Assembly: GCA_031213475.1 (NCBI GenBank)
Contig: JARUPZ010000025.1
Span: 1,426,001 to 1,490,000 of the forward strand
From: Nereocystis luetkeana
Taxonomy: Eukaryota; Sar; Phaeophyceae; Laminariales; Laminariaceae
DNA length: 64,000 bases
Direction of reading: 5' to 3'
The notes under the pieces are model-generated. The model did no database searches and was not told the origin of the DNA. It saw nothing but the letters and a program-made list of their open reading frames with translations. The translations under genes were made by a program, and so were the position numbers. Numbering within the stretch: the stretch's first letter is position 1; every line of letters starts with the position of its first letter. Positions 1-64,000 of the stretch are shown piece by piece.

Positions 1-1387
1 TGTCCCCCCGCCTTGCGCTCGAGTTGGGGGTGCATGGTGCATCGAACGACTTGGGAATGGAACCAACTACAGTAATGGCCGCTAAGGCATATCCTCGCTG
101 ATTTTGCTTTGCTGCTGCACCAGGGGGGATAGTTGTTGTGACTCCACAGCAGTAGGGGAGACGGCCCACGATATCATAGAGGTCTCAGGTTTGGGGGGGG
201 GGCAGTTGTGGAGGCGTTCTACCATGGAGATATCGTATTTAAGGAAAAGCAAATAATGAGCTAACACGACATCCTTACCGGGCGCCTGAGTATGCAATAT
301 GTACTCTGCATGGTTGGGCATAATGTGTACGTACACGAGTTAAACGATATGCACGAAGCCATGTTCATATTTTTGCCCCCGTCGCATTCCACCTTGTACC
401 TCCGGGGGAGCATAGGAGCCCCAAAAAAAGGGTGAACCTCTATCGCAGAAGGCCTCGAGGAGACCAACCGTGTCCAGTTAGTGATGTTGTTCCCGCACCG
501 TCCAGTAGACCAGTGCGCAAACACAGATATTTGCATTGAGGCCACCGGTCGTTTTCTATTGTATCCAGCTACTTATCAGGTGTTGTGCTTTTTCCGTTCA
601 TGGCGTCCTGTGCTTTCTTCCGTGCGTTTATATACGGGAGACCATAGTTAATAGGACCTATGGTACACACAAAGACCTATGTATTTCCGAATTTTTACTC
701 ATAATGTGTGGTCATATTTAGTATAGTCCCCCGTAATAGTGGGTCTTTGTTGTTCCACTATTAATAGTTGCCGTCGGTCGTGCATACATTCGGCGCGCAG
801 TAGTTCGGGTTAATGGTGTACTGCGTCCTGTAGGTCCATATATACCCTGGTATGCGTCTATTTCATTCAACATATCGCTTTGTGTGCACCGTGTCGAGTC
901 CAACACGGCAATGGATCTCTGGGCTTTAGCAGATTCCAGTATAACCCTGCCGCCACCAGCATGGTTGCCGTCTTTATTATTTTGCGCCCAGTAGGCCCTC
1001 CTGTCCCTGCCGGGTCTACCGCCCCCCCCCCTACGAGGATACAAAACATTTCCCGGGCTGTGTTTCGCAGAAATGAATTCATGGGCGTTATCTAATCCCC
1101 ACTTGATGTTTTCACTCCAATTTTGTACCGTACCCCCGTTCACGTTTCTAACATCATTCACTCACGTAACCTCCATGGGTTCCTCTTACGGCCCAGTGCA
1201 TGTCTCACTCTCCTGTGTGTGTTTTCCCCCCTGGGCAATTTTCTTACCCCCATGTGATGTTTTTACACACACGCCCCCCCCCCCCCCCCCTGATTTTCTC
1301 ACCAACAGTTCCTTTTCGTGTCCCTGATGTTTTTAATGTATTTCGTGCCCCCATCCTTCTTACCCCCATGGAACTGTCCTACACCAG
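1..1387. other. Unassigned DNA, partly intronic
   Basis: No gene is recognised here. The part next to the sulfotransferase exon (about 1090-1387) is pyrimidine-rich, with repeated 'tgatgttttc/tgatgttttt' phrases and a C-run near 1270-1290, as expected of an intron ending at the AG before 1388. A short stretch at about 390-455 resembles, in reverse, the 215-bp repeat seen at 34.2 and 60.4 kb. Upstream exons of the sulfotransferase must lie outside the window or were missed. Confidence 0.4.
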
Positions 1388-1594
1388 GTGGTGGCGGGAT
1401 CGGGCATCTCCGTGATGAGGAGACATGCGGAAGCCCAGGGCCCCAGTTACTTGAACCATATACGAAAGGGAGGTAAGGGCGGTTGGCGCGACGTCTTCAC
1501 CGTCAGGCAGTCGGAACAGTTCGATGCGCTTTACCGACAGCAGATGGAAGGGTCGGGCCTCGAGATGGACTTCGGCGAGGGCCTGAAAATGTGA
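1388..1594 (+). CDS. Sulfotransferase, C-terminal exon (partial gene)
   Basis: This is the last exon of a cytosolic-type sulfotransferase, an enzyme family that moves sulfate from PAPS to hydroxyl or amino groups. The reading frame ends NHIRKGGKGGWRDVFTVRQS followed by EQFDALYRQQMEGSGLEMDF and a TGA at 1592-1594. The RKG-x2-G-x-W-x2-x-FT pattern is the conserved PAPS 3'-phosphate-binding loop of the family (RKGxxGDWKxxFT), here with GGW instead of GDW. The usual short acidic tail with a 'FD..Y...M' helix follows it. A plausible acceptor AG lies at 1386-1387 after a pyrimidine-rich stretch, so the exon is taken to start near 1388, but the exact start is uncertain. The upstream exons with the catalytic His and the PKSGTTW loop are not seen. 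The substrate cannot be inferred. Confidence 0.75.
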   Translation: MVAGSGISVMRRHAEAQGPSYLNHIRKGGKGGWRDVFTVRQSEQFDALYRQQMEGSGLEMDFGEGLKM

Positions 1595-2155
1595 ACGCCT
1601 TATCCTTGGCGTATTATGAGAGGAAATGGAACGAGAGAGATAAAGAGAGAGAAAATATGTTGGCTGCCCTCTCGTAAGGATGAATGACCGAGTATTTTCT
1701 CTTGGTGGTAGTGATGGTGATGCCCTAGTTTAAGAGGACCCCCTGAACAAGCAGGGTTTATCACGATGAGCGGGAGAAATTTACCCGCGGGGGGGATACA
1801 TCGGGAGCGAGCAGGAGGAAGATGCGCGGACACTCCCGTTCGTCTGAACTTTCCGCTCCCGTCGCTGCAATTGTCGCTGCAATGTAACCGTCTATCGAAG
1901 TTTCAGAGCGGCGCAACTGCTATCCGATAAACCACAACTTCACAATCGATTGGTGTGTGGAACCGTTGCCTACCGGGCTACTCGACCAAGAATATACCAT
2001 ACGATGTATGCGATATAACTTGCCATGAGCGCTGGCGTAGGGCGCCGACCAATTCGTAGGATATTTAGGATACTAAACTATAACGATGCGCACCTTGAAT
2101 ACACGATAAATCATGTAACATACCGGTATACGACACTACTTGCCATGACGGCTGG
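1595..2155. other. Intergenic DNA, nothing recognised
   Basis: No coding exon, repeat with a second copy, or RNA gene was recognised. 1990-2160 contains two similar phrases (gccatgagcgctggcgtag and gccatgacggctggcgtag), which suggests an old local duplication of about 120 bp. Confidence 0.3.
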
Positions 2156-2159
2156 CGTA

Positions 2160-2525
2160 GAGAATCGACAGCAACGTTAGGGCCGTGTCATTAAGGCATG
2201 CTGCAGGTGGTGTTGTCAACAGGCGTACCCTCCTACTGATGAGGGGGCGGAGAACCAGAAGCAAAATGCTGCATATATCGCGCAGCAGTAGGAGTGGGGG
2301 CACCTGCCATGACGGTTTTTGTTTCTCGAGTTTTACCTAACGAAACCGAGCTCTACGAGTGCTCGTAGGCAGACTGAGCCTGCGCACAGCAACGTTCGGG
2401 CTGTGTTCATAAGACCTTCTGCATGTAGTATTGTCAGGCCCATCCTCTTACTACTGATAAGGGGACGTAGACGCAGGAGAAGCTCTGCTGGAAATGCCGT
2501 ACAGCAGTAGTAATGGTGGCACCTG
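2160..2525 (-). repeat. Two fragments of the 'U' repeat
   Basis: Two adjacent, diverged copies of one segment (about 2160-2310 and 2365-2525) share the phrases cagcaacgttcgggc, attgtcaggccc and gtggcacctgcc. The same segment occurs in reverse orientation inside the large duplicated unit at about 21.13-21.28 kb and 28.92-29.06 kb. It is therefore a dispersed repeat fragment rather than unique DNA. No protein is supported. Confidence 0.6.
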
Positions 2526-2529
2526 CCCC

Positions 2530-3703
2530 GAGAACTCTGTTGTACATCAGCGCAACGCTGCCGTTTTCCCCTCGCAACAATTGTTGACCTACGCCATTCG
2601 GGGAACGGTAATCGGCGGCGTTTGACACATCGTCTCGCGCCAGCAGCCTCTCTCCGACCCTTGCTCCCTGCGGCGGGCCCCCGAGAGGAAGTTGGTGTCC
2701 GTGCGTCCGTTACCCTTTCTTCGCGGACTTCCATGCTTGCAAGTCTTTCTTTTGGAGCAGGAAATGACGTGCACGGCGTCAAGAACTACTTTATTGCTGC
2801 TTTATGCTGTCTGTTCTATGAGTACTTCGATTCAGTGTGGATCAGGAAGCGACCCTGCCGTAAAATGCCACAGAAAACATTGCAAACCCCATGAGGTCAA
2901 AACCCTGTAGCGAGGACCGACCTCGCACGACCGTTTGCGGGCGGCGAGCAACGACTTCCATAGCGCCGGTATCCAATCGCGCTGAGCGAGCCATATTTCT
3001 TCAAGAGGATCTCACGTTTTTTACAAATATATGCGCTGTAGCCAACCGGCAGAAAAAGCCGCTGCTCGTACCGACTCTGGCACAAGCTATTGCCTGCAAG
3101 CGATTGCCCTGCGGGCGAGGCTGGGTCGTTTAGCCCAAGGCGCAGGGCTCCGTCGAACAAGACCGTTGGCCCAGACTGCTTGCATATGTTTCCGCTATCG
3201 ATTCGCGCGGTATACACGTCAACGTCGAGGGCGGATTGGGATAAGATTTTGCGAGGAGTGTTGCTCTCGAGAGGGGGCGGACAGACAAGTTTAGAATTTC
3301 CGCTATAGAACCCCTATGTTAACGTAGGGAATGAAAAGCTAAAATATACTTATAGTTTCGTAGACTTCACGAGTGTACACGAAATGCAATGTGCAGTCAC
3401 GTGCAACGCAACATTAAACTTTCTGCATGCAAGGTTGGGGGCGTGGCAGCTGTTGTAGTGGGTGACATGCGCAACGTCAAAAACACTGATCCCTGGTGCC
3501 CAGGTTGAGACGTGTCGCGACCCAACGTGACGATGAAGTTCGGCCGAAGCGGAGGACATCCCGGTGTTCCTTTTGGAGGGTTGGCAGCTGTCGTAGCCCA
3601 CAGCTCTGCACTTCACTCAAAATTGGACTTGAAAAATATTCGTTGCCATCGTGTAACAAAAAAAACATGGCGGTTGTGCGGTGATGATGCATAACTCGAA
3701 ACC
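2530..3703. other. Unassigned DNA
   Basis: Several short open frames of 60-150 codons overlap on both strands, but none shows a recognisable motif or a convincing splice structure. No repeat family with a second copy in the window was seen. The sequence ends at the left target-site copy (AGACC, 3704-3708) of the copia element. Confidence 0.3.
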
Positions 3704-3708
3704 AGACC

Positions 3709-3966
3709 TGTTGATTGATATCTAAAGGTATAGACGCAGCTGGCACGGGAACGCGTGGTTGACTCCAGACAATGACACGGAACTTCTCTTATATATATTA
3801 TTACGTATCAGTGCTGTCGAGTGACTCAGGTGGCGGCGCATCCACACGATTATCCATCACATTGCAGGCACAATTAGTCTCCCGCTCTTATAATCCCACA
3901 TCAATATATGGAACTCCCTGATACTAAATGAAACATCTACGTCGTGTCTATTGAGCACAGTCAATA
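3709..3966 (-). repeat. 3' LTR of copia copy 1
   Basis: This is the 258-bp LTR at the 3' end of the element in - strand sense. Its outer edge touches the AGACC target duplication at 3704-3708. It contains an AT-rich core (ttatatatattatta) and pairs with 10154-10411. Confidence 0.95.
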
Positions 3967-4759
3967 TCCCCCCTGCTCACTATACACGGACCATACTTCA
4001 ATATCCCCCCAGGTCGGCAACATGACAATGTAAGACTTCGCTGGGTCGATATATCTCTTCTTTATGACCAACTCAAATAAACTTCAGAAACTCAAATACC
4101 CAACATGTGACTCAAAAATCAAATTCTCGAATCAACACTCAAATCGTCAGTATTCAAATGCTCAAATCCATAGCCTCTCTCCCTTGCAAAAATATAAAAA
4201 TACCGAAATCCAATGCCAGGTAAAACGGCATTCTTCTCGGATTCAGCCAGGTAAAACGGCATTTTCCGCGGAATTGATTCAAATATATCACAGTGTCTCT
4301 TCAGTTCTACCGACCTCTCTCAATTTCCGAATACTATCCAGACCTTCCCTCGTCGGAAAACATTTTCATGTGGACCGCACACGCCCCCAGGCGCTTCCTA
4401 GTCTCACTTCAGCCTTGTCAAAAACCTAAATCACAAGTATCATCAGAAAAATACCACAGGAGTGGTCATGCCAATCAAAATAAATCAAGTCAAGAAACTT
4501 AATGCCAGAGATCGCGAGGAACCCCGTTCCCCCGGACAAGAGTCTCCCCTTATCCCCTACTCCCGCCATAGATACATAGATCGCGACGGTAATGCGAGAT
4601 AGCACATAGGTTTCCCCACTAGAAATTTATTTGACGTTGTGACCACTCGGAAAACACCAAAAAAACTTTTAAAATCCGTTACCAGAAACAAAACGATTTT
4701 ATAGTTCAAACACATTCTTCACTCAAAAAAGTAAAATAAAACATCTCGGAAACAAGGCG
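3967..4759 (-). other. 3' untranslated region and polypurine tract of copia copy 1
   Basis: AT-rich non-coding sequence lies between the end of pol and the 3' LTR. The polypurine tract sits directly against the LTR, and a second partial copy of the motif (atatcccccc on the + strand) lies at 4002-4011. Many short 'ctcaaa' phrases give the region low complexity. Confidence 0.6.
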
Positions 4760-7700
4760 TCAAAGGTTCATCAGAAAATCCCGGTGGTATCGAAAAACCA
4801 TGTTGTTGAGCGGCTTTGTTAAGAAGTCTGCGCGCTGCTCCTCCGACTCTACATGGGTAATAACAAACTCCCCCTTGGAAATAAGCTCTCGCAAAAAGTG
4901 GTGTCGAAGGTCGATGTGCTTAGAATTCGACGTGCACACTGGGTTTTGTGCCAGGTGCCTTGCCTTCTCGTTATCCTCGAAAACCGTAATGCATCGCTCC
5001 CCGAACCCCGGAAAAATGAAACTCCAAACGTAGCGTGTGAACATCTCCTCCTTGATAGTGTCTGCTAGTGCTACATATTCGGCCTCAGTGGTCGAGAGCG
5101 TAACGCATTTCTGCGTCCTAGAAAACCAGCACACACACGCCCCAGCACACATGATAGCCCCACCTGAAACTGACCTCCTGTCAGTGGCTTTGTTGGCGTA
5201 GTCCGCATCCGCAAACGCTACCAGTTCAAGCCCGCTACCCTTCTGAAACGTAATGCCGAAATCACTCGTAGAAAAAACATACTCTAAAATACCGACCGCT
5301 GTCTCCCAGTGTACTTCCCTCGGCCTATTCGTGTACCTCGCTACCGCCGTCACCGCGTTCGCAATATCCGGTCGTGTTGGTTCGCAAGCCACATCAAGCA
5401 CCCCACCAACTCGCGGAAAGGCCAATCACCCACGGGTTCATTCTCGTCGAACTCTTCGAGCTTCACACCAGTCGAAAGCGGATTATTCCTCCCAGAACTA
5501 ACACCAATCCTCGCCGCGGTCCTTTCAGCGAACGCCTGCTGCGAAATCGTCAAAGTACCAGCATCCCAATCCCTCGAAAAACAACAACCAGCATACCACC
5601 GCAACTCGCCCAGATTGTTGATCGGAACAAGGCTGTTCAGGTCTTCACAGAACTGATCGCACCTAGCCTTGCGCCCTACAGCAAAAATATCATCCACATG
5701 AACCACTGTTACTATGGAGACAGAGCCCGACTCGACCAACCTCATGACACACGCGTCAGCGGGGCTCTGCTCAAAGCCTAGACTCTTCATGTGAGTGAGA
5801 AGGTGGTTGTGCCACGACCTCGACGCTTGCTTCAAGCCATAGAGACTGCGGTTCAACCTGACTACCTTACCGGACATTTCGCCGCAGCCAGGGGGCAGTC
5901 GCATGAAAACATCCTCATCCAAACTCGACTGCACGAACGCTTGCTCAGCATCAAAATGACACTAATCCAGACCCAACTCGCACGCAACGGCACCCAGCAA
6001 ACGGAAACAAGACGCTGCAGGGGTCGGAGCAAAAGTCTCAAAGAAATCAATACCCTCACGCTGCTTGAAACCTCGTGCCACCAGCCTTGCTTTCGCCCGC
6101 ATCACATCACCATGCTCGTTGGACTTCCAGGCGAACACCCACTTTGCCGAGATGATGTTGAGCCCCTTTGGTTGCTACGTCGCTCCAAACGTCCCCGCGT
6201 CCGCCAGTCCATGATATTCCTTGTCCATCGCCTGCCTCCAGATCGTCGAATACTCGTCCACACACGCTTCAGCATACGAGTTCGGCGTCGAAAGCTCGCT
6301 TGCCGGGCGCGTGGGAAGGGGAGGATTCTCGCGCGGTGGGGCTTGGTGGAAAAGGTCATGGCCTATACCTTCCCGTGCAGCCATCAGCGATAGCAGCCCA
6401 TGCCCCATAGCCTCGCGGTTCCGCGCGGTCTCCCCTCTTGTCCGCCCCCTCAGTACGTCCCCTTCCTCCGGGTGTCGTCCAGCTTCCCCCACTGTCCGAC
6501 CACCCTGCACACCGCCACCACCTTCCTGGTGCCGTGCAGTCTCCCCCCTGGTCCGCCCCCTCAGTACGTCGCCATCCTCCGGGTCCGGGATATAAGAACC
6601 CAGTTCCCGAGCAGCACGCTGCGAAAGCTGTGGCTGCGATGACTGCTGCGGCGGTGACGGCGATGATCTCGGCGGCGGTGGCGACGGCGGTGGCGGTGAC
6701 GGTGGCAGTGGCGGCGGCGGTGACGATGACGGCGGCAGCGACGGCGGCGGTGACGGCGGGGGCTGTGGCGACGGCGACGGCGGCGGCGGCGGCGGTAGCG
6801 GCGGTGGTGACGGCGGTAGCGGCGGCAGCAGTGGGGATGGGGACGGTAATTTGGGCCATACGTCAGGGCCTCTCAGAGGCTCCGGCGTACCCGGGGGCGG
6901 TGGTGACGGCAACGGCGGCGGCGGGGAGCTCTCCTCCTCCGAAGGCAGTAACCCCACGAACGGCTTCCTCGGGTGCTCCCAAGTGACGTCGCGGGAGAAC
7001 GACCTCCGGCCAGATGCCAGCAGAATCTTGCTGCAGTCAGCTGCGTGGTGGTTGCCGTCGTTGAGGTAGAAACAAGCCTCCGCCTTCGGCTCGGTCTTCA
7101 AGCTCCTCCTGACGTGGTGGAAACCTGGCTTCAAAAATGGGAGCAGCCGCGCAAACGGTGCTCTCCCGTAAAATTTGCGGTACGGCGAGTGCATTTCCGG
7201 CTTGTCCCTCACCCTTGCCGTCATGTTGATGACGTCGCTCGCGTACACGCAGGATTCACCCCAAAGGGGCTGCGTCGCCGGCATCCTTGCATCGCCGAAC
7301 AGGCGGGGGGCCTCCAGGCGGGACGCCATTGCAAGCTCCAGCGTCATCGCAATTCGCCGCTCGACCACGCCGTCATGCTTCGGAGAATCGACGGGCGTGT
7401 GCTCGCGGCGGATACCGTGGTGGTTGAGCAGCTCCACGAACTCCGCCTTGGTGAACTCGGTGCCGTTGTCCGAGCGAAGGCACTCCACGATGGACGGAAC
7501 ACCCTTGGCGTTGATGTCGGCCAGAAAACCAGCGAAGACCTTCGGGACGTCGGACTTCCGCTTCAAGAAATACGGCCATCCCAGTCGCGAGTAGTCGACG
7601 ACGATCATCATCATGTACTGCGCACCGCCAGCAGACGTCGACTGCTGTCCCGACAGATCCACGAACAGACGTTCCAGAGGCCTGGTGGAGCGGCACTCGG

Positions 7701-8890
7701 TCGTCCACGGTACCGCCATCCTCCTCCCCTTCGCCTCAGAACATCCAGCACACGAAACCAACTCTCCAAAAACCTTAATGCCCATCTGGCGTGCCGTCTC
7801 ACGGAGAGTGTTAGCATGGGAGTGGGCAAGGGAAACGTGAAGGTCGTTAATATCAATCCTCCGCATTTTTCCGGGAGCCAAAACAGCGGCAGCAATCGGG
7901 GTCTCTACAGTCCGCGTGGCGTCTACGTACGAACCTGCGTCCTTACGCATAAAGGACAATTGCCCATCCAACAAGTGAGCTCCCTGGGAATCTAAAGTCA
8001 CCGGGAATTTCAGCATTACTGCGTGAAGTGAAAACAGGTTGAACCGAACACCGGGCACGTAGGCTACGTCCAAAAGCCTAACCTGGACATCACACTGCGG
8101 GCTGTGCATTACCATCGGAATCTGTCCGAAGTACTCGACCTTCATTGACCTCATGTCACCGAATACCAAACTACTCTTACCGGGGGGAGGGGGGTAACAG
8201 CCTACCATACCAAAGGGGTTACCAGTTACGTGAAAGGTTGCTCCCGAATCCGCCACCCACTCTTCCCTCCCACTAGCCCAAACCAAATCGTCGCTAAAAA
8301 TACTCTTGCCTTGGTGCGCAAACTGCGCGGTGAGGAGGTGCGGGTCGAACGTAGGCGTAGGGTTGCCGTTGTTCGCTGGGCTAGGGGAAGGGAAAGTGCT
8401 CGAGGAGGGTTGTTGTGACGGGAAAGCTCCGGCTGAGGTATACCCACCACTGCCGTAGGGCGTCTCCTGCTGCCAGCCACCTCCGTAGTATATCTGTTGA
8501 GGGGGAGGGGCAGCAGTACTCGGGACTGCGACGTTCATCTGCGGGGCGGCTACCGGGCAAGCTGCAACGTAGTGGCCGTGTTTACCACACCGAAAACAGA
8601 CCCCCTTGCTCCTCGGTTGCGTGTTGTTCGGCGGGAAACCCCAGCCCGCCGGAGTCATTACGGGCGGCGGGGGCATAGGGGGCATTGCCCCTGGTGGTGG
8701 CTCGGTAGGTACCCAACCCATGGGCGGGACCGCCCCACCCGCACCGAAGGGGTCGGGACCGGAGTTATCCCAACGGTACCTGCAGGCCACGGCATCCCAA
8801 CGCCATTTGGGGCCGGTAATTCCCCCCGGCGAAGCTCCTCCCCGGTTGCCATCATGCCGACGGGGACGATGCTGCTGCTGCTGGTACTGC
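4760..8890 (-). pseudogene. pol: Copia copy 1 pol (protease, integrase, RT, RNase H), broken
   Basis: In - strand order, a CCHC zinc knuckle (CFRCGKHGHYVAAC, about 8560-8601) belongs to the gag end. It is followed by the protease active site DSGA (8239-8250), the integrase His/Cys and GAG-pre-integrase region (about 7800-7850), and integrase core residues in DLSGQQ, SDNGTEF (about 7460-7480) and the DGVVERR glutamate (about 7350-7374). A proline-rich linker (about 6420-6920) precedes the reverse transcriptase with KWVF, KARLVARGF, FAPTP, LYGLKQASR and the HVDDIF catalytic box (about 5685-5706). RNase H follows with DRRSVSGG, TEAEYVAL and the C-terminal SKHIDLRHHF motif. Two in-frame TAG codons, at 6175-6177 and 5962-5964, interrupt an otherwise continuous frame. 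A one-base deletion near 5385-5392 shifts the RT/RNase H junction. Integration and cDNA synthesis would be its role if intact. Confidence 0.93.
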
Positions 8891-10081
8891 TGTTGCTGGG
8901 GTGTTGCTGCTGCTGCTGCTGTTGATGGTACTGCTGCTGCTGCTGGGGTCGCTGCTGCTGCTGCCGCTGCTGCTGCGGTTGCTGCTGATACTGCTGCTGC
9001 TGTTGATACTGCTGCTGCTGCTGCTGCTGCTGATACTGCTGCTGCTGCTGCGGCTGCTGCCCACCCTTGTACCTCCCGCCTCTCCTGTCCCTCCTTTCCC
9101 TTCCTGGACTCGCACCTCCACCACTGGCAGGCTGCGCACCTCCGGCGTACAAAGCATGCTGTTTCCCACTCCCTGCACACCCAACGCCTTGGAAACCATC
9201 TCTATATCTGCCCGATCGTTTGCGTACGCATCGCGGATGATCTCATTGATCTCGGAACGGGGGATGGACGGGCGGGAAAGAACGGACTTGCTTTCTATCA
9301 TATATAGAGGCGAGAGGTTCGTCACGATATGTCGGTTAACCTCTTCCACACTCATCCCACAGCCAAGCATGGCCAGCTCATCTGCTGCCTTATCCACCCT
9401 CCCTAGGAACAGCACGGGGTTTTCGTCCTCGACCATTCTGATGGTTGTAAACTCTCTCTTCAGTCTATGGGTGGCCGCTATTGTCCTTGGCATGTAGTAA
9501 TCTTCTAATTCCTTCCATGCACCACTTGGCGACATTGCCTTCTGCATTCTGAACTCAGCCATTGCGTATCCAGTCATTGCTTCCATCATCAGTCCATAAA
9601 CTAATCGGGCATCCCTAATCTCCTGAGGAGAACGCCTCGATGCTAGCTCCTCTTCCGACACCCTCACGTCACCAACCATAACAGGGGTTGACGTGCTTAA
9701 CACATGAAGGCACCCTAGGGATGACAGGTACGCTTCGAACTTGCTACGCCACATACTAAAGTGGGCTTCTATGTTATCGAATTTGGGGGGTCTCGACTGG
9801 GACAAACTAGGGCGGTATAAAGAAGTGTTTGGTGACATGCCTGGACGGGCTCCCAGCCCAGGTGTCGTCACCGTCGATGCTGCTGGTTCCCTCGCAGCTG
9901 CTTCTCCTCTCGCCCCCCCACCGGCCCCCCCTTCCATTCCTTCTTGCGGCGCGTTCCTCTCGGCGCCCAGCTTCTGCTCTTCTATCATCTTCTCCAGGAT
10001 CTCGATTTTCTCTTTCATCCTCAGCATCTCTTCCATGGCCACTCTTGTTTCCTGACTAGACATGCCATCTGAACCAGACAT
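8852..10081 (-). pseudogene. gag: Copia copy 1 gag, frameshifted
   Basis: The likely ATG is at 10081-10079 (MSGSDGMSSQ), which begins a coiled-coil-prone stretch (MKEKIEILEKMIEEQK) followed by the copia Gag core (SRPPKFDN..F..WRSKFEAYL). About 30 codons further upstream are open but lack an ATG. Near 9155 the sensible frame jumps: the downstream phrase YAGGAQPASGGGASPGRER lies in a different frame. The following CAG/CTG tract (about 8870-9075) reads as poly-Q, poly-S or poly-A depending on frame, and the pol frame is reached only after this tract. Gag would form the virus-like particle. The indels probably postdate insertion, but a programmed shift cannot be excluded by eye. Confidence 0.85.
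8870..9075. repeat. CAG/CTG trinucleotide tract inside copia gag
   Basis: About 200 bp consists mainly of CTG on the + strand (CAG on the coding strand), broken by TAC (Tyr) codons. It encodes glutamine-rich spacer sequence just before the zinc knuckle in one frame. All three frames on the coding strand stay open across it, so slippage changes frame without creating a stop. Confidence 0.9.
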
Positions 10082-10135
10082 GTCGGAAGGTTCCCACCTT
10101 TCTAGGTTGGCCTCGGCTACGCTTGCCAATAGAAG

Positions 10136-10150
10136 ATCACCGGTTCACCA
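10136..10150 (-). promoter_or_regulatory. Candidate primer-binding site of copia copy 1
   Basis: Just inside the 5' LTR, the - strand reads CAC and then TGGTGAACCGG..., that is, TGG three bases after the LTR end. A tRNA 3' end (…CCA) could pair here. The donor tRNA was not identified, so the call rests on position and the leading TGG. Confidence 0.5.
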
Positions 10151-10153
10151 GTG

Positions 10154-10411
10154 TGTTGATTGATCTCTAAAGGTATAGACGCAGCTGGCACGGGAACGCG
10201 TGGTTGACTCCAGACAATAACACGGAACTTCTCTTATATATATTATTACGTATCAGTGCTGTCGAGTGACTCAGGTGGCAGCGCATCCACACGATTATCC
10301 ATCACATTGCAGGCACAATTAATATCCCGCTCTTATAATCCCACATCAATATATGGAACTCCCTGATACTAAATGAAACATCTACGTCGTGTCTATTGAG
10401 CACAGTCAATA
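10154..10411 (-). repeat. 5' LTR of copia copy 1
   Basis: This is the 258-bp LTR at the 5' end of the element in - strand sense and should carry its promoter. Its outer edge meets AGACC at 10412-10416, the second copy of the target duplication. About 5 mismatches separate it from the 3' LTR. Confidence 0.95.
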
Positions 10412-10416
10412 AGACC

Positions 10417-11210
10417 TCATGCATGAACCTTTATGACTACTGCACAAAAAAATGCTTGGTAGGGCATAGCCACTCTCGGCCGAGTGGCTCTGGGCGGCCG
10501 CAAAGCAAGGACGCTGAAGTAAGTGACGACATACCCCAGTACCCATCGACTAACGGCTATTTGCAGTGGTCTTCAAGGGCAGCCTACATTGGGGACCCGT
10601 TCTGTGGTAAAGGAAACAGATTTCCGCCATGGCGGTTTCTAAACGATGACACTATAGAACCGCAGTCCCGTTTAAGAGAGGAAATACTTGAAATTTGAGT
10701 GGTTTGACCCCTATAACACGGGACTGCCGTTCTGAAAGAGTTGAGCCGCACTCGTTGGAATGCCAGTCTTGTTCCGATAAACGACGTTTTTTGTAAACTG
10801 GGGCCATGGGATTAGTCATCCATCATCGCTATTTGATTGCTGCCAACGTCAGGTTTCGGGTGAGGAATGAAGTTTTTTTTATGGGGCGAGCCTTAGAAAA
10901 ACAATGCTGAACCACTACTACTGTAGCCTGCGTCATGCACCGCTGAAAAAATACAGCACGGTTGTTTAGCAAGAAATCAGGTCTTACCGGAATGCATGAG
11001 CACATTCGGCAGTACTCCGATAAATAAACAGATCAAATACACCACAAGTCATTCGCGAGTTTTTTCGGCCCTTTTTGGAGTGCACCCACGATTTCAGGGA
11101 CTAATACTAACAGTATATACGTAACTTCTTGCGTCATGGATTCGTTAATCCCGTTCGAAATATGTTAACCGCACTATGAGGCTCATTCTTATCGGAGAGC
11201 GTTTTTTCCA
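10417..11210. other. Intergenic DNA with two old repeat fragments
   Basis: No gene is recognised. 10655-10736 is a decayed copy of the palindromic piggyBac-like MITE (gaaccgcagtcccgtt ... cgggactgccgttctg). About 10740-10905 resembles the 215-bp repeat in reverse (phrases ttggaatgcca, ggggccatggga, ttcgggtgagg). The rest, including 10930-11210, holds nothing that could be named. Confidence 0.45.
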
Positions 11211-11233
11211 AATATTCAAAACTTTGGAAAATT

Positions 11234-11671
11234 TTGGAGATATGTATCAATATACGTAGGCGTTTTGGCACTTTTCGTGAAATTCTCCAGGAGCAAAAAT
11301 ATAAAGTTCGGTAACATTCCAACATTTATTTGGAAACAAAAAACAGGAAAATATGAAATATCGAAAAATTGCGCGAAAAAAATGTCGACAAATTGGGGAA
11401 AAAGCTCCCCGATAAAAAAACGACCCTCAAAATTTCCAAAGTTCGACGGTAATTGGAGATATGTATCAATAGACGTAGGCGTTATGTCATTCATCGTGAA
11501 ACTCTCCGGAAGCAAAGATATCACGTTCGTTACCATTCCAATATTTGGATAAAAACAACGTAAAAAATATGAAAGATTGAAAAATCGCGCGAACAAAATA
11601 AATGTCGAAAAATTGGGAAAAACCTCTAGGATAAGAATGACCCTGAGTAAACAAGAATTTAGGATACCTTC
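11234..11671 (-). repeat. 219-bp tandem repeat, open in one frame
   Basis: Two tandem units start with 'ggagatatgtatcaata' at about 11235 and 11454, 219 bp (73 codons) apart. Because the period is a multiple of three, one - strand frame stays open through both (11216-11827, 203 codons). The two copies show matched aromatic-rich peptides (FPNFSTFILFARFFNLSYF and FPQFVDIFFAQFFDISYF). No known domain is recognised. A related short phrase, gggaaaaagctccccgataa-like, recurs near 18.54-18.58 kb. Confidence 0.6.
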
Positions 11672-11689
11672 CACCTTTTTTTGGTAGTC

Positions 11690-11960
11690 GACAAGTTGCA
11701 GCGAGGAACCGTCGATAGACGTCCCTGTAAAAAGACACCGATATTTAGGAACCGGGGTGTTTGCACACATCCCCACCCCTCTCTTCTCCACCGCATCTGA
11801 ACGTCTCATAGTTTGATCCTTTATCAAGCTTTTCTTCGCCCATCGAGCGTCACTTTCTACTGGACATGGATCTTCGACGTCATCAGTAAACCCAGAGTTT
11901 GTCCAACAACGGTTCTGGGTTAGCCTCTGAAGACCCTCGTCGGTCAGCCATCTGGGTGTG
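11690..11960 (-). repeat. Exon-like segment, copy 1 (MADRRGSS...)
   Basis: The - strand ATG at 11949-11951 starts MADRRGSSEANPEPLLDKLW and stops at 11883. About 270 bp around it matches 15445-15720, and a shorter part matches 17123-17180. It could be the first exon of a duplicated gene, or part of an unclassified transposon. The acidic di-leucine phrase (EPLLD) resembles N-termini of some membrane proteins, but that is weak evidence. Confidence 0.4.
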
Positions 11961-12099
11961 TGTACTCGATATATTCGTTCTAGGTTATGAGCCTCGTTTC
12001 ATGCTGGGGCACTGCACTGTGGAAACTACGGGAGTTCATCACAAGCTAGGGACTTCCTCTGAGCTCTTTAACGAGCGATGTTTGCGGCTTCTGCTGGAT

Positions 12100-12390
12100 A
12101 TGTCAGTGACCACATCTCCAGGAACTAGCGATCATAGCCGCCCGACTCCGACTCAAGTGCGCGATTAAAACGCTGACACTGCTACACCATGCAGGGCAGC
12201 TCGTTGTTTGAAGCGGTCCGGCAATACGGCTCCGTTCCGTTATCGTGGATGCTCGACTCCGACTCGGGCGCGTGCTTTAGCACTAGCACTGCTACACACA
12301 GCAGTTCAACGCGACATTTCCAGCTGTCCGACGCAGCTCGGTTCCGTGATTGTAGCAGCCCGACTCCATACTCGGGCGCGTGATAACAAA
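12100..12390. repeat. Degenerate ~105-bp tandem repeat
   Basis: Three imperfect units each contain 'cgactccgactc/catactc' followed by 'gggcgcgtg' or 'aagtgcgcga' and a 'cactgctacac' phrase. No coding function is supported. Confidence 0.45.
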
Positions 12391-12399
12391 GACTCGGCT

Positions 12400-15300
12400 T
12401 TGTGAACAAGCACCCCTTTAACTCTTACACCCTAGGAAGCTAGGGGGGTACGTGACGACAAACTGGTGAACACGAAGAATTTGGCCAAGCCTGGATCCGG
12501 ACGAGTACATACAAATATTGTTTGCATTTGATCCCGACGGCCGATTTAAATACGAGACAAAACGCCACCCCAGCTACGAGGGGAACGACTATGGATTCGA
12601 CGATCCCCGCCATGGCACACACGACGAAGCGAGCAAGCAACGGAGAAAGAAAGGGAAGACATGAAATCGTCAGTGTCGTCAGCAGATAATACACACAGAC
12701 ATACATGCAAACAAAGCTATTCTCTCGGGTATTTTTTAGTGTTGATTGATTGACTGCGAACAAGGTTTTGTGTTGTACCCGAGGCACGTTTGATTCTTCG
12801 GTTTTGGTTGTTGATTTTGTATCGAGTACGGCTGAAATTCTAAGTTGTGCGTGGCAGACATGGGGCTGACCTTGGAAGGAAATATGATTTTCTTCTGGTC
12901 CTTTAGCAAGCGACAAGCACTGCTGCCAGACAAGTATGCATGGCCAAGTTGCGTACAGACAGTGGCATTGCGTTCCTGAGGTGTTTGCGGGTTCTGAGTC
13001 CTTCGTGCCATTTACGCTATATATTTTGTGGTCACCATGATGTCGTACCGATCCCGACGTGCAAAGAGGGTATTTGAATGACTGATGATGACGGGGGTTA
13101 TCACTAGTTGAAACCTTTGGTGGTGTTCATTTGTTCGCTTTGTTGTGCTTTTTCAGGTCTCTACGTATGTCATTTGTTTTGTTTCTCAGTATACGTGTTG
13201 CGATATATATGTGTACGTGTGCGGCGATTCTGTCGAGCTGAGGGGGAGCAGTATATTCCGCTCCACCATAATAGCTACACAAGTTGAAGCTCATTGGCTT
13301 CGGTCACGTCCCGTCTTATGCGTCGCACACGTGTTGCGACCAGTCTACCCATTCCATGGAGCGATTATGTCGATTATGTCGAGATAGGGGAGTCATATAT
13401 TCCGCTAGTGTATATTGTCTACATGAGTTGAAGCTCGTTCGCTCAGGGTACGCAACCCATATTCTTGTGGCTTAACGTATCAGGTACTAACGAATGCATC
13501 TCGCGGGTCTTGCCGCTAGTAGCTTCGACGGAAGTGCTTCGTCTCGTTATCCTTCGAACATATATTAGTGCATGACACCTAGATCGATTTTTATTAGTCA
13601 TCGCCTCCTATATTTGAAGTGTAGCCGGGGGCAACAACAGGTAGAAGTACTATACTGTATGCAATTCGTCTACCAGGTATGTAACTTAAAAGAGACGTAG
13701 TGCGACTACTCACGCAGCACTCATATTTGGCTAGGGGAGTGACGCTTACTGCGTTGGGCTCCAGCAGAATGGCTGAGGTTGCCACTACGCCTGCAGTACA
13801 AGCGGCTCCCTTGTACAAAACACATACCTGGTACCGTTTACTTGTTACTATAGGTTTTGAATGTCATCGCGTGTTGCAAGTTGTTGGCATTTAACCACTT
13901 GACTGGTGGTAAGTTGTCTTTCAGATCTTGTGGTCATTCGTAGGCATCTTTCCATGGAGCGAAACAATTCAGCCACGTAAGGGAATCATATATTGCCCTA
14001 ACCAAGAACAACAAAAAATCTGTAGAATAAATTGTTGAAACTTATCGATCAGTACCTGTAGCACAGCATCCACTCGCGTGACGTATCCTCCAGATGTTAT
14101 TGAGTACAACTTTATACCCCAAGCCGACTTTTTAGTTCTTCATTGATAATTTCCATGTGCGAGGTCCTGCTCGATCATAGCGACTCTGCAGACTTGGCGC
14201 AGGAACTGCTTAATCTTTGTCGTTGAGCTGAGCAGACGTGAAGATGTCGACGCATGGTTGTGCTCTAACTAAATCATCTGTTGTTGCACCCTACTTGAAA
14301 TATTGCATCGGTACCACCCGCGCAGGTGTCACACAGATCCAGCTTGGTTTTGAGGCGAAACTTACTATAGTGTTTGATTGCTTGAGATACAGGACAGAAG
14401 TAAGATGGAATCCACACAAAATACCTATGCAGAAGAAGCTGCACGATCGTCGACTGACCCTGAAGCGAGAGCATTAAAGGATAGCTGAGCCTGGAAGGAT
14501 ATAGCTTTACATGTGTATTTGCACCGGAACAGCAGCGTAAAAGGGTCCGACAAGCGGTCTGTGAATACATGATCTCCCCCCAAGCCCTGAAGATCGGTTG
14601 CCACTAGGTGATCCGGAAAATTGTGTTCGCTTCCATCTGACGGTCGTCAGCCATGGTCGGCGTTTTAGTCACGCTTCACTCGAGTACATCAACTACAGTA
14701 ACTGCTTCTCGTTACCCATGATGGGTGTTTCAGTAACCTTTAAATTCCCGCTGAGGCTGAGAGGGGTATGATGCAAGTAAAGGCTAGGTAGGTAGTCCAC
14801 TTTTTGCACTATTCAGCACAACAGTCTAATCAAGTACAGCTGGCACAAAAATGCGGTGGGGCAAGAATAGTATTGGGTCCGTTTTATTCAACATTATTCG
14901 TTTTTTTGGCGGGAATGGGGGACTGACGTGGTTAATCTTCTTTGATTCAGCTGGGGTGGCACCCACACTACCTGCGCTACACTACAGTCTGTTGTATCGC
15001 TTCAATAGAACATACTACGTAGTAAGCTAACAACCCTATGTCTTCAGGACAGATAGGTGTTATGTGCGATATTCTGTACAGACAGGTCGGAAAATCATTG
15101 CTGTTGACGAGTTCCACAGCGTGAAACACGTTTCGAATGGCCTTCAAACTGAACAAGCTCTTTGGTGGTACTCACGATCAGTGTTCTACAGGAGTGACGT
15201 TGCTTCCAACAGAGGCTGGTGATCGTTAGCCATGATCAGCACTTTGGTCATGTCCAATCGCCCTGGGACACTAATTGTTTTTCTAGCTTTACGACTTGCA

Positions 15301-15440
15301 TTGAGGGGGGGGTGGAAACAAATAGGCAGGAAGTACATAGCTTATTGAGTCAAAGAGTCAATGCTTGGTAAGTTGTTTTGTTCGAAAATATAAATTAACA
15401 CCGTAATATGAATAGCGGGATGACATTGGAAGACCTCTAA
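12400..15440. other. Long stretch without recognised genes
   Basis: Short open frames exist on both strands, but none has a domain, a convincing splice pattern or a second copy. The motif TACCWGGTA occurs at 13671-13679 and 13825-13833. This interval may hold intronic or unique intergenic DNA; nothing more can be said from the sequence alone. Confidence 0.35.
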
Positions 15441-15444
15441 GCAG

Positions 15445-15720
15445 TTTTGTGGTCGACGAGTTGCAGGGGCAAGCTGTCGATAGATGTTGCTGCAAGACAT
15501 AAATAGTGAGGAACTGGACCCCCCACGTTCACTCTTCTCAACGGTATCGGAAAGTCTTATAGGAGTTCATCGTTGCTTAACTTTTGTTTGCCCATCGAGC
15601 GCCATATATATACTTCTCGACTTGCCCCTTCTAAATCATCAGTGATGCTCGAGGTCTCGTCCAACAACGGCTCTGCGTTCGCGTCTGAAGACCCTCGTCG
15701 TTCAGCCATATATAATATAT
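15445..15720 (-). repeat. Exon-like segment, copy 2 (MAERRGSS...)
   Basis: The - strand frame from ATG 15709 to TAA 15557 gives 50 residues beginning MAERRGSSDANAEPLLDETS. It is the longest open version of the segment found at 11.7-11.96 kb, and the two share the downstream phrase 'cgctcgatgggc' (RSMG). Open length and start context do not prove translation. Confidence 0.4.
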
Positions 15721-16017
15721 GGGTGTGTACGGTGAACAATGATGTCCGGAGACAGCACTTTTTCACCTCCTGACAAACAGCAACTAACTTTGGGTTGGCA
15801 CGTCTTGACTTACACATATGTATTACCACGTTTTCTTGTTTTTTTGTGAAACACTTGGCCCTACGCCCTTGACAGCTCTAGATTTAAATTAGCCTTGCTC
15901 GACTTGCTCCTGACATCTTCGACGATGAAGGGCGCGCGTGAGGGATGCAATTTCGGCTGACTGTGCTCCAAACGTGTTAGGTCATTACACGTTAGCAACT
16001 AACTGCCACTGCCAGCT

Positions 16018-16395
16018 ATTGATAGTCGGGGCGCTCCCGTGGTCTAGATCTCAGCCTCGAACACAACTCAGGCCGAGGTCCAAAGATCGAGTTTCCTCCT
16101 ATATATATGGAGCATTTTTGTTATCCAGAGGTACCAACTGCTGTCGAGAGCGCCTTTTGAAACGTGGGCACGTGAGCATAATTAGACGCGAGTGGACGTC
16201 GAGAGAAAACAGTGCTCGATCGACTTTCTCACGAAACAAATGCAGGGCACACGTGCCGTGTAGTGGGGAGCGGGGAGAACAGCCTACTTATATATATGGT
16301 GACCAAACAATCGATCTGGGTTGCGACCTTAAACAGGAGAGGGCATGAACAATGAGGGCGAAAAAATTAGGTAAGAGGGGCGCGACTGGTTATCG
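16018..16395 (+). repeat. Diverged relative of the tRNA-derived SINE
   Basis: Sequence order parallels the SINE at 36175: 'gagagcgcctt', 'cgtgggcacg', 'gacgcgagt.gacg', 'agcggggagaacagcctact', 'gtgacc...atctgggtt'. The 5' part (ctcccgtggtctaga...) is tRNA-like but weak. Identity looks near 65-70%. No target duplication was found. Best read as an old member of the SINE family. Confidence 0.5.
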
Positions 16396-16399
16396 AGCG

Positions 16400-17120
16400 C
16401 TACGTATTGTTTCGGGGCTGGGTAACGCATATATATATCTAGTCACTGTGAGTCGAGTTGCGCCATAATATTCATAATCGTTCGGAGTCATGTTTCGGGT
16501 AAGATATTGAGCTCTTCATATATATGAGTAGCTCTTGCCATAAGGCACCATCCCTACAGATAAGATGAGATATTCTCTTTTTTTTTTGTGCCTTCGCACT
16601 TCAGTGTGGATTGTTTTTTCTGCACGATAAAATCGGACAAGATATTGGTTGACAGTACGAGCTGGGCCAGCCGAAACATGAGTAAACCATCCGAAGGTCG
16701 AATCCCGTGATACACTGCGGGGATTTGAGACTTCGAGAACAAATGAAGGCAATAAATAACCCTTACACAGGACTGTACCCGCCAGAACAAACTCATAAAC
16801 AAAATACAACGTGCTGAAAATTCTACTCGACCTCGACGACATACTGGCTATAAAACACTCCAACAACACCAACTTTGCAAAACACAAATCGAACGAAAAT
16901 CGTCGTTCGCGATCAAGGCGGGAGCTTGTCAAGACGGTCACGTAAGTAAGTGCAGACCCTACAAGACGACGAATAATAATTTCATTGCCAAAGCCACCAC
17001 CCATCAAAAGATTTTGACACAGAACGATTTTCCAACATACAACAAGCTATTAATTGGATAATTAATTGTTGCTTTTTCTGATGACCCGCTTGTCAATGTG
17101 TATGAAATACAGACAGACTC
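16400..17120. other. No gene recognised
   Basis: A 163-codon open frame on the - strand (16516-17007) has no recognisable domain and no second copy in the window, so it is not called. Short (TA)n runs and a T-run at 16577-16586 are present. Confidence 0.3.
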
Positions 17121-17122
17121 AG

Positions 17123-17251
17123 ATGGCTGACCGACGATAGTCTTCAGAGGCTAGCGCAGAGCCGTTGTTGGACAAGCTCGAGGGTACCACCGATGGTGTA
17201 GAAGGTGCACATATTGAGGAGAACGTGGCACTTGATCGGCCAACAAAATAA
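17123..17251 (+). repeat. Exon-like segment, copy 3 (MADRR, stop)
   Basis: The + strand ATG at 17123 gives MADRR and then an in-frame TAG at 17138-17140. Downstream, the frame continues SSEASAEPLLDKLEGTTDG to TAA at 17249. It matches copies 1 and 2 over the first 20 codons but is in the opposite orientation. Confidence 0.4.
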
Positions 17252-17514
17252 AGGTTGACGAACCGTGGACTATTATTATAAGACATTCAGATATCTGATG
17301 TTGTTGGGAAGAAAGAGCGAAGGTGGGGGTGTGCGCAAAGACCCTCATTTCTCGCCCCCACACTTGGCTCGGGTACCTCGTCGTTGATTTGCAGTATTTT
17401 TCTCTTCGCTTAGTTGTTTGCTTTCTGCCTTTGGTCATTTAGGACTAGTCACCACGTTGCGAATTTGTATGTTGCTGCCGGCCGACGTTTATCATGATTG
17501 TTTTCCCAACTCGT

Positions 17515-17770
17515 ACAAAGTGACTCTTTGCAGATCCAAGTGGAGCCCGTGGTACCTACAACCCAAAAAATATCAATCAGAATTTATTCGAAGGCCATGT
17601 GGCACGCTTAACGCTTTAGGCGCATTTTATTTTTACCTGATTCACCTGGGCGTAACACCGCTCGTGGTGGGCATTTTTATGGCTTGGTTTAGGGATGTGC
17701 TTTATTTCGGCTCAAAATGGATCAGGCACACCATATTTTGGCATTTTCCGCTTTCTTTTCTTACATGTTT
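17515..17770 (+). repeat. 3' fragment of the ~0.9-kb TIR element
   Basis: The phrases 'gactctttgcagatccaagtg', 'ggccatgtggcacgctta', 'acctgatt...' and 'ggctcaaaatggatcagg' match the 3' third of the elements at 53062-53973 and 61688-62556 in the same orientation. Confidence 0.65.
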
Positions 17771-17774
17771 ATCC

Positions 17775-18043
17775 TCTTCCTTTTTCCCCCCCGTCCGCTC
17801 CGTTTTGTGTCTCTGTCTCTATTATATCTTCTTTTTGAAGATAATTTGTACATTAAATGCTTCGTCGTCGTCCATTTCGTTTTTTTGTCCATTCGCTCAA
17901 TTTATATTTTTCCTGTGGTGTTAGTGGGTGCGGAGTATGTATGCTCGTTTATTGTTATTTTATAGTCTTCTTGTTGTTTAACACGCCTACGACGTAGCGA
18001 AGATTGCGAGCCTGTACAAATCTACGAATATATATATACCTGG

Positions 18044-18075
<32 letters not shown>

Positions 18076-18465
18076 AATAAATATATATTATATATATTTA
18101 TATATATACCAGGGTATATATTATATTTATTACATATATATATGTTGTATATATATGTTCTCTTGTGTGTTGTTCCCCTTCATGCTTGGTTGTTTTTTTA
18201 CCCACGTGTTTGCGTTGTTATTTTTTACTCTTCTTTCCTTTTTTACTTTTGATTTTAGAATTCGATTTCATTTTTTCGACGTCAAGTTTTTTTCCCCATC
18301 CTGTCTCGTACCAAATTCTTCTGGGTATTAGGGGGTCCGCTCGGTTTCTGTGGCGACGTTTGGACTACATGACATATATATGTATGTAGCGGAAGTACCT
18401 GACACGTCCGAGAGGATCTCACTTTTGTTTTTGCACTGAATAGACGTGGTGTAGATATATACGAC
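17775..18465. other. T-rich and (TA)n-rich DNA, with a palindromic core
   Basis: About 18030-18120 is nearly pure A/T and self-complementary, bracketed by TACCTGG at 18037 and CCAGGGTA ending near 18116. It can fold into a long hairpin. No gene is recognised in the T-rich flanks. Confidence 0.5.
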
Positions 18466-18509
18466 TTCAGAGGTTATTGGAGCCTTTCCTGCGACCACGG
18501 ATAACGGGC

Positions 18510-19842
18510 GGCAGACGGCAGTGCTCGTGGCGATGAGTTGATGCCAGGGTTATTCTTTTATCGGAAAGCTTTTTTCCCATAATATCCCCACTTTTTTCGC
18601 CCAATTTTTCAGTCTGCCATATATATGTCCATGCGTGTCTATGTCGACTGCCTCGCAGCAGGGACACCTCACCGCCACGTGCTCCTCGATGCCTATGAAG
18701 CGTCTTCCCATGCCCACGAACTCCTCTGCAGGTATGACTCAGAGCGAGTCGTTTGGCCTCGCCCGAAGGCAAGCAGAGTTGGCTCCTGCTCCTTGTAGGC
18801 TCCTGTAGCGAGGTTTCACGAAGGCCTTGGTCTCGCTCCCCCCCAGCGGGTCGCCTGGCCCAGGTGGGCGTGCAATCTCCGGCAGCCCCTCCAGCGAGGC
18901 TGTGTGTGCAGCGTGTCGACCCTGATTCACCAGCTTGCCCAACCTCTGTTGAGTCTTCCGGGAGTTGGTGGTTACGGCATCATGCGCCGCCAGCATGTCG
19001 GCTTCAGGGGGCCCTGGGACCAGGTCCCCCTCTGCACCCATCCTCCATTCCAGCCAGGATTCGGGGACGATGCCCTCCATCTCTTCTTTTGTCACGCCCC
19101 ACGTGTCCCTCATCTCTCGCAGGCTGCCCCCGAGCTCAGCAATGATGCTCGAATGAGGGAGACCCCCCTTTACCCTGTCTCCTAGCGGGCCCGTGAGGTC
19201 TGCTAGAACCTCCGGCAGGATGCCCAACCTACTCCCAATGGAGGCGGACTTTCGCCTCGCTTCCGTTGACGGCAGCCCTAACCCTCCTGCTCCCGTTGAA
19301 AGGCGTGCTTGGGCTTGTTGGTAGGGTTTTAGAGTCAGTTGGCTGGCCGGGCACCCCTCCTGGGAAAACGACTGTGCGTCCGCCGCTCCCGGTAGATCTA
19401 GATATTTTCGTAGGCCCACTGAGCCCCGTTGTCGGCCCTTCGACATGCTTCGAGTGACAGCCCCGGGTCCAGAGCCCTTTCGAGGTAGCCCGTCCGCTGC
19501 CCGAGGGATTCGACGGTGATGAGGGCCGGCGCTTGCTTGTCTGGCATGTTAGCGAGGCAGCGTGCAAGGCGGTCCGCGCCTCCGTCCCTCACAACCTCCA
19601 TTGCTCGCCCGAGCACGTATTCATCCGAGCCGATCGGGACACCCACCACAGTCACCCCTCCTTCGTCTGCGATGCGGACGTCAACGCTCTCCAGGAGCGA
19701 TATCTCCTCCGCCGTCGGGACGTGTCCTTTGGGTGGTAGTGCTACGGTCTTGGCGGGGTTGACCACAATGCCGATGTCGTCTAGCTCTCGACGGAGGAAG
19801 GCCAAAGCTCTAATCGTGTTGGCCGTGACCCTAGTAATTGGT
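18510..19842 (-). pseudogene. Decayed reverse transcriptase of a different lineage
   Basis: Two offset - strand frames (19398-19890 and 18739-19446) make up the back half of an RT-like polyprotein. The first shows LRRELDDIGIVVNPAKTVAL and VGVPIGSDEYVL, typical of the region after the catalytic box. The second shows PGAADAQSFSQEGC, AGGLGLPSTEARR, GSRLGILPEVLADL and long helical segments. Downstream, a CPCC...H cluster (RCPCCEAVDIDTHGH, about 18640-18690) resembles the small zinc motif at the end of this protein type. A frameshift lies near 19430. The catalytic box is missing because the 5' side is cut off where the U repeat begins at about 19843. The family (LINE-like versus other) is not certain. 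Confidence 0.6.
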
Positions 19843-20164
19843 GGTAATGAGGCGCGACCTCGGTAATACCTGCAGTAGTAGTAGTCATATCTGCGATGCA
19901 TCATGCAGGGCGCATACGGATTATTTTGTATTATGTTGAACGAACGAACTCGAAGGAATATCTACCACGCACGTACTACTGCTTTGTACTACTGTCCGCC
20001 GTCGTGGGTGCATCTCAATAATTTTCATAATTCTTGGCCTCTCCTGGCTCTTGATATGAAAAAGTACTGGATTTATTTGGTCGTGTGTATCCTGGTTTCC
20101 ACCTCGAAATACGACATAATAATTTGAATACGAAATCTGCACTGCTGTGACCACAGAACTCCCT

Positions 20165-20290
20165 CCCCTCCGAGTAGGTTTAGCAGTCTGGGAGAAGGAA
20201 TCTTTAGGGATGTTTTTTACTTTAAAAATGTGTAGCGTGGTCTGCACTTTGGAATCGTCGTCGGCATCTGAGAAATTGAACTTGTACCAA
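20165..20290 (+). repeat. 5' part of the telomere-motif MITE
   Basis: The segment 'gagtaggtttagcagtctgg' through 'gtcggcatctgagaaattg' matches the first third of the elements at 38722 and 43447. It interrupts the U unit: copy 2 runs straight from 'gaccacagaactt' to 'gtatctctcaggga' at about 22270-22295. Confidence 0.75.
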
Positions 20291-20343
20291 GTATCTCTCA
20301 GGGATTTCGTAATCGGCACGGACACTGCTGTGGTGCTGGATGT

Positions 20344-20409
20344 CCTGCGACCACGGACTGCATTGAATTGTGAGTTAATGTGAGAACAACAACAACAACA
20401 ACAACAACA
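20344..20409 (+). mobile_element. 66-bp 5'-truncated LINE-A insertion with empty site
   Basis: Only the extreme 3' tip of LINE-A (cctgcgaccacggactgc...) plus its (AAC)n tail is present. ATGT occurs on both sides (20340-20343 and 20410-20413), and copy 2 of the U unit has the single ATGT without insertion at 22329-22332. This fits target-primed reverse transcription with extreme 5' truncation. Confidence 0.85.
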
Positions 20410-21355
20410 ATGTCGACGGGTAGAAAGAGTCGAGAACACACAACACTCGACATGTTTTGTCCAGCAAAGTGTTTGCTGGTTGAAATTCAGCACAATAAAA
20501 ATCTGCATCTCACATGTGTCGTCCAACAGAAAGAGCTTCTTTTTCGCAACAGGTGTCACCACAACTTTACTTGGACTGATGTACGACATCTACAGCAGCA
20601 GTGCGCCTCCCGCACCATAACAGCAGCAGCAGCAGCAGCAGCAGCAGTAGCAGTAGGACACACGAGGCCAGGGTCAGCGTCGCCGTACGCTCGGCTTGTC
20701 GGTCTAACCCTTGCACCCTTAGTACGCGTACATATACACATACGTACTGTAGTACGTACCCTGCACTCGTTTTTTTATACCTGGTATGTTTCCTGCTTCC
20801 CACCTGGAAAGTCGGCATTATATTTTCGAGACGTCAACACGAACATGGCATGCCCAACAAGAGCTTCTCGTAGCAGGTGCCACAACTACTGCTGCTGTGC
20901 AACATCTACATCATCAGAGCTTCCCCAGCAGCGAAACAGCAGCAGGTGTAGCAGTAGGATCCACGAGGCCAGGGTCAGCGTCGCAGTACGCTCGGCTTGT
21001 GTCGGTTTAACCCTTGAGCCCTTTGTGCACCGTACTCGATGTTGTGTGTGTGGTTCCTGATTCCACCCCATAATGTGAAGACGAAATATCTACAACCTGA
21101 CATGACATACATGTGTCCAACAGAGGTTCTCGTAGCAGGTGCCACCACTACTACTGCCTGCTGTACAACATCTACAGGAGATCTTCTCCTGTTTCTCTGT
21201 CCCCTCGTCAGTAGGAGGGTGGGCCTGACAATATCACCTGCAGCACATGGCCCGAACGTTGCTGTGGACAGACAGGCGAAGTCTGCCTATCTATGACTAC
21301 TCGTTGTTGGATTTCGTTAGTTATTACCTGGTAGAAGAAAAAGCTAAAACCAACA

Positions 21356-21511
21356 AAGCCGTCTGCCTGCTGTGGACAGGCCCAGTCTGCCTGCTGTAGA
21401 GTGCTGCGGACAGGCTCAATCTGCCTGCTGTAGACAGGCCCAGGCTGCCTGCTGTGGACAGGCCCAGTCTGCCTGCTGTGGACAGGCGCAGTCTGCCTGC
21501 TGTTGGCACAG
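21356..21511. repeat. Minisatellite, ~22-24-bp units (ctgcctgctgtggacagg)
   Basis: Six to seven imperfect units contain 'gtctgcctgctgtggacagg'. A longer version with more variant units occupies 29147-29356 in the second U copy. Within a unit, 'cctgctgtggacagg' is itself a short inverted repeat. Confidence 0.85.
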
Positions 21512-22417
21512 GCACAAAAAAAACGTTACCAGGTATGATTTTGAATTTTGAACATGGCCCAGCACAGACATGTGCCTACACACTTTGCCGCACCTAGCTC
21601 GACGAACTGTAAATGATTTTCCACCCCACCAGGACGAGAACGTGTCTTGCGTGTGTGTGTGCGCGCACAGAGCCCGCGGGGACTGGATTTGGTGACTTGT
21701 GCGTCGAGCGGGGTGGGGAAAGGTGGGCCAAAGAAATGTTGAAGCACACACACCAACTCACACACACTCATACAGAAAAACTCAAAAACAAGGCATCCTA
21801 CCCTCGCATCCGAGCCGATATGAAGAGGCTTTTTTTTACTTGGTTTTAAGAACCAAGTAACTAAAGGCTCGCTTCGCTTGCGCGCCTCATTAAACATATG
21901 AAATTGTACCATTTTTTTGTTTTGGCTGAAGCTGTGCTGGTACTACGAGTAGTAATAGGTGGTAATGAGGCGCGACCTCGGTAATACCTGCAGTAGTCAT
22001 ATATAATCTGCGATGCATCATGCTGGGCGCATACGGGTTATTCTGTATTGTGCTGAACGAACGAACACGAAATAATATCTACCACGTACGTACTACTGTT
22101 TTGCACTACTGTCCGCCGTCGTGGGTGCATCTCAATAAGTTTCGTATATATTCTTGGCTTCTCCTGCTCTTGATTCGTATATGAAAAAGTACTGGATTTG
22201 GTCGTGTGTATCCTGGTTTCCACCTCGAAATCCGACAGAGTAATTCGAGGAAGAAATCTGCACTGCTGTGACCACAGAACTTGTATCTCTCAGGGATCGA
22301 GGAATCGGCACGGACACTGTGGTGCTGGATGTTGACGGGTAGAAAGAGTCTAGAACACACAGTACTTGACATGTTTTGTCCAGCAGTGTTTTCTGGTTGA
22401 AATTCATCACAATAACA

Positions 22418-23047
22418 TACGTGTAGCAGTAATAAACCAGCCATTTTTTTGGACTGCGGGTTTTTGGTGGATGCTTCTTCGGGAGCGCTTTGGGGGGGGG
22501 GGGAGTGGGCTCTTGTGGTTTAAGGTGGCAGGGTCAGGGGTACGAGAAATAAAAGTAGTAAAAGCGTGTGGGGGAAAGGGTTGGATGAGGTAGAAAAGCT
22601 ACATACAGAGAGAGCGAGACGGCAGGGACTCTGTGATAGTTACTACCGATAGCAGTGTAGACCAGCAACACCGCACGACCATCTTCTGCGCGTTGAAACA
22701 TGCGTGTAGCAGTAATAAACCAGTCATTTCGATGGACAGCGGGTTTTTGGTGGATGCTTCTTCGGGGGTGCTTAGGGAGGAGGTCTGGGCCCTTGCGGTC
22801 GGAGGTGGCAGGGTTAGGGGTACGAGAAGTAACAGTAGCAATGGTACGTGGGGGGAAGGGTTGGAGAATAAGGTGGAAGAGCCGCAGGAAGAGCGAGACG
22901 GCAGAGATCTCTCATAGGCACTACCGATAGCAGTGTAGACAAGCAACACCCCACGACCTTCTGCGCGTTGAAACTTGCGTCTAGCAGTAATAAACCAGCA
23001 ATTTTGATGGACAGCGGGTTTTTGGTAGATGCTTCTTCGGGGGTTTC
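22418..23047. repeat. ~280-bp tandem repeat, 2.3 units
   Basis: Units start with 'gtgtagcagtaataaaccag' at about 22421, 22704 and 22979, giving periods of 283 and 275 bp. The same family occurs as two units in the opposite orientation at 54705-55248. G-rich tracts (gggggggggg near 22490) mark each unit. Confidence 0.85.
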
Positions 23048-23132
23048 AGAACTAACTGCAGTCTCATTTTGGGGACAATCCACTCCAATTTTAAGTAGTT
23101 TGTCCCCAAATCGGGACTGCGGTTCTAAAATG
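23048..23132. mobile_element. Palindromic MITE, piggyBac-like family (decayed copy)
   Basis: Left arm agaactaactgcagtctcatt and right arm cgggactgcggttctaaa are diverged versions of the arms at 34058-34145 and 61553-61641. Flanking TTAA is not preserved here. Confidence 0.65.
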
Positions 23133-23864
23133 GGGAGTGGTCGTTTTTTGGTGGACGAGATGGAGGGAGGTTGGTTCTAGTACTCGTAGTGTTCATGTGC
23201 GTCACATCAGTTTTGATTTGTCGTGGGATACTGCCGCGCTTTTGTTCTGGAGAGTTCTTCACTTTCTGTTACAGTCGTTCATTAGAACAACACTACACGC
23301 TGTCGGATGACAAGCATAATAATACAACAATAATAGTAATTTGAGGACGAAAAATCTGCAGATCACATGTTTTGTCCAACAGAAAGAGCTTATTTTTCGT
23401 AACAGGAGCCACAACAATTTTACTTGGACTGATGTACGACATCCACAGCAGAAGTGCGCCTCCCGCACCACAACAACAGCAGCAGCAGCGGTAGCAGCAG
23501 TAGCAGTAGGACACACGAGGCAAGGGTCAGCGTCGCCGTACGCTCGGCTTGTCGGTCTAACCCTCGCACCCTTTCTTTGTAAACGTACATATGCACATAG
23601 CATGGTACGTAGTACATAACCCGCACTCGTTTTTTTTATATGTTTCCTGCTTCCCACCTCGAAAGTCGGCATAATATTTTTGAGACGACAACACGAACAT
23701 GGCATGCCCAACAAGAGCTTCTTGTAGCAGGCGCCACAACTACTGCTGCTGTGCAACATCTGCATCAGAGCTTCTCCAGCAGCAAAACAGCAACGGGTGT
23801 AGCAGTAGGATCCACGAGGCCAGGGTCAGCGTCGCAGTACGCTCGGCTTTTGGCGGTTTAACCC

Positions 23865-24122
23865 TGTTCGTTTGGATCGTTCCAGCAGCGACGGTTACAA
23901 GTTGTAGAGCGTTGCGTATATCTTCGCAGGTGTTGTTGTGAATTTTGCCGTGTGTTCATGAGGAGAGTTCGAGCACTCCGTTCTCCGCTCTCCGTTCTCC
24001 GCTTTGAGCTACGAGCTAGGCTCCGCTCTCTCTCTCCTCCTCTGTCCTCTAATACAACGACTATAAAGAATCTCATCAGACCACGTGGTGGTCAGGGCCT
24101 CCAGGTTTGGACTCTACGAACA
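23865..24122 (+). repeat. 5' LTR of copia copy 2
   Basis: A 258-bp LTR with ends TGTTCG and CGAACA, preceded by AACCC. It contains tandem 'ctccgttctccgctc' phrases and a possible TATA-like 'ctataaag' at about 24061, a plausible promoter position. The right LTR has a 4-bp extra 'agta' and a 3-bp extra 'ctc'. Confidence 0.95.
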
Positions 24123-24914
24123 CACTAGTGATTGAACGTTTGAGGTCTGGTACCGGAAGCCAATGATGTCTTCGGAGAGGTCGGCTCGCGTGGAGCACTA
24201 TTCTTCGAGTGAAGTTCAAAAGCTGCGACGCGAGGTCAAGCGGGCGTTGGAGCACAGCGAGGCATTGGTGATATGTACCATGAGGAGCATGATGACCGAG
24301 TTCATGAGGAACAACGGTCGATCGGAGCCAAGCGGCGCTGAAGGCAGTGTTGCTGGAAGAGAGAGCCCAGCAGAGGTGGAAACCACTGCTGTAGAGGAGA
24401 GCCCGCAAGGGGCAGTACCCACTGCTGAAGTACGAGAGACTACTGCTGCTGTTGAAGCAGGCATTGGTCGATCAGAGTCCGGCAGCGCTGAGGGTAGCGC
24501 TGCTGTAGGGGAGAGCCCACAAGGGGCAGTACCCACTGCTGTACGAGACACAACAGCAGGAGATGATACGATTTTGCGGGAGAATGCTCTGCGTAATTTC
24601 GCAGCGACGGGACGCGGCGAAACTGCATTGTCTGTCGAGGTTTGCCCACGGAGGGGGCAGCCAGACCAGCCTGGGAGGGCTGGAGAGAGAGGTCCATACC
24701 TCAGCGGTGAGTCCAGTGGTGACTCGACCGCGACTGCCGGTGGCAATGGCAACAGTGCCAAAACCGCCGAAGGTAGTACCTTCGCAGGGAGGTGCTTCAA
24801 ATGTGGCAAGAAGGGCCACAGGGTTGCAAACTGCACGGTGAAGCTGTGCATTGGATGCAACGGACGGGGGCACGCGGCCGATGTCTGCCCCACGTCGAAA
24901 GAAGAAGCTGTCAC

Positions 24915-25237
24915 GGCGAGGCCGGCGACGAAACACCCGAGACGATGGGTTCGTCTCAAGGGGGCGCCATGGACGCCTCCTCGGCCCCGAGGGGGAATAC
25001 CGAAACACCCGAGACGATGGGTTCGTCTCAAGGGGGCGCCGTGGACGCCTCCTCGGTCCCGGCAGGGAAGGCCGAAAGCGACCCGGGTGCAGCATCAGCC
25101 TCCGACACCGGCCAAGGGAACGGTGAGGGCCCCCCCGCGATCCTGTCATGCAGGCCCGCACACGAGCTCAGCAGCTGGGGACGGCTCTCTCCAACAGTAT
25201 GGGGCCGGACCCGGTGTCAGAGCCAACACCTGGAGGG
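24915..25237 (+). repeat. Linker block duplicated inside copia copy 2 (first copy)
   Basis: This block and 25727-26045 share the same start (cggcgaggccggcgacgaaa) and the same end (gccaacRcctggaggg). Each contains two tandem ~66-bp units that encode ETPETMGSSQGGAMDAS in the true linker frame. The first copy sits where protease and integrase should be and reads in a different frame. Confidence 0.9.
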
Positions 25238-25726
25238 CGTGTGATTCCTTGAACCGCACAGCAACCACAGCTAACCCTGAGAGCAAGTCGCCGCATGAGA
25301 TGTGGCATGGTAGCCCCCCCCCGGTAATATTACTACCTTTTCTCAAGCCTGGCTACTGCAAGGTGAAGAGGGAAAACAAGTCACAGGTGAGAGCACAAGA
25401 GTGTTTTTACCTTGGCCCTGCACCCTACTACCCCCGAGACTCAGTACGAGTATTGACGAGGCAACGCACTGTGCTAATCACGCGAAATGTCACCTGGCAG
25501 CGCGTGTCGCCTGCACCACCTGTACCTGCCCAGGCGAATGACTCCCTGTCTACGGAAAAGGGTGGGTCCGAGGCGGAAGACGTGAGCACGTCGGATCGAG
25601 GTGGTGGGGGGGTGGTGATTGAGCTGGACGACGGTCTGGCTCACTTGAACGACCTCGACGTGACGTGGGGTTTTGACCTGGACGCGTTTATGCAGGAGCG
25701 CATACATCAGGTACCTGTCGCCGGCG

Positions 25727-26045
25727 AGGCCGGCGACGAAACACCAGAGACGATGGGTTCGTCTCAAGGGGGCGCCATGGACGCCTCCACGGCCCCGAGG
25801 GGGAGGGCCGAAACAGCCGAGACGATGGGTTCGTCTCAAGGGGGCACCGTGGACGCCTCCTCGGTCCCGCCAGGTAGGGCCGAAAGCGACCCGGGTGCAG
25901 CATCAGTCTCCGACACCGGCCAAGGGAACGGTGAGGGCCCTACCGCGATCCTATCGGGCAGGCCAGCACACGACCTCAGCAGCTGCGGACGGCTCCCTCT
26001 AACAGTACAGGGCCGGACCCGAGGTCAGAGCCAACGCCTGGAGGG
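25727..26045 (+). repeat. Linker block inside copia copy 2 (second, native copy)
   Basis: The native position is between integrase C-terminus and RT, in frame with both. It includes two ~66-bp tandem units with PETMGSSQGG and AETMGSSQGG. The homologous position in copia copy 1 holds a proline-rich linker, so the linker is fast-evolving. Confidence 0.85.
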
Positions 26046-26943
26046 TGAACCTGCTGTGAACCAGCTAAAGATGGACAGAGGAGCCGCAGACGCGCTGTTT
26101 GCGGGAGCATACGAGTGGTGGACGACGCCTGAGAGTATCCTGAATCGTACGTCATGGACGACGGAGGACGCAGTGGCCTTGATGGCCGGAGGACCTGCCG
26201 TGGAGAATAAAGAGGAGTTGAGCGTGTGCATGCCGAGTGGTTTCCCGGAAGACGTAGAACCGCCCCCGCAGTCCGTAGCAGATGTAGAGCGTTCCCGATA
26301 TAAAGCGGCGTGGCACGAGGCCATGCAAATTGAGTTGGACGGTCACAAAACAACCGGTACCTATGAAGCCGCGACACCGCCACGAGGGCGGAAACCTGTA
26401 GGCGCGAAGTGGGTGTTCACCTACAAGACGGATAAGGATGGTATGATAGTAAAGACAAAGGCCAGACTTGTGGCTAAGGGTTTTAGCCAGGTGCAGGACG
26501 TAGATTACTTTCAAACGTTTGCACCAACTCCTTCGTCAGCGTCAGTTAAAATTCTGGCGACTGTTGCCAACGAATATGGTCTGAAGATTTTTCATCTAGA
26601 CGTCGCGCAAGCTTTCGTTCGCGCGAAACTCGACACCGAGATATACATGAAACTACCCGGTGGGTGTGGTGACATGTCAGGAAGGATCGTCCGCTTGAAC
26701 AGACCACTGTATGGTCTAAAGCAGAGCGGACGGCAGTCGGCCGGATTATTGGTGGAAACCGTGGTAGAATACGGTATGGAGCAGTGTAGGCCTGACCCGT
26801 GTGTTTTTCGCATGGTTGTGGACGGCAAGGTAGAACTGATCATGGCCGTCCATGCAGATGACATCGTGATCGCAGGATCGGACGAGACAATGTACATGCA
26901 GAGATTTCCATGCCGCGCTAGTTACGAAATTTCCCACAAATAA

Positions 26944-28200
26944 CCTCGGCGAACTGACTTGGTATACTGGTTGTGCTTTCTAACGCGACTGGGAGTTGGG
27001 AACGTTGGAGATTACGCAGAAGGCGATTATAGAGAGCATGCTGAATCGTTTTGGTGTTAACGCATCCTCTGACATCCCCGCGACCCCCAGTGTGGAACTA
27101 GGTCCAGGAGAGGAGGGCGAAATTGGAGGAGACTGGCCGTACAGGGAGGCTGTGGGCAGCTTGATGTGGCTGTCGACCATGACGAGGCCGGACATCCCGA
27201 ACGCTGTGCGTGCTGTGGCGCGCCCCTCCCACAACCCAACGGAGAGGCACTGGAAGGCAGTTTTGAAGATAATTGGTTACCTCCATGGGACCGGGTTTAT
27301 GGGATTGACTTTTGTGCGGGGTTCGGGATTGGATTTGACAGCGTATAGTGATACAGACAAATCGGAAAAATGGGAACGAAGCCTAAAATGAGAACCAAGC
27401 CGTATCTCCAGAACCATGTGGTGTATCAGATAATCAAAATGATCCTGCGAAACCCCTTGGCCAGCCCTGTGAGAGGAGCTCGTCAGAACGGTCATGCTCC
27501 ATCTCGTGCCTTCGGGTGGGCGCAAAAAGCGATATACGCTGGCTCTATTGTGATTTCTCTAGATGCTGGCTACCGCGGCGATGCCGAGGACTTCCAGCCT
27601 GAGCGACAGCTCATTCGAAGGCTGCTGTACAGCCCCACAGGACTGTCAACTTTTTTTCTTGGAGTTGTACACAATTGGTGTGCTTTCTGAAAAAAAACGT
27701 CCGTTCTCATTTTTTGTTTCGTTCCCATTTATTTTTCAGATTTGTATCAGATGTTGATTATGCCGGTCAGTCGAAGGATAGGCGCTCGGTATCGGGGACG
27801 GTAATTACCCTAGGGGGTGCGGCCGTCAGTTGGGCAAGTAGCCCGCAGAGGTGTGTTACGTTGTCGACAGCAGAAGCAGAATATGTCGCCCTGGGTGAAG
27901 GGGTGAAGGAAGCTTTGTTTACGGGCGCGGTGTTGTCGTTATTTGTCCAGAGCTCAGCGGATCATATGTTCGGGTTTTCGAGAATAACCAGGGGGCCATA
28001 GCGTTGGCTGAGAACCCTCTTAGTTCTGCACGGAGTAAGCATATTGACGTGCGTTTTCATTTTGTCAGAGAGCTACTTCGTGCTAAGAAGATCGACATTG
28101 AGTTCGTAGCTTCGGAAGAGCAGCACGCGGGCATATTTTGACGAAATCCCTTGCTGCGACCCCTTTTAAGTCTCATCGTAGGTTCTTGTTGAATCTGCCC
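26944..28200 (+). pseudogene. Copia copy 2 RT C-terminus and RNase H, disrupted
   Basis: After the frameshift the frame continues NNLGELTWYTGCAF, an in-frame TAA (26981-26983), then EITQKAIIESML and WLSTMTRPDIPNAVRAVAR to DLTAYSD at about 27350. A 400-bp insertion follows. RNase H resumes at about 27750 with VDYAGQSKDRRSVSGT and TAEAEYVALGEGVKEA, then shifts frame near 27955 and finishes with ENNQGAIALAENPL, SKHIDVRFHFVREL and a premature TGA where ADILTK is expected. Confidence 0.88.
27349..27749. mobile_element. ~400-bp element with ~45-bp terminal inverted repeats
   Basis: Left end tgatacagacaaatcggaaa..., then gggaacgaa..aaaatgagaacc. The right end, reverse-complemented, reads tgatacaaatctgaaaaat, then gggaacgaa..aaaaatgagaacg. 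It splits the RNase H conserved 'YSD..DYAG' motif of copia copy 2, so it inserted after the retrotransposon. No clear target duplication was found. A small non-autonomous DNA transposon is likely. Confidence 0.7.
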
Positions 28201-28529
28201 TTGGACGGCGAATAAGGGGGTATGGGCATTGTTCGATGCGTACTATGTTTGAGTGATGCGAGGAATAATTTGTCAGGTCGCCAACCCTGCGCTACTTTGA
28301 GTGGCATGGGGGACTAAGGCACAGCTTGGCATTTTATTTTCTGGCCATGGGCATCGTTTGGAATGCGGCCGTTGTTCAATTGCAATGGTTTGGAGTATAT
28401 GTGTTATACAGGGGGGTTTTACCCGGTGGCCGGGTTTCCTCCTGCGGGACTGTCGTTGGCTGTTCTTAGGTCCTAGCAAGTCTTGAATGTCTCTTCGGTC
28501 TCGTCACTGCTGTGAAGAGCCAGGGAGGG

Positions 28530-28794
28530 TGTTCGTTTGGATCGTTCCAGCAGCGACGGTTACAAGTAAGTTGTAGAGGCTTGCGTATATCTTCGCAGGC
28601 GTTATTGTGAATTTTGCCGTGTGTTCATGAGGAGAGTTCGAGCACTCCGTTCTCCGCTCTCCGTTCTCCGCCCCGAGCTACGAGCTAGGCTCCGCTCTCT
28701 CTCTCCTCCTCCTCTGTCCTCTGATACAACGACTATAAAGAATCTCATCAGACCACGTGGTGGTCAGGGCATCCAGGTTTGGACTCTACGAACA
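28530..28794 (+). repeat. 3' LTR of copia copy 2
   Basis: A 265-bp LTR, TGTTCG...CGAACA, followed by AACCC at 28795-28799. It is preceded by a purine-rich tract at 28516-28529. Compare 23865-24122. Confidence 0.95.
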
Positions 28795-29146
28795 AACCCT
28801 TGAGCCCTTTGTGCACCGTACTCGATGTTGTGTGTGTGGTTCCTGATTCCACAACCGGATTTTTTCTGACGAAATATCTACAACCTGACATGACATACAT
28901 GTATCCAACAGAGGTTCTCGTAGCAGGTGCCACCACTACTACTGCCTGCTGTACGATATCTACAGCAGATCTTCTCCTGTTTCTCCGTCCCCTCGTCAGT
29001 ACGAGCGTAGGCCTTACAATATCACCTGCAGCACATGACCGGAACGTTGCGGTGTTCAGACAGGCGAAGTCTGCCTATGACTACTCGTAGTTGGGTTTCG
29101 TTAGTTATTACGTACGTGGTAGGTAGGAGACCGAGCTAAAAACCCA

Positions 29147-29356
29147 AAGCCGTCTGCCTGCTGTGGACAGGCCCAGTCTGCCTGCTGTGGAGTGCTGCGG
29201 ACAGGATCAATATGCCTGCTGTGGATAGGCCCAGTCTGCCTACTGAGGAAAGGCCCAGTCTGCCTGCTGTGGTCAAGCATAGACTGCTTGCTGTGGGCAG
29301 GAATAGTTTGCATGCTGTGGGCAGGCACAGTCTGCCTGCTGCTGTTGGCAGGCACA
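29147..29356. repeat. Minisatellite, second copy (longer)
   Basis: Eight to nine variant units of 'tctgcctgctgtggacaggc', some altered to 'tgcttgctgtgggcagg' or 'cctactgaggaaaggc'. The change in unit number relative to 21356-21511 shows independent array evolution after the U duplication. Confidence 0.85.
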
Positions 29357-29574
29357 AAAAAAACGTTATGATTTTGTATTTTGAACACGGCCGAGCAAAG
29401 ACATGTGCCTACACACGTTGCCGCACCTAGCTCGACGAACTGTGAACGATTTTCCACCTCACCAAGACGAGAAAGTGTATTGCGTGTGTGTGCATGCACA
29501 GAGCCCGTGGGGACTGGATTTGGTGGCGTGTGCGTCGAGCGCGGTGGTGAAAAGTGGACCAAACAAATGTCCAA

Positions 29575-29576
29575 TC

Positions 29577-29609
<33 letters not shown>

Positions 29610-29628
29610 AACACACACATACACACAC
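29575..29628. repeat. (CA)n microsatellite, insertion point of LINE-A
   Basis: About 50 bp of CA with occasional A interruptions. The same CA patch in U copy 1 (21748-21772) is uninterrupted. In copy 2 the LINE-A dimer sits within it, with CA-rich sequence resuming at 32692. Confidence 0.85.
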
Positions 29629-31495
29629 ATCCTCCTGTGGGCTGTCTTGGCTCGCTTTGGGGTACCACCTAGAATGCTCACCGTTATCCACCAATTCCAC
29701 GACGGCATGCGAGCATGCGTGCGGCTGGATGACGGCGAGTGCTCAGATATGTTCGACGTGAAACAGGGCATACGGCAAGGGTGTGTGCTCGCGCCATTGT
29801 TGTTCAACATGTTTTTTACAGCGGTGCTGCGTGTGGCGGAGAAACGTTTCGCTGCTGATAAAGCCATCACGGACAGCTTGGTGCAACTCCAACAAAAGCA
29901 GGAGAAGAAGAAAACAAAGAGGGGGAAGGCACGGGTCGGGCACGCCGACAGGCCGGGGAATGATAAAGAGGCCCAGACACTGTGGGCTATGCTCTATGCT
30001 GACGATGCAAGCATAGTATCTAGATCACCCAACGGCCTGGAGAGGATGATGACGGTGATCGTGTCTGCATGTGCCGCTTTCGGCCTGACGGTCTCGGAGG
30101 CCAAGACGGAGATAATGTGTCTGCAAACGAAAGATGGGGGGAACGTGCCGTTCACCGTCACCGCCGCCGGCTAAGTGTACAAACAAACGACCGAGTTTGT
30201 GTATCTGGACGGGGCTATCAGCGCAGGTTGGACGGGTAGAAGTGTCGAGGTAACGCGTCGACTCCAGAGGGAATGAGCATGCTTCGGACGGTATAAGATG
30301 GAAATTTATGACCGCCCGGGTGTGCGCCTACGCTTGAAGGTGCGAATGCTGAGAGCCGAGGTGATCGAAACGTTGCTCTACGGTTGCGTTACTTGGAGCC
30401 CGAGTAAGACTGATTACGGTAGGCTGCGGGAGGTCCACCACAAGATGCTCCTCCGATGCATCGGGTGGCGAAAACGAAAGCGCGAAAACCACATTCTATC
30501 CTGTGCTAGCGCGCTTCTTAGGACAAAATCGGAAAGCGTTGAGACGACGGTACGCAGACGTAGGCTCTTGTTTGCGGGCTTTGTGACACGCATGGGAGAA
30601 GAGCGTCTACCGAAGAGGGTGATGTTTGGGGAGATGGTTGGGGGTATGGATTACTCCGGAGGACAGGAGTGGGACTGGATGAGGTACCTTGAGGAGGACC
30701 TCAAGGAGTCCGGCATCAAGCTCGAAGGGTGGCGCGAGGCAGCACAGAAAGCCGGCAGATGGTTCCGACGGGTCGAGGAAGGGGCGAAGGCCTTCATGCG
30801 GAAATGGCATACAGATGAGAAGGAGGCATCGGCAGAACGGCATAGAATAGCTGCAACAACGACCACAGCCGATGACGCCAACGCGAGTGTGCAGAATGGC
30901 AGGGAAGAGGGGGGGGGCGAAAGGGGGACGAGGGGGAATGGCGGGGGGGGGGAGGGGAGGCGGTCTGCCCAACAGACTGAAGCCTGGTTATGGCCATCAT
31001 CGTCATGATGCACTCCTTTCTTTGGGACCCAAGTAACTAGCATAGTGCCATCTGGGCAACTTTGCGTGTCTGTATGCTCCAGTCAGTGCCTGCCTTTCGT
31101 ATTTTCTTTTCCCCCCGCCCGTGACTATCGCTTTTTTGTCCCTTCTTTATTTTTCATTTTTCTTTTATTCCCGTTTGTACCTCTTTGTGTCTTTGTTAGT
31201 ATGGTCCGTTTTGCCCTATTTTTGATGAGTTTTGCTATCTGCTTCTGTTTTTGTTTTGTTTTGTTTTTTTTTGCTTAGCTTCATCTTCCTTTTTAGTTTT
31301 TTGTCTGCAAGTAATAGTCTCCTTTTTGCCTCCCTGGGGTCCGCAGTGGTGGAGTGCGTATGCTTGTGTTTTTGTTTTTGCCTCTCTTTTACTTGAGGTA
31401 TTTCTTCCACTCCAGAGTTATTGGAGCCTGTCCTGCGACCACGGACTGCATTGAATTGTGAGTTAATGTGAGAACAACAACAACAACAACAACAA
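29629..31495 (+). pseudogene. LINE-A copy 1, 5'-truncated (RT to 3' tail)
   Basis: A non-LTR retrotransposon begins inside the RT domain. It shows [35 protein letters not shown], a catalytic MLYADDAS box (about 29988-30011), an in-frame TAA at 30172-30174, then the thumb/C-terminal region (LYGCVTWSPSK, LLRCIGWRKRKR, RRRRLLFAGFVTRMG) up to about 31005. A pyrimidine-rich 3' UTR of about 450 bp ends in an (AAC)n tail at 31473-31495. The endonuclease and the first RT motifs are missing through 5' truncation. Confidence 0.9.
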
Positions 31496-32691
31496 ATAAG
31501 ATGGAAATTAAAGACCACCCGGGTGTGCGCCTACGCCTGAAGGTGCGAATGATGAGAGCCGAGGTGATCAAAACGTTGCTCTACGGTTGCGTTACTTGGA
31601 GCCCGAGTAAGACTGATTACGGTAGGCTGCGGGAGGTCCACCACAAGATGCTCCTCCGGTGCATCGGGTGGCGAAAACGAAAGCGCGAAAACCACATTCT
31701 ATCCTGTGCTAGCGCGCTTCTCAGGACAAAATCGGAAAGCGTTGAGACGACGGTACGCAGACGTAGGCTCTTGTTTGCGGGCTTTGTGACACGCATGGGA
31801 GAGGAGCGTCTGTCTGCCGAAGAGGGTGATGTTTGGGGAGATGGTTGGGGGTAAGGATTACTCCGGAGGACAGGAGTGGGACTGGATGAGGTACCTTGAG
31901 GAGGACCTCAAGGAGTCCGGCATCAAGCTCGAAGGGTGGCGCGAGGCAGCACAGAAAGCCGGCAGATGGTTCCGACGGGTCGAGGAAGGGGCGAAGGCCT
32001 TCATGCGGAAATGGCATACAGATGAGAAGGAGGCATCGGCAGAACGGCATAGAATAGCTGCAACAACGACCACAGCCGATGACGCCAACGCGAGTGTGCA
32101 GAATGGCAGGGAAGAGGGGGGGGGCGAAAGGGGGACGAGGGGGAATGGCGGGGGGGGGAGGGGAGGCGGTCTGCCCAACAGACTGAAGCCTGGTTATGGC
32201 CATCATCGTCATGATGCACTCCTTTCTTTGGGACCCAAGTAACTAGCATAGTGCCATCTGGGCAACTTTGCGTGTCTGTATGCTCCAGTCAGTGCCTGCC
32301 TTTCGTATTTTCTTTCCCCCCCGCCCGTGATTATCGCTTTTTTGTCCCTTCTTTATTTTTCATTTTTCTTTTATTCCCGTTTGTACCTCTTTGTGTCTTT
32401 GTTAGTATGGTCCGTTTTGCCTTATTTTTGATGAGTTTTGCTATCTGCTTCTGTTTTTGTTTTGTTTTGTTTTTTTTTGCTTAGCTTCATCTTCCTTTTT
32501 AGTTTTTTGTCTGCAAGTAATAGTCTCCTTTTTGCCTCCCTGGTGTCCGCAGTGGTGGAGTGCGTATGCTTGTTTTTTTTTTTTGCCTCTCTTTTTACTT
32601 GAGGTATTTCTTCCACTCCAGAGTTATTGGAGCCTGTCCTGCAACCACGGACTGCATTGTATTGTGAGTTAATGTGAGAACAACAACAACA
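31496..32691 (+). pseudogene. LINE-A copy 2, joined directly to copy 1
   Basis: It starts at 'ataagatggaaatt' immediately after the (AAC)n tail of copy 1 and matches 30295-31495 almost base for base. A 4-bp extra 'gtct' near 31810 shifts the frame. It also ends in (AAC)n (32679-32690). Only the RT C-terminus and 3' UTR are present. Confidence 0.92.
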
Positions 32692-32840
32692 CACACACAC
32701 ACGCACACACTCATACACACACAGAGTAACTCAAAACAAGGCACCCTACCCTCGTATCCGAGCCGCTTTGAAGAGGCTTTTTTTTGCTTGGTTTAAACAA
32801 AGTATAAAAAGGCTCGCTTCGCTCGCTCGCCTCATTATTA

Positions 32841-33881
32841 TTGATGACGTTGTATAGAATGAACGGAAATCACACGCTGCGCATCAATTTTTTTTTAATA
32901 TCATTCCTTCCACTTTTTGTTTGCTCATGCGTCTTCATAATATGCCACCTTTCCACGCGCAACACCTACCTGTTGAAACCATCTGCCACCATCTATCTAT
33001 CTGTTGTCGACTGCCCAGCAGAGGCAACAAAACTCTGGGTCGCCAGTCACCAGAACTGTGTGGCCGGCACAAAGGACTACCAGTGTTTTACTGCCCTGAA
33101 AACAAGGCTAAAATATCGACAACAGACGGCATTTTTGTTAACCACACATATTTGGCAAATTATTTGCCAAAATAACAAGTTTATGGGAATTTAGGCTTGC
33201 CAAAATAGCAAAAAACTTGCCAAGTTTTTATTTTTATTTTTCCGTTCTGCTTCGTTGGCAAGTTTATGGAAAGTGATATTTGCTACCTGGTATTTAGTAA
33301 TTTTAGCCCAATAACGCTTACGCGAGGTTGTACAAACCAGACCACCCCACGACGCCCCACGCTAGACTCGCTCCAACTTGTCAAATAGAGGGAGATACGT
33401 AGGATACCAGGTGGCATTGATCACAGCGGTGATAGGGCTGGCGACACTGGCCGTGAGCCGTGGGTGGATGGGACATGGGTACCGTTTTGTACGGGGACCA
33501 AAACAGGATCGCAAACAGCAGCCGTCCCAGCTTTTTTTCCTAGCCGTTCCAGCTTTTCCCAGGGTTTGGCCTGGTTGGAAGAACTGCTGACCTCTGAAGT
33601 ACGTTGGCTGCGCCTGGGGTCCTTTCTGCGGTAGCATTTACTCCATAGACCCCGTCGGCGTGCCGTCGGCTGCCTGGCTACCTGCTCCTGCTGCTGTAAG
33701 GGGTTTGACGAAAAATGTGAGGGCGTTGTGTTGTGTATACTTGGCAAATATTGCCTCATACGATATATATATACATGATAAGCAGTATTTCCCGATTAAA
33801 GGTTTTGGCAACTTTATGGAAAGTATCACTTCAAGTCTTGCCAAAATATAAAGTTTTTTTGCTATTTAATTCGCTCGTAAT
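32841..33881. other. Unassigned DNA with 'cttgccaaaata' phrases
   Basis: 33150-33260 and 33735-33860 share phrases (ttggcaa, tttatggaaagt, cttgccaaaata) in direct and inverted positions, perhaps the ends of one ~0.7-kb element. The 9-bp motif TACCTGGTA is at 33284-33292. No protein is recognised. Confidence 0.4.
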
Positions 33882-33896
33882 TCACTCGTAGACACT

Positions 33897-34013
33897 AGCG
33901 GGAAGGGGGTAGAAGAGCCTGCTATGTGACCCCGGATCTGAGTTACGAGTTAGAAGGAGAGAGAAAATAAGATGTGCGAAGATAATGAACGGGATGAGAG
34001 AAACAATAAAAAA
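33897..34013 (+). mobile_element. 5'-truncated SINE with 15-bp target duplication
   Basis: Only the SINE 3' part (agcgggaagg...gatgtgcgaagataatgaa) and an A-rich tail are present. The duplication TCACTCGTAGACACT is perfect at 33882-33896 and 34014-34028, which shows LINE-type insertion. Same family as 36175-36535 and 52288-52636. Confidence 0.9.
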
Positions 34014-34057
34014 TCACTCGTAGACACTGGAATCACGCCTGTCGCCGTTTTTATTAA

Positions 34058-34145
34058 CCCCTTTAGAACCGCAGTCCCGTTTTGGGGGCAACTACTCTTA
34101 ATTTGAGTCGTTTGCCCCCATAACGGGACTGCGGTTCTAAAAGGG
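34058..34145. mobile_element. Palindromic piggyBac-like MITE, intact copy
   Basis: An 88-bp near-perfect palindrome flanked by TTAA on both sides (34054-34057 and 34146-34149). The arms read CCCctttagaaccgcagtcc and its complement. TTAA targets and CCC ends are hallmarks of piggyBac elements. The element is too short to encode anything. Confidence 0.85.
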
Positions 34146-34163
34146 TTAAGATAACTTTTCGTT

Positions 34164-34382
34164 TTGCTGCTTCACCTCCGGAAGTGAGGCGTTCTACGTT
34201 AGAGGTTCACCCTAAGTTTTCTCACTTGAGGAGCTCCATAACCTCACCCGAAAACTGACTTGATCAGCAGAAATCAAACTGCATCGCGGTGAATAATCTC
34301 ACGGCCCAAGTCTACCAAATGTTCATTTATTTTCGATATCAAGATTGACATTCCGACGATTTTGGGTCAAGGGACCCCGTCT
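34164..34382 (+). repeat. 215-bp dispersed repeat
   Basis: Phrases gaggcgttctacg, ttcaccctaag, gcatcgcggtgaataatc and gacattccgac are shared with 60437-60660 (same orientation) and, reversed, with 38560-39098. No coding content. Origin unknown. Confidence 0.75.
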
Positions 34383-34993
34383 TTCAGAAACAAATTATTA
34401 GCGGAAATGTGCTACCAGGTAGGTATACCTCTATCGTAGAACGGGTCTGGTTTCCATCGAGAAAAAATCGGAAGCCAAAAAATGTGAGGTCCTTCACTTT
34501 CGAGAGTGTGTCAGAGCGACAGCACTTTTCGTGCCGTCCTTCGGAGGCGGACCTCGTCGCTGAAGTTTGAAAGTGTGGTTCCAGGCGCTTGAAACTCCAA
34601 GGTCTTGCACAGCAGTAGGGAACTACCAGGTATTTTGTGTCTGGTGTAGAACGAGAAGGAGAAACGCACTCGGAGCTAACTCGGAGCTTCTGGGTTCTCT
34701 CCTCCTGGTCGTTAGCAGCTACTGTATACAGCAGAAAATACAAAACCGACTTTTAGTACGAGAAACTGGAAAATGAAGCGCCTGGAACCACATTTTTCAA
34801 CTACAGCGACGAACTCCGCCCCGTGGGAGGAGACGAAAAATGCTGTCGCTTTGGCACACTAACGGGCGTGCACCAAGGACGTCAATTCTCCCTTGCCAAT
34901 TTTAGCGCGATAGAAACGTTCGGAGATGTAGGCAAAAAAAAAAAAAAAAAACTGTAAAAACGGCGACAGACGTGATTCCAGCGTCTACGTTGT

Positions 34994-35430
34994 CGGTTCT
35001 TTACTACTACCTCGTACTGCTGCTGTGTTTTTTGGGCATTGCAACAAGTGTGACAGGTGCGTATCTCACACTGGCGGGGTCAATCGACCAGGAGCCGCAC
35101 TCGGATCACAACCGCCGCCGCCACCATCTTCACCAATCATCATCTCTTCAATCAACCTCCACTACCACCCCAACACAGCGCAAGCACCAGCACTAGAACA
35201 GCGATCAGCTGGCACCGCCGACCGACTGGTGAGTACAACATGTCTGTGCTACTTGGGATGCCAACTGCAGCATCTATCTGGTTGGTCTTCCTCTATCTTC
35301 CTTTGATTGCGCGCTTGATCCTTCATTATTTTGATTTGATTACAGAATTATTGTCTTTCACGCTTCTTGTTACCGTACGAAAAGAGTAGCGTGGTGTGGG
35401 TGGATGGCGAGATTGCTTTGCTTGTGTTGT
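34994..35430. other. No gene recognised
   Basis: This stretch contains short open frames rich in Ser/Thr/Pro (35057-35200) from 'accacc' phrases. No domain or second copy was seen. Confidence 0.3.
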
Positions 35431-35434
35431 ATTT

Positions 35435-35700
35435 TGCCTCAAGCTTCCTCTCTAGGGCTGGGGCAGAGTGGACGAGCGCTGGGCGGAGACGGTAAACAGG
35501 GTAGCAAGGTACCAGACCGCCTAGTAGGGAGAACCTCGTTATGCTCCTCGTACGACAAACTGCTGCGGCTACCTGGACGGTGTTTTTTTTTTTTTTGTCT
35601 GCCTATTTATTTCCCTCTGTCATTTACTCTGTGCGTTGGTAGTGGTGCTGTGTGTTTTTTAGCTCGTTATGTTCGCGTTAAAGTGTCTGCTAGATCTCCT
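35435..35700 (+). repeat. Fragment of LINE-B 3' UTR
   Basis: Phrases 'gggcggagacggtaaacagg', 'gtagcaaggtaccag', 'gagaacctcg' and 'ctacctggacggtg' match, in opposite orientation, LINE-B 3' UTR at 46510-46650 and 50520-50660. Confidence 0.65.
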
Positions 35701-35729
35701 GAGGGAGGCACGGTATATTTTTCTTCCAT

Positions 35730-36043
35730 TGTTGTTTTTGTTGTTTGTTGTTGTTCTCACATTAACTCACAATCCAAAGCAGTCCGTGGTCGCAGGACAG
35801 GCTCCAACAACTCTGGAGTGGAAGAAATACCTCAAGTAAAACAGAGGCAAACACAAAAAACAAGCATACGCACTCCACCACTGCGGACACCAGGGAAGCA
35901 AAAAGGAGACTATTGATAGCAGACCAAAACCTAAAAAGGAAGATGAAGCGAAGCAAAACAAAACAAAATAAAACAAAAACAGAAGCAGATAGCAAAACGC
36001 AAAAAAAGGCAAAACGGACCATACTAACAAAGACACAAAGATA
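35730..36043 (-). mobile_element. LINE-A 3' tail, 5'-truncated
   Basis: The - strand ends in (AAC)n, seen as GTT-rich sequence at 35730-35757, preceded by the standard LINE-A 3' UTR. Homology stops abruptly after 'gacacaaag' near 36040. It is one of at least five LINE-A tails in the window. Confidence 0.88.
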
Positions 36044-36161
36044 TACCTGGTATCCTTTGTTCTTTTTGATTTTTGCTGTGTATATATGTATTGTACGAGT
36101 AGTTGCTGTTGATCTTGTTGTCAAATAAGTATCGCCACAATACATGTACAATGCAGTCCGA

Positions 36162-36500
36162 GGTCGGAGGACAGTAGCCGGTCGCCCCGGTGGTTCAAGT
36201 GGTTAACCTCGAATTCTACTTGTTTGAGTCCTGGGTTCGAGCCCTAGGAGGGTCGGACTTTGACTTTATTTGCAAAAATAAAAAAAGGGATTCAATTGTT
36301 GAGAGCGCCTTGCAGCGTGGGTAGGCACAATTCGATGCGAGTCGACGAGGGAAGAAAAGGCTGAAATCTTCTCGCGATAAAAATGAAGGCACGTACCGTA
36401 GCGGGAAGGGGGGAGAAGAGCCTGCTATGTGACCCCGGATCTGAGTTACGAGTTGGAAGGAGAGAGAGAAGAAGATGTGCGAAGATAATGAATGGGATGG

Positions 36501-36537
<37 letters not shown>

Positions 36538-36548
36538 TCGGAGGACAG
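36162..36548 (+). mobile_element. Full-length tRNA-derived SINE with 13-bp target duplication
   Basis: The SINE is 36175-36535 and the duplication GGTCGGAGGACAG is 36162-36174 and 36536-36548. The head looks tRNA-like: an A-box-like 'tggttcaagtggttaacc' and a B box 'ggttcgagccc'. A ~220-bp body (gagagcgcctt...gaatggg) and a 35-bp poly(A) tail follow. It should be transcribed by RNA polymerase III from the internal boxes. It landed in a LINE-A 3' end ('aatgcagtccg' to the left, 'ataactctggagtg' to the right). Confidence 0.93.
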
Positions 36549-36682
36549 GAACCGATAACTCTGGAGTGAAAGAGAACCCCCGAAATAAAAGCAAGCAACG
36601 AATGATACACATGTTAACTGAAGCACATCTAATAAACGTACCAAAAAAGTGAGGTCCGCGCTCGTATTATACGTATCTAGTA

Positions 36683-36896
36683 CATGCCTGCCTGTCGTAT
36701 CTAGTATGATGGCATGGCTTTGCATTGCCCACTGCAGTTCACACTGCACACGTGGCAACGTAGTATCTCTGTGGCGTAGCTTTGTGACCACAGAACTTGT
36801 ATCTCTTCTAGGATTGAAGAATCGGCACGGACACTGGTTGTGCTGGATGTCGACGGGTAGAAAGAACGGTTTAATGTGAAGAACACACACACATGC
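36683..36896 (+). mobile_element. LINE-B 3' tip (+ strand)
   Basis: The phrases 'ctgtcgtatctagtatgatgg', 'ggcaacgtagtatctctg', 'gaatcggcacggacactggt' and the terminal 'gaagaacacacacaca' match the 3' termini of the LINE-B copies at 45.2-52.9 kb. Confidence 0.8.
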
Positions 36897-37040
36897 CGTA
36901 CACTGCTGTACAAGTCGCAAACAAAAACCGAGAAGACCGCATGCTACCCAGATGAAATAGACGGGATGAAAAAACAAGTCGACGACGCGTTCTGCGATAG
37001 AGGTGGCACATTTCCAGTAAAATGTTTTCTGAGTAATTAT

Positions 37041-37544
37041 AGGTCAACTAAATTATAATATGGGAAATTTTTGAAGGGGCCTCAGAACTGACATTTTTTT
37101 GCCGAAAATCGGCGATTTACTCGACGAGACTGTCAAAAACACCGGTAGACTCCTCAGGATGCTCCCTTTAGTTTTCCAAGAGCTTACTTACTCGAGCACT
37201 TTTTCGTTTCTCCAGAGTCGTAGTAGGACTGTTCATCCATATTTCCAGTTCTGGAGACATCATGGTTTTTTATCAAAAATCCTCCAAGATCCGTTATTTT
37301 TGGCCCCAGTTCTGACCAACCGCCTTATTTCTGAGCCTCCAGAGAAAACTGATTGGTTGCTCCAAAAAATAAACTACGACTCCGGCGAAACGGAAAATTG
37401 TTCCTGAAAGCTGGCAAAAAACTACGGGGAGCATTTTGAGGAGTCTATCGGTGTTTTTGGCTTTCCCGCCGAGTAAAACGCGTATATTCGGCCTGAAAAC
37501 TCAGTTCTGAGAGCTCAGAAATAATTTCCCATAATAGTTGGTCG
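37041..37544. mobile_element. ~500-bp foldback element with ~130-bp arms
   Basis: The left arm (ggtcaactaaa...tatgggaaat...ctcagaactga...cggtagactcctcagg...gctccc) pairs with the right arm, which reads 'gggagcattttgaggagtct', then 'cagttctgag' and 'atttcccataatagttggtc'. It encodes nothing and could fold into a long hairpin. Confidence 0.8.
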
Positions 37545-37553
37545 GCCGGATTT

Positions 37554-38545
37554 GAGGCTGGTCTTGGTCTTGTGCAATTTTTGTTTGAGTGATTGAAAAA
37601 GGCAGGAAGTCGGATTTTCCTACGGCAGAAAGCCACACCAGGTCGGTGCGCCGTGTGCCGTCTTATCGTGATTTTGGTTTTATTTCATAGGAGAACCGAA
37701 CAAACAGAACAGAACCAACATTTTGAACTCCAAGTGGACCACGACACGAACCAGAGTCGCTTACGCCGGGTTGGGCGATCAACCTTCACCAGTATGGGGC
37801 CTGTTTGGTGGAAAAAATGTTCCTCCGAGATTTTATCACTCCTCAAATTCCATGAAATGTTTTTTTTTGGAAGCCTTTTCCGATCAACTCTGAAGGTGAT
37901 AAAATTTGGCTTTGCACAAGACCTCGGTGGCATTACACAATTTTGTTTAGCTTTTAGACTGGGTTCATGACGGGTCACGGCGCTACATGCTTGGTTACGC
38001 TTGTACACAGCTGGGCTCCAACACTTGTGCATCGCCCACCACGGAGAGGGAGGGCATATCAGTACCTTGGCCACCATCGTGTCCCTTGCGGCCGCCCAAC
38101 GGCAGCTGCTCTAGGAAAAACAACTTTGGAAACGAATAGGACGAGACTACAGCAGCAGCAGCAGTATCAAAACAACCTAACGCTTTTTCTCTGACTACGA
38201 CCGCTGCAAGCAGCTCATGCTCCGCGAGGGCGAGAGCTCCTTGCTGGTCCAGCGACTAGCAAACCTCTTAGGCAGCTCCCCGGGGGGTTCCACATTCCGC
38301 TCCTTCCTTGGAGGAGCTGGTGGTGAAGGTTGATCGGCCAACCCGGCGTGAGCGACTCTCGTTGGTGTCGTGGTCCACATGGACTTCAAAATGTCGGTTC
38401 TGTTCTGTTTTTTTAGTTCTCCCATGAAATAAAACCAAAATCACGATAAGACGACACATGGCGCACCGACCTGGTGTGGCTTTTTGCCGTAGGAAAATCC
38501 GACTTCCTGCCTTTTTAAATTACTCAAACAAAAAGCGTAAGCCCC
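37554..38545. mobile_element. ~1-kb foldback element with ~210-bp arms
   Basis: The left arm at 37566-37795 (tttttgtttgagtgattg, aggcaggaagtcggattttc, gatcaaccttcacc) pairs with the right arm at 38315-38540 in inverted order. The unique middle (37796-38314) carries no transposase motif. It directly follows the element at 37041. Confidence 0.85.
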
Positions 38546-38559
38546 AGCCTAACAGGGTT

Positions 38560-39098
38560 CCTGAACCAAAAAAAGTCGGAACACCAATCTTGTTTCGAAA
38601 AATAAATACGTTATTTTAATCTTGGGCCATGGGAGTATTCATCGGGAAGCACTTTGAATTTTGCTGGAATCGTTTTTCGGGTAGGGCATGGAGCCCCTTA
38701 ACTGAGGAGCCTCAGAAAATTTGAGTAGGTTTAGAAGTCTGGGAAAAGGGATCTTTAGGGATGTTTTTGATGTGAAAAATATGTAGCGTGGTCTGCACTT
38801 ACTTCGGAATCGTCGTCCGCATCTGAGAAATTTCCTGGTTCAATGCAAACTCGGCGTAGCCGCGTTTATGGCGAGTTTTGGCCCGTTTTGGCTGCCGTTT
38901 GGGGTCAGGGTTTGGGTTAGGGTTAAGTTTAGGGTTAGAATCAGGGGTTGGGTTGGGTCTTCGGCCGTACCTTGATTCCAACAAGAACCAAAACATCCGA
39001 ACAGCCTACCAATCTAAATAATATTATCCCTTCTCCCAGATTGTTGAAGGTCCTCGAAAATTAAGGGTGAACCTTTATCGTGGAACGCCTCCGACGTG
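38560..39098 (-). repeat. 215-bp repeat split by a MITE
   Basis: Reverse copy of the repeat at 34164 and 60437. It is continuous to 38721 and resumes at 39056. The interruption is the MITE at 38722-39055, whose GAAAATT duplication restores the repeat sequence when collapsed to one copy (compare uninterrupted 'aaactttctgaggctcc' at 60472-60488). Confidence 0.85.
38722..39055 (+). mobile_element. MITE with internal telomere-like TTAGGG motifs, nested copy
   Basis: A 334-bp element with inverted ends around 'tctgggaRaRgggatctttagg' and a target duplication GAAAATT (38715-38721 and 39056-39062). It contains 'gggttagggttaa' at about 38922-38940. Same family as 43447-43755. Confidence 0.85.
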
Positions 39099-39099
39099 G

Positions 39100-39541
39100 A
39101 AAATAGAAAGCGAAAGCGAACCAACCCACAACCCAAAAGGAAACAACGAGGGAAACAACCAAGAAAGCAATAAAGCAAAAAATAGATTCAGAAAGCAAGA
39201 ATGCATTAAAGAAAACACACAAGAGAATTCGCAAATTTTCGCAAGTTGCAGGCTCGCAGGCTAGGCGAGGGGTGTAAAACGGAGGTAAGAACCTGAAAAC
39301 AAACATACATTCTGCGCACCTAAAAACACCAAAGAAGCCAACAAGAACCGAATGAACACAAAACCGAAAATGAAGACGACGAAGCAGTAAAAGGCTAGGG
39401 CAGGTAGCATAAAGGAAACAAAGAAATACAGACAGACAGACAGACAGACAGACAGAGACACAAGGCAGGGCAAACGAGAAAAAGGAAAGAGGACTAAAGT
39501 AGGTAAAAAAATAAAAATAAGTCAACGAAAGACTAAACGGA
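39100..39541. other. A-rich DNA, probable LINE-A3 3' UTR
   Basis: The - strand of this stretch is T/C-rich with a (TCTG)n run (39430-39455), as expected of a LINE 3' UTR. It diverges from the 3' UTR of the other LINE-A copies, so it may mark a subfamily. Confidence 0.4.
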
Positions 39542-41580
39542 TCAGGCGCTGATCCATACAGGCAGGCAAAGTTGCCCGGGCGGCACCATGGTTGTCGCTT
39601 GGGTCCCATAAGAAGAGGGCGCATCGTGACGACGATGATCATACCCAGGCGGCAGTCTGTTGGGCGAGCCGCCTCCCCCCTCCTTCCCAGGCCCGGCCGC
39701 CACCTTCCCCAGGTCCCCCGTCGCTCCCCTTTCGCCTATATTGTTGTCGACGGTGGTAGCCGTGGTCGATGCGTCCTTCTCGCCCATATGTAATTGCCGC
39801 AAAAAAAATTCCACCCCTTCCTCGACCCGTCGGAACCATCTGCCGGCTTTCTGTGCTGCCTCGCGCCACCCTTCGAGCTCGATGCCAACCTCCATCAGGG
39901 CCTTCTCAAGGTACCTCATCCAGCCCCACTCCTGTCCTCCGGAGTAGCTCTCACCCCTAACATTCTCCCCAACTTCCACCCTCACAGACGCTCTTCTGCT
40001 ATTATTCCTGTCACAAAGCCCGCATACAATAGCCTACGTGTGCTGCCGTCTCAACTATCTCGGAGTTTGTCCGGAGAAGCGCGCCGGTATGGGATATAAT
40101 GTGGTCCTCGCGTTTTCGGTTTCGCCAGCCAAGGCATTTGAGAAACATCTTGTGGTGGACCTCCCGTAGCCTGATGTATTCAGTCTTGCTCAGGACCTAG
40201 GTAACGCATCCGTTCAGCAGCGTTTTGATTACCCCGGTTTTCAGCATCGGCACCCTCAGGCGTAGGTGAACATCCGGACAGGCATAAATTTCCATCTCAT
40301 ACTGCCATAAGCACGCCCATGCCCTCTGGAGTTGACGCTTTACCTCAACACTTCTGTTCCTCCAATCTGCGCAGATAGCTCGATTTACACAAACTCGGTG
40401 TGTTTGTTTGTCCACTTGGCCGGCTGTGGTGACGGTGACCGGCACGTTCCCCCCTTAGTTTGTTTGCAGACACACCTGTTCCTTCTTGGCCTCCTAGACC
40501 ACCGAACGCGGCACATTTAGTCACGATCTTCGTCAGCTTCTTCTCCAGGCCGTTAGGTGATCGAGATACAATGCCCGCATAGTCTGCATGCAGCATAGCC
40601 CACAATGTTTGGCGCTCTTTATCCTTCCCCTGCCCGTCGACTTGTCCGGCCCGTGCCTTCCCTCCCTTCCGGCCCGTGCCTTCCCTCCCTTCTTTATCCC
40701 ACTCTTCTTATTTCGTTAGCGTTGCACCATGCTGTCCGTGATGCATTTAGCAGAAACGAAGCATCGTTACACCACACGCAGCGTCGCTGCGATAACCACG
40801 TTGAACAGCAATGGCGCGAGCACACACCCTCACCGAAGACCCTGCTCTACGTCGAACACAATCTATCTGAGCACTCGCCATCATCAAGCCGAAGGCACTC
40901 ACGCATGCCGTCGTGAAATTGGTGGGTAACGATGGCATTCTGGGTGGCACCCCGAACGGAGCCAACACAGTCCACAGAAGGGTTCGGTCGACGGAGTCTT
41001 TGGCGTCGGTTAGGTCAACCAAGCACATGACGGAACAGCGAGGTACCCTTTCTCCATGTCAACTCCTGCACGCGTCGCACAACGAACATCATGTCGACCG
41101 TCGAACGTTCGGGCCTGAAGTCCCCCTGCTCCTCTGACAGAATGCATTCCCGTTCACAGTAGTAGTCGCTGGGGCGACGCGCGATGACTTTGATCAGTGC
41201 TGTGCCGGCATGCCCGACAAGGAAAATGACACGAGAGTTACCACACTCCTCTCTTTATTTCTTACTGTCTGTGCAGCACCTTAATCGTTGCATCCTTCCA
41301 TATCTACGGCACGACCCCTTTCCCTCCACACAGCGACGATGGTGTCTCGGAAGATTCCTGAGGTATTCGAGTCCCCTTCTTCAGTCAGGACCTTCAGGAG
41401 TCAGCTGGGAGACCATCCGGCCCAACCGCCTTGCGGTTGGCCACCGCCCAGATCGCGTATTTCACCGCGTATATAGACGGGGCACGTCATCCAGCGGACT
41501 GCACGAGGGCCAGAATTTGAGCTCGTCGGCGATAGGCGGGTTGATGATCGATGACTTCGTGTTCAGCAGCTGATGGAACC
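39542..41580 (-). pseudogene. LINE-A copy 3, RT remnant
   Basis: Fragments in several - strand frames follow LINE-A order: 'LLNTKS' near 41575, RT start (RVIFLVGHAGTALIKVI, 41170-41240), LVDLTDAKDSVDRTLLW and VLAPFGVPPRM (about 40930-41020), [18 protein letters not shown] (catalytic box changed from YADD to HADY; about 40540-40600), LKTGVIKTLLNGCVT (about 40200-40250) and YSGGQEWGWMRYLEK with FRRVEEG (39730-39960). Many frameshifts and an older divergence than copies 1 and 2. Confidence 0.85.
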
Positions 41581-41591
41581 ACCTTACCTGT

Positions 41592-41770
41592 TTTATGGCA
41601 TGGCATTGCGTTGTCCAATCTGCGTACTGCATAACTGTGTCGTATCTCTGTGGCGTAGTTTTGTGACCACATAGCTTGTAACTCTCTCATGGATTGAAGA
41701 ATCGGCCCGGACACTGGTTGTGCTGGATGTCGACCGGTAGAAATAGCAGATTAATGTCAAGGACACACCC
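41592..41770 (+). mobile_element. LINE-B 3' tip next to LINE-A3
   Basis: The sequence 'ggcatggcattgc...gtatctctgtggcgtag...cggcccggacactggttgtg...caaggacaca' is a diverged LINE-B terminus. It lies head to head with the truncated 5' end of LINE-A3. Confidence 0.75.
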
Positions 41771-42089
41771 CTCGGAACAGTGCTTGGGGCAGGGTTGAGA
41801 AGGAATCAAAAGACGTCGCCCGTGTGGCAACACTTCTTGGTGTTCGAACTGCCGGTCCGGGGGAAAAGCGGTACGTTCACGGTAGTCACAGAAGTGCCTG
41901 CATCGGGACGGCTCCCTTCACGCAACCACCTCTGCGGGAGACTCTCCACGTACAGCCGCGTCGACAAGGTAGCTGGATGTCAAATTTAAGAAACAAGCGG
42001 TCTGCTGAATGAACCGTTGAAATGAGTACCACCCCCCCCGAATATCAGAGTGCCATCGAGGCCAGTGGGCTATCCATATCCGCGAGGAT
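41771..42089. other. No feature recognised
   Basis: Short open frames occur only. The phrase 'gcaaccacctctgcggg' and surroundings show no second copy in the window. Confidence 0.3.
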
Positions 42090-42560
42090 GAACCTTGTCC
42101 TCCCGTCTCGTCGTAAAGCTATTCATTTACCTCCCCGACCCGTCGGGAAAAATCCCCATTGCGCGTTATCGTCCCGTCCCACCTCGAAAACCTGTACGTA
42201 CCGCCCCATCCCGCCGCCCTAAAATTATTGATGCTACTTCACCATCCTGTTCCCCCGAGGGAACAAGCGTTTTCCGTCCCGTCCCCACAAACATTTTTTT
42301 TGTATTTTACAGTCCCGCCCCGTCGCGAAAACAATCCGTTGTATTGAACCGTCCCGCCCAGTCGTGAACGCCTGCCCCGTTGCGCTTTACCGTCCGGTCC
42401 TCGGAGAAAATGTGAATAGTACACTCGCTGTCCCGTTCCGTTCCGCCCCGCCAACTTTTTTTTTGTCCTCAAATCTTACCGTCCCGTCCCGTTTTCATGT
42501 TTTTCCCCCCAAACACGTCAAAAGTATCACGTCCTGCCCCGTCACGATTCTCAGTCACTG
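42090..42560. repeat. Degenerate 'cccgtccc' word array
   Basis: Dozens of variants of ccgtcccgtcc, cccgccccgtcg and ttccgtcccg recur at irregular spacing, separated by A/T runs. Strong C over G strand bias. No coding frame is supported. Compare the G-rich word array at 58240-58620. Confidence 0.7.
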
Positions 42561-43440
42561 CCATAGGCCTCGATCACGTCTCATACCAACCCCAAACCCC
42601 GCATTCCCATTTTTCGTAGTCTACCCCCTCCCCATTTAGTCCCCTGTCCTAATAATTGCTTCATTTCTACGGCAACTGCATTCGAAGGTATAACTCTTGA
42701 AAACTTCTCCCCCCCTCTCATCGCTCATTGATACGTACATCCTTTTCGCTCTTCCACCCCCCCCTGACGTTAGATTTCCATCATCGACACCCCTCCTGCT
42801 GTACGTCCCGTTGCTCCTCCAGTCGTTCTCGAATGCAAGGCATACAGTATAGGCCCGCCGATAAGAAGGTGCCCAGTGAGAACATAACGCTCACTTTTTC
42901 GAGAACGCAAAGAAAATTTGGTTAAAAAAAACGGCTTAGTGGCGAAACGCACACAACATCCTATAAATTAGCATACCTGGTATATATTATGCTCATAGTT
43001 GTTCGAAGATGGCGACCCGATAATAATTTAAGGCTTAACCAGAGTAGCTGTTCCTTGTTGACGGGCCCATACTGCTGTCCTCACCAGGTTCTAACCCTTA
43101 CCCTCCCACTATATTATTCAGTGCTGAAAACAACACCCAGCAGGTGTCACAAAGCGAAAATGACGAAACCTCTAGTCTGGAGGGGTTTTCGAGGTCGCTT
43201 GGTAGCGGGTGAACAAACTATACAAAGTCAATCCTATGATCAACAACAATATAATGGTATGGTACATCGTCTTCTAGCGGACGGAATATGAAGACCGAAC
43301 TCGTGACGGAGGACGGTATTTTGGCGATCTAGTCTCGTGCCTGCCGGTGTTTTTGCTTTATACTTTTGCCGACAATAACTCTTGTTACCGCGAGCTTGGT
43401 AATTGATTGATAGCTTACCCCTCAGGGCCTATAACAGCTC
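42561..43440. other. No gene recognised
   Basis: Pyrimidine-rich to 42830, then mixed. TACCTGGTA occurs at 42974-42982. No repeat partner was found in the window. Confidence 0.3.
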
Positions 43441-43446
43441 AGAAGG

Positions 43447-43755
43447 GAGTAGGTTTAGCAGTCTGGGAGAAGGGATCTTTGGGGATGCTTTTGAATTGAA
43501 AAATGCGTAGCGTGGTCTGCACTTCGAAATCGTCGTCCGCAACTGCGGAATTTCGTGGTTCGATGCAAACGCCGCGCGGCCGCGTTTATGGCGAGTTTCG
43601 GCCTGTTTTGGCTGCGGTTTGGGGTCAGGGTTAGGGGGTTAGGGTTAGGGTTAGAGTCAAGGGTCTTCGCTCGCACCTTAATCCCAACATGAGCCGAAAC
43701 ACCTGAACAGCCTACCAACCTAAAGATCCCCTCTCCCAGATTGTTAAAGGCCTTC
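43447..43755 (+). mobile_element. MITE with internal telomere-like motifs, solitary copy
   Basis: Ends 'gtctgggagaagggatcttt' and, inverted, 'aaagatcccctctcccaga'. About 43617-43655 holds several TTAGGG units. Middle phrases gtagcgtggtctgcactt and ggccgcgtttatggcgagttt match 38722-39055. Confidence 0.85.
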
Positions 43756-43759
43756 GAGG

Positions 43760-44390
43760 AAGGTGACACCTTCGCGTTTGATGTCGTCGAGGTCATGGTT
43801 CGAATCTCATCTCGCACGTTTCTTTTAGAGAAGCACTCGCGCGCGCGTCCCTTAAACCGTTTCTCCCTGGTTCCCCAGGTATTTAAACGAGGCGAGTAGG
43901 TAGGTCAGCACCGTACGGCTGTCGTATACGGTACCGTCGCCACAACGGTCCCGCCGTTCCAAGGGGGGCGGGCATTTATGGCTGCGGCGGTTCATCCCCC
44001 GGACAGAATACACACCTTTAGAACCATCTCATACAACAACTGAACAGCATGCACTCAATATTTGTGAAAATAAAATATCAACATATAAGCTATCGGTGCG
44101 CAGAACGAGCATTAACATGTCAATTGTCCTGTTGACCCGGGCAGCATCCAGGGGAGCCGCTGGCCTCTGAATCACATACCAGGTATAGAAAACGCGCGAA
44201 CGGCATATCATACAACTTGTTTAACTCAAGCTAAAATGGGATACATAGACCGAACGAAATACGCAGCTGGCAAAGTTGAGTACCGGGTATCAACTATTTA
44301 ATCAGTCGAACTCACAGCTGGCGTATCAGTATTTCATACCAGGTAATATTTTACAAACGTGAATATGTAGGTACCACAGTCAATATCGAC
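43760..44390. other. No gene recognised; three TACCNGGTA palindromes
   Basis: TACCAGGTA lies at 44177-44185 and 44337-44345, and TACCGGGTA at 44281-44289. No other structure is clear. Confidence 0.4.
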
Positions 44391-44400
44391 GAGTTGAGAG

Positions 44401-44497
44401 CCTGCTATGTGACCCCGGATCTGAGTTCAGAGTTGGAAGGAGAGAGAGAAGATGTGCGAAGATAATGAATGGGACGAGAAAATAAAATATAAAATAA
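44401..44497 (+). mobile_element. 5'-truncated SINE fragment
   Basis: The SINE 3' part, 'agcctgctatgtgaccccgg' to 'gaatgggacgagaaaataaa', with an A-rich tail. The target duplication is not clear. Confidence 0.75.
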
Positions 44498-44533
44498 AAA
44501 GTTGTCTGACCGAGACCTGGTACCTACAGGTAC

Positions 44534-44682
44534 TTCTAGGTTTGTCGCGACGGCAGATACATACATGGGACGGGGTACGCTACGGCCAGGTGTCTGGGAT
44601 CGCGACGACAGCAGCAGCTATTTGTTGTGGTGGTGCTGCTGTCTCTGTTGCTTAGGTATCTGCCGTCGCGACAATACTAGAA
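44534..44682. repeat. 27-bp inverted repeat around a GCAGCAG loop
   Basis: Arms 44534-44560 (ttctaggtttgtcgcgacgg...) and 44656-44682 pair at about 25 of 27 positions. 44590-45075 is rich in GCAGCAG/GCTGCTG and contains open frames that follow the repeat, so no protein is called. Confidence 0.7.
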
Positions 44683-45225
44683 GCATATTACTACGGGGGA
44701 CAATAGTAAATAGGACTAAATATTGTTTGGCAAAAAAAGCGAAATATATACCGGGTATATTTTTTTGCGTGCACCGTAGATCCTCCCTGGTGTTTGCTAT
44801 ATTCCACCTTAATAGTATGTCGATCGCGGCCAAAGCTCTCGGCGGCCAAAGCTCAGCAGCGGAAGCAGCAGCGGCTGCAGAAGAAGGTTTTCGCAGACAC
44901 AGTGGCTGGAAGGAGCCAAGCTGCTGCTCAGGAGCTGCTGCGCTCAGGAGCAGCAGCGGCAAAAATCTTCTGCGGCAAAAGCTATTGGCAGCAGCAGCAG
45001 AAGCTGCTTCTGCAAAAGTTGTCAGCAGTCAGCAGCAAGTAAGTGTTACTATTGGTATTAGCTGCTGCAGCAGCGTAAAAGCATCTCAGCTGTCGCAGTA
45101 TGATAGAAGCATCTTGTGCGGGGTGTTGTAGCTCCTTTTTTCTGCTGCTTCTTGTATAAGTCACGCTTGAGGATGCAGAATCGGCACCGAAGCCACCACA
45201 GACAGACCTATCGGAACTCGGAACC

Positions 45226-45353
45226 TGGTGTGTGTGTGTTCTTCACATTAAACCGTTCTTTCTCCCCGTCGACATCCAGCACAACCAGTGTCCGTGCCGA
45301 TTCTTCAATCCTAGAAGAGATACAGGTTCTGTGGTCACAAAGCTACGCCTCAA
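45226..45353 (-). mobile_element. LINE-B 3' tip (- strand), head to head with a + strand copy
   Basis: The - strand terminus 'ggtttaatgtgaagaacacac' begins at 45226. At about 45354 the sequence switches abruptly to + strand LINE-B 3' UTR ('aagtgttggccacctcgcct'). Confidence 0.8.
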
Positions 45354-46107
45354 GTGTTGGCCACCTCGCCTGCGGGGGGGGGGGCACGACAGATTGTTTC
45401 TCTTAGATTTTGCTTTCATTTTTCTTCTTTTTCTTTTTCGATTTGTCTACCTTGTTTTTGTTTTCTCTTTGATTGTTTCTTTTCGTTTCACTATTATTTC
45501 ATAGATTGCGTATGTCGTGCCTGTCGTATCTAGTTGTTGTTGTTGTTGTTGTTGTTCTCACATTAACTCACAATTCAATGCAGTCCGTGGTCGCAGGACA
45601 GGCTCCAATAACTCTGGAGTGGAAGAAATACCTCAAGTAAAAACAGAGGCAAAAAAAACAAAAAACAGGCATACGCACTCCACCACTGCGGACACCAGGG
45701 AAGCAAAAAGGAGACTATTAATAGCAGACAAAAACCTCAAAAAAGAAGATGAAGCTAAGCAAAACAAAAACAAAAACAAAACTAAAACAAACGCAGATAG
45801 CAAAACGCGAAAAAAAGGCAAGGCAAAACGGACCATACTAACAAAGACACAAAGAGGTACAAACGGGAATGAAAGAAAAATGAAAACAAAGAAGGGACAA
45901 AAAAGCGATAATCACGGGTATGATGACATGGCTTTGCATTGCCCATTGCAGTTCACACTGCACACGTGGCAACGTAGTATCTCTGTGGCGTAGCTTGGTG
46001 ACCACAGAACTTGTATCTCTTCTAGGATTGAAGAATCGGCACGGACACTGGTTGTGCTGGATGTCGACGGGTAGAAAGAACGGTTTAATGCGAAGAACAC
46101 ACACACA
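45354..46107 (+). mobile_element. LINE-B 3' end (+ strand) with nested LINE-A tail
   Basis: LINE-B 3' UTR runs to 'gtcgtatctag' (45533), is interrupted by LINE-A, and resumes 'tatgatgacatggc' at 45919, ending 'gaagaacacacacaca' at about 46107. The joined phrase occurs uninterrupted at 36688-36705. Confidence 0.85.
45533..45918 (-). mobile_element. LINE-A 3' tail inserted into LINE-B
   Basis: (GTT)n at 45534-45557 is the - strand (AAC)n tail. LINE-A 3' UTR follows up to 'gcgataatcacggg'. The 5' truncation point is within the 3' UTR. Confidence 0.9.
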
Positions 46108-46109
46108 CA

Positions 46110-49100
46110 CACACAGAGATACTACGTTGCCACGTGTGCAGTGTGCACTGCGGTGGGCGATGCAAAGCCATGTCATCATACTAGATACGACAGGCACGAC
46201 ATACGCAATCTATGAAATAGTGAAACGAAAAGAAATAATCAAAGAGAAAACAAAAACAAGGTAGACAAATCGAAAGAGAAAAAGAAGAAAAATGAAAGCA
46301 AAATCTAAGAGAAACAATCTGTCGTGCCCCCCTTCCGCAGGCGAGGTAGCCAACACTTGAAAAATAACGAGATGGAGATAAGAAGGCAAAAAATAAATAA
46401 ATAGGAAAAAACACCACTGCTTGTAAACAGAGTAAGACAAAAAACCAAGGAAAAAAGTAACGAGGAAAAATAACAAAGGGGAAATAACAGGCAGACCAAA
46501 GCCCAAAGCACCTTCCAGGTGACGGCAGCAACTTGTGGTACGAGTAGTATAGCCAGGTTCTCCTTGCTAATCCGCCTGGTACCTTGCTACCCAGACTGCC
46601 GTCTCCGCCCTGCGTTCGTCAACTATGCCCAGCCCCTTGGCGTCAGACAATACGAAACGAGCAGAGCAGGTTCGTCTTGCAACCACGCCACATGGCTCCT
46701 TCAGTACGGCTTATCAATCAGAAAAGGAAGAGGAAGAGAAAAATAGAACATGAAAATCACGGAGAGTCAGCGCAAGAAAACAAAAAAAAAAAAACAAGAA
46801 GAGAAGACAAGGGAAGACCACGTTCGAACAAGCTACACCGGTTGGTAGCACTAGTAGTATGGTCATGTTCTACTTTCTAGTCGACTTGGTGCCTTGCTAC
46901 CCTGTCTGCCATCTCCTTCCTACTTTCGTCTACCGCCGTTTCCCTTCTACCCCTCCTGTTCCCCCCCCTCTCCGCATTCCCTCGGTCGGGTTTTCTGCCA
47001 CTTCTCCTGTTGCCCCCTCCCCCCCCGTTCCCTTGGGCACCATCCACGGCGTATGCGCGGTGTTGCCTACTCATCTCAGCCTCAGCCTCGTGCCACCTCA
47101 CCACGAACCGTTCGGCTGCTTCAAGGATCCCCCGGTACCACTTCCCCGCCTTTTAGGCTGCAGTAGACCACAGCGCGGTCTCAACTCCAAATACCGAGGG
47201 GGCAACTTCCGTTGACCCTTCGGTGGCTCGGAACTCCCTAAGGTCTTCGACTATGCATCTATGCCAAGTCTTACACTGTCCGCCTGGTCTCGGGTTCTCC
47301 CCACCAGCTATCGTCCCGAACATTACCCGACTGGGTAATCGCTCCTTGCTTTGCCGTGCCACGCCCCCCGCAAAGAAGAACCGCCGTTTACGAATTGCGT
47401 TTCGATGCTCTCGCAACGTGTCATCTTGAGGGCCTTCGCGTACGACAGGGTGGCATGGTCAGTATGAAGTCGGCGCTGGAAGCCAATGACTCGCAGCAGG
47501 ACTTGGTGGTGAGCAGTTCGAAGCTTGGCAAAGTGTTCCGCTCTGGGGGTCCACGTCACACACCCGTACAGCAGGGTCTCAATCACCTCGGCCTTCAGCA
47601 TGCGGACTTTAAGGCTAAGGGGGGCGGTCGTCCTATCATACAAGTCCGGGCCGAACCGTTTGAGGCATGCTCGCATGAGGCGGATCCGTCGGTCGATTTC
47701 GAGCGAGAGCGCAGCGTTTTCGTGGATAACACCGCCTAGGTATAAGAACTGGGTCGTCTGCTTATACCTCTGACCTGCCGCTTCGATGACGAGCGGTGGT
47801 GCGAGGGTTGTCTGGTCTGGTGTTTGTAGGACCATTGTCTCAGTCTTCTTTTCCGACGCCGTGAGGCCTGCTGCTTCGAAGACAGTCACGATGACTGTCA
47901 TCATTTTTGCGAGCCCTTCAGCCGACTTCGAGACAATTCCTGCATCATCGGCGTACAACATGGCCCATACAGACCTTTGCACGCACGCCAATGCCTCCTC
48001 CTTCCCTGTTTGAACTACTCCAGCTTCACAGAGTTGGACCAAATCCCTTACAATGGCTTCGTCTTGGCTGAAGCGTACTAGTACGACGTGTAACGCAGCA
48101 GCGAAGAACACGTTGAACAGTAACGGTGATAGTACACAGCCTTGCCGCAGCCCCTGCGTGACATCAAACCATTCCGAGAGCTCGCCGTCATCAGTACGCA
48201 CGCGAGCCCGCATGCCATCGTGGAAATTACGGATAATGCTCAGCATCTTGGTTGGTACGTCAAAGCGTGTGAGTACCTTCCATAACAGCTCTCGGTCGAC
48301 AGAGTCGTACGCTTTCTGCAGATCGATGAGGCACACGTAGAAGGGCATTTTCCTCTGTCGTCCGAGCTCTTGCAGCCGGCGCACGACGAACAACATATCA
48401 ATCGTTTATCGTGCGGGGCGGAAGCCACACTGTTCCTCGGGGAGTAGTTCCTCGGTCTCGCAGTAGTTGCTGAGGCGGGACGCGACGATTTTCAACAACA
48501 CTTTGCCTGCGTGGGCAACAAGCGAAATCCCTCTATAGTTGTTGCAGTCATTTCGATCCTTCTTTTTGTGAAGGACCTTGATTATCGCATCTTTCCATTG
48601 CTGAGGGACTTCTCCTGGTAACCAAAAACTGACGAGGATGTTGTGAAAGCGTTGGGCGAATGCCGGGTGGTCGATTTTTAGGAGTTCGACCGGGAGACCA
48701 TCTGGCCCGACAGCTTTCCAATTCGACATCCCCTTTAGTGCTTCTGTCATCTCGTCTATGGATGGTTCATCTTCAAGGGACAGTTTAGGCGGTCGCGGTG
48801 GCAAGAGGTCGATGATCGTGGGATCGAGTTTCAGCGACTTCGTGTTCAAGAGTTTGTGGTAAAACCCCGCCCATCGTTCACGAATTCGCACCTTATCCCG
48901 TAGGATCGTGCCATCCTCGTCCCTAATGAACTGTTCGCTCCTCGCTTTAGTCCCTTCCAATTCTACCGTAATCTTAAGGTGCTTGTAAAAGCCTCTTTGG
49001 TCGTTGTTCGCTAGGAGTCGTTCGGTTTCGGCAAGGTACGCTTCGAAGTACGCATTCAGTCCCGCGGCAGTCACCTTCTGCAGGTTCGCACACGCAGATC

Positions 49101-49994
49101 TCAGGGTCTTCCACGCGGTTCTGTCCCGGGGGTGGGCACGCAAGAATTGTCGTGCATCCTCCCTCGCTGTCCATGCTGGCATGAATGCGGCCAAGGTTTC
49201 GGCAGACTCACACCATCCATGTCTGCGGTGGCGACGTCCAGGGGGTGGTACCTCTTTTTCGACCGCATCAATAACAGCCGTAGTGAAAATCTCAACCATA
49301 CCAGACGTATTACGGGGCTGGATAGGCTGGTTGAGAGTGGAGATGACCCTGGAGACTACTCGTTCACGACAATTTCCATCGGACATAAAGAGCTGCCTGT
49401 CGAACTCTCGGCGTTTCGTCGGTCTACGTATTTGTCTGTTGGGCGCAAAATGACCACCGAGTCGGACTTTGATATACAAGATGTTGTGGTCTGAGTCAGC
49501 CTTAGCTGGGGCAGGAGGCTGTGGAACGACTTTCGCAACTTGTACTCTAGGTCGATCGACTCGACGGGTTAGGATGTAGTCAATCCGCTTACGGTCATTC
49601 GGGCCGGTGCCGTTGTGTGTATGCGATATCCCACCCTTGCGCGTGCTGAAAAACGTGTTGGTGAGAGCCAACTTGCAATTGGTGGCGAACGACAGGAGCC
49701 GTCTGCCATTATCGTTACGAACATCACGTCCATACGCTCCCAGCACTCTGCTTTGATCATCACCGAACCCTTCCTTCCTCTGTCCAGTTCGTGCGTTGGC
49801 ATCCATCAGTACAAACAGACACTCTTTCGGTAGACGGTGTAGACGTGGCGGTTGAGTTTGGCAAGTTCCTGGCGACGTTCTATAAATAGTTGACTACAAG
49901 GAAGTTGCTTCGACAGATCACGCAGCATGGACAGTTGGTCGTTTTCACAGCTGACCTTTAGTTTTTCATTTTTCGAAATAATATCGCAGAACAA
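46110..49994 (-). pseudogene. LINE-B copy 1 (endonuclease end, RT, 3' UTR), 5'-truncated
   Basis: The - strand frame holds the end of an APE-type endonuclease (VLMDANARTGQR, RIDYILTRR, DSDHNILYIK), a linker, then RT with DGLPVELLK, WKDAIIKVLHKK, NYRGISLVAHAGK, QCGFRPAR, an in-frame TAA (48406-48408), [28 protein letters not shown], the catalytic [10 protein letters not shown] box (about 47945-47975) and [11 protein letters not shown] frameshift near 47395 precedes the C-terminal region ([27 protein letters not shown]). The 49806-49994 part is another frameshifted endonuclease piece. A ~700-bp 3' UTR ends at a (GT)n run near 46110. As in other LINEs it would nick target DNA and prime cDNA synthesis, but this copy is broken. 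Confidence 0.93.
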
Positions 49995-50002
49995 TGCAAC
50001 TG

Positions 50003-52724
50003 TTTGTCCACACGCACGTGTGTGTTCTCCATGTTAAACCGTTATTTCTACCCGTCGACATCCAGCACAACCAGTGTCCGTGCCGATTCTTCAATCCTAA
50101 AAGAGATAGCAGTACAAGTTATGTGGTCACAAGGCTACGCCACAGATATATCACTTTGCCAGGTACCAGGTATGCAGTAAGCACAGCAGTGGGCAATGCA
50201 ATGCAATGTCATCATAGGTACGACAGGCACGACATACACATTCTATAAAACATAGAACCGAAAGGAAACAATCAAAAAGGAACAAAAAACATGAGACAAA
50301 TACGAAGAGAAAAAATGAAATAAAAAATAAAATAGAAGAAACAATCTGTCGTGCCCCCCCCCCGCAGGCGAGGTGGCCAACACTTGAAAAATAACGAGCT
50401 GGAAAGAAAATATATACCAGGAAATAAAAAACAAAAACACCACTGCTTGTAAACAGAGTATAAGGCAAAGAACCAAGGAAAAAACAACAGAGGGATAAAA
50501 TAACTGGCGGGCCAAAGCCCAAAGCACCCTCCAGGTGTGGCGGCAGCAGTTTGTGGTACGAGTAGTATAGCCAGGTTCTCCCTACTAATCCGCTTGGTAC
50601 CTTGCTACCCAGGCTGCCGTCTCCATCCTGCCTTCGTTGACTATGCCCAGCCCCTTGGCGTCCGGCAATACGAAACGAGCAGAGCAGGTCCGTCATCCAA
50701 CCACGCCACAGGACTCCTTCAATACGGCATATATATCAATCAAAAAAGGAGGAGAAATATAAACAATGAAAATCACGGGGAATCAGCGCAAGAAAGAAAA
50801 AATAAAAAATAAAAAATAAAAATAAAAAAGGGGAGACAAGGGAAGACCACGTTCGAACCAGCTGCACCAGTTGGTGGCACTAGTAGTATGGTCATGTTGT
50901 ACTTGCTAGTCGGCCTGGTGCCTTGCTACCCTGTCTGTCATCTCCTTCCTACTTTCGTCTACCGCAGTTTCCCTTCTACTCCTCATGCCCCCCCCCCCTC
51001 TCCGCATTTCCTTGGTCGGGTTTTCCGCCACTTCCCCTGTAGCCCCCCTCCCCGTTCCCTTGGACACCAACCACGGCCGACACCAACCACGGCCGACGCA
51101 CGGCGCTGCCTAGTCATCTCAGCCTCAGCCTCGTGCCATCTCACCATCAACTGTTCGGCTGCTTCAAGGATCCCCCGGTACCACTTCCCCGTCTTTTTGG
51201 CTGCAGTGTACCACAACGCGGTCTCAACTCCAAACACCAAGGTGGAAGTTTCCGTTGACCCTTCGATGGCTCGGAACTCCCTAAGGTCTTCGACTATGCG
51301 TCTATGCCAAGTCTTACACTGTCCGCCTGGTCTAGGGTTCTCCTCACCAGCTATCGTCCCGAACATTACCCGACTGGGTAATCGCTCCTTGCTTTACCGT
51401 GCCACGCCCCCCGCAAAGAAGAGCCGCCGTTTACGAATGGTGGTTTCTATGCTCTCGTAATGTGTCATCTTGAGGGTCTTCGCGTATGAGAGGGTGGCAT
51501 GGTCAGTACAAAGTCGGCGCTGGAAGCCAATGACTCGCGACAGCACTCGGTGGTGAGCCGTTCGAACCTTGGCAAAGTGTTCCGCTCTGAGGGTCCACGT
51601 CACACACCCGTACAACTGGGTCTCAATCACCTCGGCCTTCAGCGTTCGGACTTTAAGGCTAAGGGGGGCGGTCGTCCTATCATACAACTACGGGTCGAAC
51701 CGTTTTGAGGCATGCTCGCATTATGCGAATCCGTCGGTCGATTTCGAGCGAGAGGTCAGCGTTTCAGGGGATAATGCCGCCTAGGTATAATAACTGGGTC
51801 GTCTGCTTTTACTTCTGGCCTGCCGTTTCGATGACGAGCGGTGGTGCGAGGGTCGTCTGGTCTGGTGTTTGTAGAAGCATTGTGTCTGTCTTCTTTTCGC
51901 GAGCCCTTCAGCCGACTTCGAGACAATTCCTGCATCATCGGCGTACAACATGGCCCATGCAGCCCTTCGCACGCACGCCAACGGCCCCTGCTTCTCTGTT
52001 CGAACTACTCCAGCATCACTGAGTTGGACGAAATCCCTTACGATGGCTTCGTCTTGGCTGAAGCGTATTCTTACGACGTGTAACGCAGCAGCGAAGAATA
52101 AGTTGAACAGTAACGGTGATAGTCCACAGCCTTGCCGCAGCCTTGCCGCAACCCCTGCGTGACATCAAGCCATTCCGAGTGCTCGCCGTCATCAGTACGC
52201 ACGCGAGCCCGCATGCCATCGTGGAAATAACGGAAAATTCTCAGCATCTTGATTGGTACGCCAAAGCGTGTAAGTACCTTCCATAACGCCGGTCGCCCCG
52301 GTGGTTCAAGTTGTTAACCTCGAATTCTACTTGTTTCAGTCCTGGGTTCGAGCCCCAGGAGGGTCGGACTTTGACTTTATTTGCAAAAATAAAAAAAGGG
52401 ATTCAATTGTGTAGAGCGCCTTGCAGCGTGGGTAGGCACAATTCGATGCGAGTCGACGAGGGAAGAAAAGGCTGAAATCTTCTCGCGATAAAAAAAAATG
52501 AAGGCACGGACCGTAGCGGGAAGGGGGGAGAAGAGCCTGCTATGTGACCCCGGATCTGAGTTACGAGTTGGAAGGAGAGAGAGAAGAAGATGTGCGAAGA
52601 TAATGAATGGGATGAAAAAAATTTATAAATAAATAAATAACAGCTCTCCGTCGAGAGAGTCGTACGCTTTCTGCAGATCGATGAAGCACACGTAAAAGGG
52701 GATTTTGCTCTGTCGTACACCAGG
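50003..52724 (-). pseudogene. LINE-B copy 2, 5'-truncated, interrupted by a SINE
   Basis: Starts inside RT at 'cagatcgatgaagc' (matching 48317-48330), is split by the SINE at 52288-52636, then follows copy 1 through the C-terminal region ([40 protein letters not shown]) to the 3' UTR and the LINE-B tip at about 50003-50210. It has a small duplication of 'cttgccgcag' near 52140 and an internal deletion that removes the region just after the YADD-type box (51900). Its 3' end abuts the truncated 5' end of copy 1. Confidence 0.9.
52288..52636 (+). mobile_element. Full-length tRNA-derived SINE inside LINE-B copy 2
   Basis: Nearly identical to 36175-36535, with the same B box (ggttcgagcccc) and an A-rich 'aaataaataaataa' tail. 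It is flanked by ATAAC (52283-52287 and 52637-52641). The uninterrupted target 'ccttccataacagctctc' is visible in LINE-B copy 1 at 48277-48294. Confidence 0.92.
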
Positions 52725-52732
52725 TCCACCAG

Positions 52733-52857
52733 GTGTGTATATTCTTCACATTAAACCGTTTTTTTCTACACACACACCCGTCGACATCAGCACAGCCAGT
52801 GTCCGTGTCGATTCTTCAATCCTAGAAGAGATACCAATTTCTGTGGCAGCTTTTGTC
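52733..52857 (-). mobile_element. LINE-B copy 3, 3' tip only
   Basis: The - strand LINE-B terminus (attcttcacattaaaccg...gacatcagcacagcc on the + strand) starts about 10 bp after the truncated 5' end of copy 2. It ends near 'gaagagataccaatttctg'. Confidence 0.8.
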
Positions 52858-52859
52858 TA

Positions 52860-53061
52860 GAACCAGTGCATACCGGGGGCCTGATACCTGTCAGAAACGG
52901 TGGGTCATTGACAGACGTGGACCAATCAAGCGTACCAGCCAGGTATACCGGGTATACTGCTTTAATATATTTTAGGCCGCGGTTGTCCCACACTAAAACA
53001 GTACCAGGTAGTAGTTTCGTGTCCGTCAATGACGAAAAATATGGTGTATTGAAAATACAAA
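52860..53061. other. Short stretch with several TACCNGGTA motifs
   Basis: TACCGGGTA is at 52946-52954, TACCAGGTA at 53002-53010, and a split form 'taccagccaggta' at 52933-52945. No gene. Confidence 0.6.
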
Positions 53062-53973
53062 GGGTTTTTGCCAAAATCAGGTATACCTCTTCACTTTTCG
53101 CCCTAAATCAGTTGCTTGCTAAAACCAAGTAAAAAACACGCCCCAAGAGCCCTGCTTTTGGCCAGGCTGACATTGTATCTGGTTTTCGTTCGAAAAGGCC
53201 AATATATACCTGTTTTTTCTACTCTCTCTAGCTTTTAATTGATGTGGCCCAACTTTGAACAGATCAGAGAGGCCATACGTGTGATAGATACACTTCCTGT
53301 TTTTTCTCTCCGTATGCGTCGGCCCTCGCTCGGTTGAATTTCTTCTCTTTCAATATCTAAACTCTGTACTCGAACATCGTACCAAAAAGTACGTGTTTTT
53401 ACATGCATGCATGCCGTGCGCTGGTTTCACTTTTTCTTCTTTGGGGGGTGCGACGTGCTTCAGTTATCAAATATTAATAGTTGTTGTGATATGTACTCGG
53501 TTGTTTTCTCTTCTAGAATCTCACAACACTAACAGTGATACAGCACCATCATGGTCTTTGTATGCACCACCCTGCGTCGAGGTGGTCTCAGGTTCGGTAC
53601 GGCAAGATATTCTCGTGACGAGCAGGCGGTTCCGCGAGGAAGGTCTAGAAAATTATAGCTGGCAACGGGGGATGGCCGCCAGAGAAAAAACTCTTGGCGA
53701 CCCCGCCGTGGCGAAACAAACGAAGTCTAATAATTAGTGACTCTCTACAGGTCCAAGCGGAGTTCGTGGTATCTACACCGTAAGAAAAACAAAACAGTTC
53801 AGAGATTGAAGGCCATGTGGCACGCTTAATGATTTAGAGGCAACATTTTTTACCGGACTCTAATGGAAAGAAAGAACAACGCTCGTGGCGCGCTTTTCAT
53901 ACTTGGTTTTAGTATCTACCTGATTTTGGCTCAAAAGGAAAAGGTATTTACTGATTTTGGCATTTATTTGCCC
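53062..53973 (+). mobile_element. ~0.9-kb TIR element, copy 1
   Basis: Begins gggtttttgccaaaatcagg and ends 'actgattttggcatttattt' then gccc, so the ends are inverted around 'ccaaaatcag'. Central phrases 'tgcgtcgaggtggtctcagg' and 'caggcggttccgcgagga' are shared with 61688-62556. A ~70-codon frame in the middle (APPCVEVVSGSVRQDILVTS) is conserved in part between copies but has no known domain. Confidence 0.75.
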
Positions 53974-54704
53974 AAAATAAAACTTATGTCCAGAGATAAC
54001 AGCGTGAATTAGCTACATTCGGTCAAAATCGACGAACAACGGGAATGCTGAACCTTGCGCTGGACAAAAACTAAGGGCACGTGCCGGGGGGGAGAAGAAA
54101 CGACACCTGTGACCACGGCTTGTGCCCAAGATCGGCGAGGGTGAAACCTCCTACGAGTTAGGCTGGAAAGTAAAAGTTATGACTAAAAAAAAAATCAAAA
54201 TACGAAATACAAAAGGTCCCGACCTTGACAAAACAGGATGAAAGTGCTATCTCGTGACTCCTGACTCGTGACATCACAATTTTTCACACCGTATCAACAG
54301 GTCATTCGGCATGCTGTCTGTAGGGGTGTGTATGATAATGGATACGGGTATCCTCGGCGCGTTAGTTCGTCACAGCTGAGATGCTCCACTTGGTCGGGTC
54401 CATTGCTGTGTTGTGTACCAATTCGGGTGCCCGCGCTGTGGCCCCGCTGCGTGCTGCTCATCGCGTTGGTTTATCGCCATTATAACCAGCCGCGGATGGG
54501 TTAGTTAACGCAGTACTAACGATGGGAAAAGCGATCGATGTTATGTACTACAACAAGATAGTGCTTACAGTAGTACTGTAGGTGAATTATCGCGCTCGCT
54601 ACTTCTGCCGCGTACAGCACTACTGCCGTGCTTCGTACAACAACAGCAAAATATGATGCAGTGACTGTGTATATCTACTGAACCCTTTGTGGAGACAAAC
54701 GCCA
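53974..54704. other. Unassigned DNA with an old SINE 3' fragment
   Basis: About 54075-54170 (gggcacgtgcc, ggggagaagaaacg, tgtgacc, tacgagttaggctggaaag) parallels the SINE body at low identity. Nothing else recognised. Confidence 0.35.
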
Positions 54705-55248
54705 CCAAATGGCTGGATTAAAAGTGCCACGTGCGTGTTTCAACGCGCCCAAGGCCGTGTGGTGTTGGTGGTCTGCACTGCTATCGGTAGTACCTAGGAG
54801 AAAGTCCCTGCCGTCTAGCCCTCTCTGCAGCTCTTCCGCTCTATTCTCCAACCCCTCCCGCCCGGTACTACTGCTGCCTCTACGTTCCGTAACCCTGACC
54901 CTGTTCCCTCAGACCGCAAGGGCCCAGTCTTCCTTCCCAAGGACTCCCGAAGAAGCATCTAATAATAATAGCGAAAACCTGATGCTGCTTGAAAAGGGCT
55001 TGTTTAGAACTGCTACGAGCATCTTTCAACGCGCAGAAGGCCGCGCGCTGTTGCTGGTCTACGCTTTTATCAGTAGTACCCAAGAGAGCCTCTCTCTGCT
55101 ATCTCGCTCTGTCTGTAGCTCTTCCACCTTCTTCTCCACCCCCCCTCCCCCACGTACTACCACTGCCCTTACTTCCCGTTCTTCTGACCCAGCCTCCTCC
55201 GACGGCAGGGGCCAGCCCTCCTTCCTAAGCAATCCCGAAGAAGATTAA
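54705..55248. repeat. ~283-bp tandem repeat, 2 units, inverted relative to 22.4 kb
   Basis: The phrases 'ctatcggtagtacc' (54781) and 'tatcagtagtacc' (55066) lie about 283 bp apart. Sequence matches the reverse complement of the 22418-23047 array (tttcaacgcgcMcaaggcc, cccgaagaagcatc). A 179-codon open frame spans both units but is explained by the repeat. Confidence 0.8.
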
Positions 55249-56180
55249 TATATACCAGGCAGTCTACAGTCGGATTCGTTATCTAGATTCTGTGTGCGTA
55301 GTTATTTACCCGGGATATTGTTGGTGATGCGGTGTCTGTTGCGCGCCGCAGGCGCGCGAGCGTTTCACGGGGGCTCCCCGGGAGGGTCGTCGGAGGCAAA
55401 ACCATTGCGATGTATCCACATAATATATATATGACCGAAAAACAAGCAACAAAGTGCATTTCAACGCCTCCCGAACCTCGAAAGGCGTGTATAGTGATCC
55501 GAACATTTTTTTTCATTATTCTACTCCACTCAATTGAAAATAAGATCTGAAAAATCGGCCTGCGGCGTATTTACTAATGGAGGGGGCTCAAGATGTTTTC
55601 GACATGGGCGGATGTTCATAACAGAATGTTTCGGCCAACAAATACGTCCGCAACATTGTTTTGGGCATGCATCCAAAAAACGTTGCGCGGCCAAAATCGT
55701 GTGTTGCACTGCGTTCAATCAGTCCCTCCGCCGCGGATGTTGGGAGGAACGGTAATTTTGATCCTAATGCCGCGCCTGCGCAACAGCTAATTATATCAAC
55801 AAACTAATCAATCTCGCCGTACTACAGTCTGATGGTTCGTTGGTGTAAAGCCTTCATGTAATCGTGGGGTGCTGCCGTGTTTTTGCTTTGGTCACCTAGC
55901 GCTACGAGTCGAAGAAGAAAACGTTGTGACTGTATTTTTCTTCATTTATACTGACTGACGTCTGTTCTGCTCAATGCCAATGCCCATCTGTACCTTGGCT
56001 CGCTCATCGTTGAGAAAACTTGAATTTATCGACATGCTTTGATCGGTTACATGTGATCCACGTTGAAGCTCATGCTACGGCATAGCCCCGTTTGCTATAT
56101 GGGGGTTCTCACTGGGATCCGCATGCAGTGTAACTGCACGCTGTGGGCCGTATATAATATGCTCCGATTCAGTCTATGTA
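55249..56180. other. No gene recognised
   Basis: Short open frames only. The phrase 'gcgcgccgcaggcgcgc' (55341-55357) is a small palindrome. A possible exon begins after this interval. Confidence 0.3.
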
Positions 56181-56515
56181 TTGAGCCCCCTCAGAAAAAA
56201 ACGCCGTCTACGGTGGTGTGATCACGATATCTTCAGCGCGTACCCGTGCAGAGAGTGTTGTTCGCCACGCAAAGCGCTTATCTCTCCTTTCTCTCGTCCG
56301 CCGTGCACTCTGTGGCGCAAGCCATACCTCTCGACCTCTCGCCTGCCGCCCAGGATGCCGTCAGGATCGATGACCACCACACCATTCAGGGAGCTTCCTG
56401 CGCGTCCCAAGGTTGTTCTGCCAAAGTGGGCGCCGACGTCGGAGAAGGAGGTCACGTGTGCGTTCAAGCCTTGCAGAGGCTTGCCGCAGAACAACTTCTA
56501 CGATGTAAGTGCTGA
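56181..56515. other. GC-rich block, possible exon, strand unresolved
   Basis: Open in several frames on both strands. The + strand frame ends EKEVTCAFKPCRGLPQNNFY next to a good donor (gat|gtaagtgct, 56502-56510). The - strand frame contains GRTTLGRAGSSLNGVVVIDP. No family is recognised, so no product is given. Confidence 0.3.
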
Positions 56516-56529
56516 GGTTGGGTAGGTCC

Positions 56530-57320
56530 TGTAAAGAACCCCGCTTTGTGTCTACGGTAAAACAAGTTCCTTCACCTGTCTTTCATTGACGACTATAGAT
56601 GGCATCGCCCATAAATCATAATGTTTCGGAGTGCAACGATTTCTGGAGCCACCTGTGCCCCCATATCTATCCCCTGTGCGTAGGGTATGTCTTGTAATTA
56701 TTTCACCTCTGCTCTATCAGAGCCTCGAATATTTCCGCTGACCCATGATTTGTCCAGGGCAGATATGAGCTCCTTGGTGGACTCCAGTGAGTGCGCCAAA
56801 GCGACAGCAGCTTCCGCCGCCCCTCCTCCCAGGCGCACCTCTCTTTACTAAAGCATGAAAACGTTGTTCAAGACGAGAACATGCGGTGTTTTGTGGCGTG
56901 CACATCTTTTTTTATATACAGCAGTTCGAGCCGAGCCGATCAACCAGTTTTGTAAGAAAAAGGTCCGTTGTGCTCACGCTGGTCTTTCCAAGAGCACAGC
57001 CAGGTCTACGATATCGCGGCGCGCGTACTGTCTGTCCCAAGGTTCGTGTGGTTTGTTTGGGCGCCGGGAAAGGTATCGGAACGTTCTTCCTGCTCGCTGT
57101 GCAGCACGAAAAAAAACACTCAATACTAGGGCGCTCAAAAAAAAACTTTTTTTTACACCTCACGTCGTTTTTTCCAACTCGGGCGCTACCGACAGAGGGG
57201 AGGGGTAACTGGTACCGTCCCCTCCCTCTACGCCTGTGCAATACCTTTACAGAGCTGATACTAGGAGACGGCAGAGAGCCGCCCCCCATGTGCTTTATAT
57301 GAGGCCTTCCGCCCGACAAC
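56530..57320. other. No gene recognised
   Basis: Overlapping open frames of 60-140 codons on both strands lack known motifs. No second copy was found. Confidence 0.3.
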
Positions 57321-57329
57321 TAGTATTTG

Positions 57330-57710
57330 GTGGTAATGAAGCGCGATCTCAGTAATACGTTTTGGTCCTGCTTTGTATGAGGTTGAAAGCCCGGTAGTTA
57401 CCTGGGTTCAGGCGCTGGGATCGTATTTGTAGTGCTTGGAAGGCGTATCTAAGGTGGAAAGCCTGGGGTTTTAGGCACGAGCGTGGTTTCAGTCTTCGTC
57501 GTGCATGGAATAATAAAAGCTGCTCTTCTTCTATCTATAAGCAACCAACAAACGTGAGTACCAACGAGTACCGACTTAGTGAGCATATCTGTCCAGGGAT
57601 ACAAAGTGTCCGATGCTCTGACCATAACAAATACCTGCAGTAGACATATATATATATGCGATGCATCATGCTGGGCGAATGTAGATTATTCTGTATTTTG
57701 CTGAATCTAT
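57330..57710 (+). repeat. Split fragment of the U-unit start
   Basis: 57330-57360 (tggtggtaatgaagcgcgat) and 57625-57710 (atacctgcagtagacat...gcgatgcatcatgctgggcg) match consecutive blocks of U at 19843-19925 and 21951-22045. About 265 bp of unrelated sequence separates them, perhaps an insertion. Confidence 0.65.
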
Positions 57711-58239
57711 ATACAATAGGTGGGCCAAGCGTCTACTAAAAACATACATAGAGTATTTGGCAGCTGGTGTGTACAAGACAGACAACTAAAACTCTCGATC
57801 CCTCCCCGTTGGCTAAAAATAAAACGTTTTGAATGTTTCGACAAAGAGCGTAGGACGCCGCAGCCAACCTCTCGTCCCTTGGACCACCGGTCCCTAGGAT
57901 GCCTTCGAGGCTATCATTTACCCTCGTTGGCCTTACCCGTTACGAAACTAGTAGACCGTGCGTTTAAAATATGTCGAGATCGAAGGTCGATCGTCGCCTT
58001 ACTGCTGGTGTGCGAGCTGCAAGCCGTGTCTGTCTTTAGGTTGTTCGTGTGCGGCGTGATTTAGCGTGGTTGACGTTATTACAACAATTTCATTGGATGA
58101 TGGCTCGCGTCGTTCGTGGTATTTTAGTGGTTTAAATAGAGAGATAGCCGGCGTCAACAACCCCGTGGTATTACAGACTTGCCATGCGTCTTTTTTGCAC
58201 GAGAAAACACATGGGCCGGCCCGTGGTTCCACCACGTCA
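57711..58239. other. No gene recognised
   Basis: A 114-codon + strand frame (57720-58064) has no known domain. Nothing else noted. Confidence 0.3.
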
Positions 58240-58620
58240 AATCCCCGCGCCGGCCCACGGAGAGGCCCGTGTCTCATGGGCTACAGGCCAATGTCGTAGG
58301 TCCGGCCAGGCCGGACCAGGCCGGACCGAACAAGTTTGAGATTGAAATTGGTTGGACCGGGTCGTGTCGGGTCATGAATGTTTGAAAATATGACCGGCTG
58401 CGCCGGGCCGCGGACAGTTATCGGGAAGAAGTGTGGGCCGTGCCGGGAGACGCACCATGGCCGTGTCGGGAGACGCACCATTATAGATAAGAAATTGAGA
58501 GGGGGGGGTGGGCCGCGGCCCATCGTATTAATGAACTATGCACCGGGCAGGGTTGGACCGGGCCGGGCCGGCAAACCCGGCCCACGGTTGCGCCGGGCCC
58601 AAGAAAAACCCTTAAAGAAG
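58240..58620. repeat. Degenerate 'gggccgggcc' word array
   Basis: Repeated words ggccggcccgtgg, ggccggaccagg, gggtcgtgtcggg, ccgggccgcgg, plus a direct repeat 'gccgtgccgggagacgcacca' / 'gccgtgtcgggagacgcacca' (58438-58481). GC-rich and full of short palindromes. No protein called. Confidence 0.7.
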
Positions 58621-60430
58621 AGCAAGCTCCGTGGGCGAGGCAACACACACAGATAGTAGATCAAAACGCGGTGAAGAGAGTAGACAGTGCGATGCCCTCA
58701 TGCCATCGCACTAGTTACGATAAGCGTAGCATGCACACGCCGGAGAACCGGACACAGCTGTGATTAGAAAAAAAACGAAAGGCACAGCAGTGCGTGGAAA
58801 AAAATAAATGACAAAAAAATACAAAAAACTTCTTCGTATAAAACAAAGAACAAGTTATCGAAAAGGAGAAAACTACGTACCATGTACCTGTGAAACAAAA
58901 CAAGAACAAAACTACCACTGCGAAAACGACTACGGTACGAACATGTAGAGCGAAAAGCAAAACCATATTGAGAGCAAAAAAAACACAAAGATAACTACAT
59001 ATATTGAAAATAAAACATGGAAACACCGAATAGGAGAAACCTACGTACGTACCGGGTACGATGGTACCTACCTGTAAAACAAAAACCAAAAGTATTATTT
59101 CAATGCAAACAACAATGCGAATACTACTGTAGCATAGAAAAGTCAAAGAGAGAAAGAAACTACGCCCAACCCGAGGCAAGTTGGATAGCCGACGATGGAA
59201 GGAAGGTACAGCAGTACTACTGTAGTACCCCCAAGAATCGGAGCGGACCTATTTCTGTAAAGCATACCACGTATTGCACGCGCCCTACAGTTTGTTTTCT
59301 TTGACATGCTTTAAACTTGCCGTGGATCGGGGAGTGCGCCAACGCACATCCTCTTCCCTGTGTCGTTAGTTACCTCTGTCACGGCAGTTCCATATAGTAG
59401 ACTAGTCCCCCCTCATTTTCTCCATGCTTCGAGGTATACTCCTACCTTCGAATGGAAAAATCTCGTACCCTACTCATTTAAAACTAAAAAAACGATTTGG
59501 CTGTATAGGCTATAATATATAAACTATCATCTCGACACATATTCATACATAAATAATCGGCGTCTGTGCCATCTCTGTCTCAAATTGGTCACCGACCCGA
59601 ATGTCATCCTGAATTGCAACACTCAGTTCTGGTTGCACTCAGTTCTGGTCGGAGTACATGTCTGTTGTCTGGTTCGGGGCCGAAGGCTTACTTCGGTTTC
59701 CATGTGTTTCATTCACACAGGTAGGTACAAAAACCGAGGGCAAGCTGTTGCACGCTGAAAAACGAAAACTACAGTATCCACGACTTACTTGTGTTGTCTG
59801 CGGTCAAAGTCAATTATCACAGTGAATGCCACAGCCCCGGCGATAGGGGATTTGGGGAGGTTTCTCATCAACTCAGCGTCGAGCCTGATTCAGCAACTAG
59901 ACTCTGGGTCGCGTCAAGGTTTGTCGTTCTTGACCAACAAGTGACTAGCCTCAGTTTCAATGTTTCCATCCTGATAGTCATATCGGCACAGCCCGGTACA
60001 GGCCGGTAAAGCAAAACGACACCCATCACTGCCGCCCATTGCTGTCGGGGCCCGCGTGTACCACCGAACGCCACAATCGCGATGGTGAGTTGTGAAGGCA
60101 AAGGGTTCCTAACCGCGATTGACAATCTGCATTTCTACACGCCCATCTGAGAAGCGTCATTTTTTTGTGTTTGTTTTGTTTGGGATGAATGGGCCTGCTT
60201 CAGACATCGCGAAATTATATACCGGCCGGTGCAAATACCGGAGCAATCACCTGGTACACAGGCCTTCGCCTCGCCTGACTAAAAAAAGCTTGGGTCCGTG
60301 CTAAGGATGAGTCTCGGACCCGCTGTACTGTTGGTACAAGTAGGCCGATAGACTCTTGCTTACCAGGTATCATACAACAAGACGTGAGGAGTGTACGGCG
60401 GTAGACCTCTACGACTGATTGCGGCCGACT
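58621..60430. other. Unassigned DNA, A-rich to 59020
   Basis: 58740-59020 is A-rich with short phrases. TACCGGGTA lies at 59050-59058. From 59800 to 60100, phrases such as 'gcaactagactctgggtcgc' resemble 33020-33045, suggesting an unnamed repeat. No gene is supported. Confidence 0.3.
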
Positions 60431-60436
60431 TTCAGT

Positions 60437-60660
60437 ACCGGAGGCGTTCTACGATAATAGAGGTTAACCCTAAACTTTCTGAGGCTCCTCATTCATAGAG
60501 CTCCGTACGTACCTCATCCGAAAACCGACTTCAGCAAAAATCAAAATGCATCGCGGCGAATAATCCCATGGCCCCGAGTCTACAAAACGTTGCTTTTTTA
60601 TTTCAAAATCAAGATTTGACATTCCGACAACTTGGGATCAAGGAACCCCGTCATTCAAAA
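60437..60660 (+). repeat. 215-bp dispersed repeat, uninterrupted copy
   Basis: It aligns along its whole length with 34164-34382 (gaggcgttctacg, gcatcgcggcgaataatc, gacattccgac, caaggaaccccgtc) and serves as the empty-site reference for the split copy at 38560-39098. Confidence 0.8.
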
Positions 60661-61303
60661 CCAAAATAGCGGTATACTCACTCACCACGATACGGACCCT
60701 CTGCACGGCATCCGTTATCCACGAAAGATCCTTAATAATGGTGTCACTGGGACCCGCGTGCAAAGCAACCCCTCCGAACGCTATGATATAAACAGGTTCG
60801 AGTAGTATTGTTCCAGGAAGTAAGTTAAGTGTGGAACTGACCAATCAATGCCTGTCTTGAAGACACCGTGACATATACCCCCTTTCCCGTGAGTGTGGGA
60901 GTTCCAGCGTGACGGCGTCAACTACACAGTCTTGAGAGGTCGTTTACGAACGCCTGTCCCTGACTTATTAAGGTGGGTGGTATATATAGGCACGAGATAG
61001 ATATATGGTTAGACACGCCTGTTCCACGTTCACAAATCATCAAATAAATCCTCTGCTCTTCGCCTGCTTTTCGATGTCTACTTCCTGATTCACCGGAGGC
61101 TTACCCTGGACTAAACACCACACAAAATCAGGACTTACGTGCTTCGTCTGATAGGTGGCTCCAAGTAAGTCGTGTCACAATCTGCTCCGCGGCAAAAAAA
61201 TCGGGAGATATACGTCTGTTCCATGAACGCGCATTCTCCCCTCCGTTACGGCGCTGCGCACGCATGCCTCCTCGTTAATCATGCACCTTGCCCTCCTCAT
61301 CAG
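60661..61303. other. Upstream/intronic DNA before the sulfotransferase exon
   Basis: No exon is recognised. The 30 bp before 61304 form a pyrimidine-rich acceptor context (ccttgccctcctcatcag). Confidence 0.4.
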
Positions 61304-61414
61304 GAAACCGTTCATAACGATCTGGTCGACAATTTCGAAACGAGGGAGGATGATGTCTTCGTCTGCACCTACATTAAGTCGGGCACTACGTGGACCCAGC
61401 AGATCGTTGCCCTT
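61304..61414 (+). CDS. Sulfotransferase, exon with PAPS-binding loop (partial gene)
   Basis: An exon of 37 codons lies between an AG acceptor (61302-61303) and a strong GTGAGT donor (61415-61420), phase 0 at both ends. It encodes EDDVFVCTYIKSGTTWTQQI, the family's N-terminal core. The 5'-phosphosulfate-binding loop normally reads YPKSGTTW; here Ile replaces Pro, while Lys, Ser, Gly and Trp are kept. The enzyme class transfers sulfate from PAPS in the cytosol; the substrate is unknown. Downstream exons are not seen in the next 2.6 kb, which is filled with a MITE and a TIR element, so introns are large or the copy is broken. Confidence 0.8.
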
Positions 61415-61552
61415 GTGAGTTTCCAGCACTAACTACTGTTGTCGCCTAATCATGCACGCTGCGATAGAGGACGCATAGTACGATAGTCGCGGGTGGTTCT
61501 GCATGTATGTAATGTGTATGAACCTCCTCACTTCGGGAATTTCATACATTAA

Positions 61553-61641
61553 CCCTTTTAGAACCGCAGTCCCGTTCTGGGGACAAACCACTCAAATTTC
61601 AAGTAGTTTTGTCCCCAAACGGGACTGCGGTTCTAAAGGGG
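61553..61641. mobile_element. Palindromic piggyBac-like MITE, intact copy 2
   Basis: An 89-bp palindrome flanked by TTAA (61549-61552 and 61642-61645), with arms 'ccctttta' + 'gaaccgcagtcccgtt'. It lies 138 bp downstream of the sulfotransferase exon, within the presumed intron. Closest to 34058-34145. Confidence 0.88.
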
Positions 61642-61687
61642 TTAAGTGAGTCGTTAGGGAGTCACACACCAGAAGACGTTTGATGAA

Positions 61688-62556
61688 GGGTTTTTGCCAA
61701 AATCAGGTATACCTGGCCACTTTTCGGCCAAAATCAGTTACATCCTATAAACAAGTACGAAACACACGCCAGGAGCCCTGCTCTTGGCCAGGCTGACAGT
61801 GTAACTGATTTTGGCTCGAAAAGGCCAAGGTGTACCTGTGTTTTTCTACTCTGTCTAGCTTTTAACTGATTTTGGCCAACTTTGAACTAACCAGAGAGAC
61901 CCTACGTACCCTATGTTGTTTCTCTCCGTATGCGTCTGCCCTCCCTCTGTTGAAATTGTTCTCTATTATTATTAGCGTATAAACCCTGTACTCGTACGTT
62001 GTACGTGAAAGTACGTATTTACATAATATATATGCGCATCCATACCCTGGTTTCACATTATTTCTTCTTTGGGGTGACGTGCTCCAGTTATTGAATAGTT
62101 GTTGTGATGTGTCCTGCTGTCCTGCTGTGTGTTGTTTTTACAACACCAAGGTCGTTGCCCGCCCTCTGCACCACCCCGCGTCGAGGTGGTCTCAGGTTTG
62201 GTACGGCAAGATAGTTTCGTGCCGAGCAGGCGGTTCCGCGAGGACGGTCTTCTAGAGGATTTAGAGCTGCCAACGGGGGGGGGCGCCAGAGTAAATACTC
62301 TTGTTGGCGCCCCCGCCGTCGCAAAACAAACGACACGAAGTGTGACTCTCTGCAGGTCCAAGTGAAGCCCGTGATATTTACACTCTCAAGAAAACTAAAC
62401 AATTTAAATTTTGGAGGCCATGTGGCACGCTTCATTTTTTACCCGACTTTCATGGACACAACACCGCTCAAGGCGCGCGTTTTTCACTTGGTTTTAATAT
62501 GTACCTGATTTTGGCTCAAACGGATCAGGTATAACTGATTTTGGCATTTTTTGCCC
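61688..62556 (+). mobile_element. ~0.9-kb TIR element, copy 2
   Basis: Ends gggtttttgccaaaatcagg and, inverted, gggcaaaaaatgccaaaatc. Flanks tttgatgaa / gttgataaa agree at 7 of 9 positions, a possible 9-bp target duplication. Internal repeats of 'aactgattttggc' occur near both ends. Same family as 53062-53973. Confidence 0.75.
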
Positions 62557-62639
62557 GTTGATAAAACATGGTAGGCTCTTTTGAAGCTACACGAGGAACT
62601 TGATTCCACGGCCTACTTGCTAACGAAGAATATCGTTCC

Positions 62640-62940
62640 ACACAATAGGATAAGGCATGCCTTGTTTGGTACAAGCCACATGCCTGATTGGGCACGAGGC
62701 ATGCCCTTTTGGGTAAAAGGAATGCCTCATTGGCTAAACGGCATGTTTTATTGGGTATGCGCCGCATGCCTTATTCGGTATAATTAAGCCTCATGAATTA
62801 TTGGGTATGAGGCACGCCTTAATTGATGTAAGCCGCATGCCTTGTCGGGTAAATATAACACGGTATAAGGCACGCCTTATTGGGCATGAGGCACGTCTTA
62901 TTGGGTACAGGCACTAAGGCGCGCCTCATTGGGTTGTTCC
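62640..62940. repeat. Minisatellite with palindromic GGCATGCC core
   Basis: About 12-13 imperfect ~20-25-bp units of 'ggcatgccttattgggta'. Variants include ggcacgcctt and ggaatgcctc. The unit core is self-complementary, so the two strands read alike. Confidence 0.8.
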
Positions 62941-62944
62941 TTGG

Positions 62945-63300
62945 CTAAGGAAATCCGTCAGTCAACATAAACATCTCGACCACGCTACTCGTAGCCCGAA
63001 AGCTTTTGAGCAGAACGTTTTACGCCCCCCCCGCCCCCCCCCCCCCCCCCCTCGCCGCGCGCTATCCCAACTCTCGTTAGAGGTGCACCTGATCATTTTT
63101 GGGGTTCCCTCCTGGTTTGAGCGGCTCTCTATCCTTATAAAAAAAGCTTACATTCTAACACCGACCTGGTCCAAACGAGAAGACGCCATCTACGGTGGTA
63201 AGGGTTGCGACGCCTGTTTTTGTTCTTGGGCTCCTCGCTTTCTTCCGAGGAGACTTTTCACCTCCTATATTAACTTTTAGTTTGGCCTGTGGCCACAACT
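62945..63300. other. No gene recognised; long C-run
   Basis: A C-run of about 25-30 bp (63025-63051) precedes mixed sequence with no known motif. Confidence 0.4.
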
Positions 63301-63720
63301 AGGCACGCCTGATATATTGATATCACAGTCAGGTACTACTGAAATCAAGCAAGAAACGCGCGCCACGAGCGGTGTTTTGTCCATGATTTGTTTTTGAAAA
63401 TATATATGCGCGCCGACTTATCATCAAGCGGGTGCCTCCAGAATGTGAATTGCTTTGTTTGCGCTCTACCTGGTAGGGTATAGGTTCCATGGATTCCACT
63501 TGGGCCGGCAGAGTCACCAGACCTCGTTGATTCGCCTCGACGGGAGCGCCAAGAAAATTTATTCTGACGCCCCTCCCAGCCAGGTTGACAGCTTGGACGT
63601 TTCTCGACCATCCTCGCTGTGAGCCCCCTGCTCGGCACGGAATTATCTTGCCGTACCAAACCTGAGACCACCTCGACGCGGGGCAGTGCAGACTGCCGTC
63701 TGTGTCCATCGTACTCGTAC
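63300..63720 (-). repeat. ~0.9-kb TIR element, reversed 5' fragment
   Basis: The - strand phrases 'cgtcgaggtggtctcagg' and 'ggtacggcaagata' (about 63645-63685) match the middle of the elements at 53.1 and 61.7 kb. Homology weakens toward 63300. TACCTGGTA occurs at 63477-63485. Confidence 0.6.
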
Positions 63721-64000
63721 GTGGTGTATGACTCCCGTGACCATAAAAAACGACGAAGTACACATCACAACATCTGATAGCTGGCAGCTGCAGCATATCA
63801 TACACCCCAAAAAAATAAGAAAAAGTGAAATCAGCGTACGTATGTCTGTATACATACGTTCGTACGTACGTACGTACGTACTTACGAGTACAAAGGATTT
63901 ACACATCGTCAATATTTTCGAACGAGGGACCGCAGTCGCATACGCATAAACGTATACACAGAGAGAAAACAGTGAACGTATGGCCTCTTCGATTGGTCCA

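Follow-up and report, generated by a model that had tools for sequence, protein, structure and literature searches.

The palindrome TACCWGGTA in the Nereocystis luetkeana genome, a probable excision footprint of a TA-specific DNA transposon

The window analyzed here, a 64,000-nucleotide stretch of the Nereocystis luetkeana genome (contig JARUPZ010000025.1, positions 1,426,001 to 1,490,000), contains copia ORFs, a 97.9%-identical tandem pair near 30293-32691, a LINE-B repeat and 17 exact copies of the nine-base palindrome TACCWGGTA, i.e., nine of TACCAGGTA and eight of TACCTGGTA. A sequence-only reading of the window had reported at least 17 copies and placed 16 of them correctly, the last lying at 63467 rather than at 63477. 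It had also located four variants correctly (44281, 44749, 52946 and 59050), all of which read TACCGGGTA. TACCCGGTA was looked for in the window and not found. The features are as follows, none having an assigned strand; exact copies and variants listed without further remark come from the window motif count.

759..766, no strand, TATTAATA, presumed scar of a 105-bp MITE family
13671..13679, no strand, TACCAGGTA
13825..13833, no strand, TACCTGGTA
18037..18045, no strand, TACCTGGTA within a TA-repeat tract
20778..20786, no strand, TACCTGGTA, filled site; the copy at 23350-23865 has TA, with a one-T difference
21325..21333, no strand, TACCTGGTA; the copy near 29114 carries another, complex insertion
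21527..21535, no strand, TACCAGGTA, filled site, clean 7-bp difference
23639..23640, no strand, empty TA, counterpart of 20778 by repeat-copy comparison
29367..29368, no strand, empty TA, counterpart of 21527 by repeat-copy comparison
33284..33292, no strand, TACCTGGTA
34413..34421, no strand, TACCAGGTA inside the compound insertion TACCAGGTAGGTATA; repeat copies have TA (L018) and TATTAATA (L030:811)
34624..34632, no strand, TACCAGGTA
36044..36052, no strand, TACCTGGTA
42974..42982, no strand, TACCTGGTA
44177..44185, no strand, TACCAGGTA
44281..44289, no strand, TACCGGGTA variant
44337..44345, no strand, TACCAGGTA
44749..44757, no strand, TACCGGGTA variant
45716..45723, no strand, TATTAATA
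46712..46713, no strand, empty TA in the LINE-B repeat; TACCTGGTA at the matching place in L021:8773
50107..50114, no strand, TAGCAGTA, another kind of TA-X-TA micro-insertion, whose empty counterpart is clean
50164..50172, no strand, TACCAGGTA, weak empty counterpart in L007
52946..52954, no strand, TACCGGGTA variant
53002..53010, no strand, TACCAGGTA
53472..53479, no strand, TATTAATA
59050..59058, no strand, TACCGGGTA variant
60361..60369, no strand, TACCAGGTA
63467..63475, no strand, TACCTGGTA

Under a dinucleotide Markov model, 0.32 W-centred copies are expected in the window, so that the motif is enriched approximately 50-fold; it ranks first among window 9-mers once simple repeats are filtered out. 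Apart from changes at the centre base, each single-substitution variant occurs at most three times. Among the 16 dinucleotide flanks around CCWGG, TA was found 17 times and each other flank 0-2 times, and among TACC-to-GGTA spacings of 0-20, spacing 1 was found 21 times and each other spacing 0-3 times. The window is free of the motif up to 13671 and again from 21536 to 33283, and these stretches hold the copia ORFs and the tandem pair, in agreement with the claim that the copia elements and the LINE-A dimer are free of the motif. This absence fits young elements, albeit weakly, given that 3 of 25 fetched 10-kb stretches also lack the motif, with a known reverse transcriptase (Gypsy type) in just one of the three, L009.

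A genome-wide count, which had been proposed as a check, gave a frequency nowhere near expectation: the 465-Mb genome holds 182,395 copies of TACCWGGTA, as against 1,744 of the reversed control pattern. The earlier observation is thus confirmed as real, and is much stronger genome-wide than in the window. Tandem doubles of the motif, 7 bp apart, number 15,917 genome-wide (control, 2). By hand count, 59 listed plus-strand doubles comprise 40 with the same A/T centre and 19 with mixed centres. The centres are thus not fully independent, and some of the doubles may have arisen by duplication.

In a 262-kb sample, TACC-N-GGTA with spacing 1 occurs 104 times (96 W and 8 S), spacing 0 (TACCGGTA) 16 times and spacing 2 (TACCNNGGTA) 17 times, nine of the latter being CCAGGG or CCCTGG. 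One-mismatch variants of the motif number 93 versus 49.6 expected in the same sample; the excess sits mainly in TA-to-TG/CA changes, for which a footprint model gives no account. ORFs of at least 200 aa contain 5 of 112 motifs while making up 18% of bases, as would be expected of a frame-shifting insertion, although long ORFs are also poorer in TA.

Comparison of repeat copies revealed filled and empty states of the same site. The motif at 21527 and the empty TA at 29367-29368 differ by a clean 7 bp, and that at 20778 differs from the empty TA at 23639-23640 by 7 bp plus an extra T in the adjoining T run of the empty copy. Both pairs had been recognized in the sequence-only reading, as had a less clean case at 50164, which is messy indeed (3/26 mismatches in the empty counterpart). 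Its proposal that CCWGG and one TA are gained at TA targets was borne out as an exact 7-bp gain between repeat copies; the empty sites carry a single TA which ends up duplicated, as in Tc1/mariner transposition.

In a 331-kb sample, 128 motif sites and 1,103 control TA-N5-TA sites were tested for empty partners. A clean empty TA was found for 6 of the 23 motif sites with a spanning copy, compared with 5 of 297 controls (Fisher, p = 2.6e-5 for spanning sites and 3.4e-4 for all sites). Under this strict rule the other 17 spanning motif sites were not clean, and at one of the six clean sites (L027:1556) the length of the stretch also varies otherwise among copies; another of the six is 50164, with its three mismatches. 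Of the five clean controls, two fall in runs of T or TA repeats and a third coincides in part with a motif site. TATTAATA was not clearly separated by this test (3/10 spanning sites versus 35/378 other TA-N4-TA, many of these being triplet repeats).

Repeat family F1, with 14 copies, has two such sites. Site 1 is an empty TA in nine copies, TACCWGGTA in three (centres T, T and A), TACCCTGGTA in one and TT in one, whilst site 2 is an empty TA in nine, TACCTGGTA in one, TACAGTA in one and a MITE insertion in one, with TA missing from two. At site 1, L003:961 has TA following an adjacent substitution, and L013:7004 has kept TA, with the motif 7 bp further on. Given that the empty state is in the majority at both sites, it is most likely ancestral; the three filled site-1 copies may be independent hits or partly inherited.

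A resident 105-bp TA-flanked MITE (TTAC...GTAA) has a 0-mismatch empty site and has the target flank TAC in common with TATTAATA, which is presumably the scar of this MITE family. Together, the other TA-X-TA insertions and this flank match make it very likely that transposon footprints are part of this genome. On either side of TACCWGGTA the flanks favour W-A at -7/-6; TA is present there in 41 of 200 arms versus 14.6 expected (24 of 224 arms were dropped, as they contained a second motif). This symmetric AT-rich preference around TA, modest and peaking at -7/-6, is a Tc1/mariner property, and resembles the AT-rich palindromic target preference given for the Tc1/mariner element ZB.

In our view TACCWGGTA is probably the excision footprint of a TA-specific cut-and-paste DNA transposon. 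This part of the sequence-only reading is well supported by the clean empty sites, several TA-X-TA insertions, the MITE flank match and tandem nesting. Such a transposon would insert at TA, duplicating it, and on departure would leave CCWGG and the second TA. Its transposase may cut each non-transferred strand some 5 nt in from ends that read CCAGG or CCTGG; the resulting 3' overhangs, probably 5 nt long and nearly self-complementary to judge from the scar, would anneal C-G, C-G, W:W, G-C, G-C, with the central mismatch repaired to A or T, whilst annealing slipped by one base would yield CCAGGG or CCCTGG. The CCWGG scar, the slip form and the count of zero for TACCATGGTA in 331 kb are somewhat easier to reconcile with an overhang of 5 nt (CCWGG) than with one of 3 nt (CCW). 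Every footprint would create a new TA 7 bp from another TA and, this spacing being preferred, footprints would nest in tandem. The scar being a frame-shifting 7-bp gain with a probably preferred new TA target, the process could feed itself. If these are footprints, the 182,395 exact scars count past excisions directly, with no need of the elements, and scar shape would report the transposase cut; a 5-nt overhang, if true, would exceed the 2-3 nt of the cuts described for Tc1/mariner.

Tc1/mariner elements (Sleeping Beauty, Mos1, Tc1 and bacterial ISY100) likewise target TA and keep the duplicated TA, with a short remnant of the element ends in between, where the present sites have CCWGG and the parent ends would be deduced from it. 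The Sleeping Beauty footprint has a CAG/CTG form with a central mismatch. Tc1/mariner footprints are generally 2-4 bp (PMC7913693), measurements on two elements having given 0-3 and 0-4 bp, as compared with 5 nt here and 6 in the slip form. Also unlike these cases, a single product dominates here, with approximately 182,000 copies and no visible parent. Footprints of Stowaway MITEs/Osmar in grasses are terminal inverted repeat (TIR) fragments of up to about 6 nt between TA copies (PMC1925063); the 5-6 nt seen here fall inside these totals, and re-insertion into the same TA is a further likeness, but the Stowaway footprints vary in form and have been described locus by locus, whereas one form dominates genome-wide here. 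The mainly open-access literature covered on footprints or iterated palindromes contained nothing that we recognized as the TACCWGGTA motif. As a text string the 9-mer begins a word in 19 papers, which suggests primers.

The parent ends CCW...WGG proposed from the sequence alone were not established: no TA-bounded element with CCWGG ends was found in the parts examined of the 244-311 kb samples. TA-flanked inverted repeats (18 bp, at least 15 matches) numbered 129 pairs in 262 kb, of which 12 start with CC; among the listed TA-bounded repeat tips, three begin with CC and none with CCWGG. An 842-bp pair (L018 6865-7706) has the ends CCTCGG/CCCAGG (15/18). In a 355-bp pair (L018 4282-4636; CCTCTATCG, 18/18) the repeat continues past TA on both sides, so TA is not its boundary; several other TA-flanked pairs were part of longer inverted repeats, and a window pair (42974-44757, 15/18) lying within AT-rich preferred flank was judged to be chance. 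TACCNGG words without a following TA (155 in 244 kb, both strands) formed no abundant family by eye. None of 25 candidate large TA insertions (TA duplication plus empty site) begins with CC, and the only one besides the 105-bp MITE with a 0-mismatch empty site (L014:3399-8754) has no inverted ends. A PF13358 (DDE_3) profile search of the genome gave 0 matches. In viral contigs, two transposon proteins gave no relatives. A search with the doubled motif returned nine stretches, each with two or three single motifs, which were taken as chance. The parent element is presumably low in copy number or largely gone.

A broader possibility, to which we attach a low but appreciable probability, is that the fixed 7-bp unit itself spread approximately 182,000 times without a larger intermediate or, less extremely, that a since-vanished transposon family with 5-nt self-complementary overhangs left scars on this scale. 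Direct insertion taken by itself, in which fixed CCWGG plus TA is added at TA as the smallest mobile unit or as a nuclease/polymerase product, appears unlikely. It would agree with the failure of samples holding about 100 scars to yield a parent, and with a single dominant product in place of the heterogeneity of Stowaway footprints (PMC1925063), but is at odds with the other TA-X-TA insertions, TATTAATA matching a resident MITE by its target flanks. If no parent exists, this would be a kind of micro-insertion without known precedent; we know of no direct insertion process of such sequence specificity.

It is rather improbable that the parent was a mariner-like element whose overhangs had the usual length of 2-3 nt (CC or CCW) and whose end remnants were joined with a one-base overlap or addition, as the CCW...WGG ends would imply. 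Sleeping Beauty and mariner are described as having 3-nt 3' overhangs, and Stowaway footprints keep both end fragments with totals of up to about 6 nt, a range that includes 5 nt (PMC1925063); joins one base shorter (16) or longer (17) than the main form (104) also occur. Nevertheless, simple CCA/CCT overhang joins are rare, with TACCATGGTA and TACCTAGGTA each found 0 times in 331 kb, and CCA/TGG is outside the ten most enriched length-3 X in TA-X-TA; TACCATA and TATGGTA occur 17 and 16 times in 331 kb, as counts without an expectation. Moreover, there is no base pairing in an overlap that consists of W:W alone, which leaves the dominance of one product unexplained.

Far less plausible is a palindrome maintained as a site, whether of protein binding, of methylation or of replication. 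The bacterial Dcm methylase acts on CCWGG as well. An exact palindrome at very high genome-wide density recalls HIP1 and related cyanobacterial palindromes (PMC4390886). These are cyanobacterial, however, whereas the present copies are in a eukaryotic genome and arise by exact insertion at TA, differing by a 7-bp gain and not by point changes; the 7-bp tandem doubles, target-like flanks and decayed copies require no selection. Finally, although slippage could remove X and TA from any TA-X-TA, and the five clean controls look so, an ancestral motif with later loss of 7 bp between its TA copies is extremely improbable, in that F1 is mostly empty at both sites, different sequences occupy the same TA across copies and the control rate is far lower than that of the motif.

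The nine-base palindrome TACCWGGTA (W being A or T) occurs 17 times in the window, alongside four copies of TACCGGGTA, compared with 0.32 W-centred copies expected under a dinucleotide model, and headed the ranking of 9-mers in the window after simple repeats had been filtered out. The places listed for these copies in the sequence-only reading were correct for all but the final one, which actually starts at 63467. Counts in the window showed that the enrichment depends on the complete palindrome: CCWGG was flanked by TA 17 times, versus 0-2 times for each of 15 alternative flanks; the two halves were spaced by one base in 21 cases, versus 0-3 cases for spacings of 0 and 2-20; and single-substitution variants each occurred at most three times, the centre position excepted. 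Genome-wide (G000; 465,085,209 bp in 1,987 contigs, the window being C25:1426001-1490000), we counted 182,395 copies, i.e., one per 2.55 kb, and 1,744 of the reversed control pattern. Twenty-five 10-kb stretches, chosen by position on large contigs, held 91 copies, with at least one copy in 22 of them. The first 262 kb contain 96 copies, and because their flanking sequences mostly differ from one another (judged by eye), the motif is not a single satellite. The palindrome observation is real and far larger than the window alone could reveal.

In a paired test, the motif was swapped for TA at each of 128 TACCNGGTA sites and the empty form was searched for in the same sample, i.e., 330,831 bp comprising the window and fetched loci with overlaps removed. 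Matches were termed clean if gap-free with no more than three mismatches in 26. A copy spanning the junction was found at 23 of the 128 sites and was clean at six, which bears out the exact 7-bp gain at TA that had been proposed; control TA-N5-TA sites had a spanning copy at 297 of 1,103 and a clean one at five (Fisher p = 2.6e-5 for spanning sites, 3.4e-4 for all sites). Of the five clean controls, two were tracts of T runs or TA repeats and another overlaps one of the motif sites.

Filled TACCWGGTA sites with empty counterparts (L numbers are stretches fetched from the same genome, with the position within each)
L021:8773, clean; empty counterparts lie in L014 and in the window (46712)
L041:9284, clean in the paired test
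L041:9871, clean in the paired test
Window 21527, clean; empty at 29367
L027:1556, clean; the stretch also varies in length otherwise
Window 50164, weakly clean in the paired test
Window 20778 versus 23639, a further case (the seventh) that differs by an additional T within a T run

The 17 spanning motif sites that were not clean had substitutions or gaps nearby, and compound sites were seen at window 34413 and 21325. In the same test, clean partners were obtained for three of 10 spanning TATTAATA sites (54 sites in all; one of the three is a triplet repeat), two of five for TACCNNGGTA (18 sites), none of three for TACCGGTA (19 sites) and 35 of 378 for other TA-N4-TA (1,452 sites), many of the last being triplet repeats.

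Among the repeat families, F1 shows the process best. It has 14 copies (15 fuzzy hits less a spurious one in L018) and two informative TA sites. Site 1 (TCACG-TA-GTGTT) is a bare TA in nine copies, TACCWGGTA in three (centres T, T and A; these may be independent hits or partly inherited), TACCCTGGTA in one and TT replacing TA in one. Site 2 (TTACA-TA-GTACTCC) is likewise bare in nine, with TACCTGGTA, TACAGTA and a MITE in one copy each and no TA in two. At both sites the majority state is therefore the empty one, and the same TA holds different sequences in different copies.

Other short sequences X between two TA were also enriched when observed and expected counts in 244 kb were compared: CCWGG (85 observed, 2.1 expected), TTAA (42, 1.3), CGAG/CTCG (46, 6.9), CAG/CTG (73, 30) and CCAGGG/CCCTGG (9, 0.56). 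The excess of ATAA (58, 3.0) and CTAC (40, 3.2) fits triplet repeats. Part of the TA-CTCG-TA excess is no scar, since the word TACTCGTA recurs inside repeated sequence (L012:8744 and related copies). Clean 6-bp gains were found of TTAA plus TA at L014:9088 and of GCAG plus TA at window 50107. A 105-bp MITE, TTACGGGGG...CCCCCGTAA, has TA on both sides and an empty site without mismatches (L003:826-934); its end gave 30 fuzzy matches in 262 kb, including some that are not genuine, and those in the window lie at 634 and 44693. The preferred target of this family is TAC-TA, with T 0.54, A 0.69 and C 0.54 at flank positions -3, -2 and -1 (22 ends), and TATTAATA has 0.53, 0.54 and 0.50 at the same positions (106 arms). 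Given these matching flanks, TATTAATA reads as the presumed footprint of the MITE, with 2 nt left from either end, and the match makes it very likely that the genome includes TA-X-TA excision scars.

Several further repeats were noted. A hairpin repeat of ~95 bp with AGAACCGCAGTCCCGTT arms lies at window 34051-34151 and 61550-61644 and gave a below-threshold mir-708 match, and L012:7950-8050 suggests a TTAA-flanked MITE. Indels of 4 bp are frequent between repeat copies in the window (19 of the 146 listed by size); many are tandem duplications, e.g., CTATCTAT or ACTTACTT, a class distinct from the TA insertions.

For TACCWGGTA, an excision footprint is the best supported reading. In 262 kb, TACC and GGTA were one base apart in 104 cases (A/T centre 96, C/G 8), adjacent in 16 and two bases apart in 17, nine of which were CCAGGG/CCCTGG. 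From these scar products we infer a 5-nt overhang, the preferred mechanism within the footprint reading: a CCWGG overhang would self-pair at all but the central base, and a one-base slip would yield CCAGGG or CCCTGG. TACCATGGTA and TACCTAGGTA were absent from 331 kb, in which TACCATA and TATGGTA were taken as raw counts (17 and 16); CCA/TGG was not in the top ten enriched X of length 3 in 244 kb.

A TA-specific transposon had been named as one possible source of the footprint; the footprint reading itself stands as best supported, but no TA-bounded element with CCWGG ends was found in the sampled sequence. A DDE_3 profile search of the genome gave no matches. One candidate CC...GG element, an 842-bp TA-flanked imperfect inverted repeat pair (15/18) starting CCTCGG/CCCAGG, lies at L018:6865-7706. 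In published accounts, Tc1/mariner elements are cut 2-3 nt in from their ends (PMC7827188, PMC2170065), and assays in cells give footprints of 0-4 bp (PMC7913693, PMC9976928; PMC4561436 and PMC4423477 are further sources on these cuts and footprints). Stowaway footprints, as described in PMC1925063, are heterogeneous, keep fragments of both ends and total up to ~6 nt. TACCWGGTA scars vary less than either kind as so described. They behave like Tc1/mariner-type footprints but are not classed as such, because the parent element was not found.

Direct insertion of the 7 bp, with no larger element involved, is unlikely, and lost a little ground because the Stowaway range, as given in PMC1925063, includes 5 nt. 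The same range moved the odds slightly towards a two-ended footprint from short overhangs, which we nevertheless regard as slightly more doubtful.

Under the excision-footprint reading, the scars should themselves be favoured new targets. The motif's flanks have their own preference, strongest at positions -7 and -6, with 0.25 bits at each, and seen on either side (224 arms). Once arms bearing a second motif are set aside, 200 remain; 41 of these have TA beginning at -7, compared with 14.6 expected, and 39 have AA there. Two TA lie 7 bp apart across CCWGG, so that every scar would offer this arrangement afresh. Tandem TACCWGGTACCWGGTA occurs 15,917 times genome-wide (control, 2), or 8.7% of copies, where blind re-insertion would give ~1.5% by arithmetic from the TA density of 0.0526 per base. 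At the 59 listed plus-strand places, which are all on contig 1 and were counted by hand, the tandem centres were equal in 40 and mixed in 19; since independent repair predicts equal numbers of each, about a third of tandem copies perhaps come from duplication.

One-mismatch variants numbered 93 (49.6 expected) alongside 96 exact copies in 262 kb. A decay of roughly 4-6% per site is suggested, by which the scars would be neither ancient nor all new; the excess consists mostly of TA-to-TG or CA changes, which the model does not account for. These variants are uneven, with TACCAGGTG (14), TGCCAGGTA (10), CACCAGGTA (9) and TACGAGGTA (8) each over-represented against ~2.5 expected in 262 kb.

Only five of 112 motifs fell inside ORFs of at least 200 codons, whereas such ORFs make up 18% of bases, a shortage that is supporting evidence only, since long ORFs are also TA-poorer. 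An isrG covariance match at window 8951-9051 was sub-threshold and within a copia ORF, and was judged to be chance. Stretches L009, L030 and L042 are without the motif; L009 carries a Gypsy-type reverse transcriptase/RNase H, with an ORF containing a NADAR domain close by.
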